From NCBI GenBank assembly GCA_963969365.1, contig OZ017763.1:930001-994000 (forward strand): a DNA stretch of 64,000 nucleotides, written 5' to 3'. Of the stretch, positions 1-64,000 are shown piece by piece (positions within the stretch are counted from its first letter, which is position 1; each line of letters starts with the position of its first letter). Under the pieces are notes generated by a model, which made no database searches, was not told the DNA's origin, and saw only the letters and a list, made by a program, of their open reading frames with translations. The position numbers were made by a program, and so were the translations under genes. The DNA is from Asterochloris sp. CNOR1 (Eukaryota > Chlorophyta > Trebouxiophyceae > Trebouxiales > Trebouxiaceae).

Positions 1-245
1 CATTGGTAGGATGAAATGATCATAGTCCTATGCCCGTGCATTGAGGCTACGGACTTTAAATTTAAATCATCATCATCGCCCTCTTTACCAGCCAAGTACA
101 GTGACCTGCTTGATATGCCTGTACTGCTTCTTTTTGTACCCCTACATCTTCAGCAAAGTTCATTGGTAGGATGAAATGATCATAGTCCTATGCCCGTGCA
201 TTGAGGCTACGGACTTTAAATTTAAATCATCATCATCATCATCGC
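1..245. repeat. Two near-identical direct repeats at the left edge
   Basis: A segment of about 75 bp that begins CATTGGTAGGATGAAATGAT and ends in an AT-rich tract followed by an (ATC)n microsatellite occurs at 1-79 and again at 161-245. The copies match at essentially every base; the second has two extra ATC units. They are separated by about 80 bp of unrelated sequence. The window starts exactly at the first base of one copy, which suggests that a longer tandem array continues to the left or that an assembly broke at the repeat. I see no gene in it. Confidence 0.9.
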
Positions 246-1147
246 GGGAGATGTCTGCAGAGAGGGCTTATTAGGTGGACACCAGCCCAGAGGTAAGATC
301 CTAAATGCATAAGACACCACTTGCCTCGTGCAGAAGCTACCTTGAAGGCCTGCAGGGCAAAAGTATCTCACCTGCTGTGCTCATCACAGGACATAAGAGG
401 CTGTGGCAGGTAGAGTGCATGTTTCCATGGTGCTTTGTGGCTGCAGGCACCAGGATCGCTTCCAATTGCACCCCTGGGCTGAGGCCTTCTTCCGAGGTGA
501 GATTGTGCTGTCTTGCTGACCCTCCCCACCTGTCTGCCTCATGCAGGAGTGTGTACTGGTCCAAAGACACCTCTGCCTGTGGTGTTGCCTGCTTGAGGTG
601 CAGAGCATGCTGTGGTGCAGAGCACCTTTGGAATCAGCCCCCCTCACTAGCAGTGTGTCCTGAGGATTTGTCCAGTGGTATGCCTGACATCTTTGAGCAG
701 GTCAAGCAGCACCTGGGCTTGTACTGCATGATTGATTGTCAGTTGAGTGAGTTCTGTGATGAGCTGCACCTCTTTCTGGTGTCAGATGCCTGTGAGTCCT
801 GGTGATATGGCACCTAAGGCCGTGGTGTTTGTGAGTGCGTACTGGATCTAGCTTGAAATGGCCTGTTGAGGGCTGTGGATGAAGTGTCTCCTGGAATCTA
901 AATCTGAGTCTTTTGTGGTGACTAGGTCGGGAGGCAAATATCAGGTGCATTCCTGTTAAGCTTGCGCTCAAGTGTCGGAGGGGTAAGCAGCATACCTGTT
1001 CGCAACACACGCGCCTGCAAACATATCATGCGGGCATGAAGGACAGCTGTCTCAGGCACCTGATTGCCTGTCTGCTCATCATGTCTCAAGTAGCTGATCA
1101 GGGCCTGACCACTCCTGTGTTTCATGTCACCTGCAGCCCCTGTCAAC
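246..1147. other. No confident gene
   Basis: This stretch holds a 501-base open frame on the plus strand (305-805), but it resembles no protein family I know and is interrupted by good splice-like sites. A short segment near 447-497 bounded by an AG acceptor and a GTGAG donor reads plausibly as coding, as does 547-597. They do not join into one convincing frame. They may be remnants or exons of a gene I cannot assemble, or 5' untranslated exons of the next gene. I make no functional claim. Confidence 0.4.
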
Positions 1148-2154
1148 ATGGCAGGGCCATCTTCGTCAAGATTGGATGAGCTCCAGCAGCAGCTGGACGA
1201 GTACAACACACTGGCAACAAAGGAGTTCCACAAAGGCGCACAGCGCGACAAGGGCCTGGTGGCAGACCTCCAGAGAGAGAGAGAAATTCTGCTTGCACAG
1301 ATCGAAAGACCAGGTGAGGTACAGTACCATGTGTCTGTCAAGCATCACTTGCCCTGGGCTGAGCCCTTTTATAAGCATGCATCCTCTTGCAATCATCGCC
1401 TAGGATTCATGGAAGCCTCAGGCCACAGCTGAGGTCTGTAGGTGCTGTGCTCTACCTGCCCCGGCATGACTGTTTGCAGTGGTCTGTGAGTGCAAAAACT
1501 TGCAGTTGCTGGGCTGGGAGTTGTGGTGTTTAGGGGCCCTATGGCATTCATGTGTTGAGCAGTGCCTGAATGATACATAGGATCTCGGTGTGTATGGTCT
1601 AGAGTGGTTTAAGGGTAGAGGTGAGACTGCCCCAGGGTTAGCCGCCTGCAATGCCCACAGGCATGCTGCTTAGATGCTGCTTCTCTGCAGGTGATTTAGG
1701 GCTGCCCAGCCAGCCATCACATGGTCAGATGTTGGCTTGCTACCACACATGGCAACGCTCAGTTCACCCCTGAACTTATGCAGGTACAGATGAGTACAAC
1801 ACCAGTGCACCTTTCTATAACACTTGGTTGGCCGAGAAGCTTAATATGCGAGAACCCTATACACAGTACATTCAGTATGGCACCGTGCTCACTGGCGTGG
1901 GCGTCTTGATCAACCGGTTGTACAGAGCACGAGCCATGGCTAAGTATGCAGAAGCCAAGATTGCGCATGCACCAGAAGAGCAGCTGCTGTACTGGGCAGA
2001 CATGGCCAATGTGGCACCTCACCAACTGGAACGCAGCGCACGTCAAATTGCACGATTCAGAACCCAGGGCATATTGGCTGCTGTTGGTGTGCCTCTGCTC
2101 TGGGCAACCTGGCAGGTGTCACGCAACCGGCAGCCGCCCAAGAAGAACAGATGA
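1148..2154 (+). CDS. Small putative membrane protein, unknown function (2 exons, 178 aa)
   Basis: Exons are 1148-1313 and 1784-2154; the junction is a phase-1 GT-AG intron with a TGCAG acceptor and the frame continues cleanly. The first exon encodes a charged, glutamine-rich helix of about 55 residues that looks like a coiled coil (motif LDELQQQLDEYN). The second exon begins with another DEYNT motif, then carries a mildly hydrophobic glycine-rich segment (YGTVLTGVGVLINRLY), a charged helical middle part, a second hydrophobic segment near the C-terminus (GILAAVGVPLLWATW) and a basic tail ending KKNR. I do not recognise the family. The layout suggests a small organelle or endomembrane protein with two membrane-associated helices. 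The start is the first ATG after an upstream CTGCAG, so a 5' exon cannot be excluded. A chlorophyte-style TGTAA polyadenylation motif lies at 2413-2417. Confidence 0.75.
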
Positions 2155-2817
2155 TGCTTTTCATCACGGCAATATGACTCCATGCAAATGCTTTGCGGTC
2201 ATAATCAAACACAAAACAGGTCTCATGAACCTGCACACAATGAAGCAGCTGCCTGGAAGGGTCGCTGGGGGCTGGCCACAAAGTTTTCGAGAGGCATCCT
2301 ATCCATTCAGTCTACTTGAGCCGATCAGAGTCTGGCTCTGGCATGCAAGCTGAAGCAGTACCACAAAAAAAAGCTTAGGGATGTTCCCAGGAATGTAGGC
2401 TGTGGCACAGCATGTAAGCGCAGGCCTTATCCCCTGCTCCTGACAAGTGAGTTGCGGGGTGTCACATGGCCTGTGATATGGTGACCTAAAAGCCACGAAC
2501 TCTGGATGCAAGTGGTTAAGGCTTGCTTTCAGCTAAATGAGGCTTCCTGCTCTGGTGGCTAGGATGGCATGCTTGATGTCTGCTGAAAGTTTTCATGGCT
2601 CAGCAAGCAGTCTCATGACTTTCAGTACCCACTGGCATGCTGCAGTGTCATGTTTCAGCACTGCGCTAAGCCCACTCTGATGCCGATCTGTAACATTCTC
2701 TGAACTCACAAGATCTGTCTCTCCCATACTTTGAAGACACATTGCTCTACACTTGATGTCCTAGAGAGTCTTCAAGTCGTATTCAATTCTACAGCGCATG
2801 TGTTCACAGGACATGGG
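2155..2817. other. Intergenic, convergent 3' ends
   Basis: Between two convergent genes. It contains TGTAA motifs (2413-2417 and near 2690) usable by the plus-strand gene, and a short A-run near 2366. I see no coding exon or RNA gene here. Confidence 0.6.
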
Positions 2818-5800
2818 TCATTCCCGTCTGCCATTGAGAAGTTGCAGGATACGGATGAAGAGGTTTATGATATCTGCAGGGCAGGTGCGTAGAAGCAGTC
2901 AGCGATGTCGGCGGCTGCAGAGTGCAGACGGTCCGGCAGGGTGCGCCCTTGTGCTCATGGCCAGCACAGCATAGCACCATCATTCCAGCCGACTGCCCAC
3001 TGTTGCTGCTCTGCAGGGCTCCGCACTGCAGCAGGATGCCCTCAGCGCTCACCAAGATACAGAGCCAGAGCAGCCCAGATGTACTCATCCATGTCATACC
3101 TTTGAATCAGGTTGCCTGCAGCCAAAAGGTGCATGAGGGTGAGCGTGGCAGCATCTATACAGCTGGGAGTGATGCAGCACAGGTGGCTGTGGCAACACAG
3201 AGGTTGGGCCAAGGACCAGCCTGGCTTGCGTGCGCAAGTGCAGTGTCTTGGCATTGCTAAACTGTGGCTGCAGGTGAGCAAACGCTGAAGCTGGGGGACC
3301 CAAGCACAGCATGCAGGACACGCAGGAATATTGCGGGCCATGGTCAACAAAGCAATTGAACACCACATGGAGGCACCATTTGTTTGCCATGTCAGTTGTG
3401 TGTTTCCTGCACCTCTGCAAAATGCAACAAGCTGTTGTAGAAATCCTGTCTGCACTTGGCCACACTGCCGCACCTGTGTCAAAGACTATGTAGCCTGCAA
3501 ATATCAAGGCGCCAAGACCAGCAAAGATGGTCTCCCCAATGGGACCCTGCAGCAGGGCAAGCATGATGACAGGCTAAAAAGCAGGCAGACTAGCTCCAGG
3601 AGTGGGCTAGAAGATGCATCTGAGTACCAAACTTGTGCAGTCACCCTCCAGGTTCCTCTGGAGAGATGAGCTCATACTCATGCACACCACGACTGCAGGT
3701 TTGGCACTTGCCAGATAAGGCACACAAAGCTCTGAGGAGCAGGCAAAGACTCAGGCAGGCTCAGCCGTGGTGCAAGGAACCCTGCAACGTCACATGTCAT
3801 TGGCACCTCACAGAGCTAAGTTTCGACACTTCCCCTGCCACTCACCATGGGGAAGAAGATCTGGAAAAAGCCCCAGAAGAAGAGTCCCATCAACCCTGAA
3901 AAGAGGATGGGTCCCAGGAAGTTGAAGTCATAGCCCTTACTGGAGGCCCAGAAAGCGTATATTGTTAGTCCTGCAGCAAACAACAGTTTGTACTGAGTGG
4001 CAGAGCATGCTGAGGATGTCTGATTACATGAAGTCACTGGCTGCGGCCTGCAGCAGGCGCCCAGCATCCTGCAGGCACAGGCTGAGTGGTGAGCATTGCA
4101 AGCGCCCCACTGCCTGTGCCATATGGCAGACAGCCTCTGGTGGCGTCAGACTGGTTGATTTTCAGCAACTGGCAGGCGATTGTTGGCGCCACTACTGCCC
4201 AGGTGGACACGCAAAGCAACCATCCATGGCTAGCACACTGAAAGCACTGCACCCCCAATGCAGGTGCAGGCAGACACACCTCAGGATGCTAAAGCTGCTG
4301 AAGCTGGCTGACACCTATTAAGCAGAGCTGCAGGGTGCTCGACTGACCTGACACAATGGCAGCTGTGAGCACCAGCGCCTCCAGGACCACCATGGGCTTG
4401 TACATGCTGCAGATTGTCCCCACTGAGCATGACATGCCCACAGTCTGCAGGCAGCAACTGGAGCTATCAGCAAGTCTGCACTGTGCTGGCGACTGTGTCC
4501 TGCAGGCAGAGTGAGCGGCACTGCTGCAGGCAGGGAGGGCGCACGAGTCACCATCAGGATGCAGGCAGGGGATGCAGGCAGCAGGGGCAGCTAAACGGCA
4601 CTCTGAAACAGGACACGCAGTCACCTCCAGGTGTGGCACCTGACTTTGGCGGAAGATTGACTGTGCAGTCCGTGAATAGCCTCTTCATGAAACTGATGGA
4701 ACTGACATAGAGCAGACAGCCTCTGCGCATTGTGCCCAGCACATGTAGTGGAGCAATGCATCACTCTGCTGACACCTGTCTTATGGGTCAGGCACCTTGG
4801 CCTCAGTGCATGCAGATGGGCTGAACATCCTGAAGCAAGCCACCTCAGACATCAGGCAGGCTGCTCAATACAGCAGCTTACCCAAAGGCCCAGTAGGATG
4901 AGGTTGTGGGGATGCTTCTTCTGGTAGAAGTAGATGGGGATGAGTCCTGCAGGTGGGGTGATGGACCGTAGTGAGCTGACTGGCTTGAGGGCATTGTTCC
5001 AAGCAGCGACCACATTTTGCTAGTAAGCCACTCCTGCAGACGAGGTGATGAGCCGCGTTGGGGAATGGACTGCCCGCCTCCAGCACACAGTGCACCACAC
5101 ACTGATAAAGCTCAGCTCAGCACAAGCTGCCAAGACCTGCACCCCAGGCAGCACAGCCCACACCTCTGGCACTCACCGAGGAGGGTGCCCAGCATGATGC
5201 AGATCTGGAAGGGCAGGCTGCCCGTGACAAAGTTTTGAGCGGGCTGGTTGAACATGATGACGCAGGAGACTGCCACCGTCGCCAGCAGCTGGAAGCTGAT
5301 GATGCCATAGACCTTCTTGATGAAGCCTGCAGACAGGATGCAGATCTGATGTTTGGCGCGGAGTAAGAGTGGCAGCAGGTCCTGTGCTGCACTTTCTTGG
5401 GGAGGCCTGCAGCAGAGCATTGCAATTCCATTACGTGGAAACGCAACAGCAGAGTCAGGCCTACTGCAGCAACCCCTGAACCCCAGGCCAGGCCTGCATC
5501 ATCTGGGTTGTGCAGTGAGCCCAGGCCTGGGACACCTTCATGTGGCCGCCTGCCCGGCCTAACAGCAAATGAGATGGCACAGCCGGCTCATCATGCCTGT
5601 AGATTTGCACCTGCTGTCACCTTCCTACGCTGAGGAATTGCGCAGGCAACAGAGAGACAAGGCGGAGGCACAAGAGACACGTGCACAGGCATGGGGTCGC
5701 TGATTGTGCATGTGCTGAGCGCCAGGACAGGGCCCCTTCCTACGGGATTGAACACCAAGCGCTGTGCGCCTGATACTCCTGCTCATAATGCACCAGCCAT

Positions 5801-5978
5801 TCAGGTGTCAAGATAGCATCGCACCCCATCTCAGCATATTGTCCAGCTGGCTGACACCAGGCATCAATGGGCGGTCCTCCAACCCAGACTCCACATCCCT
5901 GTAGCTGCCCGCCTGCAGGCCAGGCAAACTGCTGTGGCCTCCTTGGCACACTGTTGGCTGAAGTTGCTCTGTCAGCAT
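2818..5978 (-). CDS. BAX inhibitor-1 / Lifeguard family protein (8 exons, 260 aa)
   Basis: Multi-pass membrane protein of the TMBIM/Lifeguard family, which in plants and animals sits in ER or Golgi membranes and modulates calcium leak and cell death. Exons in coding order: 5978-5825, 5326-5177, 4946-4882, 4444-4348, 3970-3846, 3546-3474, 3115-3053, 2873-2818; every junction keeps frame. Family landmarks: the acidic N-terminal DVESG followed by RPLMPG and LRWGFIKKVYGI; the loop FYQKKHPHN before LLGLW; LEALVLTAAIVSGLTIY; KGYDFNFLGPILF; the signature IFAGYIVFDTGNLIQ; and the terminal EYIWAALALYLDIINLF. About seven hydrophobic segments and a length near 260 are typical. The start ATG at 5978 gives an open frame into DVESG but the first 30 residues are not conserved, so the exact start is less sure. 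It is divergently oriented to the EF-hand gene, 275 bp apart. Confidence 0.93.
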
Positions 5979-6253
5979 CTCAGACAAGTGGAAGCCATCT
6001 GGCAGCCCTCAGATCTCCTCCCAGATGGACCTGGGGAAGTCTGAGACTGACGAGGCCCGTGGCTCTGTGTGTTGCTCTGGACAATTCACCTTGGGGGAGG
6101 AGGTGCTGGGCCCTGCATCCTCAAACCTCTTCCAGAACGCCATCTTTCTGCGTAGTGCTTGTTGCTATGAAGTATAACACCAGTCGAAGGACAGAAGAGA
6201 AAGTCTCCACCCCAAATTCCCGCAAGCTTTGATATTGCTTCTCAAAAGGAACC
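5979..6253. promoter_or_regulatory. Putative bidirectional promoter region
   Basis: Only 275 bp separate the start codons of the Lifeguard gene (minus) and the EF-hand gene (plus). Both promoters and 5' leaders must lie here or overlap the first exons. I see no convincing TATA box. The assignment rests on position alone. Confidence 0.4.
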
Positions 6254-9200
6254 ATGCCAGGCATCGACCTGAGCCTGAGCAGGACCCTCAAAACTGAGCA
6301 GCCAGCATACCAGGATGCCGAACTCAAGGTGGGCTCCTGCAGTGTCATCACCCTTTGTGAATGCTCTGCATGTCACCAGAGGTACCCGTTACATACGAAG
6401 CCAAGGCAGCCATGATGGAAAGAGCTGACCATTCATGATGAACGCTGCAGTGCAGAAAGGTGGTTTACAAGCAGCGCATCAGGCTCAAGGAGTTCTTTGT
6501 GGACTTTGACAAGGTGCGGCAGCGGCAGGCCACTTGTACATCTGTGCTCAACAGCTTCCAGCTGATTGTTGAATGCATGAAGTACTTGTCCCCCCAAATC
6601 TGACATAGCTAGGCAGCAAGTGCTTGCACCTCTGGCCCTGCCGCCCTGCATTGCAGCGGTGACTGCATTGCAGTGGTCACTGCATTGCAGCCGGTATAGC
6701 TTGTCATTTTCATTGCTGCCTGCCTGCTCAAATCTGCAGCACACCTGTGTCCCTGCCGGCCACTGCCACAAGATTGCAGTCACTCCTTCAGGTGGTGACT
6801 GCCTGCTGCAGCTGCGATCAGGGTTCATCTTCGAGAACCAGTTCCTCTCGGGCCTGAGCATGGCTGGGCTGGACAAGCACCTGCGGCCGCAGCACCTCCA
6901 AGCGTGAGTTCCAATATGCTGCCGCCAAGGCCCCCATTCTGGCAGCAGCTGTGCCTGGCCTGCTGCGTTCTCACTTCCCTTGAAGTGTTCCAGTGCTTCT
7001 GCCCCCCTGCGGCCTCTGCCAGAGTGTGCTTAGCCCACAGCTTGTGCGGCATCCCTGCGAGTGGCTGTGTGAGCTGTGCGGCTTGCGTCCCTGCTGGTTC
7101 GCTTCATTTGCACATTGCCTGGCACTACACAGCAATGACTGTTCTCTGCTTGGGTGCCGCAGCATGCACCCATGCTGCGCTGCTAGACAACTCTGATGTC
7201 ACCTGCCCCTCTTCTGCTATGACGAGCACGAGCAGCTGGGGCACTGTTGCCTGCGGTCATGCTGAGCACCTGCAGCACGATTGCAGGTTGCGCCTACACA
7301 TTGTAAGCGATTTTTCTGCTCTGTGTGTCAGTTGTTGACCCGACAAGAGCCCGCCTTGCAGGCCTGCATGCTGTTCTGGTGCTGCAGCTGGCAGAGGCCC
7401 TTGCCTCTGGCATGTGTATCTGATTGTCACTTCTTGCCCCTGCCACAGGCGTGCTCAGACCACTTGACGCCTTCCTCGCTGTTCCTAGCAACTTTGACAC
7501 TTTGTGGTGCAGGCTGGCAGATGCATACAAGACGGGGGAAACAGACCGGTTGGCCAAGGTGGACTACCGCCGCTTCTGCCAGGACATGGACACGGGTGAG
7601 GCATACAAACATCATACTCAATGTAAGGACACAATTAGGCAGTGCCTCTGCGGCGAAGTGCCTGCTGCATGGACGGGAGTTGAGGGCTGCCAAGGCAGCA
7701 CAGGGCTGCACGCTTGTGGCTCTGCCAGGCAACATGGCAACAGGTGAGGGTGCATTTCATGGACTCTGGTCAAGACTTGCTCAAGCATTGCCCAAGAGTA
7801 AAATGCCGCTGGGTGGCCTAGAGGAGAGCATGGCAGCGAGGGGGACGGGCTTGGAAGTTAGGGGTGTGCTGTGCCAGGACACATACACGTGGAAAGCATG
7901 GGCAGGCCCTCTGCTGAGGCCGCTGCCAGGCGTTGAGGCGGGAGTGTGGCAGGCAGTGTTGCCTGCCTGTCCCTCTGCCATGACACGCAAACAGTGTGGG
8001 AGGTTTGCAACCAGCCCATGCAGCAGCTCCAGATGCAGCCCAATGTCCCAGCAGCAGCAGCAACGTGTGAGTGGCCTTCAGCTCACGCGGTGGTCAGCCA
8101 TATGCAGCCCATCCATGCAGCAGCCTTGATCAGCTGAGCCACAGACGACAGCACGCCTGTGCTCAGCGCGGGGCTAAGCAGGGCCACTGGCTGAGCTCTG
8201 ACACCAAGCACGCAAAGGAAACCGGTCACGTCGGCCAGGCAGGGTGTGGCCTTCCCATCTACACTTGTGAGTGGTGGCTGTTGCCAATCCTCTTTGGCTA
8301 CGCTGAACACAGAGTGGGAGCTGGCAAGCGTCATCCAGACATTTCGACACGTCTGAGCTGTGTTGCGAGCCTTACACAATAATCCCTGTGTGGCTGCAGT
8401 GTTCACAGAGCGGGAGCTGGAGAAGGATCCCCAGAGGGAGGTGGCAGATGAACCTTATGAGCTGCTGGACAAGACAAGGTGAGCCAAAAGGGAACTGAGA
8501 CAATAGGGCAGAGGGAGATGAGATGATAGGACAAGGTGAGCCGAAAGGGGATTGAGAACCCTGCGGCAGCATCAGCTGATCTGTGAGGGCCTCGGTGGAG
8601 CATGTGCGCATTTAAGGGCAGTCGGTGAGCAGGCATCGCCAAACAGCTGTAGGTTTTCTCAGGAGCAGGCGGTATCTGTGTGGCAGAGGCTGCCTTGTTC
8701 CTTGAACAGAGCAAGTTGCTGACACAGTAACACTGTTCAGCAGCTAGCTGTTCTGCTCCTTCCATGCCAAGACATGGTGTTGCTTGTGAGACTGATGCCA
8801 AGAGTCTGGTTCACCCTGCAGGTACGACTTCAGCAGCAAGCAGCTCGCGTCGGACAAGGAGGTGCAGCTGGAGCATGTTATGGACAAACTTAGGCGGGAA
8901 TGCAAGATCAAGGGCATCATGGTGAGTTGGGCGGTTGATTTGCCTGCTTGAAGGTTGACAAGTCAGGCAGGCACTTGGAACAGCAAATATGTGGACATAC
9001 GTGACCGCCGTGTGCAAGGGCCAGCAGCTCAGATTGTGGTGGGACTGCAAGATCAAGGGCGTATGGATGCAACAATGTGTGCTTGAAGGTGGGCAGGTGT
9101 AGCAGCAGGGCAGACGGTGCGTCAGCTTGTACTGGTGACCACCACGCATGAGTGCCAGCAGCTCAGGCTTGATCTGGACTGCAAACTCAGGGGCATCATG

Positions 9201-10031
9201 GCAAGCAGGGGTCATCATTAGTGTGAAAAGGGTTTGGATTGTGACAGGTATCATAAGACTGCGCCTTACAGCCATCTCAGCAAGATAGCTGCATGGGCAG
9301 GTGGTGCAGTGAGATCCAGAGATAGTGGCATGACCATGACAGGCCTCCCAGCAACACGGCCATACATGAGAATGTCAGCAGCCTTAGATGACAATGACAA
9401 ACCTGTCCTTATGTGCTTCACGCCAATGCGTGGACCAGCACAGCATCTGGTTGTGACTGACCATCACAGAGGTGCAGCTCTGAAGCCCCACATTCAAGCA
9501 GCTGCCACCTACACAACTTCATACACCCTCGGCATCTCCTGGCCTTGCTGCAGGTGAAGCCCTTCTTTGATGACCCTGCCAACAACAAGAACAGTGCCAG
9601 AATGGTCAACCATGTCACAGTCAGCCAGTTCAGGCAGGGGCTGGATGTCAAGCTGGGGCTGACCAGCCTGTCCCAGGCAGAGATTGACCTGATCATTGAA
9701 AAGTACCTGGATGAGGACTATGGCGACATGGTGAGCCTCTCTGACCTCCGTAGTGCTGTTGTATGCTTGATCTCAGATGTGCGATTAGAGTTTGGTAGGG
9801 TCAGAAGGCTGCTGGGCATGCTGTGATGCCTGCAGCAACATGTGCCAGTTGTGCACCTAGCTCCTGGCGCAGCTGCTGGTTGCGCATAGCACAATCTTAT
9901 GATGTTGCTTTAGAAGGTGTGGCAGTCTTTGACTGTCGCAATGGCCTCCTGCCACTGTCTGAAGAAGCCAAATGTGCCTGCAGGTAAACTATGTTGCCTT
10001 CGCAAGAACCCTGTCCCCAGATGCCACTTAG
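6254..10031 (+). CDS. EF-hand-like protein (8 exons, 246 aa)
   Basis: Exons: 6254-6328, 6451-6513, 6812-6903, 7489-7595, 8400-8478, 8822-8921, 9554-9730, 9984-10031; all junctions are in frame. The protein has two related halves. Each opens with a helix-loop (LKEFFVDFDKLRSGFI; then VKPFFDDPANNKNS), followed by a helix that sets up a second pair (LADAYK...VDYRRFCQDMD; then LIIEKYLDEDYGDMVNYVAF). This is the arrangement of the conserved eukaryotic EF-hand proteins with RIRLKEFF and VNYVAF-type motifs found in many protists, often in ciliated ones. The calcium loops are degenerate, so metal binding is uncertain. A role in cilia would be family-based inference and I do not claim it here. Introns 5 and 6 contain repeated copies of the preceding exon end. 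A TGTAA motif occurs at 10048-10052, 17 bp past the stop. Confidence 0.85.
8473..8557 (+). repeat. Donor-site duplication in EF-hand intron 5
   Basis: The exon end plus donor at 8473-8500 (GACAAGGTGAGCC followed by a purine tract) is repeated at 8530-8557 with few mismatches, giving a 57-bp tandem unit. The second copy preserves a GGTGAG donor. Confidence 0.9.
8896..9201 (+). repeat. Three copies of an exon end inside EF-hand intron 6
   Basis: The last 25 bases of the exon (TGCAAGATCAAGGGCATCAT) recur at about 9041-9065 and 9175-9201 with decay. The sequence between the copies is also related: a GTGACC...CCAGCAGCTCAG block appears at 9001 and 9134. The unit is roughly 135-143 bp. Confidence 0.9.
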
Positions 10032-10121
10032 TCCTGAGGACCTCTGATGTAACACCAGCTTTAAGTCATGTGACAATACGGTGGAGGGTTCGCTTGCAGT
10101 ACGAGGCGGGTGGGAATGTGG
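10032..10121. terminator. Compact convergent 3' region
   Basis: Ninety bases separate the EF-hand stop codon (plus) from the lipoate ligase stop codon (minus). The plus-strand gene has a chlorophyte-type TGTAA signal at 10048-10052. The two mature transcripts probably overlap at their 3' ends. Confidence 0.4.
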
Positions 10122-13100
10122 TCAGAGGTCAACAACCCTGGTGCTCTTGAGGTAGTTTCCTCTCAAAGCATCCTCTGCCTCATCTAGGTCTGCAGCCTGC
10201 ATCGCAGACGCCAGGGACAGTCAGCATTGCTGTGTGGCATGGCACCCCAGCACTGGGCTGTGTTAAGCAGCTGGCACTCATGCAGGGTACAGAGTGCTGC
10301 CGTGATGCGGCGCCTGCCAGTGGTGAGCTGCAACATGACACTCAGAGAGCAGCTCGTTGCGAGATAGCCCACCTGGACTTCAAAGCCCTGCGCTTTCAAA
10401 GCTGCAGGCACCTGGGCCAGCAGCCCTTCACGGCTGGGAGCAAAGTCTTGAAGACGGCATACAAACTCCAGATGCAGCCGGCCCTGCGGTGGAACAAGCT
10501 TGTGCTGTTGGCAGATGTGCAGGAAGCCACATCAGGCATGGATGAGAGGAAGCCAACTGCAGGCACAGGCACCAGACCACGCTGGCACCTTCCTGTTCTG
10601 TGGCCCAGACTGCAGCAACTGTGGGCACAGCCGCCAATCACACCTGGCAGCAGCATGGCACCTGTCAGGGTGCTTGAACAGCAGCATTCTGGCAGACTGC
10701 ACAGGACAGCCCCAATGCCCATCCAGTCAGGTCTGGGGTGACTGCCACCCATCGAGATGCAATGGCCGCAGCCAAGATTAAGTACGACAGCAACACTGAT
10801 GCCAACAGCAACCTCATAAGTTGTGCCCAATCCTGGAAACACACAGGCAGGCCTGGAGCACACCTGACGGTAGTCTGGCACCCTGTCGGGGTGCTTGAGT
10901 AGCAGCATGTTAGCGTCCTCATAGTCCCACAGCAGGGAGGTGTGGTGTAGGAAGCGCTGCTTGGTGATGGCCTGGGCATTGCCGCCAAACTTCAGCTGGC
11001 CGAAGCAGTAGTCTGCAGGCACCAGCAGGAGGGCTTATCGGGAAGACTTGGCTGCTTGATGATAGCCTGGGCATTGCCAACGAGCTGGTTAAAGCAGCAG
11101 CAGGCGACTTCTCAGGGAAGACTGCTTGCAAGAATGATGATTACACAGGGACTGGCTGAAGCCTGCACGATCAATAATTGTGCAGGCACAGGTCCAAGCC
11201 TGCAAGAACAATGATGATTCAGAGATAGGCTGAAGCGGGGCGGCAAAGCAGTGGGTCATCAAAAGCGCATCAAGCAGCAATGCCAGATGCAGTGTCATGC
11301 AAGCGCTAGCTTGACAAGAACTACCGGCAGGGGCAAGAGCATCGTGTGGAACGAGCTCAGCCTGTGGATGGTGATGGTGCTGCCAGCCCTGCTGAGTACA
11401 GATGGCAGCATGCTGCCAGAGGCACAGCTTATGGCTGCCGTTGCTGCTGAAGCCAGGAGACCTATGACTGCAGGGGGGTGAGGCAGATGCAGGCTGGCTG
11501 CCTGCCGCACTGTGGGCTGTCACCAGAGGCACCCAGTAGCCCCTGTCTCATGAGATGGAGCATCATGCAAAAGGCTCAGAAACCCTGCTCCAAATAGCCG
11601 GCTTCAATGTAGCACACAGCTGTAGGCGCACCATGGGGGCGCACCATTCTCGCGCAGGAGAAAGTCTCCAAACGGGGAGAACACGGGGCGGTAAAAGTCC
11701 TTGCTCCACCTCATGAGAGGGCGGGGGAAGCACTCAACCCCCTCTGGCAGCTCCCTGTAGGCACAGGGCAGCTAGGGTCAATTGCCCAGCCTGCGTTTGG
11801 TGCGGAAGTCCCCAATTCGGTGGGCAGCTTACTGCAAGCATGGCAGGCACGGTGCATCTCAGGGGTGGCAGGGGTAGTGCATTCCTTGAGGCGCTCCCCT
11901 GCAGCCTCCAGGCAGCACTCTGAGGCGGAGTGACACATGCAAATGCGTCCAGGGACTGGGCCAGGCGCCTTCACTGCACTTTCTTCGGCAGCCCCCTGCA
12001 GATTCAGCCGCAGGGAGACGCTTGAGGCCCCCTGCTTGTCAGTTCCCTCAGAACCCAGCACTCTGCAGGCAGGGCATCATGCAGCTGCATGTCAGGACTG
12101 CCTGTGTTTGCCTGCAATCTGTTACAGGGGGGGTCCCGCCGGCTGCTGACTCCTGACGCTGTACAAGTAAGACACTTGCGTCCACTGATAGCCCCCTGCA
12201 AGCAGGGCATAATGCAGCTGCATGTGTGATCCGCCTGCATCTTGCTGTGCCGACTGCCGATTCCGGATGCCGTCCAGGTATGCAACCCACAAGCTCAATT
12301 GTCTGCTGCGTCATCACCACTCCATGCCAAGTAGTAGCTGCAGCACGTGTTGAAGCGTCCACAGGCGTCAGGGCCATTGCTGCTCACGTGTGGCAGGCCC
12401 TAGCATCGAAGCAGTACAGGAAGCTCACTAGGTGCCTTCAGCATCTCCCTGTTAGCTGCCACTGCAGTACAGAAAGAACACACAAACATCCCCACACCGC
12501 ACGCTGCTTGATGGGTAAAGGTTGCCATGGACAGTCTCACATCCGGATTGCTTGCTGAGACTCATACGTGAAGTGGTGTGACGAGCATGGCACACAATAT
12601 GTTGCTGTCTGCATTAACCACTGTGAACTGGAAGACAAGCTCAGTGACAGCCTCTTGTCACCCGTCACTGCAGCAGGCAGGCCATTTCCTCAAGAAGCAG
12701 CTTCTGTGCCTGGTGGTGAGCAAGGCGTTGCACCTAGAGTGCATGATGAGCGTAGCGAACAGGGTGTTGCTGTCCGTTACGACTGTGCCGCCACCGCTGA
12801 AGCGCTTGATGACCTGCACCCCTGCCTGCTTGGCCTGCTCTGTGTGGATCAGCTGCTCTGGCTTCCTGCATGCAGAACTCAGCAGTAGGCCCAGACTGGA
12901 AGGAGTCAAAGTAATTCTGCTTGGACATTGTAAGGGTGTCAATCGCTTGAGCTTTCTGCATGCGGCCACAGCAGGGTGCGCCCTGCTGAGCAGCAGCCCT
13001 GTCTGCAAACATAGCAGCCAAGAGGCAACATGCTGTGCATTTGAGGAGAGCATGATCGTGGCACGACAAGAGCAGGTGGCTGCTCTAGGTGCCCACAGGC

Positions 13101-13396
13101 AAAGTGACTCCCGCTGAGCAGCAGGCTCTGCCTCAAAGATGCGCAAGGCAAGGACAGTGCACTCATGCCAGGATGCCATGCAACACTGACTGGCGTGGCA
13201 CATGATGCTGTTCGGGGGCTGTGCTACTAAGGTCTGGGCCTCACCCCGAAATGCCCAGAACTATGGCCGGCTGCGCTGTGCCATCATTCAGGATGCACCA
13301 ATTGCCCTCGTCGGCGCGCAGCAGGGCTTCCTCCAGGTGCAGTTGCCGCAGTATGGGCACCTGTCTCAGCTGCAATAACTTGATCAGCTTTCTCAT
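10122..13396 (-). CDS. Lipoate-protein ligase A family protein (6 exons, 242 aa)
   Basis: Biotin/lipoate A/B ligase fold; attaches lipoate (or an octanoyl precursor) to lysines of 2-oxoacid dehydrogenase E2 and glycine-cleavage H subunits. Exons in coding order: 13396-13245, 12865-12734, 11754-11645, 11012-10864, 10483-10373, 10196-10122; all phases agree. Diagnostic motifs: LHLEEALLRADEGNWCILND, IVLGISGKPEQL, the glycine-rich substrate loop RRF-like KRFSGGGTVVTD, PRPLMRW, GDFLLREN, the catalytic-lysine segment LKFGGNAQA and HHTSLLWDY, then FVCRLQDFAPSR. The match to plant-type plastid or mitochondrial LplA homologues is strong by eye. No transit peptide is evident from the ATG at 13396; an unseen upstream exon could supply one. 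It is divergent from the small gene at 13583, 186 bp away. Confidence 0.92.
10657..10915. repeat. Exon-4 end duplicated inside the next intron (lipoate ligase)
   Basis: On the plus strand, 10877-10915 (the 3' end of exon 4 of the minus-strand gene; core GTGCTTGAGTAGCAGCAT) is matched by 10657-10696 (core GTGCTTGAACAGCAGCAT) lying in the downstream intron, about 220 bp away. Confidence 0.85.
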
Positions 13397-13582
13397 GCTG
13401 AAGGGGCCGTGTCAACGACGTTGCCCCATGTGCATGTGGCATTTTAGCTGCAACTGAGTTGTGCAGCAGATGGCATTGCATGGCAGGCCATTTTTCAGAT
13501 CTGAGTGGACATGCACAAATTTAGACTTCGTTTGACCCTGGTCAAGTCTGCAAGCCGCTGGATCTGACCTACTCCGAAGGCC

Positions 13583-14067
13583 ATGGGTCTCTTTGGCAAG
13601 AAACGTGACGCCCCTGCCCCGGCTCCCAAGCAGCCAGAAGCGCAAGAGTGAGGACGTTGGACATGCTGCAGTTGGTTACATGTGCACTTCGCAGCCAATC
13701 ATAGAGCTGAGGCTTTCTGACGCAGGCCTGCACCCCAGGCTGGGGGTCCAAGCAGCAGTGCAGCGCAGGAGCCCCAGCCAGTCTCCTCAACAGATTCAAA
13801 AGCCGTCACAGTCTCGGAGTTTGGACGGTGAGTGACACGCCATGATGCACTCCCGGCGGCTTTCAGCTTTTTGAAGGCGCGCTGTTGGCAAGGTCTCTGC
13901 AAGACTGTCAGCCTCATGCATGCAGGGCCAAAGCTGGGCAGGCATTGTTGTTTGGGGCATGTGGGGATGAGTCAGACGGTGTGACCCTCCCTCATTGTGC
14001 CTGGAGGATTGTCAGGTTGCCTCCAGATGAAGAGAAGGAGACGGCCAGGATTCACATCGAATTTTGA
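13583..14067 (+). CDS. Small protein of unknown function (3 exons, 62 aa)
   Basis: Predicted exons: 13583-13647, 13756-13827 and 14016-14067. The start has a good context (GGCCATGG). The protein opens MGLFGKKRD, continues through a proline/alanine/glutamine-rich low-complexity part (APAPAPKQPE), then a short block AVTVSEFGRLPPDEEKE and ends TARIHIEF. The three junctions keep frame, and the acceptor of exon 2 has a 3-bp alternative. The N-terminal MG followed by basic residues could hint at lipid modification, but the usual Ser/Thr at position 6 is absent. I do not recognise a family. It sits between the lipoate ligase (divergent) and the reductase (convergent). Confidence 0.5.
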
Positions 14068-14303
14068 CAGCGGCGCCATTGCATTCAGTACAGTGCTGCA
14101 GCAGCAGCTAATGAAAGCAGCTTTTGAGTTGGGCAGTTCCAAGATACGAGCATCACACAATCGGGCAACGCATGCAATGCACTCATTTGATTATAGGAAA
14201 TCAGGGTGCAGCCACACTAGAACTGCTCAGCTGCTGCATTTCATTCAGTGCAAAAGTCTGGGTCTGCACTGTTGGCAGACACAGCCACATCTCAGCTGGA
14301 CGT

Positions 14304-17300
14304 TCACTTCTCAGCTGGCAGCCTCGCCCTGTTGTGTGGCTCGCCGTACCATTCCTTGCCAGTGCCCTCCAGACCCTTAGGGATCACAGCATAGTGGTTC
14401 AGCTTGGGGTGTGAAGTGTAGTAGTGCATTTTGATGTGCTTCATGTTCACCGAGTCTTTGATCCCTGCAACCAGACCACTCATGCTGAGCTGGGGCAAGC
14501 AGCATCTGCACCTGGATACAGCCACTTGGGGCTTTGACAGCTGCGTGCACTGGTGTCACAGAGCCAAACCCTAAGCATGAGCCCTAGAGAAGGCAAAGGG
14601 CTGCTGCTTACCTGGCAGCTGGTAGATCTCACGGACATAGTCCTTCACATTTGGCATCTCGCGAATGAGGTTGCGGTTGCACTTGAAGTACACAGCGTAC
14701 ACCTGCAGACCAGGTGGCAAGCTGAGAGCTTTGCATTCAGACGCACCATCTCTGTAGGGGACCAGGCAGCTTTGGGGCGCATGCCTGCAGGATGGCAGGC
14801 AGGACAACCACTGGCACGACAGCATGCACTGTCAGGGCGTGACTTGCAGATGGTGTTGCACAGAAGTGTACAGCACACATTTGTGGGGAGAAAAGTGTAC
14901 AGCACACATGATGCGGGGAGAACAAGTGGCTACGAAGCTGCAACCCAGCACAAATGCGCAGGCAGCAGATGCAGCATACTTGGAGCAGAAGGTGGCAGAC
15001 CAGAGGAGACATGCCTGATGTATGTGAGCGCAATGGCAAGGGTCGGGCCCACAGGCTTGCAAGGCAGGGTGCCTGCTCTGCTGGCCGTGCTAGGTAGGAA
15101 GCAGGCAGGGTGTATGCCTTGCCGAAGTGCAGCGTTGGGAGCAAGGGTCGTGCCTGTCGCTTGACTGCGCCATGGGGGAAACAGTCTACTGGACAGCTGG
15201 GTGGCTGTGGGAGCACTGTACACAGCACTGTACACCGGAGCGCCGAGTGCCAGAGGGGATTGCACTGGCAGTGGCAGCATCAATGACCCTGACCTCACCT
15301 CATCAAATCTGATCAGTGTCATGAATGCGCGCACGTCGGCCTCTGTGAGCTTGTTGCCGGCGAGGTACCTCTGCTTGGAGAGGATGTCCTCCATCTTGTC
15401 CAGAGTCTCGAAGACATCCCTGCAGCCCCGGTGTACAGCATCATTGCTTTGCATCACTTGCCTTGAGGAACTGCTGATGGCAGGGGACAAGGTGCCTTGC
15501 TCTGCAGGAGAGGGTGGCGAGAGTGTCAAGCAGGGTGGTGCAACGCAGTGTCTCTCAGACATCCCTACCGGCAACAGGTTGCAATACCTGCGCTACAGTT
15601 GAGCCAGCTGTGCTGTGCAGGCAGCAGTCAGCCCTGTCAAGCAAAGGACCCTGGCTGCCGGAGAGCTGCAGGCCAGTCTGCAGCCCCTGTCACAAGCAAG
15701 CCATCAGTGTTGTGTACCTGAAGGCTTCCTCATAGGCCCCCTGCTGTGTCGCAAAGCCTGACCGGTACACGCCGTTGTTCAGGCCAGGATACACCCAGGA
15801 GTTGACCTGTAGGCATCAGGGCACAGGCTCAGTGGAGTCTTCATTCAGCACTGTTGCAACTGGAAGGTAGGATAATTCAGGCCAAGGCACACTCGAAAGG
15901 TGACCTGCAGGCAGCAGGGCATACTTGCAATAATTGGCACTACTGTTTTGCTATGAGGCAAGATGCCCGCATGGCATGAGAGGGGGGTCACATACAGAGA
16001 AGGAAGTTGCTGCAGCTAGCTGCTCAAGGTTCAGCAGATTAGGTGGTGCAGGGCTGCATACCTAGATCCCTAGCCTTGCATGCTCTTCAGAGGTGCCCAC
16101 ACAAGGTGCAGCTCACCTGCCCAAGGCATGGCAGGCAGTGCCCAACAACACACTCACACCCCCTGTTGCAAGCGTGGCCAGCTGTCCTCTGTGAAGCACC
16201 CGCTGCCCTGGCGAGCCTGGGCAGCTGACCTAAAGTCTGCAGTTGCGCGCAACTGCGCACGCACATCCTCTGCTGCCAGCATGCCAAGCTCTTCAGAGCA
16301 CAACGCCAGCAACCTCTTAGCCGAAGCAAACATGTTTAAGCAGCGAGCGGGGAGAACAACAACAGCCAGCCACAGGTGTCAACCCATTGCTGCAAGCTGC
16401 CACAGGCAGTTCGTGCATGTCTGCCTGCCACCCACAATTGCGAGGCCATTGCTGCAATCTGCCCTGGGCAGGTTGTGCACAGCTGCCCGCCACTTGCCTC
16501 ATCGATCTTCTTCATGAGGTCTGCAGGGTACAGGTCCAGCTCTGGCCGGGTGGCAAAGTCGTTGAACTCACTGCACCATGGCAAATAGGAGGGGGGTTTG
16601 GTCACAATTGTGCATGGTAAAGGGGCCCATGGCCGACAGCCAAGAAGGTGCTGGAGCGTTCCAGGAAGTGCATGCAGGTGAGTGCAGGCTCTTGATGCTG
16701 GCTTGGGTAGGTGGCAGGAGGCAGCGCTGGTAGTGGGTGCAGGAGCTGGCTGGGTTGGCGGCCCTGACATGCTCAGTCACCTGACCTGGCCAACGAGATG
16801 GATTTATGCGCACAAGCTGCAGGAACAGGGTGGTCTGGGAATAGCAGAAGACAACAACACTGGATGCAGGCAGGGTTACCATATAGTCCTGAGAAGCTCG
16901 CTTCTAGCCTGGCAACCTCACCTGTTGAACATGCGCATGATGTCTGCACTCTCATTGTTGACGATCGTTCCGTGCTCTTTGTCCCAGAGGATGGGCACTG
17001 TATACTTGCCTGCAGGGGTGGCACATGTGCTGTGAGGAGTCTGCTTTCGTCAAAGACAGACCCACAGTGGTCAGCAAGCTGGATGCCCAGCACAGCACGA
17101 CAGGAAGCCAAGGAGGATGCCGCAGGCTCAGGCGCCATCTTCCATCCTGAAAACGATTTCCTGTGCCAGGCCGGGGCCAGCACACAGCAGAGCAACGATA
17201 ACCTCCCAGAGCCCTCTTGCATGACCCTGTTGCCCCTCAGGTGAAGCAGAGCAGCCTTTGCCTGGTCAGCTGTGCCTGGCATGAGGCAGGGAGCCAAGCC

Positions 17301-19874
17301 GTTTGCCACCTGAAGAGATCCAGCAGCCCCCTGCTGCTGGCAAGCGTGCAGCTGTCACCAAGAGCCGATTGCCCCACACAGCGCACTGGTCGGCCCAGCA
17401 CCCGCCAAGCTGGCAGCATGACAGCAAAGCAGCTGGCGCTCCCTGACCTCCCTGAGTGTCCCTGGACCTTGGCATGCAGGGGTCCTGTACTTACTTCTGC
17501 GCCTTGGACAATGCCCTAGATGACCCTCATAATCGGGTTTGCCATTCCAGGTCCGGCTGACCTGATGGCCCCATCAAGCACACCAGCCCACCTCCCCTCC
17601 CCTCACAGCGCCTCGACCAGCTTTGACATGCTGTTACCGCACCTGAGGTGTCGTTGACCTTTTCGTACAGCTCCCGTACATTCTTGGCGCCGTTCACAAT
17701 GTCAGGGATGCACCCCTCGGTGTCAAATTGGCCAAAGCCCTCCACTGACTTGAAGGGAGGGTCACCTTCTGCAGCAAAAGTCCAGCCTGCACACAGAAGG
17801 ACATGCTTGTGTGGGGTGTGAAGGTCCTGGCAGCACCAGACAAGATGCGAACCTGCAAAGCATGGGGGACACAATGCAACACGGAATTGTTCAGCTGCAT
17901 AGGACATTTGGCAGCAGGAGGTACAGAATGCCACAGATTGTGCAATTGAGGCAGGTCTGTACTGCACATAATTTGGCTAGGAACCTCAGGGTCCCAGCTG
18001 AAGGCTGAGTGCACAGGTAGTGGTGGGCCTCAGTGCAGCATGACAATCCTTGGCGGCAGTGCAGTGCAACAACGGGGTGGGGCGCGTAGTGGTACTGCGC
18101 AGGGGGGCATGTTGCACAGGAGTGCAGCATATCCACGCAGCTGGACAGTCACATGACATTGGATGCGCACGGCTGTGACTGCAGGGGCAGGCCGCACTGG
18201 TGAGTAAGCCTGACCTGCATGGTTGTCCTTGCCGGGCTTTGTCTTTTGCCACGTGGAGTGCACCACCGACAGCCCAATGGCATCCTGAAGGCCCTGCAAG
18301 GTGGGTGAGAGGTTGGTCACGGTCCAGGAGTCCCTGTCAGCCCAGCAAGCCCATGCAGGCACAGGTGCAGGCAGGTGGCGGGCACCACCAAACAGCCCAC
18401 TTGCATCATGCAGTCCCTGCAGGGCGGTTCAAAGAATGATCAGGATCAGAGACCGCTTGTCAGCGCTTCACACCAACGCAGGCATGCCGCGCATGATCTA
18501 GGGGATCCATCTCAACTTTTGAAGCTGGCAACAGCTGGCACAGTCTGAACAAAGCGCCTCCCTGCAGAATACACATACCCAGGGCACACAATGTGCTGAG
18601 GAGCCTTGAAAGCAGCATTGTTGACAAAAAGTAGGGCTGCTGTGTTCTTTGATATCTGTCCGTTTCTAAGGATCCAAGCTTGTCAGCTCGGTGCAATTTG
18701 CATGCTGGGCAGCTGGTCACACTCAGTTTCTGGACGGGCAGGTGGCGGGATGACTCTTTGCTTTGCAGAATGATGTCAGCACATCCGGAAGGTGCTGCAG
18801 AGGACAAAGACTGATGCACATACCTACCTGGCAATATGCACTTCATGCACAGTGTCACGGTTGTGCAGCCCTCCAGGCCAGGGCCGAGACATGCCCCTCC
18901 CAAGCTCACCTTCAGGTTGCGGGTTGCCAGGCAGCGGGATGCCCAGGGGCACGCATAAGCGATGTAGAGGTGGTACCGTCCAGCTGCAGCACAGAGCAGG
19001 CAGGGCAGTGGAAGCCTGCAAATGTTGTCACCCACACAGAGATGCACCCAGCTGCAGGCAGCAGGATGAATGCCTGCAGTCCATCAAAAAGAGATATGTG
19101 CTCAGCTGCACCGCAGAGCAGACAGTGCTCACAAGGGTTCAAGCACACAGGGCGCAAGGGACATGCCCAAATGCTGCACTGTGCAGGCAGGCCAGCAAGC
19201 TGCTACCGCCTGAGTGACTGCCAACCTAATTCCATCACAAAGGCAGGCCCCACGACATATACCTGTTCCAGCTGCAGCACGGCACAGGGCTGCCCTGGAA
19301 TTTGTCTATCACATCTGGACAATATGCAGCTGCAGCACTGACCAAGCCGGGAAGTTGCCTGCACAAGCAGGGCCATCACAGAAGTCAACCCCAATACACG
19401 GCCAGCTGCAGCGAAGCAGAGGCAAGACAGTAAGTGCCTGCACCACCTCTGCCCCTTAAGATCTCAGCAATGTCAGCTGGCCCCGGTAGCACAAACAAAG
19501 TGCCCATTGCAGAACCAAGCTACACCACTGTGCCCTTTAGGTGATGTGGACTTACTCAAGAAGGGTATGTGCCAGAGAAGCAGCGGCCAGGCAGAGCACT
19601 GGCCACAGCAATGCTGCAGGCACACCGCATGACACAACACAAAGCACAAGCGCATCAAGACTTCTTCAATCCATCGTTGGTGGTATCACTGTGCTGCATC
19701 ACTGCCTGACATGACTCGATTCTGCAGCTCCAAGCAGCATGTTGCGCACAGTTTAAAAGACATACCTGCAGGCTCGAACTTGCTCCCTTTTTTCACGAGG
19801 TCCCTGTATGTGCTGTCCTTGCGTTTGAATTCTCCCTTGTCATCCATCTCCTCCAGAGCACTTCGCGCAGCCAT
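14304..19874 (-). CDS. Glutathionyl-hydroquinone reductase (Xi-class GST; 10 exons, 351 aa)
   Basis: ECM4/YqjG family: reduces glutathionyl-hydroquinones using a catalytic cysteine and a second glutathione. Exons in coding order: 19874-19766, 18983-18910, 18293-18215, 17786-17643, 17009-16922, 16570-16498, 15806-15718, 15446-15299, 14702-14612, 14464-14304. The active-site motif is YACPWASR, with the nucleophile in CPW. Other landmarks: [96 protein letters not shown], and [15 protein letters not shown]. Length and motif order match the family throughout. Intron 6 uses a GC-AG pair (see findings). The ATG at 19874 gives a cytosolic protein starting [14 protein letters not shown]; no transit exon was found, though an open 87-codon frame upstream (20426-20163) could be a leader. 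Several introns hold duplicated exon edges. Confidence 0.95.
14862..14922. repeat. 30-bp tandem repeat in a reductase intron
   Basis: The string AAGTGTACAGCACACAT occurs twice (near 14864 and 14893) within a repeated unit of about 30 bp ending GGGGAGAA. It resembles the nearby exon edge of the same gene (plus strand 14684-14702, GAAGTACACAGCGTACACC), so it may be a decayed copy of that boundary. Confidence 0.8.
16385..16505. repeat. 62-bp tandem duplication spanning the GC-donor boundary
   Basis: Plus-strand 16385-16443 and 16447-16505 are related copies (both start CATTGCTGCAA and share CTGCC-rich middle parts). The second copy contains the exon-6 end and its GCAAGT donor; the first lies in the intron. 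Confidence 0.75.
18271..18482. repeat. Duplicated exon-3 start in a reductase intron
   Basis: Plus-strand 18271-18358, which contains the acceptor and start of exon 3, is related to 18395-18482 (shared AGCCCA..TGGCATC-like start, CCCTGCA.GG centre and GCAGG end). The unit is about 124 bp. Confidence 0.7.
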
Positions 19875-20673
19875 GACTTTCAGGCCTGCTCTGCCAGGGA
19901 GCTTGCTATTTAGGTGCGCTGTAGGGCATGCAAAATGAAGATTGCCCTGGAGCTCCTTGTGGCTGACCAGTCCTCCAGCAGCTTGCTGCAAGCAATGATC
20001 ACCTTGGTCGAGAGCACGGGTGAGAGGCTTGAGATCAGGGTGCCTGGTCCACAAGCCACGTGTGCGTGCTGTCAGTGGCAAGATTGCCAATCCCTGATGC
20101 ACAAAAATCATCTAGATGAACGCATGGGTGTGATAATGTGCTAGCTTAGTAATGTAGATCGATCAGCCTGACTGGATGGAGGCTTGACCCATGATGGCAG
20201 GCATCGTCCGATAGAGGTCATGTGGGCGACCCACAGTGGGTCGAAGCTGCCCACACAAGGAGAGGAGGCCTTGGAAGCATATATTACGCATCTTCCATTG
20301 AAGAGACAGGAGATCAAACCGCCAGCCATATCTATTGGGGCAAGCAATTGCATCAAAACAATCCAGTGAGAACCCAACTGCCAAGCTGGAGAGCAAGCAG
20401 GGCGCTTTGGGAGTCATGCTGGCCAAAGGTTAGGATAGATAACAGGACTCTCTAAGCAAAGCCTAAACAAAGTGTGGTGCAGGAACTTCTACCATATAAG
20501 AAGAGGCCAAGCTGGCCTTTGGGGGCATCTTGGGCACAAGTGGCAAAGACACCTATGTAAATATATCAAGCAAGTTGCTGTGCAACGGTAGAGCTGTCAA
20601 AATGCAAGCAGGGTTGGAGAGGATCAAGCACTGCTGTGCAAGATACAAGAATGGTGGGCAACATTGACCCTAG
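19875..20673. other. Intergenic, upstream of the reductase
   Basis: Lies between the reductase start and the dienelactone hydrolase stop, both on the minus strand. It contains a minus-strand open frame (20426-20163) beginning MASMTPKAPCLL that could be a leader exon, and an AT-rich patch at 20490-20565. I see no other coding signal. Confidence 0.5.
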
Positions 20674-23600
20674 TCAAGCGTTGCTGACAGGGGCCAGCGC
20701 CGCTGCCACAGCAGGGGCGGGGGCTCCAGGGGCAACGCTGGTGGCAAACGTGGATTGATAGTCGTACTGCCCCAGAACAGTGTAGAAGTCTACAGAGTTC
20801 GAGATGCCAAACACGTCCAGCAGGTAGCCACGAAGGGCCCACCAGGACCGCTGGTCCGCAACCAGATCGTAAGCCATCATCGTCTGCAGGCATGGCTTCG
20901 TGATATCAATAAAGATACAGGAGCACTGCGCATGTCCAGGTCAAGGGTGAGTCGCATGCCCCTGCAGCTCTGCAGTGGAGGGTCAAGAGGAGCACCCGTG
21001 AGTGTGTGTGTGTGAGAGAGGGAGAGCTTGGAAGCACAGGCCTCTGGTCAGGGTTATAAGCCCACAGGAACTGCAGGCAGAGCAGAGGCGTGCAGTCAGC
21101 ACCGGCACCAGCACACAACTGGGGTGGGCGGCAAGGGTGTAGGGACGACAGGTCTCACAAGCCTGCCGCCATGTTGAGTTTTGGGACCAATTGCGGGGTA
21201 GGCACAACACTGCTGTGTACAGTGCATAGAGTGCTGAGTAGGCATAACACTACTTTGTACAGTGCGTAGAGGGCAAGCAGCTGAGTACCATCAGTGAGCT
21301 GCAGGCTGCCTCCAGTTCTGACACCAGGCAAGCCTGCATTTCTGGGTATGCACTCAGAGGGAAGGATGTGCTCAGGGCAGCACCATCAACCATGGAATGA
21401 GCGCTAGGGATCTGGCAGGCAGAAGTGGGACTTTGAAGCTGCTGCCAGCAGACGGCAAGCCTGCAGGCCAGCACGAATCTGGCCAGCACCCACAGGCAGG
21501 GCCAGCCAAGAACAGCAGAGCCATGCCCTTGTTCAGTGGACAGAGGGGAGTGACTCACTGAGCCGGTGTTGACCAGGTCTGGCTCTGTGAAGGCGTGCAC
21601 GGTCTCTCCATAATTGAAGTATTCCCAAGTCACATTTGCAGAGTCCAGCTCAGTCTGCAGAAGCAGCAATCTGAAGCTCAGCCCAAGCAAAGCTGCTGGT
21701 CTGACGCACACCAGGGGTGCGCTGAACTGCCCGGTCATCAGAAGCAGTATCATCAGCAGCTCGCTGCAGGGTAGCAACTGCTACCAGGCATCCAGTGCTG
21801 ACACTAGTCGCAGATGTTGTGCTGGTACAGAAGCATCAACCCAGCAGCCTGGCGCAGGGACAGCCTACTGCCAGAATTTTAGCACTAGCAGGGTTAGATA
21901 GCCCAGGTGCATGCAGCTGTCATGATGTTTGACTGCATTGCTGAACCAGGTGGCTCACCTCCAGCGTCTGCACAGAGGTAGGGCTCGTGATGGTCGGGTC
22001 ATCAAAACCCTGCACACAGCCATGTTGAATTCAGTTTCACAAGTGGCTTTTCAAAGTCATGCAGCTAGCAGAATGGGTCCCAGGTCTCCTGACAGTGCCA
22101 TGCCCAAACAGGGTGTCCAGCAACCTGCATCAGCACTCTCTACCTGCTGAATGGACACCCGGATGGGGCAGCCGTGGGTGACATTGCCAATGCCGCCCAT
22201 GGGGTTCAGAGGGGCTGCATGGAAGCCCATCACACCTGCACAGAGGCTGGCAGCACGTGAGCTACACTCCTCTAGGTGACAGCAGCTGGCCCTTGCAGTT
22301 CTGCAAGCCTGGTAAACAGGGCAACTAGGTGGTGATGTGCTTCTCTGTGCTTTCGACAAGGTAGAAGCAGCACTGCAGCAGCTTAAAGGCAGGCAACAAG
22401 TCCCACACGGGAACACCCTCTCAGGATTTAAGGACTCACCCAGCACGCCGGTTAGATTGCCATTGGGCCAGGCTCGCACAATATCTAGGATAGCGCCTCC
22501 TGCACCAGTCAGATCATCATATGAGTTCACAAGTAGCCTACCTCCCTGTCTGTCCTCCCCTGCATCTTATTCTACAGCACCCAAGGCGCACGCCGCTCCC
22601 AACTTTTGTTCTGCCGAGATGACAGTAGGCGTGTGTGAAGCCTGCCAGGTGAGATCTAGCAGGCATACCTTCACAGAAGCAGGCATGTGAAGAAGATTGA
22701 TAGATAAGTGCTGCACCAGCCCTGCCTGTCGGGCAATGCAGCCATCACAAGTGTTCTGCTGCCACACACCAGCATGAACCTGCTGGCATGCAGCAGCGCC
22801 TACACACCCAAAGACCACATCCAAGCAGCAGCCTTTCAAGGTGCGCATGACGTGTGCAGGGCAAGCCTGGCAGGCAACGCAGCGATCACTGATGCACAGC
22901 TGCCACACCCCACTGGCACGCAGCAGCCCCCAGACAGCAAAAACGCACCTCCAAAGCAGTAGCCGATTGCCACGATCTTGCTTGCATCAGCCTGAGGGGT
23001 CAGCCTGACCTGCAGGGAGACAGCAAGGAAGGACTGCTGGTGAGGATCTTGTGTTTGCTCAATGAAAGTGAGTGGTATGCAACAGGTGTAGGCCAACCCC
23101 CATGCTCCCATGGCTTCATCAGTTGTGAGCCCCAGTGCACACAGGGCCATGGTGTCTGTAGCTGAGTGCAGGACACATGTTCTTCAGCAGCAGCGTGACA
23201 GCCGTCACCACCTAGGCATGGGGAGTGAGGGCCCTAGCTATGAATGTTGCCACTGACCTGGCTCAGTGCAGCATAGATCCGCTCCAGCAGCAGTGATGGG
23301 TTTGCAATGTAGGCCTGGGGGGCATCACGTCACACCTTTGGTCAGCAGGGTGGTCAACAAAGAGTGCGACCTTTAGCATGCAGGTGAGCTGTACAGGGGC
23401 AGCGGAGGCACTGGGCCTCAGCCTGTGCTGCCACTGGCCAGAAGCACATGCATGCACCATGCCTCTACCTGGTCTAGTGCAGTCCTGTTGGCCGTTGGCA
23501 GGGAGGGTCCCTGCAGCTGGGCGGTACCATAAATCTGCAGCAGCAGAGCTGACAGGATAAGAGGGGACTTGTCCTGGACGACACAGAGGGGCAAGCTGGA

Positions 23601-24659
23601 GGCGTCATGGCACACATGTGGCGTCTTTCAGACAGCAATATGGCAATGCTTGCATGGAGCCGTGCAGGCAAGTGCATGAGGACCATGTGGTCCTCAAGCA
23701 ATTCACTATGTGGTCCTCCACATCTGACTCGTTCTGAGGTGCACTCCTGTGGGGCGGCAGCAGACGCATGTGCACTGTGAGGTGTGTTGTGCCCAGGCAG
23801 CCACTTCAGCCTATGCTTAGGCTGTGCTGTACGAACTGTACAGCCTCTCACGTCTGCTACAAAGCCGACGTAGCCCATCTCTGCAAGCAGCTTAGCCCTC
23901 CACAGCTCATAGGGGCCGATGCCTGCGGGCAGAGAGCCAGTGCACTGTTGACTGTATGTGTACCACTGCAACACGCACACTGTCAGGTGCCACTGGGCCC
24001 CCGGCTGCCTGTGGTGCTGCACAGGACACCTGGCTAGCAGTACTGCTGGCTGGGCACAGTATTCATGGGACAGCAACCACTGCAATCACGGCGGCACATA
24101 TAGAAGGCCTTGAGTGCAGGCCGCACCGTCATAGTCTGGAATGATCACCTGCAAAGCAGCACAGGGGCTGACCATGTCCAGCAGGGTTCACGGCAACAGG
24201 AGATGCAGCAGCAGCTAAGGCTCACCACAGCAGGTCTGGCTGCGCTGGTTCGGTTGGAGTATGTGACATAACCCTGCACGGGTGCAACATCATGTTTATA
24301 TGGGGAGATCAGCTGGTCCTGGCACACTGTATGTCTGACGCAGCTTGCCTCACCTGAAGAGCTGTGCCAGAGGCGTCCTGATACTGGACAGGCTGCTGCA
24401 CTGCAGCATGTCATGGCAGATGTCAGGAATCAATGCCCGCCACATGCTCATAGACTTTCATGCTCCAGCGCTCATGCTGTGTACCTGTTGTGGAAGGTAT
24501 AAAGCCCACCTGCAGGACAGCGTGGAAATTCCAACAGGGACACGTGGCGGCCAAGCTGCTCAATGCATGGGTATAACTCACTGTGAAAGGGTAGATAGCC
24601 TCCTGCCCAGCAGCAAGGCTCAGGGCAGCCACCAACAGGGTGGCAAAGAGTGTCGTCAT
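20674..24659 (-). CDS. Dienelactone hydrolase family protein with signal peptide (14 exons, about 327 aa)
   Basis: Alpha/beta hydrolase of the dienelactone hydrolase family. It starts with a clear secretory signal (MTTLFATLLVAALSLAAG, cleavage plausible after AAG or AAGQ). Then VQYQDASGTALQGYVTY, VVIIPDYDGIGPYELWRA, GYVGFVADIYG, the nucleophile elbow IGYCFGG (cysteine in the serine position, typical of the family), GVMGFHAAPL, the acid region GFDDPTITS, and the histidine in VHAFTEP. Together these give a Cys-Asp-His triad. The last exon (about 20885-20674) encodes an extra C-terminal segment with an alanine/proline-rich tail (APGAPAPAVAAALAP). Junctions checked by eye keep frame. It lies 167 bp downstream of the MiaB stop in the same orientation. 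The substrate cannot be told from sequence. Confidence 0.93.
21198..21271. repeat. 40-bp tandem repeat in a hydrolase intron
   Basis: Two copies of a unit beginning GTAGGCA(C/T)AACACT and ending GTGC(A/G)TAGAG at 21198-21232 and 21238-21271 with few mismatches. Confidence 0.9.
22736..22935. repeat. Diverged duplication in a hydrolase intron
   Basis: 22736-22800 and 22874-22935 share GCAA(T/C)GCAGC(C/G)ATCAC and CTGCCACAC-rich blocks and GCAGCAGC ends, with a spacing of about 138 bp. Both lie next to the exon that encodes GYCFGG. Confidence 0.75.
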
Positions 24660-24826
24660 GTCTAGAGACTACCCGGGATCGGGGGTGAGCAGTAGTGTGA
24701 TAAAAGGTTAGGTGGCAGTAAGTTGCCTTGCTGTAGCTCTGTGCCTCTCTCAGGGCCTGTCTACAATGCCGGCTCGTATGCTGTGAAATGCAGGTCGAAA
24801 TATTGCAAATCCTTCAAATGTGAACT

Positions 24827-27800
24827 TCAAACAGCCAACTGTCCAAACAAGGAGAAAGCATGCACAGTGTCGATTTTCACATTGACCAGGCTGCCCTTCA
24901 TGGCAAACCCATTGCCATCGCAGAAAACCAGTTTGTTGTGCTCGCTGCGGCCCATCAGCTGAGCTGGATCCTTGGGGTTAGGCCCCTCCACAAGAATCTC
25001 CAGAGTTTCCCCCAGAAAGCGCTGCGCACGCTCTTCTGCCACCTCATTCACCACTCTATTGAGCCTGTTGAGCCTGTCTGCCTTAATCAAATCTGCCACC
25101 TGCAACCCAAAGTAGTTGTTCAGTCGAAGCTGCTGCGCAATGCCAGCCAGGCATCCTGAGCAACCATTTAGAGCCTCTGCGGCTTGTTGGCCACAAGCTG
25201 CTATCTTGCACCAGCTGTCCAGCGACTCCACAGCTAAGCTTTGCACAACGCAAGCCCTCACAAGACAGCTGACCGCACAGGCAGCTCATGCTGCCCACCT
25301 GGTGTTCCCATTCAGCAGCTGGCGTGTTGGGCCGTGGCGAGTAGGCAGCAGTGTTGACCCGGTCAAAGCCAACGTCCCTCACAAGCTGCACAGTGGCCTC
25401 AAACTGTTCCTCTGTCTCCCCTGGGAAGCCCACAATGGCGTCCCCTGAGATGGAAGCGTTGGGCATGTGCCGGCGGATGCTGTCAATGATGCGGCGATAT
25501 CGACCATGGGTGTAGCCCCGTCTGCATGGCAGCGGACAGCCTCATTGGGCCAGGCGGGCGGCATCCAAAAGCAGAAGCACAGTGAACCACAGGCAATGAC
25601 ATAATGCCCACAAAACATTGCCTGCAGGGCGACACTGGCAAGACAACTTTGTCTGTGGCCCATGAAGTCAAGCGGCAGGGCCATGATGTGATTGCAGGAG
25701 ACCTAAAGCACAGCTGCGGACGGCTGGGGATGCTATGCAGCAGGGCAGCCACGGGGTCCAGCGCGCTCAAGCACATCAGTTACTTTATGTGACGAGAGGT
25801 GGCCAGTGCAAGTCTGAATGCGTGCCTCTGCTTTTCCAGAAGAGGCATAACCATGCTCTCAAACCAGGGCAGGGGCTTACTCCCTGAAACTCGCCATGTG
25901 TGATGCAAACTACACCAGACAGTGCTGCAGCTTGAGCAGGAGGCATGCAGTGCTGGGGCTCACTTCATTTCTCTGAGGATGTCGTTGTCTCCAGACTGGA
26001 AGGGTATGTGGAAGAACTGACAGAGCTTGGGCAGGCCAGCACAGGCCTTGATCAGCCTGTCTGTGAAGTATCTGCAGGCAGCAGCTGATTCCATGCGTAA
26101 CTGGAAGGCCAGGCCATCTGACCGGCAGCCCCATCCAACAGTCTCAACAGGCATGCAGCCATACATTTTCAGCCTGGGCACCTCATGGCCTGCTGACTGC
26201 AGCCTGGGTAGTGAAGCATCTCACCTGGGGTGTGAGGTGGCGAAGCGTATGCGTTGAATGCCTGGCACATCATGTACGTGCTGCAGCAGGTCTGTGAAGG
26301 TCCACTCCCTCCGCCCTGATCCGTCCTCAGCCATGCCAGGCAGGTCGCGGCCATAGGCATCAATATTCTGCCCAAGCAATGTGACCTCTCTGAAGCCAGC
26401 CTCGCCCAGGACAGCCATCTCTGTCTGCATGGGCTTGAATGGCGTCACGGGCTGCTGTGTGCTGGCCTTGTTGTGACAGATTTATGGGGACTAATGAGGC
26501 TTGACAGCCTAAAGAAGCCACATGCTCCCCAAGGAAATGGTTTCTTGCAGCCAGTCCCTTACAGAACACCCCCCTCTGTCTGCAACAGCACGGGACGGAA
26601 GGGCCAGTGGCTGATGTGCACATGTGACGGGCAGCACATGCCAGACACGCAGATGGTCTAACCCAGCAGGGGCAGCTCCTTCAGTCATTCCTGTTGGCAA
26701 AGGCATGAGATGGCCTGACAGTTGCCTCTGCAGGCACATCAAGCATCACACAGCAAATTGATCAGCAGCAGTTGCTACCAAGGAGCACTCCTGCAGGCAA
26801 CCATGAAGTCCATCATGCTGTTCTCAGGCTGCTGCTCTGCTCCTGCTCCCACCACGCAGTAGCACAGCACCCGCAGATCGCCTCAACTGGGGCGGTTGAC
26901 TTGCTCTTACTGGCAGCCTGCCCCAGCCACTCCCCGACCCCAAACACTGCCTCGCTGGGCTCCAGCCGCCTGTTCTGCTCCAGCCAGCTGATGCACTGTC
27001 TGCTGCTCTCGATCAATGTTGGCCCAGGCAGGTGTCTTCAATCGTGCAGCAAACAATAGTGCAGCGCTGTGTGGCACTCAGGGAGGGTCCTGCAGGTGCC
27101 ACTCACTGGAGTCCCACCTTGATGTGCTCTGGCCGCCGACTCTGCTCGTGCCCCCGCGTGTTGGGCACCACACAGTATGTGCAGCGCTCATTGCACCCGT
27201 AGATCACGTTCACCCAGGCGGTTATGTCGCTGTCTCGCCGCGGGACCGTCACGTCCTCCATAATCTGGATGGGGTCTGTGGCCACCACCTGGCTCCCCTG
27301 GTCCACCTGATCAAGCAGCTCATGCAGCCTGCAGGCAAAGGTGACGAGGGGTAACGACAAAGTTGTGTGAAGCTTGACATTGTTGACAAGCCCCACGACG
27401 TCTGCACTGCCATGAGCTTTTGCCGGCACAGTCAGTGGCTGAAATGCGCTACTGCGCTGGTATAGTTGGCTGCCATGAGCGTAACCCTCCTGCTGACCAT
27501 CGTAGGCCCTCTCTTGGCACACCTTGGCCAGCCAAAACCAGTCCTATGACAGCAGTGCCTTGCTCCTCTGCTGGCAGCTGCACTTGCAGCACAAGGCACA
27601 GCTCTGGCATGCACCCTAGCAGCTCTGCCACTCCTGCCACCCCCTGAGTGCAGCTAGAAGCATCCCTCATGAGTTGGTTCATGACAGCTCACCTGTTAGC
27701 ATGCTGCGGGCCCAACACAAGGTCCAGCTCTGGCACGCGCCTCAGCAGCTGCGCCCCTTCCTGTTGAGCTACACAGCCAGCCACCACCAGCTTCAGGTCT

Positions 27801-29426
27801 CCCATGTGCTGACGCTTCCGCTTGGCCTGCAGTGCAGAGAAGGCATGCTGTCAGCCCTGGCAACACACAAGGTGGAGGTGGACTGCGGGGGGCGCACCAT
27901 GTGAACGGGATGCACAAGCCATCAGGTAGCTCAGCAATGCGATGAGCAGCATGCCGGCCCATGTGCTGCCGCAATTGGCATGGCCTACAGTTCACGTGGA
28001 GGTTGTTGCAAGCAGCGGCGTGCTTGCAATGGACTGCAGGGTCTGGCTGACTGAGCTGGCAGGACACACATGCATGCACCTGCGCAGCTTGTTAGCACAG
28101 TCAGCAGCATGCCTATATGTCTTTGTGCTGCCACTTACTTGTCCCACCAGTGCTAATACATCAAGCTTTCCATTCAGGCTTCATGCATGGCAGCTCCTGG
28201 ACGGCAGGGAACAGTATGAAAGCAGGATGTCACTGCTGGAGCTGAAGTGTCAACATGTCCTCAGTCACTGCAAAGCATCTGTGCTGCTCGCACCACCCCT
28301 CTTCCTGGCGTGCCCCTGACACATTCGGCAGGCATCCTGTGAGACTCTTTCAGGCAGTCAGACAGCACGCAGCCCGCCTGCTTGCCAGCCAAGCAGGACC
28401 TGGCCTAGACTTCCCAGCCACCTATCGCCCGGATGACGGTTACCACCATTCTGCTTTGTCCCTGATGGTGCAGGCAAAGCTTCTGAAGCCCCACACAGGC
28501 TTGAGCAAAGCAGACAGCATCGCTGGTTGCCCCACCTGCCCTCCCTGCTCCGCCTTACCCCTGACGGAGCACACACGAGGCTTGTCGAGCTGTGCATGCA
28601 CTCACAGGAGCACACAGCCCTCTGTGTCTGAGTCTGATTGCCCCACCTGCCTCCCAAGCGCCGAGTAAACTTTCTGCTCTGCCTTGTCCCTGATGGAGCA
28701 GGTGTTGTAGATGAGCACGTCCGCATCTGAGGCATCGTCTGCGCACTGGTAGCCCACATTCTCGAGCACACCTGCCATGCGCTCAGAATCCGCCATGTTC
28801 ATCTGCAGGCAGGTTGAAGAGCTCTGCGGAGGCTGCCAAGTTCATTTTGTGATGTGCGACTGGCTGCAGCCAATGTTGCTTGAAGGGCGCCTATCTGTGC
28901 TCGTAGGCAGCAGGTCTATGCTGTGCAATGTACTAGGGCCAATGTCAGCCTGTGTTCCAGGCAAACAGCTGCTCCCGATTGGATGGCAGGTGGACAACAC
29001 CGGCCAGTGCCCTCAATAGCGATACCTGGCAGCCAAAGGTGTGGATGTGATAGCGCTTGCCATTGCTTGGCACCTGCGCATGCGGCAGCGGTCTGATGAG
29101 GCTCTGGCCTGCACTCAATTGAAAGGGCCAGATCTGCAAGTGCTTCCCAGGGCAGCTAGGTGGGCAAGCGCTGCAAGCTCGCCTTCAGACCCACAAAAGT
29201 CTGCGCCTGCAAGGTCCAATTCGACCTGAGGTGGTGCAAGTGCACTCAGAACCATCTTTGCTGCTGAAGCAGCGTGTCTGCACACTGTGGTGTGGGAGAG
29301 GGGATGCTGAGCACCAGGCTTTCGCCTCAGGGAGTGCTGCAGCCGGCCTCTCACTGGCTGGCATGAGCCGGCAGCCAGTTGCTCCTGCATATTGTTGTCA
29401 GATGAAGTGTGGGCAGTAAACCCCAC
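24827..29426 (-). CDS. miaB: tRNA-2-methylthio-N6-dimethylallyladenosine synthase, organelle-targeted (9 exons, about 515 aa)
   Basis: Radical SAM methylthiotransferase that adds the 2-methylthio group to isopentenyl-adenosine 37 of tRNAs. The N-terminal MTTase domain has its three cluster cysteines in [16 protein letters not shown] and VAGCVAQQ. The radical SAM motif is [11 protein letters not shown] (CxxxCxxC). Then [59 protein letters not shown], and a C-terminal TRAM domain ([12 protein letters not shown]...GSLVNVKI). The phrases [10 protein letters not shown] and NTAAYSPRP match the cyanobacterial version, so plastid origin and location are likely. The first exon from 29426 encodes a basic, serine/alanine-rich leader consistent with a transit peptide. 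A second ATG lies 12 codons in. It is divergent from the AUX1-like gene by 186 bp. Confidence 0.95.
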
Positions 29427-29612
29427 CTGACCTGTACAGGGAGGCCTATGAGACAGGCAGAATCAACTGCACGTGTTCTCAGGCCTCATAAACGGTATTC
29501 CTGATCAGTTTTAGGCGATCCCACCTGCATCAGAACCACCCACAAGTCTCACAACTTCTGTGTTGAGACCATTGCCCACCACGGCAGTGCTGGCAGGGTG
29601 CAGCTGGTGGAG
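29427..29612. promoter_or_regulatory. Short bidirectional promoter between miaB and the AUX1-like gene
   Basis: The two start codons are 186 bp apart on opposite strands, so this interval (with possible overlap into first exons) must serve both genes. I see no clear TATA element. The call rests on layout. Confidence 0.45.
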
Positions 29613-32600
29613 ATGGGAGCCATCCCATTGGAGCCACCTGTCTCAGCTACAGGGATGCATGGTACAGCCCCCAGGGGACAAACAATGCCTGCAGCTGAGA
29701 CGCAACCGCTCATAGAGGAGGGCAATGCAGGTGACTCTCTCGTACAGAGATTCACCTGGCCACTTCTTGCACAAGGCCTTGGCAAGAATGGTGCATTGCT
29801 GTGCTAGCAATGCCACTGCTTGCGCTGCCTGACGTGTTTGATCCTTCTTACAGGAGAGGCCTATTCACAAAGCTGGAGCAGTAGGCTTGGGGGATGGCTG
29901 GGTGGAGATGCAGGCATGGCACCGGCAACTGATTGTTTGTACAGTCTCATTTCAGAGCTCACCACCTCTACCTGCAAGCTTTGCTGAGTGGTGTGCTGAA
30001 GATCACGGGCCTAAAACACAGCAACACATCTGCTGCACCTGCAGGCACCACTTGGGATGCCGTGCTGACCACCGCAGCTTCTCAGGTCTGTGCCCGGCTT
30101 CTGCATGGCTCAGCTGACAATTGTGCGTGTCTCAAGCCAGCCATATTGCAACACTCATGATCTATCATCTGGAATTGTGCTACAGATTGGGCAGATCCTG
30201 CTGACATTGCCAAATGCCTTTGCCAAGACAGGCTTGATAGCAGGTGGGTGCAAAGCGCTATGAAGCAGGCAGGTGTGTGAGCCAGCTGCGGCTTGTCTGC
30301 AGTGCCAGCCTGAGTGGCCTGGCTCTGCCTGAAGTGGTGCTGGGGCCTGCAGGTCTTGTGCTCAGCATCAGCAGCGCGTGCATGTCCCTCTGGACAATGT
30401 TCATGCTGATTGCCCTGTACGTGGAGCGCAAGCAGCGACTGGTGAGCCTGAACAACAGAAGCTCTGTGCAGCCAGGCCTTGTGCAGAGCCCACCATGAGT
30501 CTGCCCTGCATGTTGCTGTCCTGGGGAGCCTCTGGCTTGCAGGTTGGCATGGCACCGCTGGTGATCCCTGAACGGCAGAGATCTTTGACACCTTTCAGGG
30601 GTGCATTGTAGACCTCACCCCAATCGCCTTGACAAGCAGTGGGGCGCCTCTGGTCTTCAGCTGGCTTACCACTGTCGGCACAATGTTGGCAACTTGTGCC
30701 AGGACTCAGGCATCAGCATGCAGCCTGCCTTGGCAGGGTCATGGTGTCTCTGGTTGCCTGGGCTGCATGCTGCGCAGCAGTGTGGTTGGCTTGCTGGATG
30801 ATGCATCATGACAGCCTTGGGCCAGGGCCAACATCGAGGCCTGATGCTACAGATGGATGAGGGGAAGTGGTTTGACAGGGAGGGCAAGCGAGCCATCATC
30901 ACTCAGTACCACGAAGTGATTGGGGACCTGCTGGGCAGACCTGCGCAAGTCACAGTCCAGGTGAGGACCCCTGTGCTGCAGGTGTGCAGGCAGGTATGCA
31001 TGATTGTGCATTTGCGCAGGCTGTCAAGTGCTCCTGTTGCTGTGCAGATTATCATCATAATCTCTCTAGTGGGCACAAACAGCGCCCAAATTGTCGCTTC
31101 TGCCTCAGATGCCTACTATCTGGACAGCTCACGGTCCAAAAGGTGGGCTCACCCTTGTTTGTCACAGCTGTGCCGCTGCAGGCAAAAATTGTCAGGTTCT
31201 GCCTGTGGCTTGGCCTGCTGCTGTCGACTGCCCAGCTTATGCGCCAGGGGCATGTGCAGCCCCCATCTTGTGGAACATGTCTGGAATGAGAGGAGGCACC
31301 ACAGCCGACACATCCTGCTCGCAGCACAGCCCTGCGTGCAGCTTTCGCTCTTGTGCAGCTACCAAGTTCACACAAGTGCCGGCTGCTCACCATTCTCTTG
31401 CCGGAGCATGCTCGTGACTGTTGATCCAAGTTGGCTGTCTTCTGCCCAACTGACTTGATGCAGCCACCAATGCTGTTGAAGACATCTCTGCTGCAGGGAG
31501 TGGGCTCTCATCTGGGGGGCCTGCTGCATGCTAGCTGTCTTCCTGCCCACCCTGCGCCATTTCAGGTTTGAGTACAACCCTGCCAATGCTTATTTGACAT
31601 TCAGTGGCAGGCCAGAGCTTGATGACCCAGGCAGCTGTGTTTATGCCCAGCAGGCGCCTCTGCATTCTTCAATCATGGGGGACTTGACTCAAGGCTCTGA
31701 TGTCCGCAGCCCGTTGCATGCTGCCTTGGAGTCCAAGTGGCCTGCTGCTCTCAGCTTGTATGTTTTGACTAGTGGTCCTGGCAAAGAGGGCACGCAGGCA
31801 GCTCAAGCTGGGGTGCTGCGTTATGTGCCCTAGCATCAACTACGTCTCATCTGCACTGCAGGGTCATCAATGTGGTTGCTATTGCTGCCACCACCTACAC
31901 AGCATGGTACATTGTCATTTCGGCTGCTCAGCATGGTGTCACCCCTGGAGCAGCCCTCAGGTGGACATATGCACCTTCATTTCTGCACAACCCTGAGTGC
32001 TTGATGCTCTAAGCCTGCAGCTGTCACTTCTGCATCCTGCGACCCTGCACCCCATGGCTTGCTGAGCTCATAACATTGGCCATGCGCAGAGCAGCGAGAG
32101 CTGTGCTCATCACCACATGTCAGCAGCAGTCACTATCTCAGATGTCCTGCAGGGGGCCCCTCAAAACGGAGAACTTCTTTGTGGGCGCCTCCGTCATGTT
32201 CAGGTGACCAGTGCTGCTTGTCAGCCTGCAGGCATTCCTGAACTTGGCCGCCTGGGGCAGGAACTCTTTCTGCGGCCTTTGCTGTATCCTTCAGCTCTGT
32301 GTCACAAGTACTGGGCCTGTTTCTGGTCGGCCTGTGCAAAACCACCTGCTGCAGGGCTTGCATGAGGCTGCCCTGGCCAGCTGGCAGTGAGGCCCCTTAC
32401 AAAAACATCCTGCCGCAGTGCCTTCGGGGGGCATGCGATGGCGCTGGAGATCATGGATGCCATGTGGCAGCCAGAGGGGTACTCACGTGCCTACCTATAT
32501 GCCTGGATGTGAGTGGTCGTCGCTTGCTTTCACAGAGCTACACGTCAGGACGTGCTCTGCCTCACGTGCTTCAGCTGTACTGTAGGTATGTCTTCATGCT

Positions 32601-34374
32601 GACACTGCCCCACAGGTAAGCCTCTGCCTGCCGTAAAGCTACGTGGCTGTGACTTGAATATGCCACAAAGCCTTTCTGAAAGCAGCTTGGTCATCCAGAG
32701 CTGCTGTATGCCTGGCTCTGCTGACAGCTTTTTGGTTGTGCTCGCTGCAGCATCAGCATTCAGCTCGCCTATCCAGATATGTCGTTACAGCAGGGCAATG
32801 TGTATGGCGTCCTCCCTAGAAGCAGTGCCCGCAGTGTCTCAATAGTGCTCATGCTTCTTCACCAGATAGTCAGTGGCCCTGCACCTGTCATATTGGCTTT
32901 GCATCTGTGCTTCCTTCTGATGTGCTGCCTGTCCTTTTCCAAAACCTGTTCCTCTGATGCTGTGTGTCCTTCTGGCATATGCACTGCTGATGCTGCTGCG
33001 GCAGTCAAGCCCCATGGTGCTGTTGCAGGTGGCCTTCTGTTTGTACTCTACCCCGCTCTACTACATGTGAGGCCAGTGTAGCTATGCATATCAGCTGGGT
33101 GCCTCTGACTGTACGAGGTCGGGGCTTTGTGCACTACAGCAGCGGGCCTCAGCCTCTTGAGGCAGGAAGGCTGCCAAGCAGCAGCTCGCCTCCATCCGAG
33201 CTTGTTATGTGAAGCTGAATGCTGCTATTATGCAGGTGGGAGAAGTTCATTGGGACGCACACTAAGCCACTGTGGATACGGCTGCCCACTCGGCTTCCGG
33301 TCACACTGTTCATCTGGGTGCTGGCCCTAGCTTTCCCATTCCAGGGGGTGAGCAGACTTCTGTGATACTGGCGCTTCCACTGAGCCGCCCCACTGCTCCT
33401 GCCTGTTTGAGCGGGACTATCGTGCCGCAACCAGCTGAGCGCTTTGCTGTGATGCTGACTTCATGCACCCATGCTGCCGTTGCATCTTGTTGATGCATTG
33501 GAGCCCTCTGGTGACAGGCACCTGCACCTGTAAGGTGCAATTTCGCCAATGGCCTGTGCTGATTGCTGTTGCCTGGGCCAGTGGCAGACAGGGTCTCACA
33601 CTGTGTGCAGGTCATCAACTCTGTCATAGGTGCCATAACATCCCCAGCAATTGCCTTTTTCTTCCCTGCCCTGGCATGGTCCTGGATCTACAGGACAGCC
33701 AAAGCTCGCAACAAATGCATGGTCCTGCCACCAAGGTGGGTGCGCTGTGTGGTCAGCTCTAGCCTCAAGCCTGCATGCCTGGCTGCACAATAGGTGCACA
33801 CTCCTGCTGTATCGCTGGGTGCACAAGTGTCCTTGGCTGCCTGTGACTCTGCATGTCAGAGCACTCGATCGATTGATGAATTTGCTTGTCAGGAGGGGTA
33901 CACTGTGTCCTTGGGCTGTGCCTGCAAGGCTCAGCATTGTGTTGTGGGGCAGCACCCCTCCTTCCCAGTCTGATCCTGGAGCCCATCTGTAAGACTGTGG
34001 GCGCCTGGCACACCAAAAGCATTGAGTCAGCCTGCTGGTCTTCTGCGCCCCACGGACACAGGGCGTATGGCTGAGCACGTCTCTTACACGTTGCAGGCTC
34101 ATGAGGAGCTGTGGCAGCTGGGCACTTCCGTTTTTGCTAAATGCATTCATTATTGTATTTTATTTCGTGGCAGGTGAGCTGCATGGCCATGCTTTAGCAA
34201 TTGTGTGTGTGCCTGGTCTTGCTTAAGCGCGCATGTGTGTTTGGCGGCCTCATGGCAGTAGTGCCTGCCAGTGAGAGATCGCTGCTGCTAACTGCAGGGA
34301 CGTGCTTTGGCATCTTTTACTCACTCAAAGCCCTGGTCATTGAGGTCCACCAGTTTAAGCTGTTTGCAGAGTGA
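29613..34374 (+). CDS. AUX1/LAX-like auxin influx carrier (amino acid/auxin permease family, many exons)
   Basis: Multi-pass permease of the AAAP family whose motif order follows plant AUX1/LAX. The N-terminus from ATG 29613 is short and acidic (PLIEEGNA). Successive exons encode IGQILLTLPNAFAKTGL (plant: QVLLTLPYSFSQLGM), LYVERKQRL, YHEVIGDLLG, SAQIVASASDAYYLD, AVFLPTLRHFR, VVAIAATTYTAWYIVIS, NFFVGASVMFR, FGGHAMALEIMDAMWQPE, YVFMLTLPHS, VLMLLHQIVAFCLYSTPLYY, WEKFIGTHTKPLWIRLPTR, VINSVIGAITSPAIAFFFPA, a WALPFLLNAFIIVFYFVA helix, and a final HQFKLFAE before TGA at 34372-34374. About ten or eleven membrane helices are implied. Some small N-terminal exons (29854-30085) are less certain. AUX1 homologues are known from some green algae. 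Whether this one moves auxin or an amino acid cannot be told from sequence. Confidence 0.92.
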
Positions 34375-34755
34375 GTTGCTGGCAGGCTCTGTGAACTGCA
34401 GGCTGGCCTTTGCGGTGGCAGGTTTGTCAGAAGTACTGCGGCCTGCAGGTGCTATCAGTGCTGATCATACAGCTTGCGCTGGCCCAGTCTGTAGTGCAGG
34501 GCAAGGTCAGCATGCAGTCATGGGCAATACCAAGTGCTGTGGCTGAGGACTGGTATGAAGCCGCGCACTTGTGAATGCGGCTGCTGCTGTCTTGAAGATT
34601 TGTCGGTTCATGCCATCATGGCAAATAAGCCATTGGGACATGGGACACGGGCCCTTGGCAATAAGGCACTAAAAATATATATCAACACGATTTTCAACTT
34701 ATCTCAATCACTAGCCCCCCGTTCTGCTTTTCGGGATCCATACGGAAGCGTAATT
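34375..34755. other. Intergenic, promoter-bearing
   Basis: Between the AUX1-like stop and the next start on the same strand. It holds a TATA-like element near its right end and otherwise no coding signal I can support. Confidence 0.5.
34670..34684 (+). promoter_or_regulatory. TATA-like box upstream of the plastid-protein gene
   Basis: CTAAAAATATATATC lies about 75-85 bp before the ATG at 34756. It is the best TATA-like match upstream of any gene in the window. Position and sequence fit a core promoter with a short 5' leader. Confidence 0.5.
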
Positions 34756-36955
34756 ATGCAGACAGCAATGCTCCAATCATGCCAGCCAAGGGTCACACAG
34801 GTTGCCAGGCCGGCCAAGACCGTGTCTCAGGTCGCTCTGCCCACTCGCAGGCGTGCTGTGGTGTTCTGCCAGGCCAAGCAGGTCAGCCAAATTGATTGTA
34901 GGCTTTGCTGCTGGGCACTCTGCAGTCGCTGTGTTGCATATCACATCTGCCAGCGCTGGCCAGTGCCTGGAATGCAGACAGGAAGCATTTGCCACGCACC
35001 ATGGTTTGAGCGATGTGCTACAGCATGCCTGCACCTGCTGAGAGCTTAGTGTGCTGCCTGCAGTCTTCCCAGAATGCTGCCGCTGCTACAGCTGCAGCTC
35101 TGCTGCTGGCCGTGAGCAGTAAGTGCAGCGCTGAGGTGTGCTTTGTTGTCTTGGAACCGACAGCCCTTAGCATTGATCCTGATCTGACTGCAGGCCCTGC
35201 CATTGCTACTCCTGTGTTTGATGTGGCAGATGTGACCGGGACAGAGCAGTCTAGCAGGTGACACTTGGTGCCGCACCTCATGCTCAGCAGCCTTCTAAGG
35301 CTGCCTGCGTGCTGCTGCTCTGCAACTTCACTAATGCTTCCCCTGCTCCTGGCTTGATGCTTGGCTGCAAAGGGCGTACAAGCAGCCCCTCTGGTGCCCA
35401 CAGCACCCCACAGTGCCAGACAGAGGCCACCTGCCGGATGGATGCACTCTGTGGCGTGTATGCCTGGGCTGTGTTTCTGCCCCTAGCTGCAGATTCCCAG
35501 GCTCTGTCACTGCAGGACACGACTTTAGCCCAGCCCTCCAGAGGGACCCATGGAAGTTCAGCCTGATGTCTAGTACATTATGGTGCTGCAGAAGGACACG
35601 TTGGGTAGACAGCTTGCATTTTGCAGCAACGTGTGCCGCTTTCAATTCTGCACCTAGGGGCGCCTGAGCTGCACAGTGTAACCTTAGGCACTGAGTCCCA
35701 GCAATGCAGCAAGCTGTGGCATTGATGCTGCAGGAATTACAAGCTGTTGGCTGCGTCTGAGCGCATCCAACTGTCTCGTTCTGCGATTCCAGCAACAGGA
35801 GAGCATTCTGCATGAACGGTGCTGTGGTCATGGAAACATTGATGTGCTGCAGGACGCGCTTGGGCCCCAATGAGGTTGACGTCAAGGACCTGGAGAGCTA
35901 CCCCAACGCCTCCAAGAAGGATGCTGCAGCGCCCCCTATTCAGGAGGTGGCCAAGCCTGGCCCCAAGCAGGTGAGGCCTGAAGGTTGATATGATGCCCCA
36001 CTGCTCAATGGCTGGAGGACCTGGTCACTTAGCGAGGCAATTGCCCCATCCAGGTGAGCTAGCAGCGCCAAGACATGATGTCCCCCACTGCTCCTCTTAA
36101 GCCTTAAGAAATCGGCAGCCCTTTCCAGGAGGTGGGGCCACCCTGTCCCCAACCAGGTAAGGCCAGCAACATGCAATCACATTTCCTTGCCAGGCTGTGG
36201 CACCGCCCTCCAAATCAGGAGGTGGCCAAGCCAGACCTGAAGCAGGTGACGCCAGCAGTAGCAGCCATGCCATGGCCCAAGCGCTGCTCAGGCTGCCCAG
36301 ACAGTGCATACATGTGGCTGGCTGCCGGCCACACTGCGTGACAACGGGAGGCTTGGTGCAGCACTTTTACTTGCTCCCAGGGATGGCCATGTTCATCTAG
36401 GCCTGCTCATTTCGCATGGGGCGCGTCGGTCCCTGGAGGATCAAAGCTCATGCCTCTCACAAAGCTCTGGCCAGATTCTGCAGTCAGCACATGATGTTGT
36501 GCACTGCACTGCCTGCAGGCCCCCAAACCGGTGCCAACAGAGTTCCAGTCGGGTCGGACAGGAAGCAGCTCAACCTCAGGTAATTTCAGCAGGCTGCTGT
36601 GCCGTGTACGCTGCCTTGATTTCTCTGCCTCTGCGGTGACCAGCGGCCATGGCCCCCACGCTGCAGGCTGCTAAAAACCACTCCTGCAGACCTGCCTTAC
36701 TAGTGCTGCCAAGCAGCGCTGGACCACCTGCTTGACTGCGCTCCCAGCTGGTGTAAAGTTGTGGCAGGCCAAGCAAAAGAGTCTCTAATGACTGCATTTT
36801 GTGTTCAGACTGTCATTCCTGCTGCAGGCAAGCCCAAGGCTGGCAAGACTGGTGGGGGTGGTGGTGAGGGCACAGCCCTGATTGGCTCTGCTGGCCCCAA
36901 AGACAGCAACAAGGCCCTGGACGGATTCTTCGCTCGCCTGAGGGGTGGCAAGTAG
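34756..36955 (+). CDS. Plastid-targeted protein of unknown function (6 exons, 203 aa)
   Basis: Exons: 34756-34881, 35064-35118, 35194-35257, 35793-35970, 36519-36579, 36828-36955; all phases fit. The first 42 residues look like a chloroplast transit peptide (basic, Ser/Thr-rich, ending RRRAVVFCQAK). They are followed by an alanine-rich hydrophobic stretch (NAAAATAAALLLAVS) and PAIATP, which could be a thylakoid-transfer signal with an A-x-A site. The mature part is hydrophilic: PNEVDVKDLESYP, a QEVAKPGPKQ segment, a glycine run and the C-terminal ALDGFFARLRGGK. I do not recognise the family; a lumenal or thylakoid-associated protein is an inference. Exon 2 uses the GTAAGT donor rather than the GTGAGC seven bases earlier, because only that keeps frame. 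A TGTAA signal lies at 37126-37130. Intron 4 carries two decayed copies of the exon-4 end. Confidence 0.7.
35931..36255 (+). repeat. Exon-4 end repeated twice in the following intron
   Basis: The exon end with donor (CAGGAGGTGGCCAAGCC...AAGCAGGTGA, 35941-35976) is echoed near 36126-36163 and again at 36217-36250, where CAGGAGGTGGCCAAGCCAGA and an AAGCAGGTGA donor are retained. The third copy still encodes QEVAKPDLKQ in one frame. Confidence 0.9.
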
Positions 36956-37166
36956 ACCTCCCAGCTCTTTCGGCACCCACCAAAGTCCTGAGTGCTTCAA
37001 TCACACTAATTTGTTTCGAGTTGCTTGATATCGACAGCCATCCTGTGGTCCCTTCAGACTCCCTGAACACACTCATGCTGCATGCCGTCGCGTCAGAGAA
37101 CAGAGGCTTCACAGGCGCCTGATGTTGTAAAAGACAAACGCTTCTGTGGTCGTCGGGTTTCACAAA

Positions 37167-37763
37167 TCATTCAACACAGGGGAGCAGGGCATAGAGGTAC
37201 ATGGACAGCGCTCTCAGCACGTGCAGCGGTTAAAAGAGGCTGCAGAGCATGTCAAGAGATTGAGCTTATAAGAGAGCAGTGCACACCATTTGGCAGGCAC
37301 CCAACCAGATCAAGCAAGCGGACAGGTCCCTGTGGCCAGGAGCTTTGTACATCAAGATGCCAGGCAGGCTCACCGTTGAGCAGGCCCAGCACCACCAGAA
37401 CAGCTGAAAACACCATTGCGTAAGCGTCCCCTCCAGCAAGATCAAAGAGCTGCAGATGGCGTCAGGTGGGGCTTTAGAACTAAACCAGGTCTGCCGCAGT
37501 GGTCATGCTTGAAATTTCTTGGCCATGGGACTGTGCAACAGCGAGGACAATGCTTCCTTACAGAAATGGCAGGCAGGTCGCAGCCTTTGGCAGCAGCAAG
37601 AAGATGGTGCCTGCGTTGGAGTCACCTGCTGGGGTTGCTGTGCCTGGGTGCCACTACTCGACTCCCCCTTGCCTGCTGGTGCCTCCCCGCCACTCTGAGG
37701 CCCTGGGGGTGGCTGAGGGCTAGCCATGCCTGATGCCTGCAGCATCGTACCTTTCAGCATCAT
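37167..37763 (-). CDS. Small single-pass membrane protein (3 exons, 85 aa)
   Basis: Exons in coding order: 37763-37626, 37449-37374, 37210-37167. The N-terminal half is proline/glutamine/serine-rich and disordered-looking (MASPQPPPGPQSGG starts 13 residues in and could be the true start). It is followed by LFDLAGGDAY and a strongly hydrophobic helix (MVFSAVLVVLGLLN), then MYLYALLPCVE at the C-terminus. Frame is kept across both introns, although the last acceptor (GAGAG) is weaker than usual. I do not recognise the family. The 3' end is convergent with the preceding gene, 211 bp between stops. Confidence 0.55.
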
Positions 37764-38191
37764 GTTAAAGTCTGGCAGAAGAAGCTAGCACAAAGACAGC
37801 ATCTTGACACACAGGGCTAGTTGAGTGCTTCGTGGGAGTTCCCCCAAAAGGTGCCACCTCAAGCACTGCAATCTCATGGAGGCAACTCAAAGCCAGTGTT
37901 TGCTGAGTGTCATTCACAGGGGACCTCTCATGTGCCATGTCCTTGCGACACAGTTTGACAGGAGGCATCCCCAGCTCCGCATATGCTTGCCTTATACGAT
38001 GATACTACAGTGTGCAGTCCAGGAGCCCGCTGTCTCTGTCCCGGCAGGGGTTGCAAGCTGCGTTCCAGTGTGCCAAGAAAGAGACAAGTACATCTCCCAA
38101 GATGCATTGAATAGTCCCCATCAAAGCAGGAGCAGCACAGACGTTTGCAGACCTTTGGCTGAAAGTGTAACAGCCACACCGAGTTCATCTG
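37764..38191. promoter_or_regulatory. Divergent upstream region of the small membrane protein and phytochelatin synthase
   Basis: 428 bp between two divergent starts. A 206-codon plus-strand open frame begins here (37825) and overlaps the phytochelatin synthase start in another frame; it resembles nothing and is probably chance. No metal-response motif was recognised by eye. Confidence 0.35.
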
Positions 38192-41100
38192 ATGGCAATG
38201 GGGTCCATGAGCTTCTATCGTCGAGAGCTGCCATGTCCTCCAGCAGTGGCCTTCTCCACCCAAGAAGGTGTGAACCTGCTGTCACCATGGGCACTGCTCA
38301 CGTGGAGTCTGATCCAGTCCTGCCCAACCTGCTTATACAGGCAAGCAGCTTTTCATGGAGGCCCAGGCAGCCAACACAGCTGAGAGCTTCTGGAAGCTTG
38401 TCGAGCAGTTCAGGTGCACTCCTGAGGGGAGTCAGAGCTGTTTAGGAACAGCAAAACAGCCTTGCGGCCTCATATGACGGTGCAGCACTTGTGCAGCCCT
38501 GCATGCACACAGCTGCCTGCCTGGGCAGTCTGGCAGTGATCACACTGTGCAGATGCCCCTGTTCATGCTGCTGCCCTGCACTGCCAGGGGCGTTATGGCT
38601 GCTGTATGAGCCAAGCTGAACGTGTGCCTGTCATATGCACAATGAGCCAGAGGGCCATTGGGTCTGCTGCCTGACCTGACTGGCGCATTCGTGCTCCAGC
38701 TGCAACACAAGCCAAAGTGCTGCTTGAGGGTGTGCTACCTGAGCTGCTGCGCACACACACCTGCAGCACTCAAGATGAGCCAACAGGAGGCCATGGCTGC
38801 TGCCTCTGCTGACCTGCAGCAGGCATGCCTATAGCAGAGCTACCAGGTGTTCTGGCTGCCGCCTGAACTGCCTATCACCTTTGCCTGCAGCATGCAAGAT
38901 GAGCCAGCCTATTGTGGCCTCACCAGCCTTGCCCAGGTGCTGAACGCTCTCGCAGTGGACCCTCGCCGGGGATGGAAAGGGCCTTGGAGGTGAAACTCAT
39001 CTGCATGCTGCCCTTGTCACAGCCAAGCGCATCACCCTCTCTGTGAGATGTGCTGCTAGACTCAGCAGCTTACTTGCCTGCCCCGCTTCAATTGTTGTGA
39101 CTCCTGCAACTGACTGCTCTCGAGCGGGCACTGCCGCCCCATTGGCCTGTTTGACCACATGCCAAGTGCACCCCGGCTACGTGTTGCCCAGCTGCCGAAG
39201 CATCCGCTCAACCCTCCTCCTCAGTAGTGAGCATCCTGCATGCCTCTGCAGGTGGTTCCATGAGGAGCTTCTGGACTGCTGCCGCCCCTTACATGAGATC
39301 AGGAGAGAGGGCCTCACACTGGGGCAGGTGAGGTATGGTTGACCTATGGCTCATGAAACATGGGGATGTGGCTACTCCATGATTCGATACTTGACCTGGA
39401 TCAGGTCCTTCACCATCAGCAGAGGTCCAGCACCGCCACGTGAAGGGCATGGCTGCAGCTGTTCAGGGGCTCTGAAAGGTTAGTGCCTCTTGGTGATGCA
39501 GGAGTTGGTGCCAATTCAAACAAGTGAAGTCAGCAGGCCGTGCCTGCGCTTATGGCTGCTGATGGTGCCTTGTACCTTTGGCTGGCATAAGAAATTGCAC
39601 AGCAGGGACGCTCACTGTAGCAGGCCAAGCGGCTACGGGCCACTTTGCTGCTGTGCAGCGGGCTGCTGCGCTGCACAACTGCCTGGCAGCATAGTGAGTC
39701 TGCAAAGCAGCATCCACAGCTCTGCTGCAGGTCCTGTGCCTGCGGCTCTGCCATCTGCACAGAGGTGTACTGCCACCTCCAACGCATTGCCAGTGACGCT
39801 TTGCAAGGCAGCCAGCGGCCATCAGCCTGCTGTAGGCCGCGGCCCCTGGGGCCACCCCGCCATGGAGACCCCCTGATATATGTGCAGCATAGTGTGAAAT
39901 ACCAGCCACCCTGCTGCAGGTCGCATGCCTGGGGCGTTGCAATGGCGCAGAGGTGCAGTGCCACCGCCACAGCAGTGCTAGTGAGGCCCAACTGAGGGAG
40001 ACAGTGTGGGAGGCCTGCAAAGGGCAGAGCCAGCACATCATCGTCTCCTACAGCCGCAAGGTATTGTTGCAGACAGGTGAGTGCGCACGCTTGGTCTGTG
40101 CCTGGGATTGGAACGATGCCATTGTAGTGAGTCCATCATGAGCAGTCTCAAACCAACAGGTGATAGGGGCGGGTACAAGCTCCAGGAAAGCTGTGTGGCA
40201 GGCTAGGACCACAAGAGCCCACAGAAGGCAGGAATACAGGCAGTCCTGCCTGCTGTGGTGGCAGCTGTGTGCATGTGTCATGGGCATCAGCCACTGCCTG
40301 CATGCTGTGCAGCCACAGGCTTCTCACCTCCGCCTGCACCCGTCAGAGTTGCAGGCACTGACATGGTGCTTTCGTGTGGCTGTCAGGGGATGGTCACTTC
40401 AGTCCAGTGGGGGCCTACCACCAAGGGCAGGACTTAGTGTTGATCCTGGACTCGGCCAGATTCAAGTACCCGCCACACTGGGTGAGGCAGCCGTGTGGTG
40501 TTGCGAGGTATCTGCTGCAAGAGCTGACAGCATTGCACCTGCCAGGGCTTGCCAGGCTCCATGGTCAGCGACATCCTGGGTCTTGTCTTCTCCCCAGACT
40601 GCTGGCCCACCTCACGCCCGCGTCCCAGGAGCCCTTCAGCTGCTCCTGTGCTCTCTGCATCATGCGCTGCAGGGCTGCAGCTGCATGCAGGGTGCTGGCA
40701 GAACTCGCCGGCTTGCACGCATGCAGCGTGCCTGGATGCTTGGGCAGGCTCATGGAGGCTGCAGCACCAAGCAGGTGCTGACTGGGCGCCTGCAGGTGCC
40801 CCTGAGCTTGTTGTGGCAAGCCATGCAGCCCTTTGATCCTGTCACTGGCAAGTCCCGGGGGTGGCTGGAGATCAGGGCTGACCGAGATCGCAGCAGTATC
40901 ATGTTCGTATTAGACACTGACAGCAGGTCAGTCAAAGCTTTTTCTTCCTGTCATGTTCTGCATGAACACAAACAGTGCATACACACATGAGCAGCCTGCT
41001 GGCAGCACCTACAGTGTGTTCATATCGTGCTGTGCTGCACGAACACAATCGATGCATGCACAAATGAGCAGCCAGCTGGCGGAACCTGCATGCTGCCCCC

Positions 41101-42452
41101 AGTGTCCTGTGCTGTATGCACACGAACAGTGCATACATCATTGAGCAGCCAGCTGGCAACACATGCCAATATGTGGTCAGCATCCACAGGGCTGCCTGCG
41201 TATGACAGGGCGTGTCAGCTGTTTAATTTGATCCCATCTTGCAGCCTTGTGATTTGAGTTGACAGCTCGACTGACAGCCTGGCCGGGCTGAACAAGACTT
41301 TGTCTGCACAGTCATGACTACTTTTGAGCATAGTGCAAGCAGCTGCTGTGCTCAGCTCTAGCGTTCCTGCCTTTCATCTGTGAAGGTGTGAACATACTGC
41401 TGAAATCTAGCCAGCTGGCCTTCCCAGAGACCTTGAAGTCACAGCCCTAGGTGCTGCAGGCAGTTGCCAAGCTCCAACCAGCTGGCCTGCCACCCTCCTC
41501 TCCTGCAAACGACAAGCTCATACCTCTTGTGCTGCAGGCATTGGCCAGTCGCCAGACAGCTTGCTTCTCAGCTGGCACCTGGCAACAGTACACCAGCAAA
41601 TGGGCTGCTTCACCGCAGCAGCTGCAGCCTTGAGGACAGTTTCCGTTCTGTTCCATCAATGCCTGACGCTGCGAGGGACATCGCTGTTGAGACTGTCAGG
41701 ACTGGGGCTTGGCACCTGGTGCAGGTCCGGACTCGAGGCCCCTGCGGCTGCAAGGCCAGCAAATGCCTGCAGCCCGCAGCACAGGACCTTTTCCTGCAGG
41801 TCTGTGCCTGGGCAAAGTTGTTGTGTGGCACTTCAATTCCAGACTGGTGTAACATGGTGCCTACAGTCCCATTGGGTCAACGCCAGTATCTGGTTGATGT
41901 GCAGGCTGCTGAAAGGTTCCTTTGGGTATGTAGTCTTTCAAGATGTGACGATCAGAGGCTGTGTGCCTGCAGGAGCTCAGGCAGCTGTCAGTATTCATTA
42001 TGGCACAGGAATTGCTGGCAGCCTGTGATGAACATGCAGACTTTGTGAAACCAGGCAGCCCACTGCCGGGCCAGCAAGACCGCCCTCAGCATTGCCAGGC
42101 AGCCACATCAGACTGCTGCGGCGGTTGCTGCTCGCCTGCTTTGCCTGAGCCGCCTGAAAGCACATTTAACGCACCAGTCTCTCACAACAAGGACACCTGT
42201 GACTTCACAGACTGTGTGATCCTGCCAGATGCTGAGCAGGTGGAGCAGGGACTGCTGCATGCAGAGCGGGTGACCATGTTCATACTGCTGCTGCTGAGGC
42301 TGCACCAGACAGACCAGCAAGATTGGCCTTTGTGGGCAGACTTGAGCAAGTCCAGCCTTATTGCATCTGAGGCTGCCTACTTGGCAAAGCAATGGCGTGC
42401 TCTGTCTTATCTCTCTGCCCAGGCATCTGACTCCAGCCCTGATCATTGCTAA
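38192..42452 (+). CDS. Phytochelatin synthase (glutathione gamma-glutamylcysteinyltransferase)
   Basis: Makes phytochelatins from glutathione in response to heavy metals. Resolved exons: 38192-38267, 38341-38413, 38891-38989, 39252-39327, 39920-40076, 40387-40481, 40796-40926, and a last exon at 41973-42452; the first seven junctions keep frame. The N-terminal papain-like domain is complete: [41 protein letters not shown] (catalytic Cys), [36 protein letters not shown] (catalytic His), [14 protein letters not shown] (catalytic Asp), and SRGWLEI. The C-terminal exon is variable and cysteine-bearing (DCCGGCC) and ends with a helical region ([13 protein letters not shown]...[11 protein letters not shown]), like the metal-sensing C-domain of plant enzymes. 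Small exons between 40927 and 41972 could not be resolved. Introns 2, 4 and 7 contain duplicated material. Confidence 0.95.
38761..38907 (+). repeat. Exon-3 acceptor echo in phytochelatin synthase intron 2
   Basis: CTGCAGCACTCAAGATGAGC at 38761 parallels CTGCAGCATGCAAGATGAGC at 38885, which is the real acceptor and start of exon 3 (exon begins 38891). The spacing is 124 bp and a decoy AG acceptor is preserved. Confidence 0.9.
39722..39984 (+). repeat. Pseudo-exon copy of exon 5 in phytochelatin synthase intron 4
   Basis: 39722-39797 is a decayed copy of 39910-39984: both start CTGCTGCAGGTC, then a cysteine-rich stretch, then CAGAGGTG, TGCCACC and AGTGA in the same order. The distance is 188 bp. 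The upstream copy keeps its acceptor but has indels and is not translatable in frame. Confidence 0.85.
40952..41166 (+). repeat. Three-copy minisatellite in phytochelatin synthase intron 7
   Basis: Units of about 75-80 bp contain, in order, a TGCTGTGCTGCACGAACACA-like block, a TGCATACA-like block and GAGCAGCC(A/T)GCTGGC. Copies start near 40952, 41027 and 41106. Confidence 0.9.
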
Positions 42453-42820
42453 ACAAAATGTGCATTTGAAATTTGGCTGCAGCCAAATGGCCATTATGAA
42501 TAGCCCTGGATATTTCTGCCCAGTTGGACGCAAGCTCTTGGAGTTGCTATGATAAAAAAAAGCTGCTTGAGAGGAGCGTTACTCTTTCACACCATCTGCT
42601 TGTTCAAACAATTCCCGTGATCATAGGGATTTTGTTAGAGCGGTCTGCACAATTGACTTAGTAAGTGTGGCCACTCCTATCAGGAGGCCTAGTGAAAAGC
42701 TGGATCATGCCATGTATCCTGGATCATGTGGGAGGCAACTGGGAGAGATCTGAGACTGTTAACCTACACTTTGCTGTGTCAAAGGAGCTCGACTGAGGGG
42801 GCGTTGATTGATGATTCTGC
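42453..42820. other. Intergenic after phytochelatin synthase
   Basis: AT-richer than the surroundings, with an A-run near 42554. No exon recognised. It probably holds the 3' untranslated region of phytochelatin synthase and the promoter of the next gene. Confidence 0.4.
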
Positions 42821-44199
42821 GCAAGCTATAGGGCTGGCCGAGGAGCTGAGGAGGCCCTTCGGTGGTGCAGAGAGTTGAAGAATCAGCTCAGATCTGCTCA
42901 CACTCAGGACCAGCATGAGGCTAACCAGAGATGCGGCACACACACCGTCAAGGAGTTTGGTCTGCAAGCCTCAGGTGAGCATGCCATGACATGCTGACAA
43001 GGCGCGCATTGCAGGTTTCGCCTTGCGTGAGTTGGTGCAGAACTGTCATGCTATTACTGAGCAGCAGCAGCCAGCGCAACAGGATGCTGGTGCTTTTAGT
43101 TTTGACATGTGCAGCAGCCCTTCTACATTTGCTTGTGCCACAGCATGGTCCCAAGCAAGGCAGCCATCATAATATAGGCTGCAGGCAATTCCCTGATCTC
43201 AATGCTGTGCACCCTGCTGCGGCTCTTCGCCCTGCCACGCATGCCGGCACAAGCAAATTTAGTTGCTTCCTGTAGCTGTTGCATACAAGCCCATTGCAGC
43301 CAGCACAGCGGCCCTGCTTCTGGGGGCGCCCTCGCAACACATCCCTACTTGTATGCTGCAAAGCTTAAGTCATTGTATGCTGCCCCTGCTGTGGCACCCA
43401 CAGCCCCATCCCCTTGCTGCTGTACATGCGAAGACATTCACACCATTGCCGCAACCACACGGTCAGCGTTTTTTCCCACACTGACGTGCTGGAATGCTCT
43501 GTCCCTGCGCTGCCGTCAGCACCACTTTGCTTAAAACTCTGTTCCGGCATTGCAGGCCTGCCTGGCAGATATCAGCTGCTGGCCATGCGCATACAGCAAC
43601 ACTACTGCTGCAACCGCACAGTTGGTCTCTGACCCTGATCTGGTGCAACATCCACTTCCATTCTGCAGGCTTGCCTGGCAGATCCCAGCTGCGCCCTGCT
43701 GCTGGACATGCGGGACAGCAATGAGTCAGCTTTGAGCAGGGTCTTCGAGGGCGCAGCCACCCCTCCGCCCCTCAGAGGAGGCTGGCCTGCCCACAGCAGC
43801 CCTGCAACTACCCAGAGCGAGCTGGCTGCTGCCGCTGCAGCCTCGCTGGACCTGCCCCTTGACTGCCCACTGGCTGACCTGGGGAGCAGCGCAGGGCTAC
43901 TGCTGGAGTGCCAGGATGCGCTGCTGGCCTCTGCAGCAGGTGAGGCAGATTGCCCCATAGCTGGGCATGAGATTCATGACCTTCAAGTGGAGTGCGTGCA
44001 GGCTGGCCTGGGCAGCAGCTCAGGGCTGCCTGTGCTGCACAACCCTCTGCAGCAGGTGGGGCACCAGACGACAGAGTGCCTTGCGGCTGGGCAGGAACAT
44101 ACTGACCTGCTCCTGGACTGCCTGCTGGGGCGACTTGGGGGCCAAATCGAGGCTACTGCTGGAGCGATTGAGCGCCTTGTTGACTGCATGCCACTGTGA
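42821..44199 (+). CDS. Unrecognised protein-coding gene, incompletely resolved
   Basis: Three stretches look coding on this strand. About 42827-42974 reads EEALRWCRELKNQ...HTVKEFGLQAS. 43015-43108 continues in frame (GFALRELVQNCHAITEQQQ) if a 40-base intron (42975-43014, GTGAGC...TTGCAG) is removed. 43672-44199 is an open frame (ACLADPSCALLLDMRDSNES...ERLVDCMPL) after a CTGCAG acceptor. The last part is alanine/leucine-rich with an internal repeat (LGSSAGLL / LGSSSGLP). The donor at about 43940 (GCAGCAGGTGAG) may be real, in which case the remainder is intronic. The start and the link between the second and third parts are unresolved. A further open stretch (about 44300-44509, serine/lysine-rich) may be a terminal exon. 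No family recognised. Confidence 0.4.
43553..43710 (+). repeat. Acceptor-region duplication
   Basis: GCAGGCCTGCCTGGCAGAT at 43553 and GCAGGCTTGCCTGGCAGAT at 43667 head two related blocks 114 bp apart; both are followed by CAGCTGC and a GGACATGC / GGCCATGC element. The second copy begins the long open frame; the first lies upstream as an apparent echo. Confidence 0.85.
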
Positions 44200-44582
44200 G
44201 ACAATGCAGGTAAGCCTGGCCGGCTGCGCTGAGCTGTGCACATCACTTGCCTCACCTCCCCTCTGTTGCACAAGAAACTATCTGATTCGCATGAAACCCA
44301 CCCTGAAGCACATCAAGATATCAAATTTGCAAGAAAGACTCAAGCTCCCTGAAGGAGTCCACGGAGCTGCTGAAGATGTCCAGCAGCTCAACACCCCACA
44401 GGGGTGCTCAGGAAGCACTTAAGCAAAGGCCTGCTTCTACCCTGGTGCCTGCAGCAGCGCAGAATACCGCAGGCACGCTTCCTGAGCTGTGTTTGACAAG
44501 AATCCAATGCTAAGAAGATAAATGGCCTGCAGAGAGGGACAGCACAGTGCAGCAGGGCAGCCAGGGCGAATTTGCAGCTGCC

Positions 44583-47013
44583 ATGGAGTGCAAGCCGGAG
44601 AACAGTGCAACCTCTGAGGCTGACAATGATGCGCCTCAGCAGATGGTGAGGTGTGGATCGAAATCCAGCATCGCAGCCACTTGGGGTCGAGAATTTGAAC
44701 TCCTAGGCGTAATCCGGAGTGGGTCTGGGCATGTGTTCACTTAGTTCAAAAGGCCCAACACTGTATGGAACCCCTGGAAGCAGTGTGTCCTAGCTATTTA
44801 CACTCAATCTCATTGCTGCCTGCAGATGTCCTTCAAGTCTGGAAAGAAGATTGGGCGGCCCTTGGTTTTCAAGGTCAGCACCACAGTGACTCATGTTGTG
44901 TGATGCGCTGCAATGTCTTATCAAGGTTGGGGAGGACAATCACTTAGCAACTTGCGTCATGCAGATCTCTGCTGAGCAGCAGGCATGACCTGGCCCATAG
45001 TCATGTGCTCATCCGTATTCTGCTCCACCAGAGCGCCGGCACAGCGCCAGCCAGATGCAGCGCACAGTTTCATTGCAAAACTCCCACTGCCAGGCAGGGC
45101 ACCTCTTGTCAGAAAGCTCGTAAAGTGCAGAGGTGCATGTCTTAATGCAGTGCCACCGCTGCTGCACATCTGGACATTGCAGGTGCGTGCTTCCTGTACA
45201 GCATGAGCAGGCGCTCAACATCAGCACACAATGGGCTTCTCTTCTGCTGCTGCAGGCACTGCCCAGCTCCCTCCACATGCAGGACCAGCAAGCAGCACTG
45301 AATAGCCTCCGCCCAGTTATTGACTGACAAACCTTCCCTTTGTTGTTGTAGGGGGACCCCAACTCGCCACACCTGACTCCAGACGAGCGCCGCAAAATCA
45401 GGCGCCGGCAGGTGAGGAGCCACTCAAATACTCAGACCACACTGATGACCTCTGGCATCACGTCAGCGCCAACACCCCCAGATGGTGCTCCGCTTTGCAC
45501 CATCCTCCCCTTGTGCCGTCGCGCCCTTGCCACATCTCAACCATGTCCCTGCGGACCCCCATGCCTGATATACCCTGATCAATGCTGCAGCATCAGGGCC
45601 TGCAGTGCAGCCGCCCTTTACATGTGGATGCCTCTGTCCTGCAACAGGCAGAGGCCTATCCCCTTACTTCTGCCCGCCCCTACCTTGTGAGACAAGCAGC
45701 ACTGCTGCCAGCGTGGCAGCCACAGCTCTGCATGCTCTGCATCCTCTACATCCGTGTGAGCCCCAGCAGCCAGCGCTTCTCTGCTAGAGCTGCAGAGCAA
45801 AGCGGTCAGTGTCACATGCTGCACGCACAAAGTGTTGTTCTGGCCTTACGAAGCCGCGCCACACCTTTTGGCCGCCGCACAGCTCGGGTGTGCAATGACT
45901 GCACCCAGTGTTCCAGCTGGTCGCCTGCAGGCCAACCGGGAGAGTGCTCGCCGCGTGCGTGTGCGCAAGGTGCGGCAGGAGCATGGGCTCACCCACCAGG
46001 TGAAGCCTGCTGTGTTTGCAGGCAGCAGCAAGCACAGCTGTGCATGTATCTGGGACAAGCTGTGGCAGGAGCACAGCCTCACCGACCAGGTCTTTATCTT
46101 TCTGACTGGCAGGAGAGCTGGAGCCCAGCATGGGCTTCTGTTGGCAGGCAATGCACTGCTGTACAGGCTGGCGACAGTGCTCTCCTGGAACAGTCCTTGC
46201 TTGCATAGCCCAGCCCAAGTCAGTGCATGTGTATACTTCCCAGCTCACTCCTCAACTGAGGTCCAGAGCTAGCAGCTGCAGCAGGCTATGTGCTGCTGCA
46301 ACATCAACCCTGCCTGTCCAGCAACAGTGCAGCAGCTGAAGCAGAGTCCAGGTGAGCTCCCTGGTGCAGCTGCATTCAATCGTAGCTGATCAGCCTGATG
46401 CCCCCCAATGGCTGCCCGGTGCAGAAATTGAAGTTTGCCCGACCACCCTGCCCGCAGATGCAGCAGCTGGAGGCCCAGAACGGGCAGCTGCTGGCAGGTA
46501 TTGGGCAGCTCCAGATCCACTACAGCGTGGTGGTCTGCCAGATGAGCCAGCTGCAGCAGCAGCTGCAGGCCCAGCGGTGTGGCAACACGCAGCTGCTGGC
46601 GCTGATCGACCGCCTGCGCAGGGCCCATCCAGTGAGTGCTTGATTGACGATTTGGCTTGTGACGATGCTGTTGGTGTGAGCTGCCGGAGGTAGGGGTGGG
46701 CCTTGCAATGAGTGTTGGCCATTGGGTGCAGTCAAAACGCATGTGGCTCAGGGACAGGCAATTGGAATAGGACAGGGGTATGCCTCATGAGACCAGATCA
46801 AGCTCTTTTTGGCTGAAGCCCTCTTTGGTGAAGGTATAGGGTGCGTGGCCTCTGGACAACTCTGCAGGGCTGGGCTGGCTTTGCCTGTTGCTGTGGGCTG
46901 CTGGCTGGCATCCGTAGAACTTTGTGGGTTGGGGCTGCTCTCAGGTGTTGGGTGCCATGGACAAGTGTATGGCCAAAATTGTCGCAACGTCAGGGAATGC
47001 GCTGATTGACTAG
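44583..47013 (+). CDS. bZIP transcription factor (6 exons, 160 aa)
   Basis: Nuclear DNA-binding protein. Exons: 44583-44645, 44826-44873, 45352-45411, 45931-45999, 46458-46631, 46945-47013, all in frame (mostly phase 0). After an acidic N-terminus, exon 2 encodes KKIGRPLVFK. Exons 3-4 encode the basic region: DERRKIRRRQANRESARR followed by VRVRKVRQ, containing the invariant N-x7-R. Exon 5 encodes a glutamine/leucine-rich coiled coil with leucine heptads (LEAQNGQLL...MSQLQQQLQAQ...LLALIDRL). The NRESARR form is that of plant G-box-type bZIPs. The last exon ends MAKIVATSGNALID. The ATG at 44583 has a strong context (GCCATGG). An in-frame duplicate of the exon-4 end lies 90 bp into intron 4. Confidence 0.92.
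45965..46091 (+). repeat. Donor duplication in bZIP intron 4
   Basis: 45965-46001 (TGCGGCAGGAGCATGGGCTC then ACCCACCAGGT) is repeated at 46055-46091 (TGTGGCAGGAGCACAGCCTC then ACCGACCAGGT). The spacing is exactly 90 bp, and both copies end in CCAG|GT. Confidence 0.92.
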
Positions 47014-48324
47014 ATGCGCCGAAGCATGTGGTAAGTGCTGGCTGCTGTGGTGTATGCGTCTGGCCATGTCTGGCTATGCTGCTCAGCGTCTGGCTGATGC
47101 TTAGAATCGGCGGGAGCAGCCAGCAAGGCAAGCCTGGGCGCCTCGTGGTGCACTGTCTGGACATTTGCTGTCCTGCAGACAAGGCAGAACTGCAGTGCTT
47201 GGAGCCCGTGCTAGCAGCATCTGACAATGAAGAGGACATCGCCTGTAGTTAGGCCATGTGTGAGCATCTGCTGCCTGGGGTGCCTGCTGTCATGCCGGCA
47301 GCAGTGTTGATGAAGGGCTGCTGCAGAGTTTGATGGTGAGCTGCCTGTTCTTGGACATGCATGGCAGAGAAATCATATGTATAGCCCTGCCCGTGCTCAT
47401 TGACTGCATGATGCTAATGCCCACAGCAGTCCTGTACCGCAGGCTGAGCCTGCACATGCTGCACAGCTGTTGCAGAAGTACTACTTGCACGTGCTGCAAT
47501 CTGTGAGCTGCTGCCATTGGCAGGTGCCTGTGTCGTCACTGCAAGAAGTGTCCACAGCGAGCTCCGGCCACCAATCTGCCAGCTGTGAGCTGCTGCCACT
47601 GACAGGGACTCATCCCAGTTACTGTGCAGGGACTTCAGATTCTGTGCTGTCATCACAGGCCCCCTCCACAGTATCCTTTGGTCTCCCACTGGTCCCATGT
47701 TTTGCTCACAGGGTATCCCGAACCCTCTGCCGTCGGCGTCTTGCCGCCTTTGAGGCCCTCAGGCTCAGGGTCACCTCATTACAGGTTCACCTTGTACAAT
47801 TCAGCCCTCGCAAAGTTGCCCACCTGAAGTAGAAGAAGTCATTGCCAGATGCACCCCTATTCAATCAGACTCAGGATAGCCAACCTCCTCAGTGAGACTG
47901 AGCCCCGGTGGAATCAGCAGACCGTTGACCCGTGCAATGATTGCACAGGTGCGAGTCACAGTGCCCACTCCACCCACCAAGCCCTCTGCCAACTTGCACA
48001 TGAGAGATGCCTGCAGTTCGGCTCTCCTGTGACTGTGCTTGTTGGCAGGCCTTGCAGCCCCATCGCACTTGAGGTCCACTTCACTTGGACCTTCACAGTT
48101 GCTGAGGTTTGAGTTGGAGCTTTGCTCTGCAACTTGCTACAGCAGTTGACATGACTAGGGAGAGCCATTTGCACGACAGGACAGTGTGCTGCAAAACCAT
48201 TTCATTACGTTGCATCATTAAGAGTGCCTGCAATACCAGTCAACAGACAAGTGCACGAGAGGGCAATGTGCTGTAAAACCATTTTGCTCAGTTGCGTGTT
48301 GTCGATGATTGTCTGCAACAGCAG
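47014..48324. other. Convergent intergenic region with local repeats
   Basis: 1.3 kb between the bZIP stop (plus) and the APE2 stop (minus). It holds a TGTGAGCTGCTGCCA repeat (about 47499 and 47585). A diverged duplication of about 65 bp near the right end has GTGCTGCAAAACCATTT at 48187 and GTGCTGTAAAACCATTT at 48249, with CAGTCAA ending each unit. No convincing exon seen on either strand. Confidence 0.55.
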
Positions 48325-51300
48325 TCAAGGGGAAGCTACAGTTGTTGGGCGTCCCTGTGAGCGATAGGCATCCACAAAGAAAAACGTCTTGCACTGTCCC
48401 TCGCTGTCGGCCGCAGGTGGCCTGGAGCACATGTACACATAGCGACCTACACGAAAGGAGCCAGGACTCAAGCACTCGGCAGAGCAGACATAGCTCGCAG
48501 GTATGCAGTCCAGGGTGCAAGAAGCTGGGGCGGTGTTCTGGTCTGAAGGGCAGCTGTACCCACCCTTATTAGGGCCCTGCTTAGTGGTGCGCTTCATTTT
48601 GCAGGGCTCCCCATGCTGGCACAGAGGTGGCTTCATTCTGGCCTGAATTGCCTGCCATGCCTCTGCAGCGTCCGTCCCTTGTGGCGATGCTTGACGAGCT
48701 GTGGGTGAAGCATGAGCCACGGTGGGTGACGTTGCGGCGTCCTGCTGTAAGCTGGCTGCCAAAGGGCTGCCGCCTTGCTGCACGGGGTCAACATCTGCAT
48801 GTCCCGGCTGCTGGATTCCTCCAGTCCCATCCTCAACATCTCTGCTGGGTGCCCGCTGGAGAAATGTTGTCAGGGTGGCCTGCCTGGCCTGCTTAGCCGG
48901 CACAGCTCTTTGCCGGCTGCCCGCCTCAGGGCCGCTGCCTCGTTTCTGAGCGCTGTGAGAACCTGCACAGGGATGCGGGACAATCCAGTTTGGGGCTGCC
49001 TTGTGCATTCAGGGCATAAACTGGATGAGCGCCATGCCATGGCTGCCAGCAGGGCTCACAGACCTGACCTGCCGGGGCCTGCGCCGGCGCCATCTTGCGC
49101 CGCTGCCTCAGTGCCAGCCTCGCGCGGCCCCCTGATGCTACCAGCAGAGGCCAGAGCGGTCGGCCTGCTGCCCAAGTCTGAGCTCTTGCTGCCAAGGTTT
49201 GGAGCCCAGATGCCACCCTCAGCACCTTGTGCTGGCTGAGTATCAGCACCATCCTTGTGGTCTGCATGAGCCTGCAAGCTTTCCTGCTGGCCGCCGGACT
49301 TGGCTGGCGCCCTGGTACTGGCAGCAGCATGCAGGGCTGCCTGCCGAGCACGCTGGGCTGCCTGGGCATCATGCTCAGCAATCATCTCATCCACGCTGGG
49401 CCTGGGCGGCGTCTCGCTGCCACTGAGGCCTGGTGGACTGGGGCTGCGGGCGCGCTTCCTGCCTGGTGGGGCTGTCGGCCTGGGCTTAAACCACTGGCTG
49501 AGGTTTTGCTGATTGCCCCCTGCAGTGCACAGGGGTGCAGCGTACTGGAAATGCTGTAGCTTCGCAGGCTTGACCTGCGGGCACGATTGTTGCTGGAACA
49601 GCTGCTGTGTCGGGCTTGAACTGCAGGCTGCATGGACGCCTGTCTTCAAAGCTGGCGTCAGCCCCATCTTGCAGGATGGGCGACCTGCTCAGCACAGCTA
49701 CAATCCCTTTGACAACCTGTTGAGCTAATGTGCACTGGCATGCCAGTGACTTGAAGACTTGACCTTGCAGCATGACTGAGCTGCTGAGCGCGACGGCGAC
49801 ATGGGTTGTGGGCAGCTTAGCACCCAAGCTGGGCTATGCTGCACAGTTGCAGACCAATGACTGCACCTTGGGCAGGCAGGGCAACCTGCCAAGCAAACAT
49901 CCCACCTTGTAGCACGGAGGAGCTGCTGAGCGCAGGGGCTACACGGCCTCGGGGAAGCTCCGCTGTGAACGTGAGGTCAGCCCAGACGGGGCAGTGGTCG
50001 CTGCCCTCGCATTCTGGCCAGATGTCAGCACCTGTCAGCTTGTCCAGCACCGTCTCCTGCAGCAGAGAAGGGCACACCTCAGTTGCAGAAGCACTGCACT
50101 GTCAGCCAGATCAGCTGGTCCAGCACAGCCGCCACCAGCAGATGGCTGTGACGTCAAGGCGGCATGCCCGCTCCACACTGCAGTCTGCTGGTTGCATGGT
50201 CAGTCAGCACCCGTCTGCAGCGTTTGCAGCCTCGTCGCCTGCAGCACACCAGTGCAGGCTTGCATGAAGCCTTCAAACGCAGGTCGCCTCAGTGGCCGCT
50301 GCCTTCTCACGCAGGCCAGATGTCTGCACCTGCCAACTCTATGACATTGCCTCCTGCAGCAGTGCAGAGGCATTCAGCAGGCAGCCAGAACTCCAATGAT
50401 GCACCTAGGCAGGGTGGAGCCCTTACACTCAGCTGACATGTCGGCGCCTGGCAGCTTGTGACCTGCACTTGTTCCATCTCATTGCTGTCAACGCAGTGGG
50501 CTCGATCACACTTTAGGGCCAAGCACCCAGCCCTGTCAGTGCTCTGATGATTCTGCCTGTTGCTGCGGCCTGCTCTACAGCTGGCTGGCTGGCTGGGCCC
50601 GCTTCAGCAGTAGCAGAGGCATCAGCCAAGCCAAATCAAATATCATGTATTGAGCAGGTGCCCTGCACAGGAATGAATGAAGACCAGCAAATGCCTGCAG
50701 TGCAGTCCACGGGCACATGGCACAAGTAGGCATGCCTGTCTGCTTGCATCAGCTCCTTCAGCGTCAGCCATTCCATCAGCTGCCAGGATGAAGTCAACCC
50801 TGGAGCCATAGTTGGTGCGCCTTGCTCCGCTCTTGACATCCCAGACTGTGTAGGCCTTGGCCCTGCGGTCAGAACAGGGACCGCCTGCAGTCAGATGTAG
50901 GCCCAGCCCAGACCACAGCCTTGCAGACAGCATACAGTGGTCTGACGAGACTCCAGCCTAGACCACAGCCTTGCAGACAGCACACAGTGCATGCTCGGGC
51001 CTTGCTGAAGATGCCCATTAGCACTGTCTGGTCATCCAGCTGACAGGCAAGTACAGGGCAGAAGGCTGCGCTGCTGACATGCGGACCATGCCTTCCAGCA
51101 GCCACCAAGGTGCGGGAGCTGCGCAGACTCCTGGAGACTAGGGTTTGCAACGCATCGATCTGAGCGTGTACTCAACCCTGTTGCAATCACTAAGGTGCCA
51201 GGGCGGGGCAGGCTGAAGGCTGGGTCAGAAACTGCTGGCATTGCCCGACATGAAGCGAACCGGATGTGCAGCTCAGGTGAGTTGCCACTCACCTGGTGGG

Positions 51301-54261
51301 ATGGAACTTGCGGAAACAGTCCACCATGGGGCCTCCGTTGCTCTGCAGCATGCCCTGCAGCCACGCTCTGCAGGGTGCACGGGATGGCATGAGTGATGGG
51401 CAGACTGTCGTAAACCCTGCATGAGCGCACAGCGCTGGCTTGAGGCGATTTTGCCTGAGCCTGTGCTGTCCGCTGCAGCAACTCAAGCAGGCCACTGATG
51501 GCATTCAGCCATGCACTGTGCAGACTTGGACTTTGTCGACAGCAGTCCAGGTGCAGCAACTGCCACCTAGGCCCACGCGCCAAGCAGGAATGTGGGCAGG
51601 TCTTTTGACATGCAATGGCAACATCAGAATGTGTGCTCGCAAAGTGTGGGGAGCCACTCTGATGGAGCTGCAAAGCGCTGCCTTTGCATCCACTGATGAA
51701 AGCAACATCTTGCAGGCAAGGCTTGTGATGGCAGGGTGACTGTTGAGGAAAGGGTTGCCACAGCATTGAGAGAGGCTCATCCTGCAGGCCGTAAGCCATG
51801 GAGACACGACAAGCGTATACAGTGATAGTCTGTGGCGCCTGACTCTGTGACAATGAGCTGGCTTGCTTTACCTGTCAGGCCTGTTGGTGAGAAAAGCCGC
51901 CTGCACATGTGGCGACGCCTCGCAAAAGTCGCAGTGGTCCATGACTCCAGCGGTAATGTTGAGGTCGCCCACCAGCACAACAGCCCTTCCAGCCGCTCTT
52001 AGGGCCTCGATGCGCCGCTGCAGCACCTGCATGCCTGGGTCCGCTGAAGTCATGCAGGTTCCTGAATTGCTCACCAACAGCGCTGCGTGAGCAGCTACCT
52101 TGTAGCTGTTTTCAGGGCCTTCATGTGTTGCTGCAGCGCCTGCACGTACTGTTATACATCTCCAGTTGTAGATCGCGACCATAGCCCTGCACCATTGCCC
52201 CTGCCAGCATGATTCAAAGCCCCCACACCACAGCCCTGCCAGGTGCTCTCAGGGCTTCGATGCATCGCTGCAGCACCTGCACACCGCTCAAGATGATGTC
52301 AATACACAAAACCTGTGCACACTGAGTTGCTGACCTCACAGCGTCAAGGCGCCATGCAGCAGCGAGTCGCTGCACAAGACCTGCGGGGCAGGCAGCGCAA
52401 CAGCAGCACCGCAGTGCTGGCTGCCCTTAGGCTCTGGGGGTCAGGGAAGGAGCTGTGAGCAGCACACATTGCCTGGTGAATGCTGTGCAGGGGCAGGCAG
52501 TCCAGGCCATGCCAGCCGCGGTCACTGCCCTGCCGCTGTGCTGCAGCAAAGCAGACGCTGCGGCATGCTCTGCATCTGCCGCACTGAGGCAGCTCACCCA
52601 GGCCTCAACTGCCTGCAACCGACCCCAAGACTGAACGCAGCACTGCTGCCAGAGTGCCCTGGTCACAGGCAGAGGTTGGTCGCTGCCAGGCCAAGAGCTG
52701 CAGTCACCAATGTCTGTGATTGGCTGCAGTATCATGTGTCATTGACAAAGTCATTGTCCATCACTTGATAGCCCGCTAAGCTGCAACGGTGACAGCCAGC
52801 CTTTTTTCAGACTGAGGCCACAGGGCATGCTGGCATAGTGGCAGCAAAAATGCAGCTTGCCTGCATGCTACAGACCACAGCGCCTGCAGAAGGCACACCT
52901 GATACAGCGCCAGCTTGTAGGCAAATCGCTCGTTGTCCGCATTGGTGACGGCAGGGCCGTACAGGTTGATCACTACACAGGGCCCAATGTCCAGCAGGAC
53001 TGCCCTGCCCTGGTTGTCGATTAGCTCCAGCATGTCCCTCTCAAACCTGCACAGGACATCCTTGTCGATGCAGGTGTTGCTGCGTCACATCATGCAGCGG
53101 CTGAACTGCAAGACATCAGTCAGCATGGAACTGACTGCATTCTCTGGCAGGCAGCCACTGGTGCAGGTCAGGAGTTTTGACAGATGCAGCAGTTGTGGGC
53201 AGCCCAGATCTCCTGGCTGCTGAGGCTAGCCAGACTTGCTTCCCCATTGACACTCCCACGAGAAGGGTGCCTGCGTGTTGCAATGTGCCTTTGCGAGGGC
53301 CATATGACAGATCATGTTGCACAGGCTGACCTGCTCCAGAACTCCAAGTCATTGTCCGGAAAGCAAATGCGATCATTGCTGCTGCCAGGGTGCCGCACTG
53401 CCGGCAAGGGCCTGGTGCCTGCAGAGAGTGACCTGCAGATTTAGCTTCTCTCCATGTCTTACAGCAGGGCCGAAAGGGTAAAGAGGCAGCCAGACAGGAC
53501 TGTGTTTCTGCAGGTGGGCCCTGCAAGCAATCCTGGGCTGGCAGATGCTGAAGGCATCTTTTGCAGTTCCCATCCCCCAACCCAGCACATGCAGGGCAAT
53601 GCACTGTGCCTCTGCGCATGCACGCTGCTGATCATAGGAGGACACGAAGTCGCCCTGTCTCCTGTCCAGGTGGGCTTCCTGATGCCAAACCATTCCTACA
53701 CCCCGCTTGCCCGCTCTGCCTGTGGCTCCCCAGTGGCAAGGGGCACATGCCCCTGCAGCTTGCCTGCAAGGCCATCTTCAGCCGCGACAGGGGCCACAGC
53801 CTCTAGCCTCCAGTATGTTGCCACGCCGCTGTACGCCATGCGATGTGACGTGTTGAGACTGAAGCATGAGTCCCTGCACTCAGCAGTGGGCTGCAGTGAC
53901 AACTCTGGCACTGCCGGTCATGTGACATCAAGTTGAGATGCCCCAAGGTCCAGCGTTGATGTTGGCCAGCGCAGCTATCATTCATGTACCAAAGCAGGTT
54001 CACCATCCAGGGCAGAGCGCCAGCTCCTGCAGGATGGCTCTATCTGTCTTTGAGATTTTGGTTTCTTGGACGCACACAAGGTCTGCAGCACGACGGTCAG
54101 GGGGATATTTGATCTTGTTGCAGAGTAGCAGCACATAGGCAAGCCTGTGGCATAAGCATGCCTGCATGAAGCTTGGTCAGTAAATTCTGCAGGCCTCCAA
54201 ACTTCCGGCTGCAGGCCCTTATGGAGTTCACGTTGAAGGTCAGAATTCTGAGCGTTGGCAT
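48325..54261 (-). CDS. APE2: APE2-type AP endonuclease / 3'-5' exonuclease
   Basis: Exonuclease III-family nuclease acting on abasic sites and 3' blocks; the C-terminal GRF zinc finger identifies the APE2 branch. Catalytic landmarks in order: LRILTFNVNSIR (Asn), DLVCVQETKISK (metal-binding Glu), GYSGVATYW, CVVINLYGPAVTNAD (Tyr), VVLVGDLNITAG (Asp/Asn), VDCFRKFHP, TNYGSRVDFIL, and GADIWPECEGSDHCPVWADL (Asp-His). A long low-complexity linker carries a PIP-box-like QQNLSQWFKP (about 49480-49516) and a second candidate QATLTTFL (near 48860-48885). The GRF finger is CQHGEPCKMKRTTKQGPNKG joined across an intron to RYVYMCSRPP...CKTFFFVDAY. The start ATG at 54261 (MPTLRIL) fits the family; an upstream in-frame ATG exists at 54375. 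Exon 1 appears to end at a GC donor. Several introns contain exon-edge duplicates. Confidence 0.93.
50907..50990. repeat. 48-bp tandem repeat in an APE2 intron
   Basis: Near-identical copies at 50907-50942 and 50955-50990, each containing AGACCACAGCCTTGCAGACA and an ACAGTG end. It lies just upstream of the exon that encodes the AYTVWDVKSG region. Confidence 0.92.
51970..52284. repeat. Exon edge of the GDLNITAG exon duplicated in an APE2 intron
   Basis: 51970-52033 (ACCAGCACAACAGCCCTTCC, then AGGGCCTCGATGCGCCGCTG and CAGCACCTGC) is matched by 52221-52284 (CACACCACAGCCCTGCCAGG, then AGGGCTTCGATGCATCGCTG and CAGCACCTGC). The spacing is about 251 bp, and the upstream-strand exon part encodes RRIEALRAAGRAVV. 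Confidence 0.9.
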
Positions 54262-55348
54262 ATATGGCCAGCAAGGATAGAAGCGAGAAGTAAATAAACA
54301 TAAAACTGCCACTGAGTGGCCTCTGCCGGCCCTTCCCCTCCTGATGAGGTCTGAGATCGATATGTGACAACCCACCTGACTTTAGTACTCAGCATTCAAG
54401 CGTTTAAAATGGATGCCCTGTGCCAAAAACAAGCCTGCAACGTAATCGTGGATCCATCATCGAGGTGCTTCAGCAGTCCTGGCCAGGCTGGGTGCCATGG
54501 AGCTGCAATCATTTTGTTTTACCAGACAAAGCTTCAGGAGCAGATGTCAATCAAATCACATTGCCTTGAGGCCCAAGGTCCACAGAATACAGCAAACTTG
54601 TTAATCATCCACCACTGGTTCGCACTGCCTGCTCACTGAAAGAGAAAGCTGGGGGCCACAGTGGACTCAGGCGGCAAGAGGGGTTGGTGTGCAAAGCAAA
54701 GAGTTCCCCTAAGCACAGCATTCTCAAGGGGCAGGGCTGATGGGAACAATCATCAATGCCCTGGCCGCCACACTGCCAATGAAATTTGGTAAAAAGCAAA
54801 CGCACAGGTGTTCTTGAGGGCAACATAGCTATGCTGCTAGGGGGTGCACATGATGCTCCTAGTCAGATACAGGTAGGGAGTCCAGTAGTGTACTTGAAAG
54901 CTGGCCAGCTCAGAAACATCGAAAGAGCGGCTGAAGACAGATGACCCAGACGACAGCTGTGATGCAGGATACAATGCAGTTGCTCTGTCATCACCAAACA
55001 GGCACATACAGTGCGACACATGGTACAGTGGGGTCACATGTCAATGACGGGCCTGGGGGGGGCTATGTGCACTCTGCGTGTTCTGCTGCAGAAATCATCA
55101 TTCACACACACACACACATCTGGGAGATCGCCACGCAGCGCAATGCTGGCTGCTGCTTTGTTATCGCACTAGCACGACATGCTGTCCCAGCTGAAAATTG
55201 ACACATGCTCTGACACCAGAAGGAAGCCCTTGCCGCTGCCCATATGAGGGGTCCAGAATGCGCTGCTCATCTGCCCCTCACACACCACCTGGCGGCCTGT
55301 GTACAGTGGGTAAAGTGCGGATGAATGCCAGGCATTGGGATGCGCCCC
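54262..55348. other. Intergenic between APE2 start and Rieske oxygenase stop
   Basis: 1.09 kb, both neighbours on the minus strand. It contains a (CA)n microsatellite at 55103-55118 and AT-rich patches (54290-54310). I see no exon with family similarity. It should hold the APE2 promoter and the 3' untranslated region of the oxygenase gene. Confidence 0.5.
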
Positions 55349-58300
55349 TCACATGTCCCCCTGGTATTTGCGGTTGACTGAACTGGGGTTCACCCCATAG
55401 CCCATGTCCACATACTCCTGTCTCAGCTTCCTACAAACAGCAAGGCGATGTGAGGCTGTATGCTTTTTACTGATGGAGAAGAGGTGCATGCTGTCTGGTC
55501 GACAACTCTTGCAGCAGCTGCTGCCACCATCCCCAGCAGAGCAAACAGGGAATCAATCCAGACTGTTTCCAGAGCTGCAGGCGGCGCAGCAGTGGGGACC
55601 AGCCGAACCTAGCAGCAGCTCTGCTAGGAAGCTTGTGCTGTGGACATGAGGTGCTGCAGTGCAGGATGCCGCCCAAAGGAAGTCTCAGGCGGGTCCACCT
55701 TGACGCATCCCCACTAGGCTGCCATCATAGCTATTGTGTCTGTGTGGCTGGGTCAGAAAGGTCTCGTCTGGGTCACAGCTAGGCAGTGCAACAAGCAGCA
55801 CCACATGCACAGCAGCCCACCTGTAGGCGATCTGGGGGAGGTCAGCCTTAACGCTGATCTCGCGTGGCAGCAGCTCTGGGCGCAGCGTCTCTACCATGGC
55901 CTTGTCCTCACTCAGGATCCTGCAGAGGCACCATCTGAGGTGAGTGCATGAGGCGGTGGAAGCACCAGTCTCAGCTTTGCTTGGAGTTGTACAGACACAA
56001 AGTGTGCAACTGACTGATACAAAGTCTTGTCCCAACTCATGATCCTGCAGCAAAGCGAATCACTTGACAGGTGTGCTGACTGCCAGGCTCAGAGAGCAGC
56101 AATCTGCCTCTGGCACAGGACACTGCAGCCGAGGCCAAGCTTATGTAGATGAAGCCTCACTCAAAGTGGCGAAGCAAGGTGTGACGGCTGTCCACCAAGT
56201 GATGGTCATGTATGGCCATGCGCACCATGCCATCCACAGCACCAAATCTGAGGCTGCCCAGCTTGTCAGCCACCAGCTGCTTCTTTGACAAGGGCGTCAT
56301 GCAGGTTCAGCATTGCCTCAAGTTTAGCCACAGCGCTTCAGCAGCAGGGCTCATGTGATGATGGCCATGTGTTGAGCCTTGCTGTCTGCCGCGTGTGATC
56401 TGTCCCCAGCATGGCACATCACAGCCGTCATAACCCGCCCACAGCAGGCACGCAGCACCAGCCCCACAAGGTGGTCCCCATGCCCAAAAGGTATCTCGTG
56501 GCTCACTTGATGATGGCATGCACCCCATCATGTCCCAGAGCGCCATCTTGTGCTGACTGCTCAGCATGTAAGCCACCAGGACCCTGACAACAGCCACCAT
56601 GCAGTGCTGGCATCACTCCTCAGCCCTCAGCCACACCATGCTTCCGCCAACACCCTTACGATGCAGAGCAGCAGGGCTCACTTGATCATGGCCTTGCGTG
56701 CCATGCCATCCCACACCGCCATGTTGAAGATGCCCAGCTTGTCAGCCCCCAGCTTCCTGACAAGAGCAAAGCGGTTCACAGTGCGCCCCTCGCTGATGGG
56801 AACTGTGTTGACGAAGGTGGTGAAGCTGAGGCCGGCTCCAAGGGTGAACGTGATGACCGAAGTGCTGGGGAGCAGGGCGCGGGCTGTGACCTCCACAATG
56901 GGTACCTGCAGCAGCAGCAACTGACAATGGAAGGATGCCATGGTGCTGGAGCCCAGTCTGAGTGTATGGGACCCAAGGTGTGATGACCACAGGCAACACC
57001 TGCAGGCAGCCTGACAGGGGTTGTGGGAGAACTCAGAACACCAGTTAAGGTGACCACCAAGGTGCTTGGCAGTATGGCAGAGCAGCCACGATGAGCATCT
57101 GCAAACAGAAAACTCAGTTTGCCCTCAACCTGGTGAAAATGCCAAGCGAAGCTGATTTTGATGTGTTGTCGCTTGCTGCCCTGCACCCAGCAAACCACTT
57201 ATGATGTGATAGAGGTGCTGAGAAGAGGAGGACAAGAAAATCGCGGCAACATGTTGAAAGCCAATTCAGCTTTGTAGGTAGATGGTGCTCGCACAAAGAG
57301 CAAGAAGCAGACAGCTGTGTCACACAAACATAGCCTGAGATGACTCCTGCACCTCTCTGGCAGGAGTGTTATGCAGCCTGAATGCAGACCTCACCCTGAA
57401 CCTGTGACAGGTGCAGCCTGGCTGCTCAACCCACCTGGGAGAACTCCCACAGCTTGTTGACGGGCTTGTTGTGCAGCCTGAAGGAAGCCTTGACCCCAAA
57501 AGCATCGTGGCTGCAGGTCATGTCCTTGATCTGGGGAGCCTCCTCGTTCCCAAACGAGTCTGAGTGCAGGTAGTGGATGTGGGCCATGTCGATGGCATTC
57601 TCAAACACGCTCCAGTGGTTGCAGGCAAACTCGATGTCACCTGGACGGCAAGAACAACACGACATCAAGCCATCTGCAGCAGGTGTGAGCAGAAAGGGGA
57701 GGAGGCTCCAAGCAGAATGAAAGAGCGTCAAAGGTGTGGCATGCATATGGTAGAAGTCAGCTGTCTCAAAGGCATTCCTAGACACGCGACAGCAGTCACA
57801 AGCAAACCAGAAGAGTGATCTGCCAACAGGATCCTGGAGGCAGGTAGCTAATGAAGGCATGCTGACGGCCTCATCAAGCTCGCAAGTGGTTGCAGACGAA
57901 CCCAAGGTTCTGCCTTGAAAGACAGAGGAGGCTACAGTCTCCGATGTATGCATGCTGCACAAAAGCATGGGTGCGCCCAGCCTCATGTAGATGTTCACAA
58001 GTATGCTCAAAAAGTGCCAGCCCTGAGGAGTGCTGCTGCGGTGATGATCGGGCAGGCAGCGGCCCATTGTAACATGCTCAGACTGTGCTGCTGGACAGGG
58101 GTACTGCTGAGAGAGGGCCCACTACAACAGGCAGAGTCCACACCGGCTGATTGCCAGCATCATGTACAGCACTTGCTTGCATCCTGAGCTGCCCACCATA
58201 GACTGGCCTCCCAGTGGGAAAGTTGAGCGTAAGCATGCTCAGCAAGTCAATCATCTGTTTGGCTCCAGACAGAGACCCAACCAGGCAGAGCGACTGACCA

Positions 58301-61300
58301 TAGACTGGCCTCCAGCTGGGGTCATCCAGCTCTGGCACATATGGGATGGGCGGGCGCTCATCTGCTGGCAGGCTCTTGCTGCCCCAGAAGATGTACACAA
58401 ACCCTCCCTGCAGGGAAACTGTTGTCAAACAGCCCTGAGCAGAGTTGCAAAGTACAGGCTCGGCCATACTCAATAGGAAGACCTCTCTCGGCATCATTGC
58501 CAACAGCTTAGGTCTACACAAGGTGTGGAAGTTGCCCTGCGGACTGCAATGCCAGACAAATTATTCTACAAGGGGCAGCCTGGTACAAAGGAGACCACCA
58601 CAACTGCCAGAACCCCTCACCTCCTGTTTGGAGGGCCACCAGCCTCCCAGGCACTGCACTTTCCATGCGACAAGCAGCTGATTCCCCTGTGAATCCCCAT
58701 TCACAACCCTCACCTTCTCCTCCACTGGGTAGTGGTCCACCAGCGCCTTCTCAGGCCACTCCCCAATGCCCTCGGCTGCCGGCACACTGCGCAGGACGCC
58801 GTCCTCATCAAAGGCCCACCCATGGTAGGGGCACACCACGCACTCATGGCCATTGACGGTGTTGACCTTGCCCAGGGACAGCGGGGCCCCCCTGTGGGGG
58901 CAGATGTCATTCAGGCAGGCTACCTGCAGGCCAAGGCACACGTGCGATTCTGCAGGGAGCCCACAGGACTCTAGCAAGGGTTGAGCCGTCGGCCTGACTG
59001 CAGATGCAGGGCAGACACAGGAAGTGCCACGGAGGGGGCAGTTCACAGGCTATGTTTAAGGAATGAGGTGCATCGCAGCAGGAGCACCTGTATTTCAGAA
59101 AGCCATCTGCAGCAGCGGGGAGTGATGCTTGCAGACTGAGCAGCTGCTCAGATTATGACCTGAGCAGGCACAGGCAAAAGTGGGTAATCCAGGATGCTGC
59201 AGGCTATTGACAGCAAGAACGGTCTTCAGTAGCAGCAGGGGCCCACAGGTGATCTGCGGGCGTATATAGTCAGTAAGCAGCATACCTTGATACATGCAGC
59301 GTTTGTGACTACAACAGCAGCAACCCTTGTCAGTACCCACAGCATTGCCCACCTTGCCATCGCTCTTTCTGAACAGCACCAACTTCTCCCCGCACAGCTC
59401 CACAGACACAGGCTTCCCCTCCTTGACCTGCTCGCTGATAGCTCCTGCATACCTGCAGCAGGGCCTGGCCTTGTGTAGGCTCATAGTGTTATAGGACTGA
59501 AGTGATCAGCGAGATGGTGAGTGAACAAGTCTGTTTAGAGCAGAGGCTGTGTATGACAAAGCTGGGCACAGGAAGCTGCCTGTGAGGAAAGGAGGCTGCC
59601 TATACCAAGTGCAGGGCAATGGCAACATTCCACGGCTGAACAGCACACAACAACACCTGACAGAGCAGATCAACACAGGCACAAGACACAGGGTCTCAGC
59701 TATGCAGCACACAAGCTACACGGAGCGAGCTGCGAACACTCAGGTGAACACTTACCAGAAGTTGCGCAGGTAGCTGCGTCGCCCCTGTAGCTCCTTCATG
59801 CGGTGGGCCAGCTGGTTGGCATCAGGGTCCAGTTCGCCTGCAGCAGCACAATCATGGTATGTGAAGGGAACGCAGTCCAGCCTCAGCCTTGAAAATATGC
59901 CCTGCACAGACAGACAGCTGATTGAAGGAGGTCAAAGGGTGGCATGACAGGCAGGCAGCAGGCCAATAGCTCACCTGCAATGCAGTTGTATTGCTGATTG
60001 CAAAGCAAAGAAGGCTTAAGTTGCATAACCAAGCCCCAGGCAAACACAAACCAAGCCCCAGGCAAACACAGGTGGGTAGATGAGTGGACTTGGCAACCAA
60101 ACTATTGGGCAACACGTATGCTTGCACCAGCTGCGCTAGGACATCTTGGCCTGCCTTCACAAGTGTACTGAAGCATGCACGAACCCCAGCACTCATGCCA
60201 TTTACTGGGAGCTATGCCACCACTGCCCCAGACGCTGCCATCTCAAGACTTTCTCTGCAGCCCTGCCCACCAGGCTTGAGGCCCTTGTCCTGCCTGCGAC
60301 GCTCAATGGTCTTTGCATCCACAGGCTGTGCCAGGGGCACCCCTTCCTTTGGGCGCAGTGGCTTGGTGACAGGTGAGTCCACACGAGGCGGCGCCATCAC
60401 AATGTTGGTGGCCTCCTCAACCACCTTGCGGCTGGGGCCTGACCTGCCGCCAAACTCCGGGGAGCGCCCTGCACGCAGACCATAAAACAGCAACTTACGA
60501 ACAGGTCCTCTATAAGGTGTCAATGGCATCTGTCCTGCTGACTGTCACCAGAGCCCAGGGCTCTGCAGCGCAGAGCACCAAGCCTCAGCATCACAGAACC
60601 CACAGATGAGAGGCCTACAGATGAGAAAGTCGTGCCCAGAGAAGACAGGACCAGTGCCAGCACAAGAACACCTGACAGTCGGAGCTGAAGGTTTCATGAC
60701 TGCAAGGAGTCAGCTGCTGACCAAAGGCAGCCCTTGAAGACAGATACCATGGGCAGCTCACCCCTGTTAGCTCACTACACACTGCACCCAGCATGAACAA
60801 CTCCCAACCCTGCGGTCTGAGGCGCCAGCTGGACAGGCAGCCCTGTGAAAACAGACGCCATGTAGCAAAACTACAGCCCCTGCCCCCAACAGCTTGCAAA
60901 ACACAGCCCATGTCAAGGCACTCACGGGAGGGAGGGGCCAGCTGCACTGGCGGTCCCGTGAAGGCAGATGAAGTGGGCAGCTGCACTCCTGCACCGACTG
61001 CGGCGGCCTTGCGTGCGGGCGTCAGCAGGTTGGTGCGCAGCAGGAACTGCTTGAACACTTGCAGCCGTAGAGGCAGCATCTTTTTGGGCAGGGTGGCCAT
61101 GCGGCGCAGGGCCTTCTCCTGCAGAGGGAACGAAGGGTTAGTGCGTGTGGTGTATTGGGGCAGTGCAGTGCAGCTCACTTGCGACGCATGGCCTTCTTTT
61201 GCAGGAGGGATGAAGGCTTAGTGTGTGTTATGGCTTGGAGCAGTGCAGTGCAGCTGACTCGCCATACGCCACAGCGCATTTTCCTGCAGATTACTTGCAG

Positions 61301-63885
61301 GGCAGGCGTAGGGCAGCAGCAGCGATTGGCCACAGACACACCAGAGCTGTCCTGCGGGCCCACACATCTGCAGAGCATCAGGTCACAGTCTACAGTCAGC
61401 ACTGCAGCTGCATGCTGCAGTTTCTCACAAAAGACTCAAACCTGCTACCCTACAGGTGGCCCAGGGGACCACCTTAGCGCTACGACTTGCTGCTGATCGG
61501 TCAAGTCATTCTAGTACCGGCTGTGCTTGTCCCAATACCAGTGTCTTCCCTGCGCAATCAGCTGATGCCTTGACTTTGTTGCGCGCTGCTCTGCACCCCA
61601 GGGCGAGCAATTCCATGCACCATGTGGAGACATAGAACATTGAGGCCCCATGCACTATGTACAATCACAGGAAGCTCACTGCATCCACCTCATCTGTGTA
61701 TTCGTTGAGGACAGAGTAGATAGCAGCAACTCGCGCACTGGGGTTGATTGACCCTGGGGCACACACAGGGCATGAGCTCATTCTCCACTGTGAGGACTGC
61801 AGCATGCAGCTGCAGTACTGACAAAGGAGGATGAGCTAGTGCCCTACGTGTGCCCCAGGGTGAGCAATGCCATGCACCATGTGGAGACATAGACCATTAG
61901 GGCCCAATGTACTATGTACACTATCGCAACAGAAAGCTCACCGCATCCACCTCATCTGTGTATCTGTTGAGGACAGAGTAGACTGCTGCTGCCTCGATGA
62001 TGTAGAACAACATCCAGCTTCCCCTGCAAGAGCAATGACAGGTGTACTGAGACACCCATCTCAGTGACTAAAGACTGCAGAGCTGAAGACCATGAGCAGG
62101 GCTCTCGAGCTAGCCCTGCCCAGCAGCGTGGCGCATATTGGGGAGCAGACACACATCAGTGAGGCTGTGGGGGGTAGTCAGCTGCCAGAACGAGAAGCCT
62201 GCAGACCAGCAGGAGAGTGCCTGCAAACCTGCAGGGCAGGCGTACGAGGCACAGGGCAGGCCTTTCAGCCTGGGCTTCCTTTACTAGATTGCCAGCAAGA
62301 GATCCTGATGCAGCATTTGAATCCAGTTCCTGCAGCACGCCTTGGAGCAATGCATGCTGAACTGCCACTGCTGATGTCGGTGGCAGTTATTGTCTGGCAA
62401 ACAAGACCCTCTGCAGCAGAGGTGGCCTGCCAATGACTTGTCAACTTGTCGAGCCTCTGCAAGGTGCAGAAAACTGCAAAGCGCAGAACACGCTTCGCAG
62501 CAACTGGCCTGCGCTGTACCTATGCAGGCACCGCAGCAGCCCACGACAAGACAGGCAAATTAGGAGACAGTCTGGCGAGCTCACGTGACCTCCATGTGAA
62601 GGCCCCACGGCTGGCATGCACACAGACCCCATCAGAACAGGATGCAAGCTAACCAGCCAATACTGTGCGCAGACCACCACTGTAGGGACTTTCATGCAGG
62701 TGTCTCAAGACACACACAGCAGCCACAGATGAGACTCACAGGGCCGCAAGGTGGCCTGTCACAGACATGACTGCAATGCTGCAGCTCTGCTGGCCTGCCA
62801 GCGCACAGCGGATCTTGGAAAACTCCCTTCCAGCAGGCACACAGCACTCACAGGGCCACGACGTGGTCTCCCACGAAGAGGGGCGCAAAGCGATCCACCA
62901 CCTTGGGCAGCACCTCAGACACCTGATGGGCCCCCACCTCTCCCACAAGGGCGGCAAACTGCACGACAGGGCAGCAGCTGGTGGGTGCTGGACAGGTTGA
63001 CTTGTGCACGCGGCACTTGGGGTGCCTCTGCCCATCATGTCAGTGCACTGAGGACTGGCTTGTGCTTGGATTGTGGGCCGCTTCCTTTCTGATGTGGCAC
63101 AGTGCGTCGCACTGAGGGCGTTGGCCACGCAAGCAAGGCAGACACCCCTTAATGTGGTAGGTTGCAGCACTGAGGGATCCGTCCAAGCAGGTGCTGCCCA
63201 GGTCACATCAAATTTTGAAGGATTCTCCAGCGACGCGTGCAGCGACGCATGCAGCAGGCTGAAAATGCAGCCACAGCGTGTGGATTAAGAAGCATGGTTG
63301 CAGCAGTACAGAGGTACTGCCTGGCTGCTGTGGACCCGTTCTGAGACTACACCTAAGACGCCTCTTCAGCATGTGACAAGTCACCACAGCTGGTCACGCC
63401 CCCTGGCATGTAGCGCTGTTGCTGCCTCGCTTGCCATGCCAGTGGCATGGCAGCAGGCAGACGCACCTTGCTGGCGACATGAGCGCTCTCAAAGATGCCT
63501 GCTGCTCCCAGCCCCAGCAGAAAAGATCTCAACAGCGGCTCAAAGAAAGGACTGGGGTCCCCTTGACTGCCCTGCAATGAATCATGAGCACATTGGGTTG
63601 CTTTGTAGGCGGCCACAAAGCGTTTTGTGCATCACATCCAGTCTTGCTGAGTCAGCTGACAGGCACATACTGGGTAGCAAACAGCATTGGCTACAGCTGC
63701 AGCAGGTGCTGACATGGCAATCATAGGTGTCCCACCTTCCCACGACCCCTCTCCTCTGCTTTGAAGGCACTGATCCTACGTCTACCCCAGCTGGGCCTAC
63801 TGAGCCTCGCAGGGATGTGCCTGGCTGCCTGCAGTGGAGCTGCAATCGGCCTTGTGGGCTGCATGCAATGCCCGGCCGGAAGCAT
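55349..63885 (-). CDS. Rieske [2Fe-2S] non-heme iron oxygenase with N-terminal membrane extension (14 exons, 648 aa)
   Basis: Exons in coding order: 63885-63736, 63571-63467, 62958-62852, 62023-61942, 61118-60926, 60468-60271, 59837-59756, 59452-59353, 58923-58714, 58407-58299, 57640-57435, 56905-56682, 55919-55821, 55430-55349; all 13 junctions keep frame. Exon 1 encodes a basic plastid-type transit peptide. Residues about 51-140 are hydrophobic or amphipathic with a membrane helix (SWMLFYIIEAAAVYSVL). A basic/proline-rich linker leads to RSYLRNFWYAGAIS, the usual start of the oxygenase. The Rieske centre is CPHRG...CPYHGW. The mononuclear iron site is FENAIDMAHIHYLHSD. The C-terminus ends NRKYQGDM, without the CxxC seen in PAO/TIC55/PTC52, so it is a different branch. 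Substrate unknown; a pigment or other chloroplast ring hydroxylation is an inference. Confidence 0.92.
56190..56765. repeat. Exon-12 end repeated three times in an oxygenase intron
   Basis: The exon edge at 56676-56765 (CTCACTTGATCATGGCCTTG, GCCATGCCATCC, TGCCCAGCTTGTCAGCC) has decayed relatives at about 56500-56575 (CTCACTTGATGATGGCATGC) and 56195-56290 (GATGGTCATG..., GCCATCCACAG, TGCCCAGCTTGTCAGCC). A shorter echo lies at 56349-56372 (CTCATGTGATGATGGCCATG). Confidence 0.85.
57561..57812. repeat. Copy of the catalytic exon in the upstream intron (oxygenase)
   Basis: 57561-57637 is matched by 57734-57812. In the minus-strand frame the real exon encodes FACNHWSVFENAIDMAHIHY and the copy reads FACDCCRVSRNAFETADFYH. 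The spacing is about 173 bp. The copy has lost the iron-binding His/Asp pattern. Confidence 0.9.
58194..58322. repeat. Donor-edge duplicate after oxygenase exon 10
   Basis: CCATAGACTGGCCTCCCAG (58197 region) repeats CCATAGACTGGCCTCCAGC (58299 region), which is the exon end RPVYG and its donor on the minus strand. The spacing is 103 bp, and the copy keeps a GT donor. Confidence 0.9.
61090..61290. repeat. Three-fold repeat at the start of oxygenase exon 5
   Basis: Units with GGCCTTCTCCTGCAGAGGGA (about 61110), GGCCTTCTTTTGCAGGAGGG (about 61190) and GCATTTTCCTGCAG (about 61276) are each preceded by a CATGCGGCGCAGG-like or CATACGCCACAGC-like block and separated by GCAGTGCAGTGCAGCT motifs. Confidence 0.85.
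61590..61997. repeat. Duplicated exon 4 with flanks (oxygenase gene)
   Basis: 61590-61736 and 61843-61997 are related along about 150 bp: CCATGCACCATGTGGAGACA, ACTATGTACA, GAAAGCTCACCGCATCCACC (GGAAGCTCACTGC in the other), CTCATCTGTGTAT and TTGAGGACAGAGTAGA. The right copy contains the exon used in the model (VYSVLNRYTDEVDA). The left copy reads IYSVLNEYTDEVDA with a GT donor intact but no frame-compatible acceptor. Confidence 0.92.
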
Positions 63886-64000
63886 TGCTGCACAGTCAGG
63901 TGGTTCACAGGCTGAGCAAAGCAGATACAAAGATGGCCCGAGGTTCACACAGCCCGCGAAACTTGACTTAATTGGATGGTCAGAGCTACGTGGCAGGTTG
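63886..64000. other. Upstream edge of the oxygenase gene
   Basis: Short leader/promoter part cut by the window end. An in-frame ATG at 63948 would add 21 residues to the transit peptide. Nothing else is visible. Confidence 0.4.

Follow-up and report, generated by a model that had tools for sequence, protein, structure and literature searches.

Why do introns carry copies of the exon ends that adjoin them? In a 64-kb stretch of the genome of Asterochloris sp. CNOR1 (hereafter the window), the initial annotation described degraded copies of this kind, which we call echoes, and proposed that tandem duplication of segments carrying AG|GT could lead to intron gain or growth. We asked what the echoes record and how they came about, using the window together with 20 other loci, 264 kb in all.

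Gene models and counting rules

Exon edges were counted when the exon had a score of at least 8, a length of at least 50 bp and a flank of at least 320 bp. An echo was a direct copy of the exon edge within the nearest 300 bp of the adjoining intron with a Smith–Waterman (SW) score of at least 32. Loci L021–L027 were left out of every count. Exons came mostly from a custom gene finder anchored on 14 exons placed by MiaB and GHR homology; self-trained versions drifted into implausible many-exon models and were discarded. With the final gene models Bax1-I, for example, scored 171 bits in Pfam, up from 19. The window contained 15 gene models, and the Pfam check covered eight of them (one trimmed) and two hand-cut pieces. 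It identified LplA-B_cat in the lipoate ligase model (E = 2.4e-25), Aa_trans in the amino-acid transporter model (E = 2.1e-24), Rieske and VanA_C domains in the Rieske oxygenase gene and, under Pfam's cut-off, EF-hand_7 in the EF-hand gene model (E = 1.1e-4). Gene limits were imperfect in places: phytochelatin synthase and bZIP were fused in one model, the last part of the Rieske gene was merged with a piece of APE2, and the gene model of GHR apparently contains a false exon. Chloroa_b-bind exons gave 31 matches, and plant-type genes were also present, which points to a green alga. A fragment of a light-harvesting protein had no PDB match at E ≤1e-20, and a MiaB exon had none in a scan of viral contigs.

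Exon edges are echoed in the adjacent introns

Echoes were found at 72 of the 574 exon edges overall and at 22 of the 141 edges in the window (Table 1). When the edges were compared with non-adjacent introns at the same threshold, 19 of 11,480 tests were positive (0.17%; 3/2,820 in the window), dinucleotide shuffling gave 0.13% overall, and reverse-complement echoes occurred at 1/574 edges overall and 0/141 in the window. Where Pfam or PDB evidence backed the gene model (six models in the window were counted), 10 of 77 edges had an echo, compared with 2 of 1,540 control tests. Only some of the nine genes named in the initial annotation passed. At SW ≥32, echoes were present in the gene models for EF-hand, LplA, MiaB-like, amino-acid transporter, bZIP, APE2-like and Rieske proteins; the matches of GST/GHR (28–30) and phytochelatin synthase (28) were under the threshold, and the hydrolase had none of at least 28.

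Table 1. Exon-edge echoes and related duplications in the window (positions are those of the whole window)
Feature	Span	Strand	Evidence
EF-hand gene, donor edge of exon 7513-7595 (7575-7601), echo 7721-7749	7575..7749	+	SW 34
EF-hand gene, acceptor edge of exon 8400-8478 (8392-8420), upstream echo 8296-8324	8296..8420	+	SW 34; HSP offset 96
EF-hand gene, donor edge of exon 8822-8921, echo 9038-9066	8893..9066	+	SW 40; self-match offsets 145, 279
LplA-like lipoate ligase, donor edge of exon 10864-11012 (10859-10908), echo 10639-10687	10639..10908	-	SW 60, alignment
LplA-like lipoate ligase, acceptor edge of exon 10864-11012, upstream echo 11060-11100	10965..11100	-	SW 38
MiaB-like gene, acceptor edge of exon 26225-26424, echo 26546-26584	26391..26584	-	SW 38; exon aligned to PDB 7mjz
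MiaB-like gene, donor edge of exon 27118-27328, echo 26816-26850	26816..27155	-	SW 36
MiaB-like gene, donor edge of exon 27693-27826 (27687-27741), echo 27562-27615	27562..27741	-	SW 46, alignment
MiaB-like gene, acceptor edge of exon 27693-27826, echo 27958-27991	27801..27991	-	SW 36
MiaB-like gene, donor side of exon 28647-28802	28450..28702	-	SW 34; HSP offsets 111, 129, 228
Aa_trans amino-acid transporter, donor edge of exon 35853-35970, echo 36200-36249	35926..36249	+	SW 64; further self-match offset 186
77-bp unit, 2.7 head-to-tail copies, adjoining phytochelatin synthase exon, outside scored exons	40949..41158	+	TRF; HSP score 64; gap 2 bp
bZIP-region model, donor edge of exon 43841-43939, echo 44044-44061	43928..44061	+	SW 32
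bZIP-region model, donor edge of exon 45931-45999, echo 46056-46091	45966..46091	+	SW 48
APE2-like gene, donor edge of exon 49906-50056, echo 49762-49804	49762..49946	-	SW 46
APE2-like gene, acceptor side of exon 49906-50056	49992..50459	-	SW 46 (50314-50361); HSP offsets 76, 182, 298, 416 (steps 106-118 bp)
APE2-like gene, acceptor edge of exon 51872-52026, echo 52230-52281	51980..52281	-	SW 76; further self-match offset 113
Rieske gene 3' part, acceptor edge of exon 55821-55919, echo 56026-56050	55901..56050	-	SW 38
Rieske oxygenase gene, donor edge of exon 57435-57640, echo 57334-57382	57334..57482	-	SW 42, alignment
Rieske oxygenase gene, acceptor side of exon 57435-57640, echo 57771-57807	57594..57807	-	SW 34
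Rieske model, donor edge of exon 60926-61118, echo 60819-60855	60819..60968	-	SW 42
Rieske model, 80-bp head-to-tail duplication 61100-61259 across acceptor of exon 60926-61118; extra echo 61261-61290 (SW 36)	61096..61290	-	TRF; gap 1 bp; alignment; acceptor AG reads AA in spare copy
Rieske model, copies 61596-61727 and 61853-61989 across donor of predicted exon 61942-62023	61596..61989	-	SW 84

Matches of this kind could in principle be generated by a CTGCAG/CAG-rich background together with shared splice motifs, since CTGCAG, the most frequent 6-mer, also makes up the acceptor consensus, CTGCAG|G. Such an origin is contradicted by the low rates in non-adjacent introns and shuffles, and the excess persisted when the 80 commonest 6-mers were masked (at a score of at least 26, 18/574 edges compared with 1/2,729 in the control). 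We give chance and composition practically no weight. Dinucleotide-shuffled controls and a CTGCAG-rich background were the two grounds for refutation named with the initial annotation, and the excess of edge matches withstood both.

The copies belonged to exon edges specifically. Among the same exons, echoes were detected for 28 of 175 edges and for none of 175 exon middles. The echo rate was 9.2% for the 40 bp next to the edge, 1.8% at 40–80 bp and 0.8% at 80–120 bp, and successively deeper segments more than 120 bp from the edge gave 0/246, 0/137 and 1/70. This steep fall indicates that the exon–intron junction lay almost always within the copied unit. The splice dinucleotide was inside the echo alignment for 25 of 35 donors and 28 of 35 acceptors (35 of 37 donor edges and 35 of 35 acceptor edges survived realignment), which agrees with the earlier description that echoes usually include it. 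These decoy dinucleotides were mostly kept in the echoes (GT in 20/25, AG in 22/28), and purging was not evident.

Short direct duplications occur across the genome

Direct repeats at short range were far more frequent than chance would give. Ungapped self-matches scoring at least 18 in the window numbered 30, 35 and 9 per 100 diagonals at offsets of 50–100, 100–200 and 200–300, respectively, and 0.5 at 500–700; five ranges sampled between 1,000 and 20,200 gave 0. Scaled to 64 kb, the values at the three short ranges in the 20 further loci were 26, 16 and 10. Before merging, the short-range matches comprised 227 direct and 8 inverted ones, with 2 in the inverted far control, which rules out an inverted or hairpin origin as a general source. 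Repeat pairs on neighbouring diagonals were merged before class, frame and density were counted. Noncoding pairs were equally dense in defined introns (0.50 per kb) and elsewhere (0.53 per kb), so that introns are not special in this respect. Short direct stretches are thus copied nearby on the same strand, repeatedly and genome-wide, including across exon–intron borders.

Repeat arms were detected in 20 of the 53 window introns and in 69 of the 226 introns overall, and made up 7.2% of intron bases; the wording that introns are 'built from' such copies was overstated. The earlier view that the copies do not form one dispersed repeat or introner family was borne out by the 0.17% rate in non-adjacent introns and by a 5.5-kb gene for which a genome-wide DNA query, within the limits of the search tool, gave no hits other than the gene and its local copies.

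The echoes and the origin of introns

In the Rogers model of intron gain, an exon segment bearing AGGT is duplicated in tandem and each intron is born as a copy of its flanking exon. The frequent presence of the splice dinucleotide within the echo and the AG|GT-like splice contexts of these genes fit that model, and single cases with tandem duplication near splice sites have been published (PMC4974935; PMC2891723 on novel intron positions in Drosophila). An intron born in this way has a donor context resembling its acceptor context. This splice-anchored signature was found in 0 of 226 introns at a score of at least 12 (control, 0.09%), and at lower scores the similarity of donor and acceptor contexts within introns equalled the control. 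Intron gain by AG|GT duplication, as initially proposed, is thus a very improbable source of the echoes.

Among introns of at least 150 bp, the median length was 520 bp with an edge echo (n = 46) and 338 bp without (n = 138; p = 7.5e-7), a difference to be read with the caveat that longer introns give echoes more room. We read the echoes as a record of how introns grow, not of how they arise. The published AGGT intron-gain cases share tandem duplication near splice sites with our data; here, however, existing introns have been lengthened. In one of them a potato gene also carries, within an intron that already existed, a tandem duplication of 83 bp, with the gene structure unaltered.

Contiguous and spaced copies

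The initial annotation described the copies as tandem, with units of about 30–250 bp. Exon–intron offsets were larger, 90–368 bp (10th–90th percentile), and among the well-preserved pairs listed, 6 of 26 rows (five distinct pairs) were contiguous within 2 bp, while the other 20 rows had gaps of 12–494 bp between copies. Observed median arms were 0.35–0.53 of the offset, compared with 0.68–0.90 in simulated intact head-to-tail copies, depending on identity and class, and were shorter than simulated in every identity class (pairs with offsets <60 were excluded from the contiguity list and the simulations). Intact head-to-tail duplication is thereby ruled out as a sufficient model. Either later deletions or insertions were bigger than modelled, or many copies were already separated when they formed. 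The data support the proposed frequent short duplication, almost exclusively direct and genome-wide, with introns among its records; a strict head-to-tail origin could be demonstrated in only five pairs.

The second possibility corresponds to a process in which break repair, through template switching or repair-mediated duplication, inserts a nearby segment some distance away. The short arms and the gaps speak for it, for example that of 125 bp between the two Rieske copies at 61596–61989, which are ~89% identical. It also has a precedent in the closely linked vertebrate repair-mediated duplications of up to 619 bp, many of them intronic, with spaced copies (Pace et al. 2009, PMC2671141). In human, 4 of 824 donors were partial exon/intron segments and at least one copy was in the opposite orientation. 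Our copies are similar in their close linkage and spacing, and a few of the donors reported there contained a junction; here, however, 72 of 574 exon edges are echoed, nearly all of them directly. Free copying would also have moved exon middles into introns, and copying from either strand predicts inverted pairs, whereas exon middles yielded no echoes and inverted pairs were rare. Spaced copying is in our judgement unlikely; the rejection of the intact head-to-tail model lowered our confidence in the preferred explanation given below and raised it in this one.

Reading frame and age of the copies

Offsets modulo 3 (0/1/2) were 11/0/1 for exon–exon pairs, 41/30/33 for exon–intron pairs and 34/33/36 for noncoding pairs. 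The in-frame filter on exon–exon pairs is seen in a few cases, and its p value of 5e-5 is too small because 3 of the 12 pairs came from one array in locus L010. Over the 104 exon–intron pairs, mismatches at the three codon positions were 0.196, 0.191 and 0.259: the echo drifts at all codon positions and the exon contributes the synonymous share. This pattern and the exon–intron offsets show no coding constraint on the echoes, and alternative exons are not favoured as a general explanation.

Exon–intron and noncoding pairs of all ages stood at 104:103 (62 exons), 2.3–3.3 times the simulated ratio of 0.31–0.43. Such a surplus would be expected if breaks favoured exon–intron borders, or if echoes were retained for a function as pseudo-exons or in splicing regulation, and the retention of most decoy GT and AG dinucleotides points the same way. 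Among the youngest pairs (K ≤0.1), however, there was no junction excess (10:39), and the echoes lack coding constraint as described above; we consider a junction bias or retained function improbable. Pairs more than 90% identical were about three-fold fewer than a constant rate predicts, and this age profile hints that the past duplication rate was about three times higher.

Discussion

We propose, with a probability of about 0.7, that short direct duplications arise everywhere in this genome and that those spanning an exon–intron junction are tolerated, lengthening the intron while the spare exon edge decays. A genome-wide mutational process would produce direct short-range duplications with offsets mostly of 40–400 bp. 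Duplications in coding sequence would be purged unless the frame was preserved, and those within noncoding DNA would be neutral and fade with time. A unit spanning one junction would also be tolerated: with the outermost junction remaining in use, the mRNA would be unchanged and the intron longer. The spare exon edge and the spare splice site would then turn into intron and decay, while selection would hold the genuine exon, so that exon–echo pairs would remain recognisable. Since the arms are shorter than the offset, this proposal also needs the copies to have been trimmed later by deletion or insertion, as they presumably were. A simple version of the model is at odds with two observations, the surplus of exon–intron pairs over simulation and the shortness of the arms; the deficit of pairs above 90% identity and the retained decoy dinucleotides also count against it.

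Eukaryotic genomes have an excess of near-range direct duplicates that fades with age (close direct repeats, short paired duplications). The copies described here show the same fading near-range direct excess and differ in being anchored on exons; we know of no analysis of close direct repeats as exon-anchored echoes. Introners provide a mass supply of intron sequence in some algae and form one dispersed family, whereas matches to the present echo units are absent from other introns.

The duplications would most likely stem from staggered breaks that are filled in and joined, or from replication slippage. In PMC8355091, small tandem duplications at staggered breaks result from CST/Pol alpha-primase fill-in and end joining, and natural human and plant insertions are attributed to nearby opposite-strand nicks. 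The duplications there and here are alike in being direct, short and without need of homology; those were contiguous and followed induced breaks in human and mouse cells, whereas ours are fossil copies only, most with arms shorter than the offset.

Among the papers listed by full-text literature searches, none described exon-edge echoes as intron growth, and the absence of such a description is claimed for these searches only. An exon edge under selection next to its decaying copy allows one possible mechanism of intron growth, short-range duplication across the splice junction, to be read and dated directly. The edge-echo test separates intron growth from intron birth, requires a single genome and can be used on any annotated eukaryote. 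Each echo also sets two competing splice sites ~90–370 bp apart and so amounts to a natural experiment. More tentatively, and with appreciably less confidence than in the duplication process itself, we suggest that intron length in this lineage may be set mainly by steady junction-spanning short duplications, with exon edges serving as frozen references that date the growth steps. If this is true, intron growth would be legible directly from a single genome.

Gene models and sequence material

The genome sampled comprised 56.4 Mb in 21 contigs and holds light-harvesting protein exons and plant-type genes, which makes a green alga the likely source. The window occupies positions 930001-994000 of contig C18. 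Our data set consisted of the window (GC 56.5%, CpG observed/expected 0.35) and twenty 10-kb loci from 18 contigs, 264 kb in total. Exons were anchored by homology to the solved structures of MiaB (7mjz) and glutathionyl-hydroquinone reductase (GHR; 4uss), and a small gene finder with these exons as its training set supplied exon models of imperfect limits, two models being fused and GHR probably including one false exon. The splice consensus obtained was CAG|GTGAG (donor) and CTGCAG|G (acceptor); the latter was very strong in these gene models of the host genome, where the T, G and C in TGCAG each had a frequency of 95-97%. Pfam matches crossing introns in the spliced products were Bax1-I, LplA-B_cat, GST_C, DLH, UPF0004 with Radical_SAM and TRAM, Aa_trans, Phytochelatin, Rieske and VanA_C; those to EF-hand, Exo_endo_phos and bZIP fell under Pfam's cut-offs. 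CpG observed/expected was 0.31-0.45 across the 21 sources (window and twenty loci), and TpG/CpA reached 1.71 in the window, a combination that suggests cytosine methylation, past or present.

Exon edges are echoed in the adjoining introns

Each of 574 exon edges (278 donor, 296 acceptor) was aligned to the adjoining 300 bp of intron, and direct, degraded copies with a Smith-Waterman score of at least 32 were counted as echoes. Echoes occurred at 72 edges (12.5%), including 22 of 141 in the window, and 16 of 21 sources contained at least one. The same edges aligned to 20 non-adjacent introns each gave 19/11,480, and reverse-complemented edges gave 1/574. The initial annotation had described introns as holding decayed copies of their flanking exon edges, and the shuffle comparison it proposed bore this out, with 0.13% in dinucleotide shuffles. 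A low-complexity background did not account for the excess, which survived masking of the 80 commonest 6-mers (32% of query bases; 18/574 versus 1/2,729 in the control at score at least 26). In six homology-supported genes 10 of 77 edges echoed (control 2/1,540): 2/7 in LplA, 5/13 in MiaB and 3/17 in Rieske, with none in Bax1-I (0/15), GHR (0/16) or DLH (0/9).

The echoes were nearly confined to the edges. For exons of at least 190 bp, 28 of 175 edges and 0 of 175 middles echoed at score at least 32 (37 and 1 at score at least 28). At score at least 30, the rate fell from 9.2% at 0-40 bp from the edge to 1.8% at 40-80 bp and 0.8% at 80-120 bp, and successively deeper segments gave 0/246, 0/137 and 1/70. 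The splice dinucleotide lay inside the alignment in 25/35 donor and 28/35 acceptor cases, and was kept in the echo in 20/25 (GT) and 22/28 (AG).

Short-range direct repeats are genome-wide

Independently of annotation, we tallied ungapped self-matches of score at least 18 per 100 diagonals. At offsets (distances between copies) of 15-50, 50-100, 100-200, 200-300, 300-400, 400-500 and 500-700, the window gave 11, 30, 35, 9, 4, 3 and 0.5, and the 20 other loci, scaled to 64 kb, gave 15, 26, 16, 10, 3, 3 and 1. Five far samples of the window (around 1,000, 3,000, 6,000, 10,000 and 20,000) contained no self-match; the other loci gave 1.4 at 1,000-1,200 and 0.2 at 3,000-3,200 on the same scale. Since far diagonals have the same composition, the near-duplicate excess is true, and it is genome-wide. 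There were 227 direct matches (offset 20-700, unmerged) versus 8 inverted (arms within 800 bp; inverted far control 2).

Contiguous or spaced copies

The copies had been called tandem. Five distinct pairs are indeed contiguous within 2 bp, the Rieske acceptor being a clear case, but 20 of the 26 listed repeat rows have gaps of 12-494 bp. When intact head-to-tail copies were left to decay in simulation through substitutions and small indels, and were then measured like real pairs, the median ratio of arm (one copy) to offset was 0.68-0.90, depending on identity and class, versus 0.35-0.53 observed. Arms across the 264 kb spanned about half of the offset, below the simulated copies even above 88% identity. 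They were alike in noncoding and exon-intron pairs, and a simulation without classes agreed. Therefore many copies were either cut by larger deletions or insertions, or already lay apart when they arose. Free copying of nearby segments to a spaced position would account for short arms but is disfavoured, as exon middles are silent and inverted copies lacking.

Features located in the window and in other parts of the host genome
Location	Feature	Remarks
Window 61100-61259	80-bp duplication	crosses acceptor of Rieske exon; AG is AA in spare copy
Window 49906-50056	APE2-like exon	an example of the several edges with successive self-matches; offsets 76, 182, 298, 416
Window 61751-61861	near-palindrome	two 53-bp arms, 5-bp loop, score 35; overlaps stretch between copies at 61596-61989
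Window 1-237	identical 77-bp copies, 160 bp apart	at very start of window; probably a recent duplication truncated by window edge
L006 (sampled locus) 8128-8264 and 8793-8929	perfect 137-bp inverted repeat	528-bp interior; possibly DNA transposon ends
Contig C6 2660664-2660762	second phytochelatin synthase-like exon	

Probable intron growth rather than birth

Tandem duplication of an AG|GT segment had been proposed as a route to intron gain or growth. An origin by AGGT duplication would leave donor and acceptor surroundings that align regardless of later internal change. Anchoring these at the splice sites, we found no similarity at score at least 12 in 226 introns (control 0.09%), and lower scores matched the control (17/226 versus 7.8% at score at least 8; 2/226 versus 1.1% at score at least 10). 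Introns of at least 150 bp had a median length of 520 bp with an edge echo (n = 46) versus 338 bp without (n = 138; p = 7.5e-7), a difference that could come in part from the greater space in long introns. With the birth signature lacking and echo-bearing introns longer, growth is the better reading. Repeat arms were found in 69/226 introns (20/53 in the window) and made up 7.2% of intron bases; noncoding pairs numbered 0.50 per kb inside defined introns versus 0.53 outside, where unresolved parts of genes are also counted.

After merging there were 104 exon-intron pairs, involving 62 exons, along with 103 noncoding and 12 exon-exon pairs. Offsets modulo 3 were distributed 41/30/33, 34/33/36 and 11/0/1, respectively, the last with a p of 5e-5 that is too small, as 3 of the 12 pairs sit in one array of a single sampled locus (L010). 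In-frame products seem to be retained in exons, with echoes unbound by frame. Mismatch by codon position in exon-intron pairs (0.196, 0.191, 0.259) implies that the echo drifts at every position and the exon contributes its synonymous share at the third.

Rates and mechanism

A simple simulation put the duplication rate, per kb and per neutral substitution per site, at about 2 to 5, the lower value derived from noncoding and the higher from exon-intron pairs. These figures are rough because intact tandem copies are assumed and the arm lengths do not support this. The exon-intron to noncoding ratio over all ages was 1.0 (0.60 with each exon counted once) versus 0.31-0.43 simulated with random placement and frozen exons; among the youngest pairs (divergence at most 0.1) it was 10:39. 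Across the 264 kb, pairs above 90% identity were, in exon-intron and noncoding classes alike, about three times rarer than simulation with a constant duplication rate predicts, hinting that duplication may have been commoner in the past. Such a higher past rate, noncoding pairs decaying faster than modelled, or a junction bias could each be the source of the misfit in ratio and age.

Slippage yields short direct duplications, and templated insertion on either strand would give inverted copies, which are nearly absent here. Fill-in and joining at staggered breaks is also known to yield short direct duplications (PMC8355091). Use of the outer splice site would restore the old mRNA, and junction-spanning duplications would thereby be retained as a consequence of splicing. 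Among human repair-mediated duplications, PMC2671141 gives 4 of 824 donors as partial exon/intron, whereas 72 of 574 edges echo here. The potato case (PMC4974935) includes, inside an intron, an 83-bp duplication that left gene structure unaltered. The kind of event is thus already known. Our literature search found nothing on such density at exon edges, or on using the frozen exon to time how introns grow.
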